Assembly: GCF_029873635.1 (NCBI RefSeq)
Contig: NC_080426.1
Coordinates: 58,622,673 to 58,686,672, forward strand
Source of the DNA: Malania oleifera
Lineage: Eukaryota; Streptophyta; Magnoliopsida; Santalales; Ximeniaceae
Reading direction: 5' to 3'
DNA length: 64,000 nucleotides
The position numbers and the translations under genes are program-made. Below the pieces are notes generated by a model. The model saw only the letters and a program-made list of their open reading frames with translations. It had not been told where the DNA came from and did no database searches. Positions 1-64,000 of this stretch are shown piece after piece (position 1 is the first letter of the stretch; each line of letters starts with the position of its first letter).

Positions 1-266
1 GGTCGATCAGGCTAATTTTGAACTAAGCATGTCAGTTGACCAGACCGTTGAGTTCCCACACGTGGGAACTCGGTCGACTAGGTTGTTGGTATGCAAAAGA
101 GTCTCGGTCGACTAGGAGGTCAAAATGTTGACTTCCTAGAAGGTTCGGTCGACTGGGGCTAAATGAACTACAGGAGTTTGGTCAACCAGGCTGTGGTCAA
201 CTAGTTGACCCAGTCCAGGTTTGGTCGACCAGGGGCAAAATGAACGTGAGGTTCTGGTCGACCGTG
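1..266. repeat. Palindrome cluster A (GGTCGACCAGG type) in Copia LTR
   Basis: About nine copies of a short motif close to CGGTCGACTAGG or GGTCGACCAGG occur at irregular 15-40 bp spacing (near 1, 34, 70, 105, 146, 179, 194, 221 and 256). Several copies read GTTGAC or GTCAAC, as expected if the central CpG decayed by methyl-cytosine deamination. On the minus strand the cluster lies about 0.4-0.66 kb into the LTR. The sequence where a TATA box would lie is outside the window. Confidence 0.75.
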
Positions 267-662
267 TGTGCATATTTTGTGCATTTCGGTCCTGTTTCAT
301 CCGACAAACACCCTATTCAAAAGTATAACATATACAAGTGAGTGTGTAAGGGTCCTTGGGTCCTTTCTAAGTCTTGTTTCAGTTATATTTCGGTTTGAAC
401 TTATGTATTAGATCATGCAAGTGATGTGTGTGTGATTATTTCAAACCAAAGACCCTAATTACTATTACAAACCCTTTGCATAAATGAAATATATTACGAT
501 ACATAAAAATTAGGTCTTCAATAAAAATTTGGTCTTCAATCTTCACTCTCTCTATATGCATTATGATCTGTCAATTTAAGTTCATGTACATAACCTCAAA
601 CACCCATTAGATATATGAGTATTTGTCATTATCAAAACCAGGCGTGACCTATAAGGTCAATA
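1..662 (-). mobile_element. Copia-type LTR fragment, cut by window edge
   Basis: Read on the minus strand, this begins TGTTGACCTTATAGGTCA, the same opening as the LTR at 55324 (TGTTGACCCTATGGGTCA), followed by a TTTTGATnATGACAAA stretch shared with it. It ends abruptly at about 662, where Ty3/Gypsy integrase sequence begins, so it was inserted into that older element. The rest lies left of the window. It carries a cluster of GGTCGACC-like palindromes at 1-265. It is a fossil; no coding sequence is seen in it. Confidence 0.7.
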
Positions 663-664
663 GA

Positions 665-1457
665 AGAGTTACGCAGATGTTCACCGTCGAGAGTTGGAAT
701 TCAAGGTAGGGGGTAAGATATTCTTGAGGATCGCTTCGATGAAGGGAGTGATGAGGTTTGGGAAGAAGGGCAAGCTGAGCCCGCTGTTTATCGGACCATT
801 TGAGTTACTAGAGCGAGTGGGTTTGGTAGCCTATAGAATTTCACTACCTCCGGCACTCTCTAGGATCCACGATGTGTTCCACTTATCTATGTTGAGAAGA
901 TATGTGTCGGATCCATCACATATGATTAGTTAAGAACCTTTGGATATTGGGGATGCTTTGGCATATGAAGAAATACCCGTTCAGATTCTAGACTAGAAAG
1001 TTCAAAAGCTGCATACCAAGGAGATACCATTAGTGAAAGTGTTATGGGGGAATCATGTGGTTGAGAAGGCTTCTTGGGAATTAGAGACGGAGATACGCTG
1101 GAAATGTCCACAACTGTTCTGATGATTAAAGATCGTCAGAACTACACAAATGCACAGGTAAATAGTAGTTTTGTTTGCAGGATCGGTCTAGGTAGGTAGG
1201 TGATGTTTTTGTTATTTAGAGTGATGATGTGGTTAGTCTCTAGGAGAGTTTGTGGTATTGTGAGCTCCCGATAAAGTGTATATGTAACCACGGTATTCTT
1301 CTACCATAAGTGAGAGTATGATATATATTGGGACGAGGCTACTATGTGGGTGGCCGCCGGCTCTTCCTAGAGTCAAGTGTGTGTTTGGTTTTATTGTTGA
1401 GTTAACGAGTGAGAGATTGCAAATTTCGAGGACGAAATTTTTGTAAGGAGGGGAGGT
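665..1457 (+). mobile_element. Ty3/Gypsy chromovirus-like pol tail and polypurine tract
   Basis: Translation shows the C-terminal end of a Ty3/Gypsy integrase (EFKVGGKIFLRIA, then GPFELLERVG, then IHDVFHLSMLRRYV), followed by a chromodomain-like segment (KEIPLVKVLW, ASWELE). The same integrase end (FEVGGKVFLRIA) occurs in the minus-strand element at 58.3 kb, so they belong to one lineage, Tekay/Del-like by my reading. A purine-rich tract (AAGGAGGGGAGG) sits directly before the LTR at 1458. Everything upstream in the element is displaced by the LTR at 1-662 or lies outside the window. It is broken, with several interruptions. Confidence 0.8.
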
Positions 1458-1535
1458 TGTAAGAACCCAATCCAAGAAATGTGGATTAAACAAATAAGAA
1501 AAAGGGAAGGAATCTAAAAAGGTGAAAACAGCAGG

Positions 1536-1733
1536 GCTCGTCGACGAGGTTCCTTCTCTCGTTGACGATGTTCCTTATATAGCTCGACGAAAAAATTCAG
1601 AGGTTTGTCGACGAGTAAATACCGAGAGATTTTTGGAATTCTAAAATCTCAGGCTTGTCGACGAGGCCACACCGTCGTCGACAAACACCCTTCTTCTGCT
1701 CGTCGACGAGCGCTCCACTTCGTCGATGAGTTT
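1536..1733. repeat. Palindrome cluster B (CTCGTCGACGAG type) in Gypsy LTR
   Basis: About eight copies of CTCGTCGACGAG or close variants (near 1537, 1559, 1582, 1604, 1653, 1674, 1700 and 1720) occupy under 200 bp. Variants with GTTGAC or GTCGAT in the core fit CpG decay. The cluster ends about 20 bp before the LTR TATA box at 1750-1760. The related LTR at 56274-58094 has the same arrangement. Confidence 0.82.
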
Positions 1734-1749
1734 GGCTAGGTCAACTAAG

Positions 1750-1760
1750 TTATAAATATT
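1750..1760 (+). promoter_or_regulatory. LTR TATA box, target of the solo LTR insertion
   Basis: TTATAAATAT lies just after palindrome cluster B. The equivalent position in the related minus-strand LTR is CATAAATAGA at 57801-57811. The 5-bp target site AATAT duplicated by the nested solo LTR (1760-3904) is part of this box, so the old promoter is now separated from its start region by 2.1 kb. Confidence 0.55.
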
Positions 1761-3904
1761 GTTGACTCTATGAGTCCAATCTGGTTTTGATAATGGAAAA
1801 TCACTTGGTATTTGATCTATGCATTGAGTTTGTGAACATGAACTATATTAAGCATGCACGGAAGAATAACGAGTCATGGAAGCCTTAAAGTAAAGCATAC
1901 ATATCTTGGCAAAATCCATGGAACTCAAAGAGTACGAGAATCAAGATGCAAGCGGCAAAGTTTAAGAACATCTTGGGATTGGGTACTTAGATCTCATGTA
2001 TGTACATTTTCATATGATTTAATTTGAGGCTCAACATAACTTAGAATGACTTTAAGATTCATGCATTTCATGTATATCATTAAGGGACTTTCATGGACTT
2101 AGAAATACTTTTAAGATCATGGACAATATGTTTTATAAAAGACCCAAGAAGGAGAGCAAAGCATAATTTTAATTAGAAAATAAAATTTCAGAAAATGGGG
2201 ACTTCGGTTGCCTGAACTCAACCTCAGTCGCCTGAAGAATTTCTTCAGGAACCTGAAGATTAAGTGCAGTTGCTTGAAGATTTAATGGAAAACACATAAC
2301 CTAGCCGAGGCACTTCGGTCGCCTGAACTTAGGACTTCAGGAACCTGAACTTGCCACTTCAGGAGCCTGAACTATACCTTAGGCACCTGACCTTGTATTC
2401 CAAGTTAAATTTTCAAAGCTTTAAGGGACTTCGGTGGCCTGGGCTTCGACCTCAGTCGCCTGAACTTGCGGGAAGACTTAAAAATCTTATTTTTATTAGA
2501 AGGACTCGCGAGCTATTTCTTTGATCCAACGGTTGAGATCAATTCTAAGGGTAAGACACTATATATACTGAATATTTAAACCCTAGTAGGTTAGCCAAAC
2601 ACAAGAAGATCAACGTAAAGTGAAGAATACATCTTGTTGAAAAGAGAACTGAGAAACTTGAGCTGTTTGATATAAGATTGCTTGCATTCTAGCTTCTACA
2701 CATCGTCTTTAGGCAAATCAACTCAAAAAATAAAAAAGGATCTCGATTATACATCCTGTGTTTCAACTTGGATTGAGGTTTGATTAATACATTTTTTTTA
2801 ATCTCATATCAACATCCGTTTTGAATATCCTTAGAGAAGTTTGATGTTGAGTTTTTTGCATTCATATAAAGATTGTTTTTGACAAACTCAATACTTGAGA
2901 AAGTTTTTATTTGGGCATTGATTAAAGATTGTTCACTCAAGTGTGTTCTTAGTTTAAGGCTGATATTTTGAATACATCTAAACTATTTGATTATATATCC
3001 TTAGCAGTGCATAACAATATATATAGATATATTGAAGGATAGTTTCTAAAAATCAAATATTAAGTTTGTTGTTCTTTGGTATTTTCACCATATAGATATA
3101 TAGATATATACTTTAAGTCAAATATTACCAAGATCACTTTGAGATTGAAATCTTGAGAAAAATATTGTTTTTAACAAAGTGTGTTTAAAATCTTTGCAAT
3201 CTTCAAAGCTTTTTGATAAGTTCACATTAGTTATTCATGATTTTTCGTAAAGTGAACTAGAACCCTAATATGCTCCAAAGCGTTTAAATATATCATTTTT
3301 GGGAGATTTGATAAAAATGAATTTGTATGTTGAAGCATATGATATACAAACGATTGTATCGTTTCATACATTCTAAGCTTCAAGTTATATCATATGTTAA
3401 TGTATTAGGAATTGAAATTGTACTCACGAGCTTTTGCTTGGAAGCATTTTTGAATGTTTTTACAGATTCCATTGTATTCACGGTTCGGTGTGTGAACCGT
3501 GGTTTGAGGAGAGAGTTGTATCTCTTGTAAACAGTTGATTGTAAGGGAAACTCCATCCCAATTTAAGGAGCAGGGATTTTAGTGAAATCTTTGAATGGTT
3601 GCTTAAGGCGAGGACGTAGGCCGAGTTGGCTGAACCTCGTAAAAGCTGCGTTTGTCTTCTCTCTTCCCTTTACTCTTTACTTTCAGCACTACATTTAAAT
3701 TGGTCGTATTGCATGTGTAGGTTGAATAACATTGCACATAATTAATTGGGTAATAAGAACTCATTGGTAAATTGAATTTGTTTTTGTTATAAATCCCTTA
3801 GATTGGTTTGCTAAATATACAAGTAGGGATTAAGTAGTAAATAGATTCAAAGAATTTTAAAATACCCAATTCACCCCCCTCTTGGGATTACACCTAATTC
3901 AAAA
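1760..3904 (+). mobile_element. Copia-type solo LTR (about 2.15 kb) with 5-bp target duplication
   Basis: Begins TGTTGACTCTATGAGTCC and ends with CCCCCCTCTTGGGATTACACC plus a short tail, the same end structure as the LTR at 48793-50987. The target duplication AATAT flanks it (1755-1759 and 3905-3909). Interrupted Gypsy LTR sequence resumes right after it. No primer site or internal region is present, so it is a solo LTR left by LTR-LTR recombination. It carries palindrome cluster C (2200-2463) followed by TATATATA near 2561. Confidence 0.85.
2200..2463. repeat. Palindrome-derived cluster C (CTTCGGTCGCCTGAACT type)
   Basis: About eleven copies of a motif between CTTCGGTCGCCTGAACT and CTTCAGGAACCTGAAC are packed into 265 bp of the solo LTR. 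The skeleton CGGTCGNCNGAAC is shared with clusters D and E in other LTRs. A TATA-like CTATATATAC at 2560-2569 lies about 100 bp downstream. Confidence 0.75.
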
Positions 3905-4048
3905 AATATCTTATTCATTGCTTCATGGTTAAGAAACTCAAATTCTCTATCTCCTCTCTCTATAACTCGAACCACTTTCTCTCTCTCTCTCTAAGGTTTC
4001 GGGCCATCTGTTGCCCGAATCAATGATCCGATGTTCCTACGTGGATCG

Positions 4049-4332
4049 TGTAACGCCCCGTCCTGGGTCTGCCAGGGAGCTCTGCATCTCTCCTCCTCCA
4101 CTTAGACCAGACCACTAGGGAGCTGGGGATCTTATCGGACTGATGACTGGCCCCACAGATCAACACGTGTCCTTTTCAGTGTGTTTTTGTCCTCACTCAC
4201 ACACTTCCTGAGAAAACTTCCCAGGTGGTCACCCATCCCAAGATTGCTCCAAGCCAAGCACGCTTAACTATGGAGTTCTTATGGGAAGACTCTCAAAAAG
4301 AAAGGTGCACCTTGTTGATATGGGTAGTAACA
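4049..4332 (-). mobile_element. Cassandra-type solo LTR carrying 5S rRNA-like sequence
   Basis: Read on the minus strand, it begins TGTTACTACCCATATCAACA and ends GGACGGGGCGTTACA, giving 284 bp with TG...CA ends. It contains a 5S rRNA-derived stretch (about 4220-4290) in which GTTAAGCGTGCTTGG and GGGATGGGTGACC, the 5S internal promoter region, are recognisable. LTRs that contain 5S sequence are the hallmark of Cassandra TRIM elements. No primer site or second LTR is adjacent, so it is a solo LTR. I do not see a clear 5-bp target duplication. Confidence 0.82.
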
Positions 4333-5030
4333 TCTAATCTTTTAAGTCTTTCATCCATGAGATATCACAAATCAGGAGGAGAATCTCTACGTTTATAGCA
4401 GATCAGATTTGCATTCTGACGATTTTTGGGTTTTGTCCTGAAATCGAGGTAAGAGTTTGAATTCGTTTTCGGTTTGGTAGATCTATAGTGGTTGGAATTA
4501 TATTGAAGTATTGTTCTTCGGTTTTTAGGTTTTGGGGATATCATGTCATTGTTTTGGACCAATTAAGTTCGTGTTTCGGTTTTCAGGATAAGATAAGGGG
4601 ATTTTGTTTATATCAGTTATTTTTGAAATCTGTTTCGGTAAAACTGTGGTTTTTGATGATACATATGTTTTGGTTACTTATTTGGGAAAATCTATCAGGT
4701 AAAATTACGAGATTTTTGGGTTACGATTTTTGGGAAAATTAGGGTTATTGGGTTTTGTCTTAGTTTCTATTGGAAAATCACATATTTGAATAAATGGTAA
4801 TATAGAGATGATCGTACCTGCATTTTATGTTAAACTATGTTCTCAGATTAATTATGATGTGATTATTTGTTACCCAAATAAGTGTGGCATGAGCTGGTAT
4901 ATTGAAATAAGTTGAGTTATGAAATCGTGAAATGAGATATAGGAACGGTGGTTCCAAAACTGTTCTTAGGAATCTGTAGAAAATTAATACTGGTTAAATA
5001 CTGAGGGTTCTATGTGATCATTATTATTAT

Positions 5031-5226
5031 GTGGTGAGCATCCGATTTAATTACCAATGAGCTGAGCATCCGGTTTAATTACTAACGAGCTGGGGCATCC
5101 AGTTCACTACCGATGGGCCAAGACATCCGGTTAGATTCCGATAGGTCTGAAATCCGGTTTTAATTTCGACAAGTCGCTCATCTGGGTCGTTACCGATGAG
5201 TTGGGACATCCAGTTTAATTCCGAGG
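5031..5226. repeat. 28-bp tandem repeat inside Gypsy LTR
   Basis: About seven imperfect tandem units of roughly 28 bp, each containing a GCATCCGGTTTAATTACC-like core, make up this part of the LTR. Units differ from one another by several substitutions and one is longer. This is an internal feature of the LTR, not a separate satellite. Confidence 0.7.
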
Positions 5227-5854
5227 TGGATATGTGTTGTGAAATATGCTATGTATTTGTGAATTCACTGTGTTGTGAATTATACTGGATCTGTATTGTG
5301 AAAATACTTGAATTGTGAAGTATTATGTTTTACTGTTGAAATAACACTCATATGTCCACACATTGATATAACCTGATTCTCTCTTACTGAGAGGTATTTC
5401 ACCCTTATCATACAAATGTTTTTTAGGTCCTTTAAGTAGCCGACCCCAACATTCTAGCGTTTCAGGAGCATGGGTGTTGGTTAGCACTGTTTAGGTACTA
5501 GTGTAAGTACTGAACCGTGGCCGAGGTGTCATTTTGAGTTATGTAGATACTCGAGATTATGTTTTGTATTATGAGACTAGATCCTGATGTTGTATAGGCT
5601 CTGGTATGATGTTATGAATGTATTAGATTAAATTATACCGTTGCATATGTATATTGTGTATGTGATGATGTGTATATTGCATATGTATATTGTGTATGTG
5701 ATGATGTATAAGGTATACGTGAATTCTACGAGGTTGGACCCATATATTGTATAGTATCATGAATGGTTGTATAATATAGTTACATGTTAGGTGGCGTCCC
5801 AATGTTAGGTTACTAAACCACACCTGATCCCATTTTTGTGTTCCGGGCATGACA

Positions 5855-6150
5855 ATGGTTGCTTCCGGCGGGATGGTGCGAGCATAGATAAGCCTGAATG
5901 TTGTCCGAAGAGGAATAAAATTTGGTGACTGGTTTTCTTTCTGTGTTTTCGGAGTTACAATTTGTTTTAATGCCGAGAAAATGTGAGAACTGCAACGGGG
6001 AAGCGAGGGTTTAACAAATCCTTTAAACGGAACAAGCAGCTAGTCCAATCTCTGAAGCTCTTCGGTCAATTTCCGCAGAGTTCTATACTATGCGTCGCAG
6101 TTTTTTGCCTTTTTTGTTCTAATCTGTTTTTGGGGCCAGTTTCTCTATTC
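5855..6150 (+). promoter_or_regulatory. Remaining proximal promoter and 5' leader of EMB1703-like gene
   Basis: This is the only sequence between the end of the Gypsy LTR (5854) and the chosen start codon (6151). It holds no clear TATA box. An in-frame ATG at 5983 would add 56 residues, but the methionine at 6151 gives a typical plastid transit peptide. Any further promoter elements would have to lie within or beyond the retroelement LTR. Confidence 0.5.
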
Positions 6151-9100
6151 ATGGAGCTTCTTAATGTCCGAATCCCCTCTAGCCCTCAAATTTTCTCGAA
6201 TGTTTCTCTTCCCGCTCCCAGATTTTCCATAGCAGCTTCGAACAAAGAAAACCCGGTCTCGTTTAGCGTACACACCTCCCAATTCGCTCTCAAACGCTCA
6301 TTTTGCACCTTTTTACCGCTCTCTAGACGCCGGTGTTTCCGCGTCTCGGCCCTGTTCGGCCGACCCTCGACTCGCCGAAACTCGCTGAGCAAAAAACTGG
6401 CTGAAAATGTTCAGTTGCGTGAGAGTCCTGTTCCTATCGATGCACAAACACCCAGTCGTAGTTTTGATGGCATTGAAGATTTCCAATCCAATTCGTATGA
6501 TGATAGCGTGAAAGACAGTCTTGTTAATTCTGGGGTTGATGATAGTGCAGGTGATCCCAGTACCGTACAAGAATCAAAATCAAAACTTTCGAGTGTTAAT
6601 GCTTGGTTTGATAAATTGGATAATTGGGTTAACCAGTATAAGAAAGATGTCGAGTTATGGGGTGTAGGGACTGGCCCTATTTTTACGGTTTTTCAAGATT
6701 CGGAGGGTAACAATGAAAGGGTTTCCATTAATGAGGATGAAATCTCGAGAAGGAGTGGGGCTTCTGCGGACTTGGCAGATTTGAATTTCAAAATTTCACA
6801 GGCAAAATCTCTAGCTAAGGAGACACTGATTGGGAACTATGCGTTTCCAAAGAATAGTTCTATAGTTAAGTTCATAGTTTCTGGTGAGAAACCAGCGTTT
6901 CTCAATGGAATTAGGAGTGTTGCTTTTCGACCTAATTTGTTTCCAAAGCTCTCGCGCATTGGGGTTCTGTTGTTGTGTGGCTCTCTCCTATTTTGGGCTG
7001 CAAAAAGAGTATTGTCGGTTGAGGAAGATGGGGTAGAGGTGACCGGGTTGGAGAAAGAAATGTTGAGGAGAAAGATAAAGGCAAGAAAGGAGAGGGAAAT
7101 GTTGGAGAAGGGTAGTGTGGAAGTTGTCCAAGAATCTATGGAGCTGGCATCGTCAACCAGGAGGCCTCAGCTTGATAAGGCAGAACTTATGAATAGCATT
7201 TCAAAAACCAAGATATCAGAAGATAAATTGGCATTAAAAGATTCTTTTATTTATGAGACTATAAAATCTGTAGAGTTACAGAGTAAAATTCAGGAAATTC
7301 GAGAAATGGCCAGGTGTGCTCGGGAAATTCAGGCTGTAAATCCTTCCATAGTTGATGCAAATGAGAAAGAAAATCACACTGCAAATGATGTAATTCCCAT
7401 TGAAATTGAAGGCATCAAGCAGACTGGAGAAAAGGGTATCGAAATTCCAATTAATATTTCAATTAGAGATTCAAAGGAAACAGGGGGTTCTAATGGAATT
7501 ATGAAGCCTAAACTTTCAGAAGATCCAAAATCTGATGTTATTGGATTGTTCATTGAATCAGTTGACAATGTAGATGTGCGAATGCCTAGCCTAGAAATTC
7601 TGCATGTGATGAAAACCACTTCCCATGATCTAAAAGATGGCAAGACTTCTTTATGCACGTTGGATTCAATGAAAAAAGCTAATCAGCCCTCTAATACTAA
7701 GAATGGTCAATTGTGTCTGTCAGAGAAAAGTTATGTCAGAACAAAACCAAGGATCATACGGACAGTTAAGGAAGCTAGGGAGTACTTATCTGAAAAACAG
7801 GACAAAGGAGAGCATAACCAAGAACTCCGAGGTACAAATCTGCATGAAGGTGGTGCTGATTTAAGACTCCCTAGCCATGGAGAATTGAGTAGCAGCACCA
7901 CTGCTGCAAATGCTTATGAACATTCCAATCTGGATAAAAGCGGATCTGTTTCAACCCAGATGAATAATTTGGAAGACGCAGAGGAAGGATATCATGTAGG
8001 TGCAGTTAAAACTTCCACTTGTGAAGTTAATGACAGTGATACAAAAGTAGGACTGTCTGTAAATAAGGAGAACTGGATGGAGAAAAATTTTCAAGAATTT
8101 GAGCCCATGGTGCAGAAGATAGGAACTGGCTTTAGAGATAATTACATGGCTGCAAAAGGGAGAGTGAACGAAGAGTTAAATGGAAGTTCTGATCTAACAC
8201 AACTTGGCTCTGATGAAGATGATGGCGAACTCAAGTGGATGGAGGATGATGATCTTAGAAAGATTGTTTTTCAAGTCAGAGAAAATGAGTTGGCGGGAAG
8301 AGATCCCTTTTATTCTATGGATGCTCAAGACAAGCTTGCCTTTTTCAAAGGCCTTGAGAAGAAGGTTGAGAAAGAGAATGAAAAACTGATGAAAGTGCAT
8401 GAATGGATCCATTCAAACATTGAAAATGTAGATTATGGTGCAGGTATTTAATTGGCATTGGAGATAGTTTTTTGTTTGTTTTCTTATCTTCTGGAAGTGG
8501 AAATGTTTTCAATTGAGTACAAGTAACATTTCTTAGTTGATGCACACTCAATACCCTTTATGCACCTTTATTTATGACAGTTCTATTTAATTCTGTTCCC
8601 TGGGTTTAAAATAGTCGCAGACATCTGTCTCAGAATGCTGCAAAGGCTACAATTCTACCAAAGTAACATGTATATGAATAATCTAAGCAGTGATGTTCAT
8701 TGTCCTTTCTTTTCTCTGCAGATGGTATCAGCTTGTATGATCCACTGGAAAAAATCATACCTCGCTGGAAAGGTCCTCCTATTGACAAAGATCCTCAGTT
8801 CCTCAATGACTTTATGGAACAGAGAAAGGCATTTGCTGGTCATCTTGCCCGAATATCATACCCTATGAAGAAGGATGAGCAAAATTCCTTCCAAAAATCA
8901 GAAGAATCTCCATCCAATGAAAATGTTGCTACTTCCCCAGTTGCCTATAATCCAGAGCTGAATTTTCATGGTGGGATTTCAAAAAATTCAAAGACAATTA
9001 TAGAAAGCAGCGACGGTTCTGTTAAAGCTGGCAAAAAATCAGGAAAGGAGTATTGGCAACACACAAAGAAATGGTCCCGTGGATTTTTGGAAGTTTATAA

Positions 9101-12100
9101 TGCAGAGTCAGACCCAGAAGTTAAATCCATCATGAAGGATATGGGAAAGGATTTAGATCGATGGATCACTGAAAAAGAAATAGAGGAAGCCGCTGATCTG
9201 ATGACCAAATTACCCAAGCGAAATAAAGAATTCATAGAAAAAAGAATCAACAAGCTCAAGAGAGAAATGGAACTGTTTGGACCACAAGCTGTGGTGAGCA
9301 AGTACCGTGAATATGCTGAAGAGAAGGAAGAAGACTACCTGTGGTGGTTAGATCTTCCCCACATACTGGTAGACGTGTGAATATTCTTTTTGTCTCATCT
9401 TTTATCTCTACCAGACTCATAGAATTACTGACTAAAAAGGAATCCTTTCATATTTCTTATAAATGATATTGATTTGATTGTGAGCTTTCTTAATGTTTTT
9501 ATTCACACACTCACTTTTGCACATGCATACAGACACATAGTGCAAGAAAGAAAGTTAATTTCTAGAATATATATTACTAGTATTGTCCACTGAAAATCCT
9601 GGTATAACACTATAAGAAGATTTGCATGTATCCTATTTTGTTCAAGATAGCAATTTAAACATGCATCACCCCTGCAATTTTAAAGATGAATAATGAATTG
9701 TTCTTCTTCTTTCTGTTTTCCAGTGTATTGAACTATACAGAATTGAAAATGGGGAGCAGAAAATAGGATTTTATTCGTTGGAAATGGCTGCAGATCTGGA
9801 ATTGAACCCAAAACAGTATCATGTGATTGCTTTTGAGGATCCTGGTGATTGCAAGAATTTTAGTTATATCATACAGGCTCATTTGGAGATGCTTGGAAAT
9901 GGCCTTGCTTTTGTTATTGCGCGACCACCCAAGGTAACTAATCCTCTTTTTCTGCAACAAAATTGTAATTATTTTTTCCATTATAAGTAAAGAGTAAATT
10001 TCATGCGATAGGCAGAAAATATAATTGTCTGATTTCATTTTTCAAGCATGCATCACTTAACTTGTGGAGCTCATAGGCAATCTACGATGAGTTCTAGTTG
10101 AAGGATTATCAAGGAGAAAAAAGATGTATATTTCTGAATTTATTTTCTTGCTTTGCTTTAGCAGTTGAAAATAATACAATCTGTAGAGCCCCACTGGGCC
10201 ACGGTGCCATTATAGAGTCTGTCATGTTACCTTGTGTGCTGAAAATATGCAAATGATACCTTTTCGATGACCTGTTTCAGCAACCTTGTAATTTTATTAT
10301 TTTCCATTATTTTCCTATTTTCACATAATTTTGTAATAGTATTTTATTATACACTAGCAGATTCGAGGGTTTTGTTTATTAGGAAAGGGGCATCCTATTA
10401 GTATTTAGGTTTCCTAATTTTATTTGCATGATAATGCCTGTGAATATATTATTGTAAATTTGTAATAGTTGAATATTAAAATGAATTTGAGTTGTTAGAA
10501 TTTATCCCTTTGTGTGAGAGAATTTTGGTCCCCCATCAATTGGTATTGGAGTGCCGAACAGCTGTTATTGCTGCCCTCCTAATGAGCATTGTTCCATCAA
10601 TACAACTTAATCACCCTAGTTGCTGTTGAGGCATCCTTACCCTTTCCTCAGCATGTGCAATCTCCAATTATTCATCCTCAGGTAGCAGATATTAGAGCTG
10701 CTCACTGCAGGAACTGTATGAGTGCTTGGTCGTCCATCTTGACCCCACACCCTCATAACGAGCAGAGCTTCATTAAACAATTGAGATCTCTTGGTTTGCC
10801 ACTGATTCCTGAATCGCCTACCGAGTTCACCTGCACTCGCGTTTGTTGACCAGCCACACTCCCTAGCCAGTCACATCCCTGTTTATTGTATGTGAGCAGT
10901 TGTGACTCCATCCAAAATCCAATGGAGGCACTAGGCCTAGGAAAGAAATAGTTTTGCAAAAATCATCCTTTTAAAGTACAAGTCATAAGCCAAAAGAGAA
11001 AAAAGATTGGTCAAAGACAAATATATATATATATGTGTGTGTGTCTGTGTCTGTGTATGTATGTATTGCTACATGTTCCATAATGCGACGGAAAGAAGAT
11101 TTACATTCACCAGGCTCTTCATGTTAGGTTTTACATGCTTTATATACAACATTATGCTAGATGTCAAACCAGTCGTATTCCATGCTTCTTGGACCAAATA
11201 TGTTTACCAAACAAAACACATGCTTTGTGTTTTCATGCTAACTTATAGTACATGCCTATAAAGGTGGGAAATCTTTTGGAAAATTCAGCAAGGCAGCTTT
11301 CCTTCAATGCTGAAATCATTAAGGAAATAGGTTGAGCAACCACAAGTTCATTAGACATCCTTAATCTACCCTCATTCATATAAGAACTTCATAACTTTAA
11401 GATGTGATTTTTATGTACATGCGTCTACACTATTGTCATGAACGTATTCCCTATTTTAGGTAATTTGTTTATCTAGAGTTACCATTTCAAACAATGCAGT
11501 AGCACATCATTTCCCTGTCATTTCAACATAGTAGTATGTCATGGGCCGACTATTTTCATCCCTTCGTGAAAGGCACTAGCTAAAACACTCTTGCTTAACT
11601 AACCAGTCTATCGTTTACCACAATTCATCCACAAAATACTTTCATTAGCATTCAACCAAATAGTAGCGGGAGTAGTAAGCAATTATGAAAGCAGTGGCAA
11701 GCAAGCAGTAAACATTGAAGTAACACAATTCATTAACAACACTTCCGTTGACATTGTGTGTTTAGCGAGGGAGGCAAGTAGGCTGAATACGTTGACAATG
11801 GCTAGTGAGTTTTACAAGACTGATGAACACTCACCCTCCCCTAAAGAGCTTTATATGCAAATATCATCCTGGCACTAGGAAACATCCAAGTGACCGAGGA
11901 GTCATTCTGCCGTCTCCTCTGCCGAACAGTACTTTGGTGCGGCTATGAACGTACCATACTTCGAAAACCTGTCTATAACCACAAGTATAAACCTTGCATC
12001 TCCCACTCTTGGCAGGTTGGTGATGAAGTCCAGTGAGACACTTTCCCACGATTTGGATGGTACTGGTAGGGGCTCCAGTAGCCTTGCACTCTTTTTCTGC

Positions 12101-15100
12101 TCCACTTTGTCTTGTTGGCCAGTGAGACAAGTCTGTGTACAATCAACCACATCATCACGCATGTGCGGCCAATAATACCTATGCTTCAGTAGTTCTGTCA
12201 TTGGAGTCATTCTCCGCGAGTACCCCTCTGCCAACTTCCTGTAATAGTTGGTGAGGTCAAGATAGGAATGCAACTCCTTCACTGTCTTGGGGATCTTCCA
12301 TTCTTGAATTGCCCTTACCTTCTCCATATCCCTCCGGATACGACCTTGCTCCATCACATGACTAAGGAATTTGTTGCTTCGTTGAGCGAAATATCACTTC
12401 TCTTTCTTCACATACAGACTGTTTCCCCTTAGCTCGTCAAACACCTTCCGTAGATGCTCTTCATGTTTCCTCTGAAACAGCATCGATGCTCCCAATGGTG
12501 CTTTGGAAGGGCGAACATATCCCGCTTCCAACTCATCAAGTTGTTTCCTCCGCTATGCTAGCTCTGGAGGCGCCATCTGATATGGCCTTGTTGCAGGTGG
12601 TTTTACTCTTGGCAACAACTCGATCCTATGCTCCATAGTCCGTCGTGAAGGTAAGTTATGAGGCATCTTATCCAGCATCATCTCCTTGTACTCATCTAAC
12701 TCCATTTGGATGGTCGTAGACACTCGCTCTTGGCCTACTTCTTCATCTACCACCACTGTGGCTAGATATGTCTGCTCACCCTTTCTCAATCCCCTCTTGA
12801 GTTGCATGGCTAAAAGGGACTTCCCGTCGTCTCCTTTCGTTGCAACGACTTGCACCATGCATGGGTGATCTCCCATCAGGCATAGGGAACTAGTAGAAGG
12901 CATCAGCACTGCCTTTGTCCCCTTTAGGAATTCCATTCCCAAAATGACTGTAAAGTCATCCAATGGCACCGCTATGAAATTTGCATGACCTTCCCACTGT
13001 CCAAGCTTCACATTTACTTGCTTGGCTACTCCTAGAGTAGGTTGGGCTACATAATTAACTGCTTTCATGTATCCTGTATCCTTCTCCAAGGATAAGTTGA
13101 GTCTCCATGCTTTCAACTGCAAAACAAAATTATTAGTAGCCCTGGTATCCACCATAGCGTGGGTACTCTTCCCATTGATCCTCAAGTCCACAAACATCAG
13201 TCCCTTGGCTTGTGTAACTTTCGGTGCTTTCGCCTGCTTTTCCAATGCGCTCACCTGACGCATTGCACCCACCCTCGGGGTTTCCTCCTCTTCCCCATCG
13301 CTTTCCACCACTTGTCCCGAAGTGGAAGCTTGCAAGGCATTGAGTAATCCTTTGTGTGGGCACTCACTAACTCTATGAGGGCTTCGACACAAGAAATATG
13401 AAAATTTTCCCTTTCCATTTGGTTTGTTGAACCCTCGAGACGATGAAGCTTCCTTTGAAGTTGAGGCCTTACAGTCAGCTCCCCCACCCTTGGGTTTGCT
13501 TTTTTTGAAAGACTTTTCACGGTATTATCACTTGCGTGGTTAGTCAAGCATTCTACGGCAGCTTGCGCGGTAGACAGGTCTTGAACTCTTTGTCTATGAA
13601 GTTCAGTTCTTGCCCACAGTTTCAATCCTTCAAGAAAATAGATATCCTTTTCTGACATGTCCCAAATATCCAACATCAAAGCAGAAAATTGTTTCATGTA
13701 TTCCCTGATTGACCCACTATGCTTGATGTCTCTTAGCTTTTTCCTAGCATTATACTCGACGTTCTCAGGAAAGAATTGGGCCTTGAGTTCTCTCTTCAAG
13801 TCTACCCAACTATCCACTACACAGCATCTAGTTTCAATTTCATTGTACTTGGTACGCCACCACAGTTTGGCATCACCAACCAAGTACATGGTTGCAGTAT
13901 CCACTTTCACTTGTTCTGAGGTCGTCCTCACAACGCGAAAGTACTGCTCCATATCAAACAAGAAGTTTTCTAACTCCTTGGCATCACGGGCACCCCCATA
14001 TGTCCTGGGTTCTGGTACCTTGGTCTTGCTAACTCCTGGAGTGTTGGAGTTTCCCATAGCAAGAACCATCAGATTCATCCTTGCATCCTAGTCAGCTATC
14101 TAAGACTGCAAAGTTTCCATGGTGTGGTGAAAGTCTTCTGACATCTCACCTATCCGACTTGCTTGATGTTTTTGTGATTCCATCACTTCATCAACAAGTC
14201 CCCTCAGTTGGGCCCTCTTGTTGGCTGTTCTCTCAGCCTGTGCTTCCAACATGCTGATTCTTTCAACATTGTTTGGTGTCATGGTCACTTACCAAAGCTT
14301 TCCAAATCCCACAATGAAGGTAATTGAATTCACGTAGCAAATAACCTTTGCTCTGATACTAGGTGTCACGGGCCGACTATTTTCACACCTTTGTGAAAGG
14401 GCCGTGCGTCGCTAGCTAAAGCTTTCTTGCTTAACTAGCCAGCCTATCGTTTACCACAATTCATCCACGAAACACTTTCATTAGCATTCAATTAAATAGC
14501 AGCGGAAGCAGTAAACAATTATGAAAGCAGTGGCAAGCAAGCTGTAAACATTGAAGCAACGCAATTCATTAACAACACCTCCATTGACATTGTGTGTTTA
14601 GCGAGGGATGCAAGCAGGCTCAACACGTTGACAATAGCTAGTGAGTTTTACAAGACTGATGAGTGAGTTTTACAAGACTGATGAACACTCACTCTCCCCT
14701 AAAGAGCTTTATATGCAAATATCATCCTGGCACTAGGAAACATCAAAGTGACCGAGGAGTCCTACTGCCTTATTTGGCATACAGAGAAACTTCTAGTAGA
14801 AAATAACCCTACACTAGTATTTACATGATGGAAACCCATCCCCAACGCACGAGACGAGTGGTCACAGGCAAGCATAATGCCCTGAACAAGCTAGGCTTGT
14901 GACAGTACCATGCAGTACCATCTCAAACAAATGTGAATTTCTAGCTTGGCTGGCCACAGAATAAAGCAAAAATACCTTTTGGAGGTTTAGGGCTCACCCA
15001 AGGGAGTCACAACCCCTACTTACTCAAATTTCATAATCTCACAAGCATAAACAAAACACAATGCTACAACATATCTAACCATTTCACTTAATAGGAATTG

Positions 15101-18100
15101 GTACACAAGTAGGTTGTGTCATAGCAACCAAACAACCATCTTCCTCACAGGTCAAAAGCTATACATATAAATTTCCTAACTACTTAAGAAAACATACAAC
15201 AACAACAACAAGCCTTAAGTCCCACTAGGTGGGGTCGGCTATATGAATCCTTTTTTGCCAATTTACCCGATCAAGAGTTTTTTCCCCTACTAGATTAAGG
15301 GCTATTAAATCCTTTCTCACTACCTCATTCCAAGTTATTTTAGGCCTATGCCTTTCCCTTTTCATGCCAGAAATAATAACTAACTCACTTCTCCTCGGAG
15401 GTGCTCTACTAGGTCTGCGTTTTAAATGCCTAAACCATCTAAGCCACCCCTCATCTTGTTTTTAACCAGTGCTATACCTAAATTATTGTGTATATGCTCA
15501 TTTCTTACTTTATCTTTTAATGTTAAACCATTCATCCACCTTAACAATTGCATTTCAATGACTTTTATCTTTTTTTACATGTTTCTTAGTTGCCTGAAAT
15601 TCCGAACCATAAAGCATAGTTGAACTTATAGCCGTCTTATAAAACTTTCCTTTTAATTTTAAGGGTATTCTACGATCACACAACACACTTGGTGCACTTC
15701 ATTTTACCCAACCTGTTAACTCTATGTACTACATCTTCTTCAATTTCCCCTTTAGTTTACATAATAGATCCAAGCTATCTAAACCAATAGTCTCTTGATA
15801 ATCAAGTTTAATCTTCTCTCCGTTACTACTCCTTACATTTTGAAATTACATTTCATATATTTTGTCTTATTTCTATTTATCCTAAACTTATTAGACTCTA
15901 GTGTGGCTCTCCAAAGTTCTAGCTTAGGTTCTACTCTGCTCCTATTGTCATCAATCAACTCGATATCATTTGCAAACAAAATACACTGAGGGATCTCATT
16001 TTGGATATTCCTAGTAAGTTCAACAATTTTTAAAGGAAAAAATAAGGACTCAAAATAGAACCTTGATGTACACCAATTGTGATTGGAAAATCTCTAGGTT
16101 CCCCTCCTACAGTTCTAACGCTAGTTACTACTCTATCATACATATCCTTAATGACCTAAGTATATCTACTGCAAGCATCCTTCTTTTCTAAGACCCACCA
16201 AAGAACTTCCTTAGGGTACTCTATCATATGGTTTCTCTAGGTCAATAAAAATAATATGTAAGTACCTCTTCTTTTTTCTAAACTTTTCCATTAAAATTCT
16301 TAAAAGATAAATAGCTTTTGTTGTTGATCTCACAGGCATAAAATTAAATTGATTTTATGAAATCTTCATTTCTAGTCTTATTTAATGTTCAATTACCCTT
16401 TCCCATAATTTCATCGTATGACTCATAATCTTAATTTTATGATAGTTATTACAGTTATGAAAATTGCTTTGTTTTGTACAAAGGTACTAACGTACTTTTC
16501 CTCAATTCTTTTGGCATTTTATTGTTTTTATAGTAGTGTTGAATATATTAGTTAACCAAATTATTCCTTTATCCTCTAAACATTTCCAAACTTCAATTGT
16601 TATTTTATTTGGTCCTATAGATTTCCCACTTTTCATTTTTTTTATTGCCGTCTTAACTTTAAGGACTTTAATTTTTTCAAATAAATCTCCTAATTTTAGT
16701 CTTCCCTCATTTGTCACCAAGTTCAATATTTCATTTTGGTTTTCATTAAACGACTTATCAACGTATCTTTGTCACCTCTCTTTTATGTCTTCGTCTCTAA
16801 TTAAGACATTATCATTCTTGTCTTTTATACATTTTACATCACCTAAACCTTTGCATTTTCTTTCTCTAGCTTTAACAAGTTTATAAATGTCTTTTGTTCT
16901 TCCTTTGTATCTAGTTTAGTATATAAAGTATAATAAGCCCTATATTCAGCTTCACTAATAGTCTTTAAGTCTTGTTTTTCATTTTTTATCGTTTCTTTAT
17001 ATCTTTCAAGATTTTCTATATTTCTACAACTTTGCTATATTTATATCAATTTAATTGTCTTAACGACTTTTTGTACTTCTTGATCCCACCACCAACTTTC
17101 TTTACTATCCGAGCATCTTCTTTTGGACGCACCTAAAACCTCTTTTGCTATCCTTACGATAGAATTAACCATTTTATTTCAAACATTATTTGCATTTACC
17201 TAACTCGTACCATCTAATCACATTCTTTAATCATTTTATCTTTGAAATTTACTATATTTTATCTCCCTTCAAGTTCCACCATCTAGTTCTCTTGTGTTGA
17301 TTTATGTTGCTCCTTCTCTTCCATTTTTTAATATGTATATCTAATACGAAGACTATGTTGTGTAGCCAAATTTTCACCTGGATAACTTTACAATCCTTAC
17401 GAGATAGACAATTCCTATTCCTAGTTAAGAAGAAATCTATTTGACTTCTGTGATACCCTCCCTTGAAAGTTATTAAGTGTTCTTCTCTTTTTATAAAACA
17501 ATTATTCTATAAAACCAAATCGTAAGACTTGGCAAAATCTAAGATTGTATCACTAGCCTCATTTTTATCTCCATATCCATGGCCTCCATGTATTGTCTCA
17601 TATCCTATATTATCCATTGGATTTCCAATGTGACCGTTGAAATCAACTCCTATGAATGTCTTTTTAGACGTTGGTATCCCTTGTAAAATACTATCCCTAT
17701 CTTGCCAAAGTTGTCTTTTAAGATTTTCTCTTAAGCCTATTTAGGGAGCATACACACTAATGACGTTCACAATCTCCAGACCTAAAGCTGGCCTGATTTT
17801 AATGGTCCTATTCCCTATTCTTTTAACATCTATTACATTTTCTTTTAGGTCTTTGTCTAGAATAATTCCCACCACATTTTTATGTTTCTCTTTATTAGTG
17901 TACCAAAGTTTAAATCCTGATTTTCAATTTCTCTAACTTTCTCTCCTACCCATTTTGTTTATGGAAGGCATATTAAGTTAATTTTCCTTGTAGACATTAT
18001 TTCAACCATTTCCATACTTTTGCACATAAGAGTCCCTCTATTTCAAGTTGCTAATCTAATCTTAGTTTCTTGTGCTAATTTATTAACCCTCTCCCTTCTA

Positions 18101-21100
18101 TACTGACCTGGTCTATTCCCTCGACCTAGGTGAATTTGGTAAGAATTCATGATAATAAGATCTGACAGAGTTTTACGTTAGGTCATGAAAACCAAGGTAA
18201 TACATGTGCTTCCATATGCATACCCACATTAATTGGCGAATAAACAAACTTACAAATCCTTTCCTATTCGGATCCAATTACATGCAAATTTCTACCTTTT
18301 TTTCTCAAGGAATTCCATTTTTACCAAAATATGAAATGTATAAATGAAGTTAAGGACATACCTTGATTATTAGATTTTCTAATTTGTTTTGATGCTCCTA
18401 TGAATTTGTTGTATTTTTCCAGAATTTTCATGAATTTACTTGATTTTCTGAAAAATTCTCTCCCTTCCTCTATCTCTCTAGAACAAGGGTTTACAGCCAT
18501 GGTAAAAGATATTGCCATGTTGTTTCTGGTATGGTTATTCCTAAAAGCAGTAATTGAGAGAAGTGGGCTCTTAATTATGCTGCTAAGAGTCTGCCAAGCT
18601 AGTGTAAAAAAATTATTGAAAAACCGAAACTAGAGCGAGACTGAACCATTTCACATTTTCGTTTGGTTTTCCAGTTAAAATTTTTAGTTTCAGTTTTTTA
18701 TTTTTTTAAAACTGATTTTAAGTTTTGGTTCTGGTCTCGGTTAATGAACCAAAATTCTTAATATTACTTTTTTTGAAGTTTAAAATTTAAAATTATTTAT
18801 TTAATTTAATTAATTTTAAAGAAATTTAACACAAATTAACTAACATGCCACGATTATTGAAAGCTCTTATGTGATGGGGGCATTTTATATACAATTAGGG
18901 GCAACCCTGTCATGTTTTATTAATGTGGGACAAGGACAACGAACAAAGGAAGGAGAACAGCTCTCCCATGTTTTTGTCCCACATAGGCTCCACTCAAATT
19001 TGGGGAGCCTTGTCCCTGTTATAAAACCCAGGCCTTGCATTGCATTCCCTCATTCATGGGCTGCAGCTAATCTAAGGTTGGCTGTGTGGCCCTCTTCTCT
19101 CCATGCCTATGTTTTGTTATTAATAACTGAGCTTGAGGTTTATTTTTAAAAAATATTATTATAATCTGTTAAGAACTGCAAACCTAACCAATAAACTTTG
19201 GGATTGGTTTGCAGTATTGAAAACCGAATGTTTTGGTTTGGTCATTGGTTTTGGGTAAAACTGATCTGATTAGAACTGGGTACAGCCCTACTGCAATGTG
19301 TCCAGTTCTGGCTTCAACTTGTCTAACTCTTCTGTTTTCCGCCAAGTGTCTGCTAGGTGTCCCTACCTTATCATCTTTTTGCAGTAGCCCATCACCGCCA
19401 TTCTCATTGTTGAAGGAAGCCCCTATTGGCCTACTGTCAAACCCTTGATTACCTTGAAAATGCCAAGGCATGTGGTGTTGTCAACTCATGTGCCAAGGCA
19501 ATAGCAGAAGATGGTCTATCATGGGTTATCTTGTGGGATTTGGTGGATTGACGTTCTATGTTTGCTAAGGAGGGAGCACATAGAAATAGAGATGTTTGAG
19601 AACATACAACATGGTTAGAGATGGACGTGGTTGAGGCCATGGTCTTTGACAAGTCTGTTATAGTGGTTGGTTTTGGTTGGTGTTGTCGGATACTCGCGTA
19701 CAAGTCAAATGCCTCAATGTCAGATGGTGCTCATGCATATGTGGGTTATGTCATGGTTAAAGGGAAATTGTGGATAACACAAGGAATTGACACACAGGTT
19801 GTGTGCTTTCTCAATGAAAAGGCTGCTGTGTTGAGTCGTTGACATGTTGACCTGACAAGGTGGTTACTTGACAGTTTTCCTTGTTAGGGCTGACATGCAT
19901 GCTTGTTTGAAGGATATCTCATGGTTTGACATATGGCAACGTTCCTAGCCACAAATATGTTGATTCAGTTAGTCATGCCTTGTTGGCAAATGCGGGTTGC
20001 ATCTAGCACAATCCATGCAGTTAAGGTTTTCAATTGCTAACCCTAGACAATTGGGGGGGGTGGGGGTCAACTGCATATGATGACATGCGGCGTGGTGTGG
20101 GACATTAGAGGGAATTTGTGGATTGTGTTCCTACATATGTCTTTGTGCAATCCTTGTCTTGAATAAGAATAAAGGTTGGGAGTTGTTGCTCCTGTAAATT
20201 TCTTTGCCTGGTGTATGCCATACTCTTTTTACACACTTGCGGGATTAACCAACAAATTTGATTGTGTGTCATTTTCTTAACCTAGCGAGACTTGGTTCCA
20301 TATATACAGTGTCAAGGAGAGGTGTGAGGAACTTAGACCTTGTGACACCTACCCTCCCCCACACAAACCACCTCAACCTCTATGATGCTCTCCTTCCCTT
20401 CTTGTTTCTCATGAGAGGCTGTACTATTTGAAGCATATCTCAGTTATGCTAACAAGGGTCCTACCCTTGAACCGGCTCTACTCCATACTTGAGTTGATTG
20501 GTCTGAATTGGTACATCTAAACCAAAATGGTCCGTAAAAAAATAAATAAAAAAAAGGTTGGTGTGATGACCAAGTAACAATTCACATGTTCTCAACACTT
20601 TGTTCTTTTTTTGAAGGACTAGAGAGACCAAACACTTGCTTCCTAATGCAGACTCATGCGGCAGCTACCGACAAGAATGTTGCAACCACATCAGCAAATT
20701 GTTAGTTGTGTTGGCCTGCCTTCTTGGGCTGAAGAAAGAGGACAAACTTGAGAATCCACATGGTGTTATTGGCTCAATGGTATTGAGCAAATTACTCCAC
20801 TGAGCTAAGCAATCAATAAATATGTTTAATGCTCACAATAGGTTTAACTGTAATGATTTCTTTGTTTGAGAAAAGGAGAGGTATGACCCGTGTTTAGTGG
20901 GCCAGTATCATTGCTAGAGCTGTTACCATTTGTATTTGCGACATGATTAGAGGGCATAAGGGATGTGCCAAAATTGATATTTGAGGTCAAGCCTATGAAG
21001 CTTGGACATGGACATGGGTGTCCACATATGTTAAGACAAGTTGATACGCCAAATCTTAAAAATTCAAGACACAACATGGGAAGAGTGCGGGGATTAAAAA

Positions 21101-22777
21101 AAGCATATATATATATATTTACACACACACACACACACATATGGTTGTGTTAATAGCACGTTTTTTAATCCAAAAGTATGATCCTCTAAAAAATAGTAGT
21201 CAAACATCATTGAATTTGCATTATTTGTTTATGATGTTGATAAATATGTTCTGTGTGATTTTCGAACTCTTCATTAATAACTGCAAATTGTTTTTGGGTA
21301 ACATGATTGATGCAAGTTACAAGTTTGCTTGATTTAGATAGTATATCTTTTTTGAAAATATACGAAATTTCTAAAATTTGATAATATTACAGCATGTCCC
21401 CTTAGATTTTTGTTATTTTCCTTAAAACAATACCCATTGTATCATGCAAGTGTCGGACACTTCAGATTTCCTGCGTTCGACATGTATCTAGAAATAAAAA
21501 TAAGCATGACATGCTTGAGAAGTGCCTGACGCATGTTGGGGCCATCGGAGAATTGTAGGCTTTTAATTTGTGTTGGACACCGACATTTCCCCCTTGTTGA
21601 AGTGTTGGTGCTTTAGAGGCCTGAAGAATCCATGAATGAACTAAGAGGGTGAAAACTACAAAGATTATGCCTTCCACGGATGGTAAATCTGCTGAATTCA
21701 AGGCTGAAGATGTCAGTGAGATTGCTCATTCTTGCTAAATTTATCTCAAACGACTTAGCCCTTCGCATTCATATTTATTTTTTAGGCCTACATATATCGC
21801 TCAATAACAAGTTTGCTTGGGTTTTTCAAGTCTTCATCCTTCAAATGTTTTGGGTTTAAGGTCAAATGGTTATCAATTTGGGGTGAATGAAGCTGTGTGA
21901 ACTTCAATGCCTGTAACTATAGTTCATTACGTTTGGCATTTTTAAGAGTTTTGGGCAGAACTTCATTTCTTTTTTCAGAACTTTCCTATTATTGCAGCAT
22001 TTTCTAATAGATTTTAGTAAGTAATGATCGACTAGACTAGGGTTTCATTATTGGGAAAGTGATATTTTAATCGTATTTAGGTTTCCTGATTCTCAAACAT
22101 ACTAAACCTATAAATATATGATTGTAAGACTTGTTATTTAGACTTGAATTTTGAAATGAATCTGAGTTGTTATGGTTTGTCCCTTTGTGTGTGAGGACTT
22201 TGGTCCTGTGTCATGTATCCTTAATTTCATTTCACTGTTTAGGTATCATAGGGAACCAGCTTCTCTGGGTGTGAGGGGTAGGTGTATGCATGTGTGAAAA
22301 AACTTTGTTATTCCTCAGCTAAATGGTGATAATCTTCTGCAGGACGCTCTTCGGGAAGCCAAAGCAAATGGTTTCAATGTAACTGTCATTAGAAAAGGGG
22401 AGCTTCAGCTCAATGTGGACCAGACTCTGGAAGAGGTAGAGGAACAAATCACTGAGATTGGAAGCAAAATATACCATGATAAGATCATGCGTGAACGCTC
22501 CGTGGATATAAGCTCATTGATGAAAGGTGTATTTGGTGCAGGCCAGTCAACTAGGAGGTAATTTTTGCATATTGGTAAAGTAACTTTCAAAAGATTCAGC
22601 AATGGGAGATAATTTATTGTAGGGCACCATTCATGGATGATAAAAGTAGTGTAGTTGATTTAAATAATTATCACATTACATTCTCAAGCTAAATTCTCCT
22701 TACTTTCTGTGTCATTTTCTTTCAGGAAAAGGCTGAAACGCGTGTTGAAGAAGCCTACCAAGCATGAAAGATATTAA
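6151..22777 (+). CDS. EMB1703: EMBRYO DEFECTIVE 1703-like chloroplast protein, five exons
   Basis: Coding exons by GT/AG junctions and frame: 6151-8443, 8722-9368, 9724-9933, 22343-22557 and 22726-22777; total 3417 nt, 1138 residues. The N-terminus is rich in Ser and Arg without early acids, with RRRCFRVSA near residues 60-67 as a likely transit-peptide cleavage region. A hydrophobic helix (GVLLLCGSLLFWAA, about residues 270-285) suggests membrane anchoring. The middle is charged and poorly conserved in style. The C-terminus (from about 870: KEYWQHTKKWSRGFLEVY, EEDYLWWLDLPHIL, QYHVIAFEDPGDC, GFNVTVIRKGEL) matches what I recall of plant EMB1703 (Arabidopsis At3g61780, about 1.1 kaa), needed for embryo development; its biochemistry is unclear to me. 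Joins are phase-consistent and the C-terminal exons match the family, so the gene looks intact despite its 12.4-kb intron 3. Confidence 0.85.
10330..10560 (+). mobile_element. Copia-type LTR 3' end remnant with primer-site-like sequence
   Basis: A stretch including GTATTTAGGTTTCCTAAT and GAGTTGTTAG...CCCTTTGTGTGAG aligns with 22010-22215. It is directly followed by TTGGTATTGGAGTGCC, resembling the TGGTATCAGAGC initiator-tRNA primer site of Copia elements. It is a heavily decayed fossil. Confidence 0.5.
11026..11062. repeat. AT/GT microsatellite
   Basis: Alternating AT followed by GT-rich repeats with interruptions. No gene context beyond intron 3. Confidence 0.9.
11537..11913 (-). repeat. 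Partial 3' LTR of the intron-3 Gypsy element
   Basis: Aligns with 14364-14740 of the 5' LTR, including a shared TTAGCATTCAA, GTGTGTTTAGCGAGGGA and AAAGAGCTTTATATGCAAAT. The first about 160 bp of the LTR, in element orientation, are absent. Confidence 0.85.
14364..14904 (-). repeat. 5' LTR of the intron-3 Gypsy element
   Basis: 541 bp with TG...CA ends. It contains a direct duplication of about 24 bp (GTGAGTTTTACAAGACTGAT twice, near 14640-14688) that the 3' copy lacks. The primer-site-like CTCTGATACTA lies immediately at 14351-14361. Confidence 0.85.
15195..18165 (-). mobile_element. RTE-type LINE, nearly full length, decayed
   Basis: The minus-strand 3' end reads ATATAGCCGACCCCACCTAG, then GGGACTTAAGGC, then a (TTG)n tail, the standard end of plant RTE LINEs. 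Upstream are remnants of the reverse transcriptase, and an apurinic endonuclease-like domain near 17400-18100 (VISVYAPQ, FNGHIG, YGDKNEA segments). The reading frame is broken many times, and the endonuclease LQETK-type motif has lost its glutamate. The 5' border near 18165 is approximate. It lies antisense to the host gene in intron 3. Confidence 0.85.
18166..22009. other. Intron-3 stretch without supported genes
   Basis: AT-rich sequence with AACCGAAAC/GGTTTTGG-type low-complexity near 18610-18760 and 19190-19260, a G-run near 20051, and a TA/CA microsatellite at 21106-21141. Short open frames here show no recognisable domain. Parts may be decayed transposon sequence, but I cannot assign a family. 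Confidence 0.5.
21106..21141. repeat. TA/CA microsatellite
   Basis: (TA)n followed by (CA)n, about 36 bp. Confidence 0.9.
22010..22215 (+). mobile_element. Second Copia LTR remnant, pair of 10330-10560
   Basis: Shares GTATTTAGGTTTCCT, ATATATGATTGTAA, GAGTTGTTATGG and CCCTTTGTGTG blocks in the same order and orientation as 10330-10560, at roughly 70-75% identity by eye. It could be the 3' LTR of the same ancient element or an independent solo LTR. Confidence 0.45.
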
Positions 22778-23667
22778 TTTTGGGCATTCTCCAGGAAAGA
22801 CAAATCGGTAGCAAATCTATATTAAGTCTTGTTCTTGTGCAAGATGTTACGATCTAAGAATTAACTGCATGAATGAGGACCTGAATCTCTCTTTGCAAAG
22901 TTTCTTTGCACTTGTCTGTCTGCACAGGTAAGAACGTGAATCGCTCTGCCCATGTATGTGGAGGATCAAGGATTAAGGATGCCAATACATGTTCAACAAA
23001 TTAAGAATTAACATTACTTATATTAATTGTTAACATTAAATATATGCTTTCACCATATTGTATAAAGCTCAAAGCAGCAAACTTATTTATCAAATTTTCC
23101 ATTTCAATTTATGCATAACAGTTCTGAGTAAATAATAAATCTTGCATGTTATTGTAGTTACTTGGATTTGATTTGGTGTAAATCCAGACTATCCAGTTCA
23201 AGTCAGCTATAGAATAGCTCATACATAACAGCTCTCATGTATGGGCTTGATGTAGAATATATGTCATACACTAAAAGGGGAAGCTCATTAATGACAAGAT
23301 CTAGGCCCTCCGCATTTTATTTGCACAAGTTATTACTGGCGATGCAGCATCGCCATCCCTAGTTCTACTAGCTTTTTGGAGATATAAATACATGCAATAA
23401 ATGGAAGATTAACTATTTAACTTTGATGTTCATACAGTTTAGATATATAGCCACCATTTTATATTTACTATAAAGGAAGAGGAAATGGTTTCTGATCGTC
23501 ATTTTTCCTTCAACATATTCCAAAAAAGCCCCTCAATATGCTGGTGATTGTTTCCTATAAAAGTTCAAAGATGGATAAATAGGTATTTTTACATACTACA
23601 ATAAATTGACGCACAATATTCACTCTTCCTTTTCAGTAGCTTGATTTTATCTCTTAATATATCTGTA
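22778..23667 (+). other. 3' flank of EMB1703-like gene
   Basis: The presumed 3' UTR begins after the TAA at 22775-22777. AATAAA-like signals are present in AT-rich sequence, but no single polyadenylation site can be chosen. No coding region is seen before the LINE at 23668. Confidence 0.45.
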
Positions 23668-26227
23668 TAACAACAACAACAAAACCAAGCCTTAAGTCCC
23701 ACTAAGTGGGGTTGGCTATATGAATTCTTTTTCGCCAATTTATGCAATTATGGACCATTTCTTTTGACAGATTCAGGGATATTAAATCCTTATTCACTAT
23801 CTCCTCCCAAGTTATTTTAGGTCTACCCCCACCCTTTCTACTGCCTCTCACAGTAACTAACTCACTCTTCCTCACTGGCGCACTATGTGGCCTACGTTGC
23901 AAGTGTCCATACCATCTGAGTCGTCCCTCCCTTATCTTATCTTCTATAGGAGCTACACCTAACTTACCGCGAATATGTTCATTCCTTAATTTATCTTTCA
24001 ATTTTATACTACTCATCCATCTAAGCATTCTCATCTTGACAACTTTTACTTTTTGGATATTCTGTTTTTTCGTTGCCCAACATTCTGATCCATATAGCAT
24101 AGCTGGTCTTATATCTATCCTATAAAACTTCCCTTTTAATTTTTAAGGGTTTTCTATGATCATAGAGCACACTTGAAACACTTCTCCATTTTACCCAACC
24201 TTCTTTAACTCTATGCATGACATCATCTTCAATTTCTCCTTCAGCCTACATTAAAGATCCAAGGTATCGAAATCTACAAGTGTTATTTATTTCTTCATTA
24301 TCAAGTTTAACTTTGTCTCCAATATTCCCCCTACTATTACTAAAATTACATTTCATATATTTTGTCTTATTTCTACTTATTCTAAAGCCTCTAGATTCCA
24401 AAGCTTCTCTCCATAATTCTAACTCAGCTTCTATTCCATCCCTAGTTTCATCAATTAATAAAATATCATCCGAAAACATACACCATGGAACCTCCTTTTG
24501 AATACTCTTAGTCAGTTGGTCCATCACTAATGCAAAAAGATAAGGGTTCAAAGTAGATCCTTGATGTACACCTATGGTGATTGGAAATTCTCTAGTTTCT
24601 TCATCTATAGTCCTTACACTAGTCATTACTCCATCGTATATATCCTTAATGACATCAGTATACCTACTACGTACACCATTTTTTCCTAAAATCCCCCATA
24701 GAACTTCCCTAGGTATCCTATCATAAGCTTTCTCTAGGTTAATAGATATCATATGCAAGTCCCTCTTCTTTTCCCTAAACTTTTCCATTAATCTTCTTAA
24801 AAGAAATATAACTTTTGTGGTAGATCTCCCAGGCATAAAACCAAATTGATTTTCTGAGACCTTCGTTTCTAACCTTAATCTTTGTCCAACTACCTTTTCC
24901 CATAGTTTCATCGTATGACTCATAAGTTTAATTTCATGATAATTATTACAATTTTGAATATCTCTTTTATTTTTGTATATAGGTATTAAAGTGCTTTTCC
25001 TCTATTCATTTGACATTTTCTTAGTTTTTATAATTGCATTAAATAAATTAGTTAACCATATAATTTCGTTATCACCTAAGCATTTCCAAGCTCCAATTGG
25101 GATGTTATTTGGTCCTATAGCTTTCCCATTTTTCATCTATTTTAGTGCAAACTTAACTTTGTTAACTTTAATTTTGCGAATGAATATCATATTTTTAGTC
25201 TTTTCCTCATTTGATAATTCTAAGTTTAAGCCTTCTATTTGGTTTTCATTAAACAACTTACTAAAGTAACTTCGCCATCTTTTTTTAATGTCTTCGTCCT
25301 TAACCAAGACAATATCATTCTCACTTTTTATACATTTTACATTTCCTAAGTCCTTACTCTTCCTTTCTCTAGCTTTAGCAAGTTTAAATATATCTCTTTC
25401 CCCCTCTTTTGTATCTAATCTATCATACAAACTATTAAATGATCTGTATTTAGCTTCACTAACGGTCTTTTTTGCATCTTTTCTCGCCTCCTTATACTTT
25501 TCAAAGTTATCTATGTTTCTACATATTTGCCATGTTTTATACTAAATTTTTTTTTTGTCTTTATGGCCTTTTGTACATCTTTATCCCACCACCAACTTTC
25601 TTTGCTATTCGAGAATCTTCCCCTTAATTCACCTAAAATCTCTTTTTCTATCTTTTTAATAGAGCTAGCTAATCTACTCTAAAGAGTGTTTGTATCTATC
25701 TCATCCTCTATAGTCCAATCCCCATCTTTGATCATTTTATCTTTGAATTTTATTATATTTTCTCCTTTTAGGTTCCACCACCTAGTTCTCTTACATTGGT
25801 TTATTATATCCTTTTTCTTCCATTTTTTAATACATATACCTAACACTAACACTATGTTGTGTGGTTAGGCTCTCACCTAGAATAACTTTACAATTCTTGC
25901 ATGATAAACGATCTACCCTCTTAATTAAAAAAAAGAAGAAGCTATTAGACTTATATTTTGTCCACTTTTAAAGGTTATTAAGTGTTCTTCTCTCTTCTTA
26001 AAGCAAGAATTCATTATACTAAAATCATATGACATAACGAAGTCTAAGATCATCTCCCCAGGCTCATTTTTGTCTCCATATTCATATCCTCTATGTATCC
26101 TCTCATAATTTTTATGATCTCTTCCAACATGTCCATTCAGATCTCCTCCTATAAATATTTTCTCTATCCTTGGTATGCCTTGTATAATACTATCCATATT
26201 TGTATAACTGCCTAAAAAATATGAACT
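23668..26227 (-). mobile_element. RTE-type LINE, 5'-truncated
   Basis: The minus strand ends in the same GCCAACCCCACTTAGTGGGA end and (TTG)n tail as the intron-3 copy. A clear reverse transcriptase reads near 24246-24923 (NQFGFMPGRSTTK, EKAYDRIPREVLW, GVHQGSTLNPYLF, and MFSDDILLID where family members have FADD). Its C-terminal region is at 23702-24100 (MLYGSECWATKKQ, RLRWYGHLQRRP). The 5' end stops within the endonuclease domain (IFIGGDLNGHVG near 26150). Frames are broken in several places. It is less decayed than the intron copy and lies just 3' of EMB1703. Confidence 0.88.
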
Positions 26228-27029
26228 TGGGGACATGCCACGGCTAGTTATAATTTACAACTTTAGCCCTTGTGTGAAGCAGAATGGATGATTTCAGGTT
26301 AACGATATTCCATATTGGGATTTAATACTTGCAATACATGTAGGATCTCTCGCTCATTTTTGATTCTATGGAAGAGAAATATTAGAATCTCAGGTGAATT
26401 CTACTTGCATTTGAAGCTTCTCTGAAGTTGAACTTGGTAGAACACTTGGGAAAACTTCAGTTAAAATTTTGTGTTTGGGATGTGGATTAGGATCTTTCCC
26501 CTTGTTTTATTGGGGACTACAGGGCCAAAATTTAAGGATACAAGAATGTGGGAGCCTGTGATTGAAAATTTTGACAAGAAGCTAATTGGTTGGCGCATTG
26601 GAAAGGCCATATGCTCTCAAAAGGGGAAGATTCCGTTTGACTAAAAGTACTCTTTCCTATTTTCAAGTCTACTTCAAAATTTCCCATGTCTAGTTCTATT
26701 TCTAGAATGCTTGAAAGTGCGCCCATGGATGGATTTTTTTCCCTTGTTTTGTGTGGGAGTGGTGAGGAAGGAAGTCTTCGAGGACCATTGGGTTAGAATG
26801 GGGAATAGTGATCCTACCATATCAAAAAAGGGAGGTTTTGACAGTTTTGGACTTGCAGGTCATGAACAAAGCACTGGTTTGGGACTGTCTTTGGAGGGAT
26901 ATTTGGGAAAGCCCTAGCTAGAGGAAGACAGTAACTGTGACAAAGTATTGGGGAGCCTCAGTAGTTGGTTAGTGGCAGCTAATAGTCGTCTGCATTGAGT
27001 AGGGTGTTGGAAATTCATTATGAAGGGTA

Positions 27030-27440
27030 GGGAGGAGGCATTAGTGTATCTTTTGCAGTTGGTGATGGTACTCTCGTATTCATTTGGTGGGATGTTAGGA
27101 GTGAACCAGCCTTTTCAAAATCATTTTCCAGGACTTCTGGGCTGGCAAAAAAGAAAAACATGACAGTCATTGGCTGTTTGGTAAGGAAGGCTGATTGGAC
27201 AGGGTGTGATCTGAGCTTTAAAAGGTATTTCAGAGTGGGAGAGGGAGGACTGTTTGAAGCTGATGAAGATTCTGCAAGATGGTGGAGTGAAATTACTCCT
27301 GTTTAAAAAGAAGGAAGAAAGAAGGGGGGGGGGGGGTTAGGAGCAGCTTATTTCCCATGGAGGGCAGTTTGGAAAACTGAAGTCCCTGCTAAAGTGGCTT
27401 TTTTACGTGGGAGGCTACATGGGAGAAAATCCTAACTGTG
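27030..27440 (+). mobile_element. L1-type LINE remnant, RT zinc-binding region
   Basis: Frames on the plus strand show AVGDGTLVFIWWDV near 27055 and AYFPWRAVWKTEVPAKVAF near 27350. These resemble the C-terminal RVT-zinc-binding region of plant L1 retrotransposons (GDG...FW.D, FPWK.VWK..VP.KV.FF). It is broken, and no upstream reverse transcriptase is recognisable. A G-run splits it near 27327. Confidence 0.55.
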
Positions 27441-27459
27441 GAATGTGTTTTGTATTTCT

Positions 27460-28480
27460 TGATGTAAATGCTTGGGCTAATATTATAGCTAAGATAAATT
27501 TTTCCCCATTTAGTCAAATACTTGAATGTGTTATTTTACTTCATTCTATGTTTTTTTTTACATCTCCATCTATGTCAAGTTCCTATGAAAATTAAAAGAT
27601 TGAGATTCAACCTAGTCAAAACTTGAATTTCAATCTTTGTTTTCAATATGAGGAGATGATGCAGCATTAAGGGAAGCAAAAAATAGTCCATGCAATATGT
27701 TATTTTCTGTTAAAGGGCTACATTGAGCTTCTTCAATAGGCTGGTTAAATAAAACATAGATAAAAGGTTATATCTATTTTTGAAGGACCAAAAAGCTCTC
27801 TCTCTTCTGTGAACTTTCACAAATAGCCTCAAGAAAGGACCGAAAGCTCTCTCTCTTCACTCTTTCAATTTGGACCATTGTGCATATGGTTGGTGTTATA
27901 TGCTTTGCATTTCTTCTAATGTGGGCTGGTTAAAACAATAAAGCACGGCATTCATACATTAATTTGTTTAGTTTGATAATCTTTTTTTCTTTTATTTTCC
28001 AAAAAAATTGAATTTCAATTTTGTATTGATTATGTTGAGATATAAGTTAGAAGAGTTGCTAATGATGCAAGCACATGCTTAAAAAGGGGGGAAAAAAGTA
28101 ATTCTTTTATTTTCCAGAAAAGATTGCCATTCCCAACTTTTTGTCTCGTAGTTTGGTTGCTATGCCTCAATCTCTCTAAATAGCTGGTGTTACCCATCTC
28201 TTTAAGCAGGCAAGTTTCCTCTTCCTCTTCCTCCTCCTCCTTTTTGGCATCTTCTTCTTTATGTTTTATTTCCTATATCAAATCCAATTTTAGCGGGCAT
28301 TGCCTGAACCTTTGTTTCTTTGTTTCTCTGTTTCATTCTGTTTGATTAATTATATCATTTTGTTCATGCATGCCAAGTATTCAGCTATTATATTTTGGTA
28401 CTTGAACTGATTTATAATATAGGAACAATGAAGGTACTTGAACTGATTTATAATATAGCAACAATGAAGTGGAAACAAGG
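27460..28480 (+). repeat. Segmental duplicate, copy 1
   Basis: Aligns in direct orientation with 32570-33450 over about 0.9 kb at roughly 75-80% identity by eye. Shared anchors include TAAAAGATTGAGATTCAA, GAGCTTCTTCA.TAGGCTGG, GCAAGCACATGCTT, and CATTCTGTTTGATTAATTAT. It ends at GAAACAAGG, where a retroelement LTR is inserted. Its origin, host promoter or intron or old transposon, is unclear. Confidence 0.75.
28397..28468. repeat. 36-bp tandem duplication
   Basis: Two adjacent 36-bp units (28397-28432 and 28433-28468), each starting GGTACTTGAACTGATTTATA, differ at one base. The paralogous segment near 33395 has a single unit, so the doubling happened after, or was lost since, the segmental duplication. 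Confidence 0.9.
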
Positions 28481-28871
28481 TGATGCAGAATAGCACCAAA
28501 GAATTGCAGCAAGGGGAGAATTTGGGAGAAATAGGGGAAAGGAAGGACATACAAGAGAGGGGAAACAACAAACATGTTCAATTCAATTTATAATTCAACC
28601 ATGGCTTTTACACCCTATTTATAAGAAAGCCTAAATTACAAGAATTACACATAAACCCGTAAAAAAAGATACATAAAATTACAACTAAACCTCTAAAATA
28701 CACGCGTATTACAAAAAAAATCCCAACTACACATAAGCGTGCTACAACTTAAACTAAACACATAATAAACTACTGTTTAACTGAACATGTTTGAGTTTAG
28801 GACCCTAATCCAAATTTTCTGAATTAGTCCAACAAGGCTCCAATCATGGTGCGATTTCTTATCCTACATCA
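28481..28871 (-). mobile_element. LTR A, about 0.39 kb, minus orientation
   Basis: On the minus strand it begins TGATGTAGGATAAG and ends TATTCTGCATCA, preceded by a purine tract (GCAAGAGGGAGATT), so it reads as the 3' LTR of a minus-strand element. It matches LTR B (29501-30216) in inverted orientation (GTCCTAAACTCAAA, TTTAGTTTAAGTTGTAG, TTTATTTGTAAT-like blocks). Confidence 0.65.
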
Positions 28872-29500
28872 AATCTCCCTCTTGCTGGAAAAAATTCAGC
28901 CTCAAATTTTGTAATGTTGGAGGATTAGAAATAAGAAGTAATGAAATTGGACTCTTCGAGAACCAGTGGTTGAGTAGTGCAAGAAACCTTGTTCCTTCTG
29001 TAGTACCAAAGCTTGGGGAAGTTAGGCATTTTGAAGGGTTGACAACTAGAACTGGGAACTATTTCTCAAGCATGTGGGCCACACTGCTTGTTCAATGGTG
29101 ATGAAATTTTGGGGGTACCTTTTGGGGGTTTCTGTTCTTATGGTGGTGGAGGTATCACAAGAAGGTTTCTGGAAAAGTGGGGTTTGAAAGACTGCAGCAG
29201 TGGCTGTACTTTCAAAGGAGAATTCCAGATGATTAACAGTGCAGACTGCAGGTGTCTTGCTTTGTGGAGTGCTTTGTATGCCTTTGTAGGATTCTTGTGA
29301 TCTCTGAAGAGTAGTAATTATCAAGGAGTGACGGTGAAAATGGAGTCGGATCAAAGGCATTCTGGCTGCAAGGGGAATATAGAGGAGGAGGAGAAATATT
29401 GAATGAGGCCAAGTATTGGATGAGGATTCATGTGGAAGAAGAAAAGGTGGTTTGATATTTAATCTAATACCATAATGCAGAACATCATCAAAGAATAATT
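28872..29500 (-). mobile_element. Probable short interior of the LTR A element
   Basis: Bounded by the purine tract next to LTR A and, at the other side, by TGGTATTAGATT on the minus strand (29462-29473). That is primer-site-like and is preceded by GTTCTGCATTA, similar to the LTR end. An open frame of 155 codons runs through it but has no recognisable domain. The element would be non-autonomous, and most of its 5' LTR is missing. Confidence 0.4.
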
Positions 29501-30216
29501 TGATGCAGCACAAGAAACTATACTTGGGTAGACCCTTGTTAGAGACTAATTAAAAAAAAAGTGGATTTGGGTCCTAAACTCAAATGTGATCACTGAATTT
29601 GTAGTTATATACTTTATTATGCATGTTTAGTTTAAGTTGTAGTAGGCGTATGTGTATTTGGGATTTGTTTGTAATATACGTGTGTTTTAGGGTTTATTTG
29701 TAATGTTATGTATCTTTAGGGGTTTAAGTGTAATTCTAATAATTTAGGCTTTCGTATAATTAAGGTGTGAAAGCCATGTGAAAGTTGGCTATTAGTGAAA
29801 TTGAAATTTAACTGAACCTGTTAAAAGCTTGATATATATTGTTGACCCACAACCTAATAACTTAAGCTTTTAGGTAAAGTGGTAATCTAACATGGTATCA
29901 GAGCTAGTTACCAAGAGGTCTTGGGTTCTAGCCTTGTTGCCCGCGTTTATTCTATGGTGTTTACAAAAACTATTGTGTTCCCTATAATGGGTGTTATTTA
30001 TCGTGTGTTTATCTCTCCAAGTGCTGTTGGGCTGCACGTGTGGGGGAGTGTTAAAAGCTTATCATATATTGTTGACCCACAACCTAATGGCTTAAGCTTT
30101 TAGGTAAAGTGGTAATCTAACAGAACCTGCATGTTGTTTTCCTCCTCTTTTATCTCCTTCCTTTATGTCTCCCTAATTTTGTCATTGCCATAATTCTTTG
30201 TTGCTATTCTGCATCA
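29501..30216 (+). mobile_element. LTR B, plus orientation, split by a TRIM
   Basis: Begins TGATGCAGCACAAG and ends TATTCTGCATCA; about 407 bp once the TRIM and its target duplication (309 bp) are removed. It is the inverted counterpart of LTR A. No matching second LTR in the same orientation is nearby, so it may be a solo LTR. Confidence 0.65.
29819..30122 (+). mobile_element. Complete TRIM element, 304 bp
   Basis: Two 74-bp terminal direct repeats (29819-29892 and 30049-30122) begin TGTTAAAAGCTT and end GGTAATCTAACA, and differ at about five positions (about 93% identical). A primer-binding site TGGTATCAGAGC follows the first repeat directly at 29893, and a purine tract TGGGGGAG precedes the second at 30041-30048. 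The 5-bp target duplication GAACC flanks both sides (29814-29818, 30123-30127). With 156 bp inside and no coding capacity, it fits the terminal-repeat-in-miniature class, which moves using enzymes of other elements. Confidence 0.93.
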
Positions 30217-32569
30217 TTTTGGTACAAAATCAAACCATGATCACCATACAGGCACTCTTCATTTGCAACTTCTCCAAACTTATGGTCATGCCACTAGTTT
30301 TCAAGCACTTCTTTTCTGAAAGATTTTCACTACAACACCATACAGAATACCATTGCCAGGGTCTCCTCATTGTTGGCGTGTGGGGTGCATGAGCTGCCAG
30401 TGAGGAGAGGCTCATTGAGTTGTAGAAGGTTAAGGGTATGAGTTTATTAGTGGTGGCAGTGTGTCAAAACAACTCTGGCAAAGTGAGACACTAAAGGAGT
30501 TGGCGGTTGGAAATCTTCAGGTGGTGTCTGGGTCCACCTTTCTCATCAAATGGAGATGAAATTTTGGTAAGGGGCCTTTTGGAAGTACTCTGCAAAGTAT
30601 TCTGTGACACTCTTGTCTCCCTGATGTAATTTAAAATACTCCATGGATAGATCGTACATACGCATAATGTTATTGGAATATAAGAGCTTGACATAATCCC
30701 ATCCAGATGCATGCACATTCGTGCAATCCGGAGTTCATTGAGTTTTTCACAATAGGTAGACATTCATTAATCTTCCTGAATCCATGCTGCTTTTCTTTTG
30801 TCATCACTGACCTTGATTGAAACAATTGTTTAGATTTGCCTAAGGTCTACACCTTTCAAATAGATCTTGACAGTCTTGGACCACTACACAATTTTTACCA
30901 TCCAATTTCTTGGTTGTTATCTGCAGCAATGATGATGGAAATGTACTTTTGGGATTCATGGGCTCCATCCTAACACACAAACAAGATGAACAATGACCCA
31001 GGTCAACAGCCAGAACAACCACGAACAAGGTGAACAACTAAAACAACCATGAATGAGTCACAAACAAACTAGCATAACACTGCCACAGCATCGAGAGACT
31101 AACACACAAACCTAATGGTACCAAATGACCATTAACAAAGCACCATGTGTGAACAACCAAAAAAGATTGGATCTTTGAACAGAAGACATGACCCACAACT
31201 TGATATGATGGAGTGTGGAGGTATTCTAGGCATTCAGGAAGAAAAGTGAGCAAAAACAGTGGTTGACAAGCTCTCGTCTGTTGGCATGTGGCGTCAGAGC
31301 TGATGGTGGCTCCTTCAGTGATGAAATTTCACAGGGTTATACATTGACAGTGTCTGTGGCTATATATGGGATGGGTTTTGTAAAATTTGGAGGAGTTTTT
31401 TAGATTCTGAAATGGCAGTGACATCCTGGAATTTTTTCCGGCGACTGCTTTGTTTTCTGGCAAATCCTGGAATTACTTCTGGTCTCTGGTGGTGTAGATG
31501 ATCTACCTAGAGTGGCAGGTTTTCATAGGATTTTGAGGTTTGGTGTTTGGTTTGATGGCAGCTACGCACTTCGGGTTTAGTCAGGTCTTGCTATGATACC
31601 ATCTTGAATGGGTAAATTGGAAGACCTAATCACAATGATAGGTCCCTCCTATTTATAGTATACGCTAAATACATGGTAATGACCATACTACCCTTACAAA
31701 TTCGCACTTACTAACATAGCAATAACATAGTAATAATGCTAAAATGACCAAAGTAACCGGTAATAGTTATTGCATATATGAAGTGACCCCCACATTTGTT
31801 GTTGCCTGAGGAATAATAATTTCATGAAAATGTACACATTAATGGGTGTATAGATGAGTCCTTAGCTGTATTCTATAAACAAACTGAATCTTAGCCATGG
31901 GGTAAAATATCATATAACACAAATTTATCCCCACCCAACAACTTTGCTGATGTGTCATGCCTTCTGCATCAGTGCAGCAACCATCTCTGCTAATCCATGT
32001 TCTAGGAAGGCCTGGAGCAATATGCCATGGTGAATAGCTATTCCATCATTTTTACCAAGGTAGATTAAAACACATGTAGATGACATAAAACATCCTTTGA
32101 ATAAAATGAAAAGGAAAAAGGTTCTGATACAGCTAACATAATTTGAAGCTGCTTAATGACAACTGGGTGCTTGAAATCCGTGTTTCAAAGGACGTGCAGG
32201 GGGGGAGGGGTTGGATTTTGACTTGATGTTTAAATTAGTTTAATTCTTGAAATTTTAATTCCGCATGATAAGACTTAAGAGAAGGGTGGCTTTTTTAAGT
32301 GGTAGGATGGTTGTGTAATTCGTTGTTTCATGTCAGTTGCAGTATTTTCATAATTCGACATGCTTTCTATTTTACTGTGCACCATACGAAACTTGGCGGA
32401 ATAAGAAGTCATGACTTTTTCATATTTGTTTGTCTTTTAATGTTTGTATTGAAATCTGACACCCTTTCTATTGTTTCTGTGGGATATTATTGGACATCCA
32501 ATCTGAGCCTCTCTAGGCAGATGCATACAAGGAAAAACTGCTTTATTCAGTTAATACTGTTCTTTATTA
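30217..32569. other. Intergenic stretch, retroelement-like, no supported gene
   Basis: No coding domain recognised. At 31590-31601 the minus strand reads TGGTATCATAGC, a primer-binding-site-like sequence preceded by ...ACCCATTCAAGA. This suggests the 5' LTR of a decayed minus-strand Copia-type element lies just above 31602, but I cannot fix its other end. Confidence 0.4.
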
Positions 32570-33450
32570 TCTTGACGTAAATGATTGGGCTAATTTTCTT
32601 ACTAAGAGAACATATGCTCCTTTATTTACTTTATCCTATGTTTTTTGTGCACCAGGCTGCCGTAATCTTCATCAAGTTTCCTGCAAAAACTAAAAGATTG
32701 AGATTCAATGGTGTCGAAACTTGAGTTTTGAGTTCAATATGGTAATAAGATGCAAGCATAAATGGGAAGCAAAAAGTAGTCAGCTCAATGTCTTCTCTCT
32801 TTGATAGGCTACATCGAGCTTCTTCAGTAGGCTGGTTAAAGACAACATGGAGAAAAGATTATTTCTATTTTTGAGGGACCAAAAGCCCTCTCTCATTCAA
32901 TTTAGGCAGTTGTGCATTATGATTGGTGCTATACGCTTGCATTTCTTCAATGTGGCTGTGGCTAGTTTAAAGTTAAAGCTCAGGTGTTCATACATTAATT
33001 CCTTTGCCTCGATAATATTTGTTTCTTTATTTTTCCAAAGAATTTTGATCTTTGTTTCTTTGTATTGATTATGTTGACTTATAAGTTAACTAAGTTGTTA
33101 ACAGTGCAAGCACATGCTTTAAAAAATGGCAATTTTTTTTTCCAGAAAAATTGCCACTCACAGCTTTCGCTCTCTCTGTTTGGCTGCCATTCTTCTTTCT
33201 AAATGGTGTTCCCCCTCTCTTAAGTGGGCAAGTTTCCCCTCCTCTTTATTCTTCTTCTTAATGTTCTTATTTCCTCGAGTGCCAATTTTAGTAAGCATTG
33301 CCCAAATCCTTGTTTCTGTGTTTGTGTTTCATTCTGTTTGATTAATTATATCAATGTGTTCATGCATGCCAAGTACTCAGCTATTATATTTTTTGGTACT
33401 TGAACTGATTAATAATATCGGCATGTAGCAACAATAAAGCAGAAACAAGG
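32570..33450 (+). repeat. Segmental duplicate, copy 2
   Basis: Direct-orientation paralogue of 27460-28480. It continues through the point (GAAACAAGGAGGCATAAAT near 33440-33460) where copy 1 is interrupted by LTR A, so it keeps the unoccupied form of that site. Confidence 0.75.
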
Positions 33451-36400
33451 AGGCATAAATATCCTTAATGAAACTGGGGCTTTGGGTTTGTAGGGAGGAA
33501 GATGCCAAAGGGCTGGAAAAGGGCAGGAAACCAGGACTGGCTGTCTTTATTTTTTCATCTTTATTTATTTATTTATTGTTTTTTCATTTTTAGTGCATTA
33601 ATTTTTGTTTGGGCCATGCTTATATATGTCTAAGCAAATGGCAGTCCACATATGTGTTGTAGACAACTGCCAGCGATGGTTGTCTTTATTTTTTCTCAGT
33701 TCTTTTTTCATCTACTTTGGTTGCATTAATTTTTGTTAAACATGCACACAATTCTCTAGCATAGATTTTCTGGACATGATGGCAAACTAGGAGGCAACCT
33801 TACTGTTATTTAGGGTTTGGGGACCACATGTGGATATTTGTAGTGGGGGAAGATGCCAAATTAGCTAGATAAGAGTGGGATTCCAGAATTGAGTAGACTG
33901 CTGATCATGGTTGTCTTGATTTTTCAACTTTTTTTCATGCATTAATTTTTTCTGGGCCAACCATACGTTTAACGAATGTTAGTCCAGATTTGTATTGTAG
34001 ATTGCCAGCATGGTTTTTTATTTTTATTTTTAGCTCTTTCTTTTCAATTATTTTCATTGTGTTATTTTGTTTGGACACACACACACAGTATTGTTTGTTT
34101 GGACATTATGAAAAATTAGAAAATAATCATGAATATTCTTTTGTTTATATATGTTTTTTCCATAAGGGAATTTTTGGGGTGGCTTTTATATTGGTCTGTG
34201 TGTTATTATTGATTTGGGTTAGAACTTGATTGATTTCTCAGCGATCATTAATTCACTTTAGATTATGGCTGTTGATTTTGATGTGGGAATGGTGGGATTG
34301 CACATTATAGTTTCTGCTCGGCAACATTTTCTAAATTTTTATAGGTTCCAAAAACAGAGATGTTACCAGATTTTTGGTAGCATTTAAAAATTATTATCTT
34401 ACTTTTCTGAAAATCTTGTATATGATATAGAACCTGGTATGGATGCTCCTATTATAATATTAAATATATGTTGTATATATATGAAATATATAATAAATCA
34501 CGTATATAATATAAAAAATAATAAAATAACAGAAGCTCAATGAAGCTTGCGATTAGTATTGTGAAACCTGAACTTGACTTGTCAAGCTACTTGAGTAGCT
34601 CAGACTCTTACTAAAACTTGAATAGGCGTTGCAAACAGGTTTAATTCACTTGACATCCCTACTACTGGACAGCCTTTGAAGGAGTGGAAATTTCATTAGA
34701 AAATTAAAATGGAAGTGGCTGAGTATTCTGCGCTGTTTTAACTGTTCCTTATTCCTATGTGAGACCCGAGTCATGAAAAAAACATGCATAATTATAGTCA
34801 GGAAAGAGCCAAATGATTGAAAAATAAAAGCATTCATGTAGCTGATTGCAGATAATTATAATTACAATACAAGGCGCTCAGGTGGGATTAACGAGCATTG
34901 ATAAAAACGATCTTATGACATTGGTAGCATGTTCAGTTTGCAGGGGTAGCTATTGTGTTCTGGGCCGACTCCAAAGAAATAGCAGTTATTGCCTTTAGTT
35001 TGATTTTAAGAGTGGAATAGTAATTCCGGGGCAAGCTTCTATTTTGTCAAATCTGGAATGCTTATTCCGGAATCCCAAGAAGAAAGATGAGGATGCTTGT
35101 TCTGGCCTGGCTTGGAAAGTATAAGAACTTTGTAATCCACTCATACCCTTCTATCATTTCAAAATGTGCAGGGCACATATCCCATCGGCATTCTGATTGA
35201 GGATACAAATCCCTCCTCTCTGCGATCGGACGCAGTGCCTGATATCTCAATCTGTTCCTTAGGCTACTCTGCCACAATCTTGATCCCATTTAATGAGCGT
35301 TCTCTAGAAAGCCTTACCTCTCCAACTAGGCACTGTGTTTAAGATCTTAATCTCATTCCTTGGACCAGTCTGGCATCAAATCTTGCTATCAAACCTTGTT
35401 ACTCTTCGTGAAAGTTCTGCATTGAGCATGATTCCAAGAAGCTTCCTAACTAGCAATTGAAGAGACTTCCTGGTTTCCGCTTGAGATTCCTCTCGCCTTT
35501 GGTATGTTCTTTGACTTTTACTGTTATTTTCACGTCTTTTCATCCAGATTAATTCATGGTATTTTACTATTTGGAACAATTAGTTTTTGGATTATTTTCT
35601 GGAAGTGTAAAACCTTGTCTACTGTTAATTTTTTTGTTTCTTTTGCGGACAGTGGGTAGCTTATTGATCTTCAAATGTTGTTAAAAAATTCAACACTTAC
35701 CTAATTTCAGGGAAAGTTGGGAAAAATAAATTCTTAATTACTTTAGGTATTTTGCCTCTCAAGCAGCCACTCTTATAATATTTGTAAAACAAGTTATATT
35801 TTTCTAGTCTTCTGGTTCTGCAGCCCACTTAATTCAGAAAAATTATAACCATGCTTCCTGATATTGTCTAAAATTTCCATTAGTTGTCAAATTTTTTTCT
35901 TTTTACCACCTGTGAATTTGAATGATTGTCAGTTTTCATCTTACGAACTTCCATCATAATTCTCACAAATAATTTCAAATTTATCAAAATCTCAAAATTT
36001 TAGCAATATTTGTTGAAATTTTGACTATGAAACAAAACTTCCTTGGAATTGAAATCTGAGATTGAAATTTGTCTTAATAAATCTTCTTTTTTATTTTTAA
36101 AAAAGAGATTATTAAGAAAATTTTTTAAAAAGAGATTATTAAGAAATTTTTTAAAAAATAGATTATTAAGAAAAATTGAACAGCTTGAATTGCGAAGTGC
36201 TCTACAAAGGGCAGATTGTTGCTAGCTTTGTTTATTCAATAATTGTAAATTAAAAAGAAAAGCAAAAAGAAATAAGATAAAATAAAGAAGAAATGGCTAA
36301 AATCTAATTCAATGAACTGATGTAAACTTCTTACCTTCTCTTGTTTTGTCAAAAAGAAGGTAGAAGGAAAGGGGAGGAAGAGGAAGAAAAACTAAAAATG

Positions 36401-38267
36401 AAAAAAGAAAAGCTTCTGTTGAAGGGAGAAGAACTTTTTGTTAGTCTAAAAGAAAAGAAGAAGAAAAAGAAAGTTATATGCTCCCCAGTTTGGGAAAAAA
36501 CAAAAAGATAGGTCTCTGGCTTGTTGATAATTAGAGAAAAGAAGAGGAAGAAATTAAAAAATTACGAAGATAATGTAAAATGCTACAAACCAGCAACTTT
36601 AAGCTCTCAGCTTGACTGTATAACTCTATTTATTGAAACTCTCTGTTGATCTCAAAGCCCTCAACTGACCTCTACTGTTGCTAGAAGAAGGCATGGTACC
36701 AGCCTGCTAATAGACAATTCAGGATTTGCCTATCAAGAAGTCTAAGCTCTCAGATAGCTTTCAATTTTGAAGGAAGAGAGCTTTCAAGAGATGCTAAGTT
36801 GCTCCCTTGACTTGGATCAAACAAATCCTAGGACATGCTCGTTATTTTGTCCTAATTTTGATGCATTTAGTCCAATTAGACCAAATTTTGTTGTCTATAG
36901 CAAAAATATAGTATTTGGGTCAATGAATATATATATATATATATATATATTAAAATCCTAAACATGAAAAATCCCTATTCCATTGCACAAGTATCATCAG
37001 TAGGATTGCAATCCTAAGATCCTAACAATCCAGATAGGATCCTACTTGATTCAGAGATTCTTCTTAGGATTCGGATCTATTAGGCAAGTATGGATCATAA
37101 AATTCAGGATCAAAATAGTCCCGGAACATGCTCATTATTTTACCCTAATTTTGATGCATTTTGGGCCAATTGAACCAAATTTTGTGTCTATTGCAAAAGC
37201 AAAGTTTTTTCTTTAAAATCCTAAACAGAAAATATCCATATTTCATTGCACACGTAGCGATCTCAACTAAGATCATGATCCTAAGATCGTAATGATCTAG
37301 ATAGGATCCTACTTGATTAAGATTCTTCTTAGGATCTGATTGATTAGGTGAGTTTGGATTGTAGGATTTAGGATCACAAGATCTAGACTGGGATTTTGAT
37401 AACCATGTTTAAAACTTGAACTTTTTTGCAAAATTGAACTTGGATATTGACTGGGAAGTCCATTGGACTTGCATAAAATTACATCAATATACATAATAAC
37501 AAATATTTAACTAATTTGAGCATTTTGTGCAAGTTGCTTAAATATATTTTAACATGGTTATTGCAATTGCATCTTATGCACCACATAAATTCCATTTTAT
37601 TTACAATACCTTAGTTTTAAATCTTGTATTATTATGCTTATTAACAATGTCTAAAAATCCATTAAAAAAATCCTATGCTGGTTCCCTTCATTTTTCCCCT
37701 CAAAAATCAAAATCAAAAGTGACATCATTTTTTTTTGTTTTGGGAGCTTTGAAATTTTAGTTGAAATCAAATTTTAAAATTGTACCTTGCTTACTATGGC
37801 AATTGAAAAAAAAAAAACCCTTACTGGTGGCACGTTTTTAGTTAGTCAAGGAAATTATACTGAAAGCTTTTGGACCTGTTTATCTTAGCATCAAATGAAG
37901 CATCAATAGCTAAACTTTTTGGGGGAGTTCTACTTGCAATTAAGCAAGGATATTGAGTGCCTGGTTTTGGGATGGTGGAAAATAAAAGTGAGTACCCACA
38001 TGGTGTTTTGAAGAGTACTTCTATATAGTTGTAGCCATGGTAGCCATGAGGGCTTTCCCTGCCATTGATGGTTCTAAGAAGTGAGGCTTCTCTCGGTTTA
38101 GTGGCTCACTTTGGACGCAGGAAAAAGTTTGCTGATTTAACTACGGTTAGCACTTGTACAAATTGGACAACTATCTCTACAGACTGCAAAATATGCTCTA
38201 TCTATTGTACTCTTTTTTTTAGATTTTCTATTGAAAATTTAGAATTTAGAGGTTTTAGGATAACTTG
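33451..38267. other. AT-rich intergenic DNA without supported genes
   Basis: Contains the short repeated phrase TTTTTCA...GCATTAATTTTTG several times near 33560-33960, an AAGAGATTATTAAGAAA-type triple tandem near 36100-36175, an (AT)n run at 36922-36951, and a repeated TAGGATCCTACTTGAT phrase near 37036 and 37301. The last suggests a local duplication of about 36790-37090 and 37110-37380. No exon with a recognisable domain was found. Confidence 0.5.
36922..36951. repeat. AT microsatellite
   Basis: About 15 AT units. Confidence 0.9.
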
Positions 38268-38407
38268 AAAGGAGATAATGAGTAAAGATTTAATATCCCT
38301 GAATATGTCAAAAGTAATGGTCCATGATCGCATAAATTGGCGGAAAATGATTCATATAGCCGACCCTACCTTGTGGGACTTGAGGCTTGGTTTTGTTGTT
38401 GTTGTAG
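38268..38407 (+). mobile_element. RTE LINE 3' tail fragment 1
   Basis: Matches the 3' end of the RTE copies on the plus strand (TTTAATATCCCTGAAT, AATTGGCGGAAAATG, ATATAGCCGACCCTACCTTG) and ends in (GTT)n. Only the last about 140 bp are present, typical of 5' truncation on insertion. Confidence 0.85.
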
Positions 38408-39114
38408 GATAAGTAGGAGACAAAATATATGAGATATAATTTCAGTCATAGGAGGAGGGATATTGGAAAAAAAGTTAAACTTGATGGTCAAGAAATCAAT
38501 AACATTAGTAGATTTTGATACCTTGGATCTACTAAGCAAGCTAAAAGAGAAATTAAAGTAGATGTAATGCATATAGTTAAAGTATGTTGGTTAAAATGGA
38601 TAAATATTGAGCGTGCTGTATGATCATAGAACACCTTTAAAATTAAAAGGAAAGTTTTGTAGGCGATTGTATGACCAGTTGTACTATATGGGTCAGAATA
38701 TTGGGTAACTATGAAACAACATATCTAAAAATTAGAAGTTGTCGAGATGAGAATGTTAAAGTAGATGGGTAGTATAATGTTAAAAGATAAGTTAAGGAAT
38801 AAACATATTTGTAGTAAGTTAGGCATTACTCTCGTAGAAGATAAGATTATAAGATAAAAGGATGACTCATATAGTTTAGGCATTTGGAACGTAAGTCAAA
38901 TGGTGCCTCAGTGAAGTCGTGAGTTAGTTACTGCAATGGGCAGTAGAAGGGGTTAAGATAAGTCAAATAATTTTTAGTGAGATAGTAAGGATTTAAATAC
39001 CTTAAATTTGGTGGGGAAATTGCTCATGATTGTATAAATTGGCGAAAAAGGTTTCATGAAACCGATCCCCCCTAGTGGAACTTAAGGTTTGGTTTTTTAT
39101 TGTTGTTGTGTTGT
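38408..39114 (+). mobile_element. RTE LINE 3' fragment 2, directly adjacent
   Basis: About 0.7 kb of RTE sequence starting in the reverse-transcriptase tail (ACAAAATATATGAGATATAA) and ending with CCCCTAGTGGAACTTAAGG and a (TTG)n tail. It begins right where the tail of fragment 1 ends, in the same orientation. The coding frame is broken many times. Confidence 0.85.
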
Positions 39115-39475
39115 GCTCTCTATTATGTGTTTACAGATTTTTCACATAATTAATTTTGCAATATAAGTGAATTGATATTTGAATTTGTATTGGGAAATCT
39201 AATTTAGATCAAATCTAAGATATTAATGGATGGTTTGCAATGAAAAGCATCAGTGTTAATAAAAAACAATCCCATTGATGTTTATTTTTGACTCTTTATC
39301 CTTGGTTTTTTTTTTTTTTGCATCTTCATTGTTCCCAAAAAAAAAAAAAAGTGAAGAAAAAGAAAGATGAGGATCATCAGTGTTACATTGCAGGATGACA
39401 GTTACTAATTTTGGATAAGCTGGAGGTTTTACTTATTCCAGCGTAATTGAGGCAGAGCATTGACTTGTGGGTCAG

Positions 39476-39541
39476 CCGCCAGTTCAATCTCTTAGTCGGA
39501 ACACCATGGTACTGCCCTCTGAGCACACCAATGATCTTGAA
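39476..39541 (+). CDS. Candidate penultimate exon of an unidentified gene
   Basis: Between an AG (GGGTCAG) and a donor G|GTAAGCC, the frame reads PPVQSLSRNTMVLPSEHTND followed by LE and a phase-1 end. It joins in frame to the exon candidate at 40536-40651. The acceptor has a weak pyrimidine tract and no upstream exon was found, so this is tentative. I do not recognise the protein. Confidence 0.3.
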
Positions 39542-40269
39542 GGTAAGCCAGGATCAGGCTGTTTATTAGTGCTTAACATGGATGGTGCTTCTTTTCTTGT
39601 GAAGGTTTAAAACTTAATGCAATTATGAACCCTACATGGCACTGGAATAGTATCTTCTTTCAAAGGCTTTCACTCACTACATCTGGATGGTTCGTAAACA
39701 AAAAGGCACGGTTTGATTTGTAGTTAAAAACAGGTGTTGATGATGAATTCCTTTCATGATTTTGAGCTATAATACAAGGATACTGTAGCGGTGATGGAGT
39801 TGCAAAGAATTTCTCAGATGAGTTATTGCACTGATGTTTTTTAGGACAAAAAATAAAAATTATATACACAGAAAACATGTTCTTTGGAGCTTCATTGGCT
39901 GATTTTTAAAAAAACTTCTTTGAATGAAAAGGAATGTTTTACAACCAAGCAAGGTGGTTAGCTGGGAATTTAAATTATTATGGCATGAGGTGAAATTTGA
40001 CTGATTTGTATTTAAGGGAAACATGCTGCTTTGTATATCCGAGAGACCCCTCAGCTTTTGAAAGTGCTTTGGAAAGAGCAGTCGAGTGAAGGAAGTCCTA
40101 GTTTGTAATAGTTAATTCTACTATTCTTGCTTCTGCCTTTTTTCATCTGTTCTTGAAGTTTTGTGCGTGTGATTAGGGTATGCATTCCCATTTTTTCTTG
40201 CCACTGGTTTTCCTCTTGATTTATTTTTCAATTGGGTTTTGGTTCCAAAGATGTTCCAATCTATTGCTT

Positions 40270-40313
40270 CCTCTCGTTTTTTTTTTTATTTTTTTTTTTT
40301 TTTTTTTTTTTTT
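40270..40313. repeat. Poly-T tract
   Basis: A long T-run broken by one A, in the putative intron before the 40.5-kb exon. An assembly length error here would be unsurprising. Confidence 0.9.
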
Positions 40314-40535
40314 GAAAATAAGGATATTCATTGCTGAGGATATCAACAACAGTTCAGTCCCTTTTTTCTCATTTGATGTTAATACTTTTGTTTATACTTT
40401 ATGCAATCTAATGAAGTTCTCTTATATGGTTTTCCTAAATAAAAATTGTTCTTTCCCCAAGATTTCTAGTTTTTCATTTTCATTTTTTTCCTAAATCTTT
40501 TTAAAAATTACTTTTTAATGTTATTTGTGCATGGA

Positions 40536-40651
40536 GCTTTCAGATTAGATTATGGAAATGTTCGTGTTTATGGCACTCCAGGCGGACTAATATGGATCCC
40601 GCCCCAGAGTGATAAGAATGAGAGTAGTGAAGAGCAGGATGGAGGGATTTG
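40536..40651 (+). CDS. Candidate terminal exon of an unidentified gene
   Basis: After an AG acceptor (GTGCATGGAG), an open frame reads FRLDYGNVRVYGTPGGLIWI, then PPQSD, and an acidic tail (KNESSEEQDGGI) to a TGA near 40651. Coding-like composition stands out from the AT-rich surroundings. It could be the last exon of a gene whose earlier exons are not recognisable here, or a fragment left after transposon invasion. A 3' UTR-like AT-rich stretch follows. No family is assigned. Confidence 0.4.
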
Positions 40652-41136
40652 ACGGTGGCACAAAAACATGTGATAAATCTTGGCATTTCTCTTTTGATAG
40701 ACTTTTTATTTCAAAATAATTTTCATTTTGTAAATCATCCTAGTATATATTTGTTATTTGTTTGAGAGCCTTTCAACTGTTTATTTCAATTGTATTGGGG
40801 ATTGTATCTATATTAACTTTTTGGGTGAACTAATGAAGTTTAGCAAGTGTTTCGAATTGGACACTAAATTTTAATCTGGCACCGAATTTTACGCATTATT
40901 TTAATAACATTGAACGTAAAGTGATCCCAAAATCTTGAAACCGTGAATTATAAATGCTACAGGGCTTCACAATTAGAGAAAAAAAACTTACAATTTCATT
41001 GAAAACTGGAAAGGGTTTTGTACAGTTGTTCGCGAAAGAAGAAATTTGAGATTATAACAAAAAAACCCCCAATCACCTAATCAATCAGATATTTGAGATT
41101 ATAACAAAAAACCCCCAATCACCTAACCAATCATCA
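40652..41136. other. Convergent 3' flanks between the 40.6-kb exon and the LEA-2 gene
   Basis: AT-rich; includes a 47-bp tandem duplication (41044-41090 and 41091-41136) with core AATCACCTAA.CAATCA that abuts the LEA-2 stop codon. No gene is seen. Confidence 0.6.
41044..41136. repeat. 47-bp tandem duplication next to LEA-2 stop codon
   Basis: Two nearly identical units starting ATTTGAGATTATAACAAAA. The second unit ends directly at the stop codon of the minus-strand LEA-2 gene, so both lie in its 3' UTR. Confidence 0.85.
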
Positions 41137-41721
41137 TCAGCAATGAAAACCGAGAACGGATCCATCACTCACTTCAATAACCACCGTACAAGTCGTTCGG
41201 CTCTCCACTCGATGCGTGAACACCTTCAAAACCCTAACCCTACCTCCCAACTTCATCCTCGATTCTACCTGAAGCGTCGGCTCCACCAGCCCTACCCCGC
41301 CACCAACGCCAACGTCGCCTACGCCCAACGCAGTCGCCCCCGGATTCACCGGCAGCGACTCGACGTTGAACGTTGCCACCATGTATTGCGTCTGGCCTGC
41401 CTCGATCCGGCCTGCGGGGATGGGCGTGAAGCCGAGCTCGGTGCCGGCGTAAAGGATCTCCAGCGAGCTGTCGTAGTGCATGAAGGCGTCGTGGTTAGGG
41501 TTCTTGACGGATACCTGCTGCGAGAATGTGAAGCTGGCGGAGCCGTTGGAGATGGCGAAAGCAGGGAACCTCACGGCGTCCACAGCGACCTTCGGGTCTC
41601 TGGGCTTGAAGACGGAGAAGTAGACGATGAGGATGACGGCCACAACGAAGAGTAAGAATATAGTGGCTACCACACATGATGCTAGGTTTGTGTGGGTAGA
41701 CCTTCGTGGTGGTCTGTGCAT
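41137..41721 (-). CDS. LEA-2 / NDR1-HIN1-like membrane protein
   Basis: A single exon of 194 residues. A short basic N-terminus (MHRPPRRSTHT) precedes one strong membrane helix (about residues 14-36, CVVATIFLLFVVAVILIVYF). A LEA-2 domain follows with the family signature KNPNHDAFMHYD (about 73-84). This is the layout of NHL proteins: type II membrane proteins of the plasma membrane, several of which act in pathogen or abiotic stress responses. A glycine/valine-rich loop (GVGDVGVGGGVG, about 133-144) is less usual. The frame is open 69 codons further upstream, but that stretch is Lys/Gln low-complexity and the methionine at 41721 fits the family. It looks intact. The specific subfamily and ligand are not deducible. 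Confidence 0.88.
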   Translation of the reverse strand: MHRPPRRSTHTNLASCVVATIFLLFVVAVILIVYFSVFKPRDPKVAVDAVRFPAFAISNGSASFTFSQQVSVKNPNHDAFMHYDSSLEILYAGTELGFTPIPAGRIEAGQTQYMVATFNVESLPVNPGATALGVGDVGVGGGVGLVEPTLQVESRMKLGGRVRVLKVFTHRVESRTTCTVVIEVSDGSVLGFHC

Positions 41722-42636
41722 AGTTACCTCAAAGTCTGTTTCTGCTTTTCTGTTTTTGTTTTCTTTGTTTTTTGTTTTTGTTTTGTTTTTTTTGGTTTTT
41801 GTTTTTGCTTTTTGTGCTTTTGTTTTTGTTTGTGTGTGTTTCCAAAGCAACAAGACGATTTGCTGTATTAAAAGGTGCGAGAAGAGAAGGGAGAGGGGAG
41901 GGGTTGTCTTGCTTTTGATACTGGGCACTGGGCAGGGCTGCCTCTGGGATACAATTATGCACTTAACAAAGGTATTTTAAAAAGCACCCAAGATGCTTTT
42001 ATTTTATGCTAGGTGTTTTAAAGATAACTTTTGAGTAAAAATTACGTTTAGCATAATCTCTTAATTTTCAATTTGAAAATAACAACCCTAATTTTCAAAA
42101 TAGCAATAGCGTTCCCCCCTCCCCATCAACGACATTAAAATCAGAATCAACCAGATTGGTAACCTTGGTTTCAGGTTAACTTCAGTGAAGAGCACATTTT
42201 GAATTCACTGTGCTATTGGTATGATCTCTCTCTCTCTCTCCAAATTGCAGAGAAGCATGTAGAGCTCCACAACTATTCCCTAAGCAAGTGGCTACAAGAA
42301 CATTAATAAACGCTGCCATGTCTGGTAGGAGACTGCTAAAAAATAGCAAAACCAAGTACATCTTGTGCAAATCTTAGACCAGACATAAAAATACATATTA
42401 TTTTCCGCCTTCAATACAAATTTAAAGTATCCATAATCCAGCAAATTATATGTTCAAGATTCATAACTTTTGTTCAGTATCTTGATACATTTCCAAACAA
42501 CATATGAAAGAATTTGCAGTCACATGAAAATAAAGAAATTTCTTCTTGGCTTAAAATGTATGGATATAAGGTTGATCCATACATATCTATGTATGCCCAA
42601 TAACAATAATATATATGCCACAAAAGAAATATATAC

Positions 42637-45309
42637 CTACAATTTTTCTGCAATTTCATCAAGACGGCGATCCATAACACAGGATACAGATTCAAGAAAC
42701 ACTGCCTCACTGGTGCCTGGAAGGACGGAGTCATGAGCTTCTTGGACAATCTCCTCGATCATGGATTCTTTCGTCAATGTTTCTCTGCACATGATGCTTC
42801 CAATGGAGAAGGGGGTGAGCCCTCTCTCCACCCCTTTCTTTAGAAGCATGGTAGAGATGCGGAGGATGCGAGCACACTCGAGAGGCAAGTTCCACCCATA
42901 GAACTTCAGAATGGCAATGTCTTCTTCCGCATCCAGTGACTTGATGTAGTCAATGGTGTCAGGGGAGTAGGGCTGGCGAGCTTGTGGCCAGTAGAGCCAA
43001 TCAAATGTGCAATCTTCAAACTGTGTGAAGTGAAAAAGACTAATTGAGCAACAAAAGGAATAAAAAATATGTAGAACTTGTTATGCTTAGTTGAAACATG
43101 TTTTATTACCAATCATTCTTAAATTATATACAGCAAACAACTGGAGTTCTATCCATAAGGTAGACAAAAATGATTTGCATATGGTTATTCAAATTTGGTT
43201 TTTCAGTTAATGTTCAGAGAGGGGCATCCATTACAATAAGAAAAGAAGGGCCTACTATATTTGCTATTATGTTCTGTATCTCTTATGTTACATTTTATGT
43301 ATATATATATATAGATTTCTATGGAAAATTATGAACTAAAGAAACAAAAAAGAAAAAACAAGAACATAAAGAATTATAATCCAGTCAGGTCCGAACAAAA
43401 TTACCATGTTTACATATTTATACTGCACCTTCCAGTGCCTGATAAGTGCATAATTGAATCACACTCAGAAACATACGGCTGACAAAAATGAATTATGAAA
43501 ATGGCATGTCTAGTTAAAATTAATAAAAATATTACTAGATTGCACATGAATGGTTAAAAAATAATTCTGCAACAAGATTCAATCAGACACCTGCAAAGAT
43601 GCTTACACTAGAAATAATGCATAGCGCCACAACTCGAGCAAACCTATTTCCATCCAGTCCATCCAATACCATAAATAATTTAAAAAGTATACACGCACAT
43701 CTGTGCACCTTTACACACACACGCACGCACGCACACACAACCTCCACCCCTCAACACACACGCACAGAGGCAGTAGCATAACACAACGTCAAATCAAAAT
43801 AGGCTTATTAGGTCGGAATAATCGGGCAGAAAAATGCTTGGACACAGTATCCAAAACCAAAAACAAAAGAAATATTGACAACATGCATAAAATTGCAGTC
43901 CGTGCATTAATTAAGCGTAGCTGAACTAAAATGGCACTTACAGTTTCGGGTAAGCAGTACCCATGATCAATAGGAATCAGTATTGTCCGGCCATCTTCTT
44001 CCGACTTGCGGAATAAAATATTCCCAGTATGCCTATCAGCATTTGCCAACCTTATGTCCAACACAGAGATTTTATGAACCTCCGACACTGGGAAAGCCCC
44101 AGGACCCAAGTCCTCACAACTTCCATCATTTTCCATGAACATCTGCAAGGACCCAATCTTGATGGTTACATTCCCTGGGTGGTTAAATCCTTTATGCAGG
44201 CACTTTACCATAGTTGTAGGAGGAACCCCAGCAAAACCCTTCTCCATGCTGCAAAATGAACGGTGGCCACCCATTGGATGATCCAATATGTAAGCTGCAA
44301 CTTCCCTAAATGCTCCCTCTCCAACTTTGGTACCCTTCTTTAAGCCTTCGCCATATTGTGACAGGGGTAGTCCTCGAGGGTTGTTCATGGCCATTGGCTC
44401 TTCATCCATTGGCTTAAAAACAGAGATGTACTTGTCCCCAAATGAATTTGGCATGAAATATGCACCTCCTGTGCCCTCTGAGGATCTGATTGGATAGTTT
44501 CCCTTACTCAACCCATCAAATGTTGAGTTGATCAAATCCATAATCACAGAAGGTAAATCAATCTTGGGATTAACAACAACTGGCTCCAAATGGAAACTTC
44601 TATCTGGTGGCTTTATTGGCACAAGAAGAACTTTCTGTGTACAAGTCTGGCTTCCAGCATCTCTAACTGTTTCATCATTTTCATTTTTCCCTTCACTCAA
44701 TTGTGATGCCACAATGGACAGTTCGAGATTTTTCTCAACATGCTTAGGGCGAACTTTAGCAGGTTTCCGAACTAGCAAGTGTATAACGGCATCACTGTGT
44801 TTGGAGATATCGTCAATAAGTCTCTGGTCTTCGAGCTGCTCACCATTACATATGACTTCCTGATCCTCATCAACTAAACCTTTCCCCTTCTTAGCAATCT
44901 GCTGTTTGACATACCCAACATCTCGAGACCGTTCAACATGGAAAGTAAATTCTTTTCCACAGGCAGTCTTCACACTGATGACCTGAAGATCAGATAGCCG
45001 GAGAACCAAATGCAGAACATTCCCATCAGTGACCCCATACTCCCGAACAAGACAGTTGTTCCGGGCTAGTTCTCTCCCTCCACAAACCAACTTCTGATTC
45101 CTCACCACAGACCCTATACAGGTTTGAATCCTAAGTTTCACAGACTCAATTGAATCCGACTCCAAAACACGCATTGGAATCACAGAACCCGACAAAGCCA
45201 GATAAATCAGGATGGACTCGCTAGATATACTGCGTGCCTGGCTATGGAAATAATCGGGAGGAAGTATAGACTCATTGGGAACCGGACTAATAGCAACACC
45301 CGAAGACAT
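42637..45309 (-). CDS. PI4KG4: Gamma-type phosphatidylinositol 4-kinase with two ubiquitin-like domains
   Basis: Two coding exons: 43942-45309 and 42637-43020 (donor GAAACT|GTAAGT, acceptor TTCACACAG), 583 residues. Two ubiquitin-like domains (about 33-105 and 108-183) are followed by a PI3/4-kinase-type domain (from about 280). Motifs: the ATP-site lysine in ISVFKP (K299), the catalytic loop ANADRHTGN (D425, N430), and a metal-binding DHG (448-450). The C-terminal exon carries FEDCTFDWLYWPQARQPY and SIMCRETLTKESMIEEI, typical of the family. Arabidopsis PI4K-gamma 4 and 7 share this plan; gamma 4 was reported to act as a protein kinase that binds proteasome subunit RPN10 and UFD1. The start MSSGVAISP is preferred over one nine codons earlier. 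A 5' UTR intron is likely (donor near 45863). The symbol is by similarity; gamma 7 is the alternative. Confidence 0.92.
43021..43941 (-). other. Coding intron of the PI4K-gamma gene
   Basis: 921-bp intron with standard GT and AG ends. It includes a CA/CG-rich microsatellite near 43711-43745 and (AT)n near 43302. Read-through of the intron keeps an open frame for about 50 codons with a hydrophobic stretch (ILCMLSIFLLFLVL) before a stop. Confidence 0.85.
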
Positions 45310-46056
45310 TTTTTTTTGCAGGAAACAAAAAAACAAATTAAGTTCAGGCTATGAATCAACGAGAAAGGCTTAGATCTTCTAACCCTCTAGAAATGCACCC
45401 ATAGTTCTAACAATCTCTCCCATCTGACTACGTCTCAGATGCTTATAAATTATAATAAACTAACTTCTGTACAAAAAACAAAGAAATACTTGAAAAGGCC
45501 CAATAATTTCGAACCCTAGAAATTCATCTCCGGCCCTTTAAACGAGAAACAAACCACGGTCAAAGCACCATGCAACTGATCAATTATTTCCCAATCAAAC
45601 CAGAGCTTGCTGCTACACAAACCCCGGCGATCAAATCAGCACAGAAACCCTAAAAAAGTCAATACAGAAGCAATCAAAATCAAGACATCCCAAAGGAAAA
45701 AGATGAAAACTTGAAGGTCAAGGCAGACGCTTCAGAAATTTAGGGGAAAACCCACAAATTTCAAACAACTGGGAAGGTTTCTGCAGTCGATATTTGCGAA
45801 CTTATGAAGACTGCATGTATGGAGATTAAACAATCAAACAAAGAAGAAAAAAAGGATTCTTACCAGGAGCAAGAATCGAAGAAATCGGTATAGCGTAGCT
45901 AAGCTTAAATTGAAGAGCAAATATAGCAAATGAGTGGATTAGCTTTCAAATTCGCGTGAATGGGCCGTTCAAATCGACGATTTTGTGCAAAAGAATGGCC
46001 GGAGAAGGGCACATTGGAGACGAAGACCAGAAAAGAATGACGCGTGTCGTCGTTGG
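45310..46056 (-). other. 5' UTR, likely leader intron and proximal promoter of PI4K-gamma
   Basis: On the minus strand, a GCTCCTG|GTAAGAATCC donor near 45863 and a TTCATAG acceptor near 45343 define a probable leader intron of about 0.5 kb, a common feature of this family. No coding sequence lies upstream of the ATG. Confidence 0.5.
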
Positions 46057-46066
46057 CTATATATAG
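46057..46066 (-). promoter_or_regulatory. TATA box candidate for PI4K-gamma
   Basis: CTATATATAG, self-complementary, about 0.2 kb upstream of the leader-intron donor on the minus strand. Position and sequence suit a core promoter; it is not proven. Confidence 0.45.
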
Positions 46067-46209
46067 CAAGCTACGCGTTAGACTTTGGAAGGATAGAAGT
46101 CAATAGACCCTGGGGGTTTTGCCGAGAATTTTCCGATTTTAATATTATTTTAATTAAAATTATTTAAAATTATTTAGATAGAACTTTATTCCCATGTGTT
46201 CCACAAAAG

Positions 46210-46446
46210 GTTAGATGGACTAGCATTTTTAGAATAAAAGATACCGTATCATCCAAAGTTTTTTAATCTAGACATAAAAGCAAAGGTGACATGCGGCCAT
46301 TGTAGCATTTTTTGTTAAAAAAATACCGAATGAAATAACGTTTTTTTGTATACACATGCAAGAGAGAAGCACATGTGATGTCACCATTAAAAGACGCTAT
46401 ACTAAGTAGTGTTTTCAACCAAAAAAAAAAAATTATTCCATCTAAC
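46210..46446. mobile_element. MITE-like element with short terminal inverted repeats
   Basis: GTTAGATGGA at 46210-46219 is mirrored by TCCATCTAAC at 46437-46446, bounding 237 bp of AT-rich, non-coding sequence. No convincing target duplication is visible, so the superfamily is not assigned. Confidence 0.35.
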
Positions 46447-46889
46447 ATTTTTTGCATGCCTCGCGCATAGCCGCCCCCTATTGCGATGTACTATTAAACC
46501 TAAATTGGGGTTATCTGCTAAGAATTACGGTATAACAGTCTATGAAAGTCTCCACAATTGACTTAATTTTACCAAAGATGATGAGAATGTAAATTCCCAA
46601 CCATTTATGCACTCGTTTGAAAATATCCCGAACAACTAATCATAGGTTTTCTCTTCCTTAGAACAATAGGATCATTATGCTCATTACTAAACTTGTTGAA
46701 GAAATGAAATATAAGCAAAATATATCTTTTTTATCGGAGGTTGAATCGATCATCAGAAGAAGAATTAGGCCAAAAATTAGGATGCATTCTAGGAAAATCA
46801 ATTTTTTATCAAAGATAAGTTAAAGGGGGTATTTATGCACACTGTGTCCTTTATATGGACATTAGAGGCTAAGTTCCCACGAGAAATAA

Positions 46890-47350
46890 AAAAAGCTTAG
46901 GAATATGACAATTCTGAAACTTGAGAGAAACAATAAGAAAGAATACGCCAAGCCAATCACACGCACAAGACAATATTACGTGGTTCGGCAATTTTGCCTA
47001 CGTCCACGGAGTTGCAGGGATTTCAATATTATCAGGAAGAAAGCACAGAGAGTGTGGCGATACAATCTCTGTTTGTTCTCTCTCGCGGAAACACCCAAAA
47101 ACCTAATACCGAAACACCTTTAAGTGCGCCTAGGGTTCTGTTCCGAATGGGCTCCAAAAATTTTCCTCGGGGGCATTGCCCCCAGACCCCCACAAGTACG
47201 GCGGCCCAAGCCGCAGCGCTCATGGACTAAGCCTTAGGATAGAAATCTCTAATTAAATAGAGGTCGAGTCGTCATCCAAATCAAAACATAACTAGGCTCC
47301 ACAAAAGCCCAACAAAAGCTGCCAAATTGGCCTATTTCTTGCGTGTACCA
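46890..47350. mobile_element. Plant LTR-like repeat (ACGTGGTTCGGC motif)
   Basis: Contains TTACGTGGTTCGGCAATTTT followed by GCCTACGTCCACGGAG, a phrase I recall as common in LTR regions of plant Copia-type elements. The ends are not defined here. It lies directly left of the Tat-like pol fragment and may be a separate insertion. Confidence 0.35.
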
Positions 47351-47379
47351 ATAGAATTGGAATGAATTGAAGAATGTGA

Positions 47380-48792
47380 TGCTTTCTATCGGCCCTCGGT
47401 TTACGACATTATAGTAAAGTTGGAGTGATCAAAGGAGACCGGACAACGGCTCGGAATTGCTACGTAATGGCGTTGAAAGGTAAGACTGATTCACGAGAGA
47501 CCTTAACCATCAAAGATATGGAGGTAAAGGGATAATATATGTAGATTAGCACCTTAGACAAAGAACTTATGAGCATCCCAATAAATGATGATTAGGAGAG
47601 GTGCGTCCAGATTGGAAGCCGCTTATCAAAGGTCTTAAAAGCAGAGCTAAGTCAATTACTAAACAAGTATACAAACGTCTTTTCCTGGTCGGCTGATGAT
47701 ATGCCAGGGATTGGCCCTGCAATCATGGAGCACAGATTACAGGTGGACCCAAACCATAGGCCTGTGAAATAGAAGAAGAGGAGCTTCGCCTTGGAGCGGG
47801 TCAAGGTAATAGACAAAGAGGTAACAAAACTAAAAAAATCTAATTTTGTTAGGGAATCCAGAGTGACTCGGCATTGTGGTCTTAGTGAAGAAGCCAAACG
47901 AAAAGTGGCGGACCTGCATCGACTTCATAGATTTGAACAAGTCGTGCCTGAATGATAGCTTCCCCCTTCCTAAGATCAGCTAACTGGTACACTCTACGTC
48001 TGGACATGAGCTCTTAAGCTTCATGGATGCATATTCTAGATATAACCAGATTCGTATGCATCCTGAAGACGAGGAAAAGACGTCCTTCATCACAGAAAGA
48101 GGGCTCTACTGCTACAGAGTGATGTCATTCTGATTTAAGAATGTAGGCACAACGTACTAGAGGTTGGTGAATAGAATATTTAAAGATTTACTGGGGAAAA
48201 CCATGGAGGCATACGTGGATGACATGCTTGTGAAGAGCTTAAAGGCGGAAGAACATTGCAAGGATTTAAAAGGCGCATTTGAGCTGCTGCACAGGTAGAA
48301 AATAAGGTTAAATCCTGCTAGGTGCATGTTTGGTGTATCTGTAGGAAAATTCCTAGAGTTCATGGTGACACACAGGGGATTAGAAGTCAACCTTGACAAA
48401 ATACGGGCGCTGCTGAAGATGAAAACCCCCCCGAATGAAAAAGGAGGTCCAAGTCTCGACAGGAAGGATTGCTTCACTAGTATATTTATCTCTTGTTTGG
48501 GAGATAAGAGCTTACCATTCTTTAAGGTATTGCAGAAGAGGGGAGGATTTGAATAGAGATAGGAACAATGTAAGGCCTTCGAACAACTTAAGCATTACCT
48601 TGGTTCCCTACCATTGTTGACAAAGGCGAAAACAGGAGAGGACATGTACTTGTACGTGACCTCTACTCCACATGCGGTCAGTGCAATCCTAGTTAGAGAA
48701 GAGGGAAGGCAATACAAGCCCATCTATTACACGAGCAAAGTGTTAAGTGGGGCAGAAATCAGCTACGCAATAGTGGAAAAGGTAGTCTTTTC
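47380..48792 (+). mobile_element. Tat-like Ty3/Gypsy pol fragment (reverse transcriptase to RNase H)
   Basis: Plus-strand frames show reverse transcriptase (WRTCIDF.DLNKSC, FMDAYSRYNQIRMHP, and the catalytic EAYVDDMLVKS) and the start of RNase H (YLYVTSTPHAVSAILVREEG, YYTSKVLSGAEISYA). The EAYVDDM.VKS style is typical of the Athila/Tat branch. It is cut at 48793 by the large non-coding LTR element. It is broken, with several interruptions. Gag, protease and integrase are not seen. Confidence 0.82.
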
Positions 48793-49197
48793 TGTTAATT
48801 TTTGAGTCTGATCCCTGTTTTGATACCGATAAAGCACATGTTTCTTATGTGTGTATTTAGCATGTGAACAGATCCATTTATTTAACACACATATAAGGAA
48901 ACAACGATGGAAGCTTATAGGATTTAAAGACTATACGATCAAGCGCATTCCATGAAGTCAGAAGAGCAAAAAGATGAAGAAGACGTTTATCTATTGTAAT
49001 TGCATTTAATTTCTATATATTTGGTCTATAATAATGCATGCATCTGCATGGTGTGTTTGAATGCTCAAAACGACCGTACATAGACCCTAGGGACCAGCAC
49101 ATCTCACCAAAAATCTTTTTCTAAATAGACTAAAATCATACAAAGTTTTTGGAATAACTTTAGGGTTAAAATCAAGGCCAAACGAAGTTTACAAAAA

Positions 49198-49692
49198 CTT
49201 CGGTCGACTGACACCAGATTTTTTGGGTGTCCTCAAATGACCTAGACTGACCTTAGGAGTCCCCATACTACACAAAAATATGCCCTATCTTCTTAAATTT
49301 AATCATCATATGAATAGGGTTTATATACAAAGGGATTGAGACCGAAATGCACTAAATGTGTACATCCGGTCGACCAAACTTGTTAGCGCAAAAGTTCCCG
49401 GTCGACCGAACTCACTTAGTTCAAATGCACCCGGTCGACCGAACCTCCTAGGAGTCAACTTTTTTACCATCTAGTCAACCAAACCCAAAATGTACTCCAA
49501 TGCTCTAATCGACCGAGGCTCCTCGGGAGATGTCCCAACGCCATGGTCAACCAAACTATCCAATTCAAATCTTCCCGGTCGACCGAATCTTGCAAAACTA
49601 AAAAATCACCTTCAAACTTATATGTCCGGTCAACCGAACAGGCAGTTCATTTTTGGCTCGGTCGACCGAACCCCAAGTACTTGGATCGACCG
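49198..49692. repeat. Palindrome cluster D (CCGGTCGACCGAAC type)
   Basis: About eleven copies of CCCGGTCGACCGAACC or variants in about 0.5 kb (for example near 49200, 49368, 49400, 49431, 49507, 49575, 49627, 49659 and 49683), at 25-60 bp spacing. Variants carry GTCAAC or ATCGAC cores. A TATA box follows about 125 bp downstream. Confidence 0.85.
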
Positions 49693-49819
49693 AACTTGTC
49701 CTGGACAACTAGTGCTCTCGGGTTGGAATATTTTTTAAGTGCTAAAATGTCATTAAAATTTAATTAAACTTTTCCAAAATACCGAGTATGTCCCTTAACT
49801 GTCAGATTTGTTGAAAATT

Positions 49820-49829
49820 TATAAATACC
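49820..49829 (+). promoter_or_regulatory. LTR TATA box downstream of cluster D
   Basis: TATAAATACC in the middle of the 5' LTR, a classic plant core promoter sequence; it likely marks the U3/R border region. Confidence 0.6.
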
Positions 49830-50989
49830 CCCTTCATAACTCAGATTAACAACTTTGATTAACCCAAATCTTCTCTCTAATTTATTGTTACTCAAAGTTC
49901 CCCTAAAAAGGTTTTTGTTGTTTAAATTTTGTTGTTTAAATCATTCTTTTGGGGCAAAATATTTTAAACAAATCTCTTTAACTCTCTTTCACTTATTTTA
50001 TCTCAAAATTATTTTTAAAGAGAGTATTTTATTTTGGGCATATTATTTGTTTTTACATGCGTATACTCTCACTTGTTATTTACTTTTTGAAAATCAATCT
50101 TTGAGAGTATTGATTGCATTTCTCCCGGTTATTTCTTTAATAAATATTCTTGGGAGAAAAATTACTTATTGCACAAATTCTTTTTAGCTTAAAATTCCTA
50201 ATTTCTCCAAATATTATTTATTTGCAAAAATATTTATAGGTCAACAATAATACTCATTTTTCATATACATTTCATTTGTGCAAATTTTATTTAGATAAGC
50301 ACTTGTTACTCTACTGAGCTCAAATCATATCATAAGAGAGTGTATACATCTTAGAGTTTTAATGTGTACATTTCTGCTTGTATTTTTCGGAAGCATTTTC
50401 ATGTACAAAAATTGTTTTAATGTAACGGTTGGTTCAGCCCGTGAATTGAACTGGGGAGTCTCAGCTCCATAAATGAGACCGGTTCGGTTTAGCCCGGAAT
50501 TGAACTGGGGAGTCTTAGCCCCGTATATGAGACTAGTTCGGCTCAGCCTAATAATTGAGTTAGGGTTTTCCTCGCCCCATAAGGAGAGGATGTAAAAGGC
50601 TTTTGCTTCACCCGGTTAAGTGAGCAGGTATAGTGGAATCCTTGAAGGGTATGCCCAAGGCGGGGATGTAGGCTGGTTTGGCTGAACCTCGATAACAAAT
50701 CTAGTGTCGCTTTCTCTATCTTATTTAAATTCCTACACTTTAATTTCAGCATGTGTATGAATGCTTATTTAATGTCAAAATTATTCTTATGCACACATTT
50801 GATTTAAATTAGATACTGCACACGTGTATGTTTGCTTTTATCGTTAAACTCGCTTTACATACACGTATATAAGTTGAATGAGATATGAACTATGGTGAAT
50901 CGGCGAAACGTTTTAAATTAGTCGAAAAGTTTTAAATATTCAATTCACCCCCCCCCCCCATCTCTTGGGATCACACCAATTCCAACAAT

Positions 50990-51001
50990 TGGTATCAGAG
51001 C
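50990..51001 (+). promoter_or_regulatory. Primer-binding site of the LARD-like element
   Basis: TGGTATCAGAGC, complementary to the 3' end of initiator methionine tRNA, lies two bases after the LTR end. Confidence 0.85.
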
Positions 51002-54000
51002 CTGGTTGCAATAAGCTTAACCGCTATTTGTATAAAAATTCCAACAACTCATTTTTTTGGTGTATACTTGTTTTGAGGATTATTCCTTTGCAAATCCTCC
51101 ATGGTTTTATTGCATAGATTTTACTGTGTTAAATTCGAAAATGCTTTTGTAAAATCAAATGATTGGAGGATTTGGAAAGTGTTTGTCATGCTTATCATAT
51201 CCCATTGAAAATGTTTTCAAATTGCAAATTTCCAAAAATTTGGAAATGAATTGAATTTGCATGACATGTGTTTTAATGCATATCATCTGTGTGTCATGCA
51301 TACTTTTTTCTGTGCCTTAGTCACTAATGCTTTTGTAAGTTTATTCTCTTGAGTGCTAAGGTCCTTTGGGAAACATAAGAGGTATAAGAAACTGAAAGAA
51401 AGATGAACACCACTCCGAGCTTAAATGTCTAAGAAAGAGTAAGTGAAAAGGTATATATTTTTCTCCTTCTACTTTATTTGATGATTGATTCACATGTTGT
51501 TTGTTTTATGCTTATTTTTACTATGTGAATCTTGTGATGATTGCATACCATCTTATGAGGTGTACTTTCAAAGAACTCTTTTTATACTCATAAGATTTTA
51601 GGATAAAATATTTAAGAGGTTATAATGTTTTGAACGCTTAAATAGTGTTCTGTGCTTAAATTCTAAATTTTAATATACATTATCATCATACTACAAACCT
51701 TAGGAAGATAAAGCCAATAGGAGAATTTTAGTGAAATATCCAATCCATTTGGCCTTAGGTATATACATCATTATCATTGGATGTTACTTGATAATATTGG
51801 CTATAGCATGCTTATATAGAACTATCAATTCTTTATTCAAATGTCATAAGCATGTTTAAATAAAATCTCATTCAAATGGACAAATTGATTTTAAAATGTG
51901 ATTGTATTCGTAATGCTATATATATCTGCTATAATTTCAAAAATCTTAAATATAACATGTTTTGTCCTTCACACAGATTGAGGTTTAGGGAATCTATCAT
52001 AGTATTATATATCATGCTACCCTAAACTCATCATAGAGCTTAAACACTTAATCATATTCAAACACATTCATAAGCTCATTTTCCCATTTGAAAATATCAA
52101 TTATGCTAGATACTTAATTGAATATAAAACCTTTTAGCTGCATAACTGAGGGGGAGCAGAAAATTTAAAAATCCATCCAATAAACATCTTAAATTAGTGC
52201 TTATACTATTTGGATGACTTTTGTTGAGCTAAATGCAAATATCCATTTGTGCTAAATGAATACACTCTATGATGGCCGGATATTGTTTAAATTTGTTCTG
52301 ATGTGAGCTGAATGCCTTTGTCCATTCTTATTTAAATGACTATAGTTTCTCATGAATGAATTATTTGTTTTAAATAAATGCTTATATTCATCTTTTGATT
52401 TAAGTTCAATTATATTTGATGGATAACTTATTTGTATTGAATGTTACTATCCTTCGATTGCCTAATGATTATATCTTCGTATGGATAGTTTATATTTTAT
52501 TTGACATATTGATTAAACTACCTGAATGCATGCTTAGTTTAGAATGTCTCCTACATAGCGGATGCAGTTGATGATAATTGCATACTGGTAGTGGAAATAG
52601 GTTCTTGCATGCTTAAACTGGTTTATTATTTGTTAATTGCGTGAATCTATCAGGTTTTAGGTACATGGAAAAATTGGAAATGTTCAATTTACAGACGAAA
52701 TGCAGCCAAAATTTTGGTAGAATTTTTCCCAAAAATGAAACCATGTATTAGGATAGATAATTTAATGCATGCTAAAATATTTTTGAAATGATGAGTAAAT
52801 CATAAAAGAATTTTATTTTCCATCCTTAGTTATAGGTGCATGATGAACTGCCCGTTGGTGCATGTTGAATTTTTAAATGATATATGCTAAACCGAAAAAC
52901 ATGCACAATATTCATACTTGTTTCCTAGGATGCTAGATAACCAAATAGGTTGTACATATATAAATCTAAACCGCTATATAAATTGAAGACATGTACACAT
53001 TATGTTGTCCTATGAGAGATTAGTTCATGGACACCATTTGGTCCAATTCTTGGGTTATGCACTTTCATTCTGAACCCAAATGGTAAAGCATCATCCTTGT
53101 AATCAATCGTCACATGTTTTGATGATGGTCCATAAACTATGAAAAATTGCATGACTTAGGGGCAATTTTTCATTTCACACACACTCATTGTGAATTTTGA
53201 GTTGTGTCATTCTTTTAATCCCCTATTGCATTACCTTTGAGTATAGTCTTGATTGACTATCGTGTTGTTAAAATAAAATGTAATATGTCATGTTAGTATG
53301 TGCTAAATGCTTATATTTGCTGCATGCTGAAATCTTTTGAAATCATGAATTTTTGAGGAATGCTCTTAAATGACTATCATCCTGAACTTAATGCAAGTAT
53401 GTATGCATGCAAATATACAGGGGGAGTTTAAGTCCCACTTTTAAGAAAAATGAACTTAATACCTTTAATCTCTTGCATACTAAGTAATATTTAGAAGGAT
53501 GAACATGTGTTGAGTGTGCTTAAATGAAATCCATCCTTGAATGTCAATGCACTTTTGTATGCTTGAAACTATACCGAGGAGGTTAAGCCTCATCCTTGAA
53601 AAAGGATAAGAATCACCTGACCCATGGACTCGCATTATTTCTATTATTTCTACTTTTTGAGTCCGAAACTTTTCTCAATACCTTGAACATCATATCCTGT
53701 CTTGATAGAATATCCTTGATATGGATTGTTCCGGGTACATATGAACACCATGCTTGACTTACTGTTTGACTTTAGCGCATGTGTGTTTAGGGACATTTTA
53801 CTGTTGAAATTTATTCGTCCAACACTTATCCAGTAAAATCTGAAATTAATACTTATATTTTTTGGACTTTTAATGAATTTTCACAAATTATATTAGTATA
53901 AGTAGTTAAAAGAATCTAAGCACGTATTCAAATTGATAAGGGGAGCACCTAGAAATTATTTTTCTCTCTTGTTGTGCTCACAACATTTCTAGCTTAGATT

Positions 54001-54293
54001 TGGTTTTTGAAGTCATTGTCGTTTGTGCTTAATTGTAATGTCTTCATTGAATTTAGTAAACGAAAATATTTTGCTTGCCACAATGTTTTAGGTTTTGCCA
54101 TATGATCCTCATTCTTAAATTTATTTAATATCCTTGGATCTATATGGTTGCATTTTTCTGGCCATACTATGGATTCCACTTAAATGACAAACCAGGAAAA
54201 TAATCTTTGATTGAGTTTTAAATTAAAGTTTCTTTTTCAGCAAGTATAAGCCCCCAGTATTTATTGAAAATTTTAAGGGGATATATTTTATAC

Positions 54294-54330
<37 letters not shown>

Positions 54331-55064
54331 AATTTTCAAAAGCAAGAATTGAAATTATATAAAATACATCTTGGTTCTTACTTGTGTGCTTAAATGCTTT
54401 CATGACTTAATCTTGTGTCATGAAATTTTATTTTTAAAAGGGTGCTACATAACTAGTTCATTGACTTACATGAAATGCATGTGAACCAGTAAGATCATAT
54501 TTGTGCGCAAACCTTATTTTTGGTATCATATGTCGTGTGTCTTTAATTCAAATCTTCTACGGGTCTTATGATATGTTTCAATTGCAGTGGTTTGTGTATA
54601 TTTCTGGTCTAGCCATGTTTTACATGTCATTTTAATCTTTTATATGACCAGTTAAACTGTTGTGTGTGCCTTATTGCTACAATATTTTTTTAAAACAGTT
54701 ATAAATTTTTTATGTCCAACTGCTATATCACATAAGGGGAGAGTTTGTCAAAAATGGGGAGTTCTCTTTGCTAAATTTGTTTTAAATGATCAATCCTTTC
54801 TACTTCCTTTTGCTGATGACAAAAGGGGGAGAATATTTTTGAGCAAAATGTTTATGACCATAGGGGTAAATATCTTAAGGGGCAAAAACATAGGGAAAAT
54901 TGTCTGAGCATGTGCTTTAATGCCAAAATTAAATGTATAATCATTTGTATTGTCTTCTGTCTTAATATGCTTGAACTTTACTGTGTATATTTTCAATTAT
55001 GCATATTCTTGAGGGGAGCCTTTTCAGGCTATACCCATTTTGCTCTGGTGAGTTTGTCATCATA
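51002..55064 (+). other. Non-coding interior of the LARD-like element
   Basis: 4.1 kb of AT-rich sequence without a retroviral protein domain. Purine tracts of the GGGGAG type recur (near 52150, 53420, 53940, 54737, 54824 and 55069); only the last abuts an LTR. An (AT)n run lies at 54303-54332. Confidence 0.6.
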
Positions 55065-55078
55065 AAAAAGGGGGAGAT

Positions 55079-55323
55079 TGTTGAATTTTTGAGTCTGATC
55101 CCTATTTTGATGCTGACAAAGCACATGTTTCTTATGTATGTATTTAGCATGTGAACATGTCCATTTATTTAACACACACATAACAAAACAGTGATGGAAG
55201 CTTGTAGGACTTAAAGATTATACGATTAAGCGCATTCCATGAAGTCAGAAGAGCAAAAAGATGAAGAAGACATTTATCTAGTTGTAATTGCATTTAATTT
55301 CTATATCTTTGGTCTGTAATAAT
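55079..55323 (+). repeat. Truncated 3' LTR of the LARD-like element
   Basis: Aligns with 48793-49033 (shared GCACATGTTTCTTATGT, AAGCGCATTCCATGAAGTCA). It ends where the next LTR begins at 55324. Confidence 0.85.
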
Positions 55324-56273
55324 TGTTGACCCTATGGGTCATGCCTTGTTTTGATTATGACAAATATTTTGGTATTTAATGTCTATCTAGTTTGTGTGCA
55401 GGTTTATATTAGTAAACCAATTGATGGTACATGAAGACTTGAAGACTAAAGACCTTAAAGACTTATTGTAATTTATATTTTGTGTAATTTGGGTCTGTAA
55501 TAGTAACTAGGTGTATCGATCTGTAATAATCTGTGTATGTCATGCATGTAGGTATTTGTAAGCTCTCAAAATGACCGTAGATTGACCATAGGGATTGAAT
55601 GACTTTAGGGTACCCTTCGGTCGACCGACGCCAGGTTTTTGGGCGTACTTGAAAAGACCCTAGGTTCCTACACATTATGCACAAAGTCCCCATAATCACT
55701 TACATTATTAAGGGAAAGAATTGAAACAAAATTGGACAAAATATGGTAAGTATGTGAGAGGTCGAGCAACCAAACCTCAGGAGTTCAAAACTCCTCGGCC
55801 ACCCAAATTGTAAGAAAGTCAACAGTTTGACCAGGCTTCGGGCGACCGAACCTAAAATGACCTTATTGTCTTAGGGCGCCCAAACCCTTAAAAGGTTACT
55901 TTTCACCAACTCGGGCTACCGAACCTTCATATTCAAATCAAACCTCGGGCGACCAAATTGGTCATTTCGGTTAACCGAACTTAGCACCAGGCACTCGAAC
56001 CTACGAACGAATGTTTCTGACTTTTATTTGGGCTACCGAACCATCACTCGGGCTACCAAACTGTTCTTAAATGATTTTTTAAATTAGTCTGTTCATGCAA
56101 CTAAACCATAATTCAGCCACCCGAACCTCACTGGGTTAAAATTATTTTAACCGAGGTAAATATGGGTTAATAAGGGTTAATTGTGTTTAAACAATTTGAA
56201 ACTTTTCTAAGAATATCCAATAGGTCCCAAACGGTTATATTTTTTACCTAACCTATAAATATGGGTTCATTTG
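55324..56273 (+). mobile_element. Copia-type LTR, cut by the Tekay-like element
   Basis: Begins TGTTGACCCTATGGGTCATG, like the LTRs at 1-662 (inverted) and 1760-3904. It carries palindrome cluster E and a TATA box TATAAATATGGG at 56254-56265. It is interrupted 20 bp past the TATA box by the minus-strand Gypsy element at 56274. The remainder lies beyond the right window edge, if it exists. Confidence 0.75.
55614..56130. repeat. Palindrome-derived cluster E (CGGGCGACCGAACC type)
   Basis: About thirteen copies of TCGGGCGACCGAACC or variants (CGGTCGACCGAC, GGGCTACCGAACC, CGGTTAACCGAAC) at 20-60 bp spacing. The skeleton is shared with cluster D but the core has drifted away from a perfect palindrome. 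TATAAATATGGG follows about 125 bp downstream. Confidence 0.75.
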
Positions 56274-57800
56274 TGTCACACCTCGAACTTGAAAATGGGA
56301 CCCAGGGGTGAAAATGTAATCTAACATGTCCTTGTATCATACAAATCATCCAAAGATACAGTACAAAGGATGAGGGTCCGACCTCATGGGGTTCCTAGGT
56401 ATCCTAAACACATCCAAACACAACTATATACGCAGCGAAAAAAGTCATTCTATATATATATATATAGTACCATACTAGAGTTTATACAAGAGCAGACAAA
56501 AGGCTCAATTAGAACGTACAAAGGGGTGCCAAAATACATCTCAAAATGGCAACCTACCAAAATACAGTCCTAGCCCTTACCCAAGTGCTAACTGCAGTAC
56601 AACGGCCACTACGCTCCCTACAAAAGGACGCTAGTTCCGGTTACTCGAAGAATCTGTAAAAATGTACGTACAGTAGGGGTGAGACACCTCTCAGTAAGGA
56701 AGAACACAGGTTATATCGGTGAGTGGCATTTGAGTGTTATCACGATGCAACATACACACAGTTAAATGCAGTCCAGTACTAGTTTACATAATGCATACAC
56801 GCACACACACACATGATCAGCAATCCCGGTGTCATCACACCTATCGGCCCGAAGCCAGCCCTCGACATACGGCGTTGGCCCACAGCCAACTCGCGTAACA
56901 CGGCGCCACTAGCACATGGTCAGTCCCCGGCTGCCATGGCATTGTACCTGCACTAATTGGTAGATCCACACCCTTCGGCCTGATCTGCCGGAATAGGCTC
57001 ACGCCTTCGGATATAGAGTCAGACCTCTGCCAATCTATGGCTAGCGATTTCATATGCCATCGGATATAAAGTTGGACACTCTCAGTACTTGGAACAATTT
57101 CAAAATCGCGTTCCTACTAGCATTTCAATATATCACACACACATGCATGCCAAACAAACCACACCCATTTGGTAATCTAAAATCATGGTTTTTCAAACAT
57201 ATACAGTTTAAAACAAGTCAAGGCACGACCATCCCTATAACACAGTATAAATCAACATATACGTTCGGTTTTCAACAAAACCAGGGATGCAACCCGTCGC
57301 CCCCCTTTTTCTAAAAATTGTAATCATGAAAAACTCATAATTTTCCCCATTAGATTCCTCCAAATGAGTAGCCAAATGCACACAGGACCGTGAACCACAG
57401 TTCTACCAAGTCTAATTTCAAAAATAACTGAACATAATTCCCCTTACCTTTTCCCCGAATAGCAAATCCCGAACTCTAAGGCCCCTAAACAGCGAACCGA
57501 GTTCCAAAACCTACAAATCACAGTACAGAATGTACTCACAAGACTGCTCCCTACAAAACTACTAGATCAAAATTAAAAACTGAGCCTTACCTCGATTTTA
57601 CGCCAAAACTCGAAAATCTCCGAAACGGGATTTCGATCCGTAAAACTTGTAGAGAATCCTTTCATGATCCTCATGGTAACTTCAGATTCACGATTCCAGC
57701 AACAAACAGCGAAGAAATCTAGAGAGATAGAGAGTAGGGAGAGTTCTAGAGAGAGAGAGAGAGAGATATTTGAGTTTTCTTAGTTGAGAAGTAAAGAGAA

Positions 57801-57811
57801 TTCTATTTATG
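57801..57811 (-). promoter_or_regulatory. LTR TATA box downstream of cluster F
   Basis: Minus-strand CATAAATAGAA, immediately downstream of the palindrome cluster; the counterpart of 1750-1760. Confidence 0.55.
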
Positions 57812-57831
57812 GCCCCTTTGACTTGGGCGTC

Positions 57832-58022
57832 TTCGTCAACAAGATGGTGTCCTCAACGACGAGGCTCTATAGTCTTCTCGTCGACGAGACTGTGGATTCG
57901 TCGACGAATCCTGATATCACCGGTTTCCAAAAACTCCTCAGCTTCTCCTCATCAACGAGCCTCTGAACTTCGTTGACGAGAGATGTGTGGCCTTCGTCGA
58001 CGAATTCTGACTTCGTCGATGA
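57832..58022. repeat. Palindrome cluster F (CTCGTCGACGAG type)
   Basis: About eight copies of CTCGTCGACGAG or TTCGTCGACGAA variants in 190 bp, the same motif and LTR position as cluster B. It lies about 20 bp upstream of the TATA box in element orientation. Confidence 0.85.
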
Positions 58023-58245
58023 AGCTTGTTAAATCCCCAATTTGCCCCTCTCTTTATTTATTTAAACCTATATATCACGGTTCGGGTTCTTACAATCTCC
58101 CCTCCTTACAAAAATTTCATCCTCGAAATTTGTCATCTCTCATTCAAAAACTCATACAACTGAATACATACACGCAATTCTAGAAAGAACATTCGCGACT
58201 ACTACAACGCAGCCCCATCATACACATACACATATATATCCTCAC

Positions 58246-59427
58246 TTATGGTTGGGGAATACCGTGGTTCATATACAACCGTCTCAGGAGTTCACAATAC
58301 ACATACTCCCGACGAGCGATACGCAGAAATACCTTACCCCCCACCTCGAACTTTAAATCACGGCGGCGAACATTTGCATAACTCTTTTGCCGACTCTGAG
58401 CCGATTTAATCCTCTCTCGAATCAAACCCACCTTCTCAAATGCCTGCTGCACAAGTTTAGGTCCTAACACCTGACGTTCACCAACCTCATCCAAACACAA
58501 GGGAGATTGACACCTCCAACCATACAAAGCTTCGAATGGTGCCATCCTGATACTAGCCTGGAAGTTGTTATTGTAAGCGAACTCTACTAGTAGCATAAAT
58601 TGTATTCAGTTACCACCAAAGTCTAACACACAAGCTCGCAACATATTTTCCAAGATCTGTATCTTCCTCTCCAACTTTCCATCTGTTTGGGGGTGGAACG
58701 CTATACTGAAAGTAAGTTTCGTCCCCAGTGCCTCCCGCAAGCTTATCCGGAATCGAGAAGTAAACCTCGGATCTCGATATGACATAATGGACACCGGTAT
58801 CTCGTGCATTCTCACAATCTCATGCACATACAACTCTGCTAGCTTACTCAAAGGATAGTCGACCTTCATCGGTATAAAATAAGCAGATTTCGTCAACCTG
58901 TCCATAATTTCCCAAATAGCATTCTGCCTGTGAAGTGCTGGCAGCAATTCAGTCACAAAGTCCATGGAAATATGCTCCCATTTCCACACCGGAATAGGCA
59001 AAGGCTGCAATGGCCCTACCGGCCTCTGATGTTCAGCTTTCACCTACTGACATGCCAGACACTGCTTCATGAACTGAGCAATCTGCCTCTTCATACCAGA
59101 CTAGTAGAAGGTCTCGCGGAAGTCCCGATACACCTTTGTGCTACCAGGATGTACCGTATACAAAGAACGATGCGCTTTCTCAAGAATCATCCTTCTGATT
59201 TCGTCGTTGTTCGGAACACATATCCTGGTCCCAGATCTCAGCACACCTCCCTCAGAGATGTTAAACTCTGTAGCTAGTCCCTGTTGTGCCTTTTTCATAA
59301 TCTCAGCTAACTCTGCATCATTAGCCTGCACGACTTTTATACGTCCAACCAAAGTTGGCTGGATCACCAAACTAGCAATGAAAACCTGATGATCACCATA
59401 CACCAACTCTATACTCGAGCTCTCCAA
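58246..59427 (-). mobile_element. Integrase region of the Tekay-like element
   Basis: Segments include the zinc-binding N-terminal region (ILEKAHRSLYTVHPGSTKVY), the catalytic core (DFVTELLP, FHPQTDGKLERKIQ) and the C-terminal FEVGGKVFLRIA. Broken. Confidence 0.85.
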
Positions 59428-59445
59428 ATCTCTTTTGATGTGATA

Positions 59446-60693
59446 TTAAGTTACTACCGTAGATACAGTCACAGGTCCTGACTTTCGACTCAACGCATCG
59501 GCTACCACATTAACCTTCACCGGATGATAACTGATCGTGCAATCGTAGTCCTTGATCAACTCTAGCCACCACCTCTGCCTCATATTCAGCTCCTTCTGTG
59601 TGAAAAAGTACGTGAGGCTTTTGTGGTCAATAAAGATCTCGCATTGCATACCATACAAGTAGTGTCGCCAAATCTTCTCTGCATATACAACATCAACCAG
59701 CTCCAGATCATGCGTAGAATAATTCTTCTCATATTCTTTCAGTTGCCGAGAAGCATATGCTACTGCCTTACCCCGTTGCATAAGCACACATCCCAGACCT
59801 TTCAGAGACGCGTCGCTACAAATCACAAACCCACCATCCCCCGAAGGAATGGTCAAAACCGGAGCAGTAACCAGCCGGTGCTTCAACTCCTGAAAGCACT
59901 GCTCGCAATCATTGGTCCACTCAAACTGTACTCCCTTCCTAGTCAATCGAGTCAGAGGTTCAGACAATTTAGAGAACCCCTCCACAAACCAACGATAATA
60001 ACCCCCCAGTCCTAGAAAACTCCGAACCTCCTGCATATTCTTAGGCCTTACCCAGTCAACCACAACTTTAATCTTACTAGGATCAACTGATATACCCTCA
60101 CCAGTCACCACATGGCCTAAGAACGCAATCTGACTCAACTAGAATTCACACTTCTTTAGTTTAGCATACAGCTTCTTCTCCCGCAGAATCTGTAATACTA
60201 ACCTCAAATGGTCCTCATGCCCTTACGAACTCCTCGAGTACACCAGAATGTCATCAATGAATACCACCACGAATCAATCCAGGTACTCATGGAAAATCCT
60301 GTTCATCAAATCCATGAACACTATTGGAGCATTTGTCAACCCAAACGACATGACCAAGAACTCGTAGTGGCCGTATTTGGTTCGGAAAGCCGTCTTCGCT
60401 ACATCCTCAGATCTAACCCTCACCTGATGATATCCTGACTGCAAGTCGATCTTCAAAAAGACCCGCGTCCCCTGCAACTGGTCAAAGAGATCATCTATAC
60501 GAGGTAAAGGATAGCGATTCTTCATGGTTACCTTATTAATCTCATGGTAATCAATGCACATCCGCATCAACCCGTCTTTCTTCTCCACAAACAATACTGG
60601 AGCTCCCCAGGGTGAAACACTAGGTCGAATGAAACCCCTGTCCAGTAATTCCTGAAACTGCTCCTTCAACTCTCGAAGTTCAGCTGGAGCCAT
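59446..60693 (-). mobile_element. Reverse transcriptase and RNase H region of the Tekay-like element
   Basis: Reverse transcriptase signatures ([45 protein letters not shown]) and RNase H ([24 protein letters not shown]) are recognisable in order. Broken. Confidence 0.9.
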
Positions 60694-60816
60694 CTAGTAT
60701 GGAACTTTAGAGATCGGTGCCTTACCAGATAGCAACTCTATAACAAAGTCCACCTCACGATCCGAAAGTAAACCAAGTAAATCATCTGGAAACACATCTG
60801 GGAACTCGCTGACTAC

Positions 60817-62380
60817 CTAAATATCCTTGAGTCTCAACTCATCCCATGGAGGTTCCTTCACACAAGCTAGGTACCCCTGACACCCGTCCAAGAGTAGCCT
60901 CCTCACCTGAAATGCTGATAGAATCTGTGGCGCTGGACGCACACATGATCCCTCGAATTCATACTCCTGCTCCCCAAGAGGTCTGAAAACTACCACCTTC
61001 CTGCGACAGTCGATCACAGCATAACTAGAGAATAACCAATCCATCCCCAGAATAACATCGAACCCCGACATGTCGTATACAACAAGATTCGCCGGTAGAA
61101 GCTTCCCCTGAATTACCACTGGATAGTCTACCAACATCTTCCTACAGAAAGACACACTCCTAGATGGCGTAGTAACAGATAATACCTCGTTCATGACTTG
61201 GGTCTCAACCGCAGACCATCCAACAAAATTCGCAGATATAAAAGAATGGGTTGCACCCGAATCAAACAAAACAGAAGCCTTATTTGAAAGCAATAATAAG
61301 GTATATGTCACTACGTTTCCTGCATGCTTAGCGTCCGCTGGAGTAAAAGAGTATACTCTGGTCGGAGCTGTATTCGTCTAAACGGTTTCCCGAGGTATTT
61401 GATCGCTCCCTCGGTTCACACTAGATGCAAGCACATCTCACTTTGGTGCACGACAATCACGAAACATGTGGCCTGGCTGGCCATAGTTGTAGTAGTTACC
61501 CCCAAATGACCGGCACTCACCCTTGTGCCATTTGTGGCATCTAATACAACGTCCACTAATCTGGCTCATCTGAGAATCCTGGCGCTTGGTATTCTGTTGG
61601 TAACCCGAGCCCTTACTCCTCTTCTTCCACGATCCCTAATGAGATCCTGTATGAGAACCAGAAAGTACTGTTCTCTTCCTCGATTCCTGATCCACCTCAT
61701 CCTCTCAGATACCGGTCTCAATCACCGTGGCTTTATCTACCAACATAGAGAACTCACAGATCTGAAACATACCCACTAGTCTACGGATATCCTTCCTCAG
61801 GCCCTTCTCGAACCTCCAAGTCTTCTCGTACTCGCTCGAGATTAAACACGACGCAAACCGGGACAACTCTATGTACCGAGTTGCATACCCCTACACCGTC
61901 ATACTTCCCTGAGTCAAAGCAAAAAACTCATCCACCTTGGCATCACGTACAGAAGCCGAGAAGTATCTGTTGAAGAACACCTCCTTGAAACGGCTCCACG
62001 TCATCTCCTCTAGACCAGCTCTCTACGTCTCCCGCAGATTCACTACAGTCCACCATCGACCCGCCTCCCTAGATAGCTAGAAAGTGGCATAAAGGACTCG
62101 CTGCCTATCCGTGCAGTGCAGGACCTCTAAGATCCTCTCAGTTTTCTCTATCCAATCCTATACTATCATTGGGTCAGGTCCTCCAAAGAACGTCGAAGGA
62201 TGCATGCGTGTGAACCTCTCAATAGTGCACCCTGCAGTAGTAGGAGAGCGCTCGCATCTCTTCACACTCCACCCGATCTCCCATAACACCTGCCTCATCA
62301 AACCTCGAGGCAGAGAAGGAGACTTATCACTCGCAGTCTCCTCGGAGCCACTTCCCAGGTCATTATCCTTGGGCTTCATT
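60817..62380 (-). mobile_element. Gag and protease region of the Tekay-like element
   Basis: The protease signature LFDSGATHSFIS and GFDVILGMDWL lie in 60817-61311. Gag lies upstream on the minus strand to about 62380, with a zinc-knuckle-like region near 61450-61530. Broken in several places. Confidence 0.82.
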
Positions 62381-62704
62381 CTACATCACAATAGGAATCT
62401 ATCAGCATCCCTACAACACGTACAGTTAACACAATGATCTACACTAATCGTGTTAACTACTCCCTGCCAGGTCTAGGTCTATCCTATCACACCGACACGA
62501 AAGTCATCAATGATCTGCCATAGTTTTACTATAATCGTCATCCTAGGAAAAACTCGGAATACCATCGACAAATCTCGGTTTAGCAACCAAACAACCTTCA
62601 ACCAACTCTACCTATATCCAACATCCTATACTCTGGTATGTACTCACAGCTAAGCCTAACCAAGTCTACAAGACCTAACAACCTGGCTAGCTCTGATACC
62701 AAGC

Positions 62705-64000
62705 TGTCACGCCTCGAACCCGAAAATGGGACCCGGGATGAAAATGTAATCTAACCTGTCCCTGTATCATATAAATTATCCAAAGATACAGTATAAAGGA
62801 TGAGGGTCCGACCCTGTGGGGTTCTCAGGCACCCTAAACACATCCAAACACAACCATATACGCAGCGGAAAAGGTTATTCTATATATATACAATACCATA
62901 CCAGAGTCTATACAAGAGCAGACACAAGGCTCAATCAAAACGTACAAAGGGGTGCCTAAATACATCTCAAAATGGCAACCCACCAAAATATAGTCCTAGC
63001 ACTTACCTAAGCGCTAACGGCACACCGGCCACTACGTTCCCTACACTAGGACGCTAGTTCTGGTTACTCGAAGTACCTGTAAAAATGTACGTACAGTAGG
63101 GATGAGACACCTCTCAGTAAGGAAGAACACAAGTTATATCGGTGTGTGGCATTTGAGTGTTATCATGATGCAACATACACGCAGTTAAATGCAGTCCAGT
63201 ACTAGTTTACACAGTGCATACATGCACACACACACATGATCAGCAATCTCGGTGTTGTCACACCCATCGGCCCGAAGCCGGCCCTCGACATACGGCGTTG
63301 GCCCACAGCTAACCCGCATAACACGGCTCCACCAACACATGGTCAGTCCTCGGCTGCCATGGCATCGTACCGGCGCTAACTGGTGGATCCACACCCTTTG
63401 GCCTGATCTGCCGGAATAGGCTTATGCCCTCGGATATAGAACCGGACCTCTGCCAATCTATGGCCAGCGATTTCATATGCCCTCGGATATAGAGCCGGAT
63501 ACTCTCAGTACCTGGAACAATTTCGGAACCGCGTTCCTACTAGCATTTCAACATATCACACACACATGCGTGCTAATATGACCAAACAAACCACACCCAT
63601 TTGGTAATCTAAAATCATGGTTTTCCAAACATATACAGTTTAAAACAAGTCAAGGCACGGTCATCCCTATAACATAGTATAAATCAACATATACGTTTGG
63701 TTTTCAACAAAACTAGGGATGCAGCATGTCGCCCCCCATTTTCCCAAAACTATAATCATGAAAAACCCATAGTTTTCCCTGTTAAATTCCCCTAAATGAG
63801 TAGCCAAACGCACACAAGACCGTGAACCACAGTTCTACCAAGTCCGATTTCAAAAATAACCGATATAAACATAATTCCCCTTACCTTTTCCCTAAATAAC
63901 AAATCCCAAACTCTAAGGCCCCTAAACAGTGAACTGAGTTCTAAAACCTACAAATCACAGTATAGAATGTACTCATAAGATTGTTCCCTACAAAACTACC
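62705..64000 (-). repeat. 5' LTR of the Tekay-like element (partial)
   Basis: Aligns with 56274-57540 of the 3' LTR (shared GATGAGGGTCCGACC, GTACGTACAGTAGGG, CGACATACGGCGTTGGCCCA) at about 90% identity by eye. The remaining about 0.5 kb lie beyond the window. Confidence 0.88.

Follow-up and report, generated by a model that had tools for sequence, protein, structure and literature searches.

The locus raises the question of why clusters of short palindromes lie just ahead of TATA boxes in LTRs of both Copia and Gypsy retrotransposons, and whether these clusters are inherited, functional and already described. All statistics were drawn from a single window, the whole 64-kb stretch of Malania oleifera DNA analysed here.

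Six palindrome arrays upstream of TATA boxes

A motif-free scan (10-bp palindromic words, spacer of 0, 2 or 4, at most two mismatches, 350-bp windows) recovered all six clusters that the first-pass annotation had reported with 8-13 copies each. Among the best 30 rows of the scan, the six stretches ranked top for words with at least four G or C out of ten, and the remaining high-scoring rows were A+T-rich words. The scores of the six arrays were 15.4-22.7. In a chance control of one scored Markov resampling per window, the 99th percentile was 12.0 and the highest value 15.4, which array A (15.4) equals but does not surpass. In a stricter scan (8-bp words, one mismatch, 300 bp), only arrays A, B and F and two A+T stretches were above the threshold. 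One A+T-rich row of the first scan, with a score of 17.1 and thus above array A, coincides with a 27-bp tandem repeat. The arrays, LTRs and TATA boxes are the following:

1-266, minus strand: array A, eight sites, best word TGGTCGACCA
start near 640-660, minus strand, TATA side beyond the window: LTR carrying array A, Sirevirus-like
1458-1759, plus strand: U3 part of LTR B, Gypsy (Del/Tekay-like), start TGTAAGAACCC, polypurine tract (PPT) at 1445
1536-1733, plus strand: array B, eight sites, consensus CTCGTCGACGAG
1751-1757, plus strand: TATA box of LTR B (TATAAAT), solo LTR C inserted directly after it, at 1760
1760-3904, plus strand: solo LTR C, Sirevirus-like, inserted into LTR B, poly-C signal at 3867
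2200-2463, plus strand: array C, ten sites, consensus TTCAGGNNCCTGAA, best word TCAGGNNCCTGA
2560-2566, plus strand: TATA-like box of LTR C (TATATAT)
48793-50987, plus strand: 5' LTR of Sirevirus D, poly-C signal at 50941, PBS junction at 50988
49198-49692, plus strand: array D, 11 sites, best word CGGTCGACCG, main cluster 49365-49692
49820-49826, plus strand: TATA box of LTR D (TATAAAT)
55079-55323, plus strand: 3' LTR of Sirevirus D, initial 245 bp, interrupted by LTR E
55324-56273, plus strand: 5' part of LTR E, Sirevirus-like, interrupted by a Gypsy element at 56274
55614-56130, plus strand: array E, 12 sites, consensus TTCGGGCGACCGAA, best word TCGGGNNCCCGA
56254-56260, plus strand: TATA box of LTR E (TATAAAT)
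56274-58094, minus strand: LTR F, the 3' LTR of the second Gypsy element
57804-57811, minus strand: TATA box of LTR F (CATAAATA)
57832-58022, minus strand: array F, eight sites, consensus TTCGTCGACGAA
62705-64000, continuing beyond the window: 5' LTR of Gypsy element F

When each array was searched with its own consensus and the matches inside it were compared with the mean of 300 resamplings of that stretch, six copies were found in array A (0.15 resampled), seven in B (0.47), ten in C (1.18), eight in D (0.22), 11 in E (0.32) and six in F (0.45). The loose word of array C was frequent also outside the array (200 matches, 187.8 expected). Looser limits, applied without a chance control, gave 8-12 copies: eight in A, B and F, ten in C, 11 in D and 12 in E.

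Also the TATA box said to follow the arrays was seen, a TATA-like box being present after the array in all five LTRs with their downstream side in the window (B, C, D, E and F), while 6% of window points have this pattern no farther than 60 bp away and 14% no farther than 140 bp. The last site centre and the TATA box are separated by 27 and 26 bp in the two Gypsy LTRs and by 103, 133 and 136 bp in the three Copia ones. Among 49 of the 51 site spacings (two, of 166 and 145 bp, were excluded for exceeding 80 bp), which are interdependent because B/F and A/D are homologous, multiples of 10.5 bp were preferred, as expected for sites sharing one helix face: the mean cosine of 0.37 was reached by none of 2000 random placements, which take in two isolated far sites of D and E, and one of 2000 was as high with a free best period of 9.5 to 12. 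The 10.5-bp phase was small in arrays A (0.00) and F (0.19), and unsigned periodicity was 0.37 at 10.5 bp but 0.43-0.44 at 14-15 bp.

Elements carrying the arrays

Copia LTRs carry arrays A, C, D and E, and Ty3/Gypsy LTRs carry arrays B and F. Element D has the hallmark PBS junction of Sirevirus (CA/ATTGG-TATCAGAGC) in the form ATTGGTATCAGAGC at 50988, and Sirevirus-type AGGGGGAG polypurine tracts at 52149, 53419, 54824 and 55069, the last of which begins 10 bp ahead of the 3' LTR (55079), as in Sirevirus. The part of this 3' LTR present is 91% identical to 48793-49035. Close to the LTR end, C (3867) and D (50941) have the poly-C integrase signal; the corresponding part of LTRs A and E is missing from the window. 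No Sirevirus pol was identified in the 64-kb window, and the Sirevirus PBS junction had no match in viral contigs, a collection that holds no plant genomes. Solo LTR C is flanked by a target-site duplication (AATAT at 1755-1759 and 3905-3909), and its terminal bases differ from the usual CA.

On the minus strand, element F shows the Gypsy order protease - RT/RNase H - integrase - LTR, with Pfam matches to RVP_2 at 60820-61311, to RNase H families at 59449-60138 and, weakly (22.2 bits, Pfam cut-off 25.5), to Integrase_H2C2 at 59104-59445, followed by the LTR at 58094. The pieces 58609-59043 and 58249-58605 had no match in Pfam. The 5' and 3' LTRs of F are 89% identical over their common part, which does not include array F. 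As the gene order of F is that of Gypsy and B is homologous to F, neither has a place among Sirevirus (Copia) LTRs; both probably belong to Del/Tekay, Del and Tekay being one lineage. Upstream of LTR B, Pfam detected an SH3_Tf2-1 domain (integrase end) at 664-930 and no chromodomain in the 41-aa piece 997-1119. The conserved Del/Tekay U3 end in sorghum and maize is most often TGTAACACCC, to which TGTAAGAACCC, the start of both B and F, is similar but not identical. Searches for related Gypsy elements with two protein queries (14 and 6 pattern matches, unconfirmed) and two DNA patterns yielded no locus in viral contigs, nor did one pattern scan of genome contigs, and 365 bases around LTR B had no match in the plasmid collection, these collections of viral, plasmid and prokaryote DNA holding no plant genomes.

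Inheritance of the arrays between diverged LTRs

The first-pass annotation had distributed the six arrays among several families. The clusters are real, but they do not represent six independent families: in a self-comparison array A is a diverged homologue of D (1-190 against 49584-49397), B is homologous to F, and D and E have blocks in common, so that at most about four arrays are independent. LTR A also resembles LTR E in the self-comparison (434-660 against 55531-55326).

Arrays have been inherited between these diverged LTRs with their layout. All eight site centres of B and F lie at the same distance from the TATA box within 4 bp, which was matched by 32 of 100,000 random layouts. Conservation of site blocks, defined on one sequence only, was 0.84 against 0.57 for the remainder when D was compared on A (1 of 255 circular shifts equal, the unshifted case included in this and the following counts), 0.76 against 0.61 for A on D (18 of 300), 0.71 against 0.59 for F on B (12 of 292) and 0.69 against 0.58 for B on F (11 of 300). 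The site blocks outdid the remainder in all four comparisons, the contrasts being modest except for D on A. Indel openings per 100 columns numbered 1.43 in the array and 1.84 in the rest of the LTR with MAFFT, and 5.45 and 10.0, respectively, with a second aligner. Because the indel rate of the array is not clearly lower, the kept spacing may come from common descent alone.

Judging from these comparisons, the sites of B and F are inherited, probably constrained and not recently exchanged, and constraint on sites relative to linkers is supported, although not proven. Of the two processes proposed at first for the U3 region, selection on a function receives moderate support from the inherited layout together with the better conservation of sites than of linkers. 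Concerted turnover is not supported by the pairs B/F and A/D, which retain orthologous sites at equal spacing in place of re-amplified copies.

CpG decay and possible functions

The observed/expected ratio of CpG was 0.79 in array A, 1.81 in B, 0.54 in C, 1.26 in D, 1.00 in E and 1.54 in F, compared with 0.52 in the window. The ratio of the array exceeded that of the rest of its own LTR in five of the six cases, array C being without enrichment (0.54 vs 0.62). The 200-bp windows densest in CpG were found elsewhere in the 64 kb, at about 41.2-41.5 kb and about 6.2 kb, closely followed by B and F. In the arrays with a GTCGAC core, all 12 substitutions at the central CpG were C-to-T or G-to-A, whereas elsewhere in the core 6 of 13 were transitions (Fisher p 0.005), a count that takes in two poor D sites (6 mismatches); without these two the contrast was weaker (10/10 vs 6/9, p 0.09). 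This CpG decay, supported but not proven, hints at methylation. The earlier suggestion of a CpG platform for silencing is upheld to the extent that the decay is compatible with a target of methylation, while the methylation itself, like the binding factor and the activation considered below, is something that we infer.

It is on balance somewhat probable that the arrays are enhancer boxes for a candidate dimeric DNA-binding factor and later become a methylation target. The array would then be the upstream activating region (U3 enhancer) of the LTR promoter, with 8-12 dyad-symmetric, mostly CpG-centred boxes ending about 20-130 bp ahead of the TATA box, which a host DNA-binding factor would read as a dimer. 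Host DNA methylation would settle on the CpG-dense boxes after insertion, and methylation together with deamination would wear them down. A dimeric factor is a plausible reader of the boxes. The halves change in concert between family words (GGTCGACC vs CGTCGACG). Copy-by-copy covariation of half-sites within arrays was absent (271 paired cells, 271.7 with right halves redealt), and the symmetry is thus held at the consensus level and not per site. WRKY W-boxes were rejected as a general reading, TTGACY words numbering six in A, four in D and two in E, with none in B, C and F. Such words can result from decay of the central CpG.

The palindromes could instead act mainly through RNA structure, the genomic RNA carrying a copy of U3 at its 3' end, where hairpins would give rise to small RNAs and silencing; this seems unlikely. 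The arrays do fold better than dinucleotide shuffles (z -4.9 in A, -6.4 in B, -3.2 in C, -4.8 in D, -1.7 in E and -3.2 in F, that of E being equalled by 6 of 100 shuffles), and small RNAs of maize Sireviruses concentrate on palindrome-rich LTR regions (Bousios 2016, as related in PMC5311732 and PMC10760457). However, when the motif copies were kept and the linkers shuffled (60 each), z was -1.96 in A, -1.78 in B, 0.41 in C, -0.46 in D, -0.48 in E and -0.92 in F. Since the linker-shuffled energy is nearly equal, the structure mostly follows from many copies of one palindrome, arrays A and B folding somewhat beyond this prediction, and the lack of covariation among copies also argues against a role of the RNA fold.

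A neutral origin, in which replication slippage or tandem duplication amplified a short palindrome whose place upstream of the TATA box is incidental, is likewise rather improbable. It would account for the similarity of copies within an array, for recurring unit lengths (about 21 bp in C, about 32 bp in D), for the short arrays detected inside B and C by Tandem Repeats Finder and for array C, where also the flanks 8-9 bases off centre are similar (1.1-1.5 bits). Against it, these flank positions are mostly low in information in A, B, D, E and F, sites are more conserved than linkers between diverged LTRs, and several arrays with differing motifs occupy the same place ahead of the TATA box. 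Recent exchange between elements by gene conversion or recombination, for which nesting has made B and C, and likewise D, E and F, neighbours, is extremely improbable as the source of likeness across LTRs and was rejected on linker divergence, since outside the sites identity is as low as about 57-61% in B/F and A/D, the motifs of Copia and Gypsy LTRs differ, and no Copia-Gypsy match covered any array in the self-comparison (matches of at least 80 bp).

Returning to the enhancer boxes, the two Gypsy arrays would be a parallel arrangement with its own motif beside the printed 'repeated motif' (RM) boxes of Copia. A wider reading is doubtful: helix-phased, CpG-centred palindrome arrays right before the TATA box might be a common design at which Copia Sireviruses and Gypsy Del/Tekay elements arrived independently, with a common GTCGAC core read by one host factor family with methylation-dependent binding, so that both superfamilies would answer the same host state.

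Comparison with described boxes and islands

Sirevirus RM boxes are palindromic and CpG-rich, occur in at least eight copies per element shortly upstream of the TATA box and are mostly grouped in the upper half of the LTR (Bousios 2010, PMC2829016). According to the same paper, 12 of the 13 printed boxes have a CGG-CCG core, and a Vitis Sirevirus element has ten LTR copies of CGGTCGACCG, the very word that is best in array D. The Copia arrays match Sirevirus boxes already in print: C, D and E have 10, 11 and 12 palindromic copies (loose limits) upstream of the TATA box, and A has eight, its TATA side being beyond the window. The CGG-CCG core is present in the best words of D and E, but not in those of A and C. 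The claim that no general description of such arrays exists is wrong for Copia, because PMC2829016 has such boxes, one with the motif of D; for Gypsy it may hold.

Unlike the RM boxes of PMC2829016, which come from a Ty1/copia set, B and F are Gypsy LTRs with the core CGTCGACG. Del (Tekay) LTRs are known to have 5' CpG islands (Cruz et al. 2014, PMC4029996), which are found in all groups but I (eudicots) and II and vary in length and sequence. Arrays B and F resemble them as CpG-dense stretches in the 5' LTR part, but differ from such variable islands in being a palindrome array with its layout kept in two diverged LTRs. The main text of PMC4029996 uses none of the terms palindrome, tandem repeat or inverted repeat. 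The literature searched yielded no account of palindrome arrays for Del/Tekay LTRs, and the matches listed for the words CTCGTCGACGAG, TCGTCGACGA, CGTCGACGAG and CGGTCGACCGA in full-text literature included no LTR-array title. The Gypsy arrays may thus be an undescribed parallel case.

For Sireviruses, the locus adds one more instance of boxes first described in 2010. Should the Gypsy arrays be borne out across the genome, the two large superfamilies of plant LTR retrotransposons would have one promoter design in common, and one set of binding and methylation data could address the host factor and whether it concerns an activator, a silencing target or both. The palindromes of maize Sireviruses are clustered in LTRs, as here, with the motif CACCGGACNNNGTCCGGTG, the small-RNA evidence belonging to maize only (PMC5311732, PMC10760457).

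Host elements of the palindrome arrays

All six palindrome arrays proposed in the first-pass annotation proved real, being recovered by a scan without a preset motif. The arrays, each sharing its letter with its host LTR, are the following:

1-266 (-), array A, Copia (Sirevirus-like) LTR
1536-1733 (+), array B, Ty3/Gypsy LTR, probably Del/Tekay
2200-2463 (+), array C, Copia (Sirevirus-like) LTR
49198-49692 (+), array D, Copia (Sirevirus-like) LTR
55614-56130 (+), array E, Copia (Sirevirus-like) LTR
57832-58022 (-), array F, Ty3/Gypsy LTR, probably Del/Tekay

Among words with at least four of ten bases G or C, all six were the top palindrome clusters of the motif-free scan, the score of array A only equalling the maximum of the resampled scores and one A+T-rich stretch ranking between C and A. 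When palindrome copies (sites) were defined by each array's own consensus, every array was far above resamplings of the same stretch. With looser limits the copies numbered 8 in A, 8 in B, 10 in C, 11 in D, 12 in E and 8 in F; the stricter scan caught A, B and F only. An LTR-like repeat pair (11528-11911 and 14356-14769; 84% identical), flanking a minus-strand Gypsy gag/protease, was absent from the 30 best rows of the motif-free scan, so arrays are not common to every LTR.

The window resembles plant DNA, as its LEA_2 and PI4-kinase/ubiquitin genes show, and carries many nested retroelements; its features include:

1760-3904, LTR C, a Sirevirus-like solo LTR with target-site duplication AATAT
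41140-41928, LEA_2 gene
43792-45336, PI4-kinase/ubiquitin gene
48793-50987, 5' LTR of Sirevirus D, with PBS junction at 50988 and poly-C signal

Sirevirus D includes four AGGGGGAG tracts, the last starting 10 bp ahead of the 3' LTR (start 55079). This LTR is interrupted after 245 bp by LTR E (start 55324), a second Sirevirus-like LTR. A Gypsy element on the minus strand, holding array F in its 3' LTR, interrupts LTR E in turn at 56274. Because its internal region (50995-55078) is only about 4 kb long and has no ORF of at least 150 aa, Sirevirus D is, judged by its sequence, either non-autonomous or decayed. A 54-bp tandem repeat (2.3 copies) occupies 50426-50548 in the downstream portion of LTR D, and 48500-48792, just upstream of that LTR, resembles by eye a broken Gypsy RNase H region.

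Self-comparison of the window placed array A in a minus-strand LTR related to D and E, and matched LTRs B and F on either side of the C insertion. Gene order places the B and F elements in Ty3/Gypsy, the integrase match being weak, and the LTR and integrase end make Del/Tekay membership likely, with the chromodomain not confirmed. Solo LTR C lies directly behind the TATA box of LTR B (1751-1760), its insertion separating the promoter of B from the transcribed part.

Position and inheritance of the arrays

A TATA box had been reported downstream of the arrays, and a TATA-like box was present in all five open to checking. Its distance from the last site centre was 26-27 bp for the Gypsy LTRs and 103-136 bp for those of Copia type. 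The same pattern occurred within 60 bp of 6% of window points and within 140 bp of 14%.

Outside the sites, identity between LTRs B and F is about 58%, and yet all eight site centres agree in TATA distance within 4 bp, which does not fit recent exchange between elements. A and D have a common run of spacings (33/33, 41/40, 34/34, 38/38). The concerted turnover suggested earlier, with re-amplification within each family, is at odds with the layout kept in both pairs. Site blocks were more conserved than the remainder in all four comparisons, the contrast being strong when sites defined on D were read on A and modest otherwise. The indel rate of the array was not clearly below that of the remainder of the LTR, so the layout may be retained by descent alone.

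Symmetry and CpG decay

The halves of the palindrome word differ jointly between families, single copies within arrays show no half-to-half covariation (271 against 271.7 expected), and the arrays, which fold well as RNA (E least), fold almost as well with shuffled linkers, less so for A and B. For these reasons selection is read as acting on a dimer-type binding word, not on hairpins. Site spacings favour multiples of 10.5 bp, in keeping with sites on one helix face, the spacings being few, lumpy and partly related by descent, with high values at other periods too.

All arrays but C had a higher CpG observed/expected ratio than the remainder of their LTR. Under the CpG-island rule (200 bp, G+C >0.5, ratio >0.6) A and F passed, D passed in one window, and B, C and E failed. 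Central CpG substitutions were all to TpG or CpA (12/12), against 6/13 transitions at other core positions; with two poor D sites left out the counts were 10/10 and 6/9 (p 0.09). These changes are in keeping with methylated cytosine, short of proof. We lean slightly towards a mechanism in which the arrays would be enhancer boxes for a putative dimeric factor, worn down by methylation.

Relation to described LTRs

The arrays had been thought to lack a general description, which does not hold for Copia. Bousios 2010 (PMC2829016) reports palindromic boxes, CpG islands and a TATA shortly downstream in 13 Sirevirus elements, a Vitis element having 10 LTR copies of the word CGGTCGACCG, and terms the boxes Sirevirus-specific within a Ty1/copia set. 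The Copia arrays are ordinary and already known. For Gypsy the claim may hold: the largely open-access literature searched yielded no description of palindromes in the LTRs of Gypsy, chromovirus, Ty3 or Tekay elements, which is weak evidence of absence. The Del LTR account of Cruz 2014 (PMC4029996) gives 5' CpG islands for all groups other than the eudicot group and one of the monocot groups, and palindromes are unmentioned in its main text; the portions covered of PMC6911290, PMC11963269, PMC8282616 and PMC10845522 describe no Gypsy-LTR arrays. The Gypsy arrays are probably a new form of this known arrangement. They share the design and place of the Sirevirus boxes, but have a different word and lie nearer to the TATA box.

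Elsewhere in the window, two long copies (15191-17700 and 23669-26199) are 74% identical and a third piece lies reversed at 38260-39112; an ORF within the second copy (24246-24923) is LINE reverse transcriptase-like by eye.
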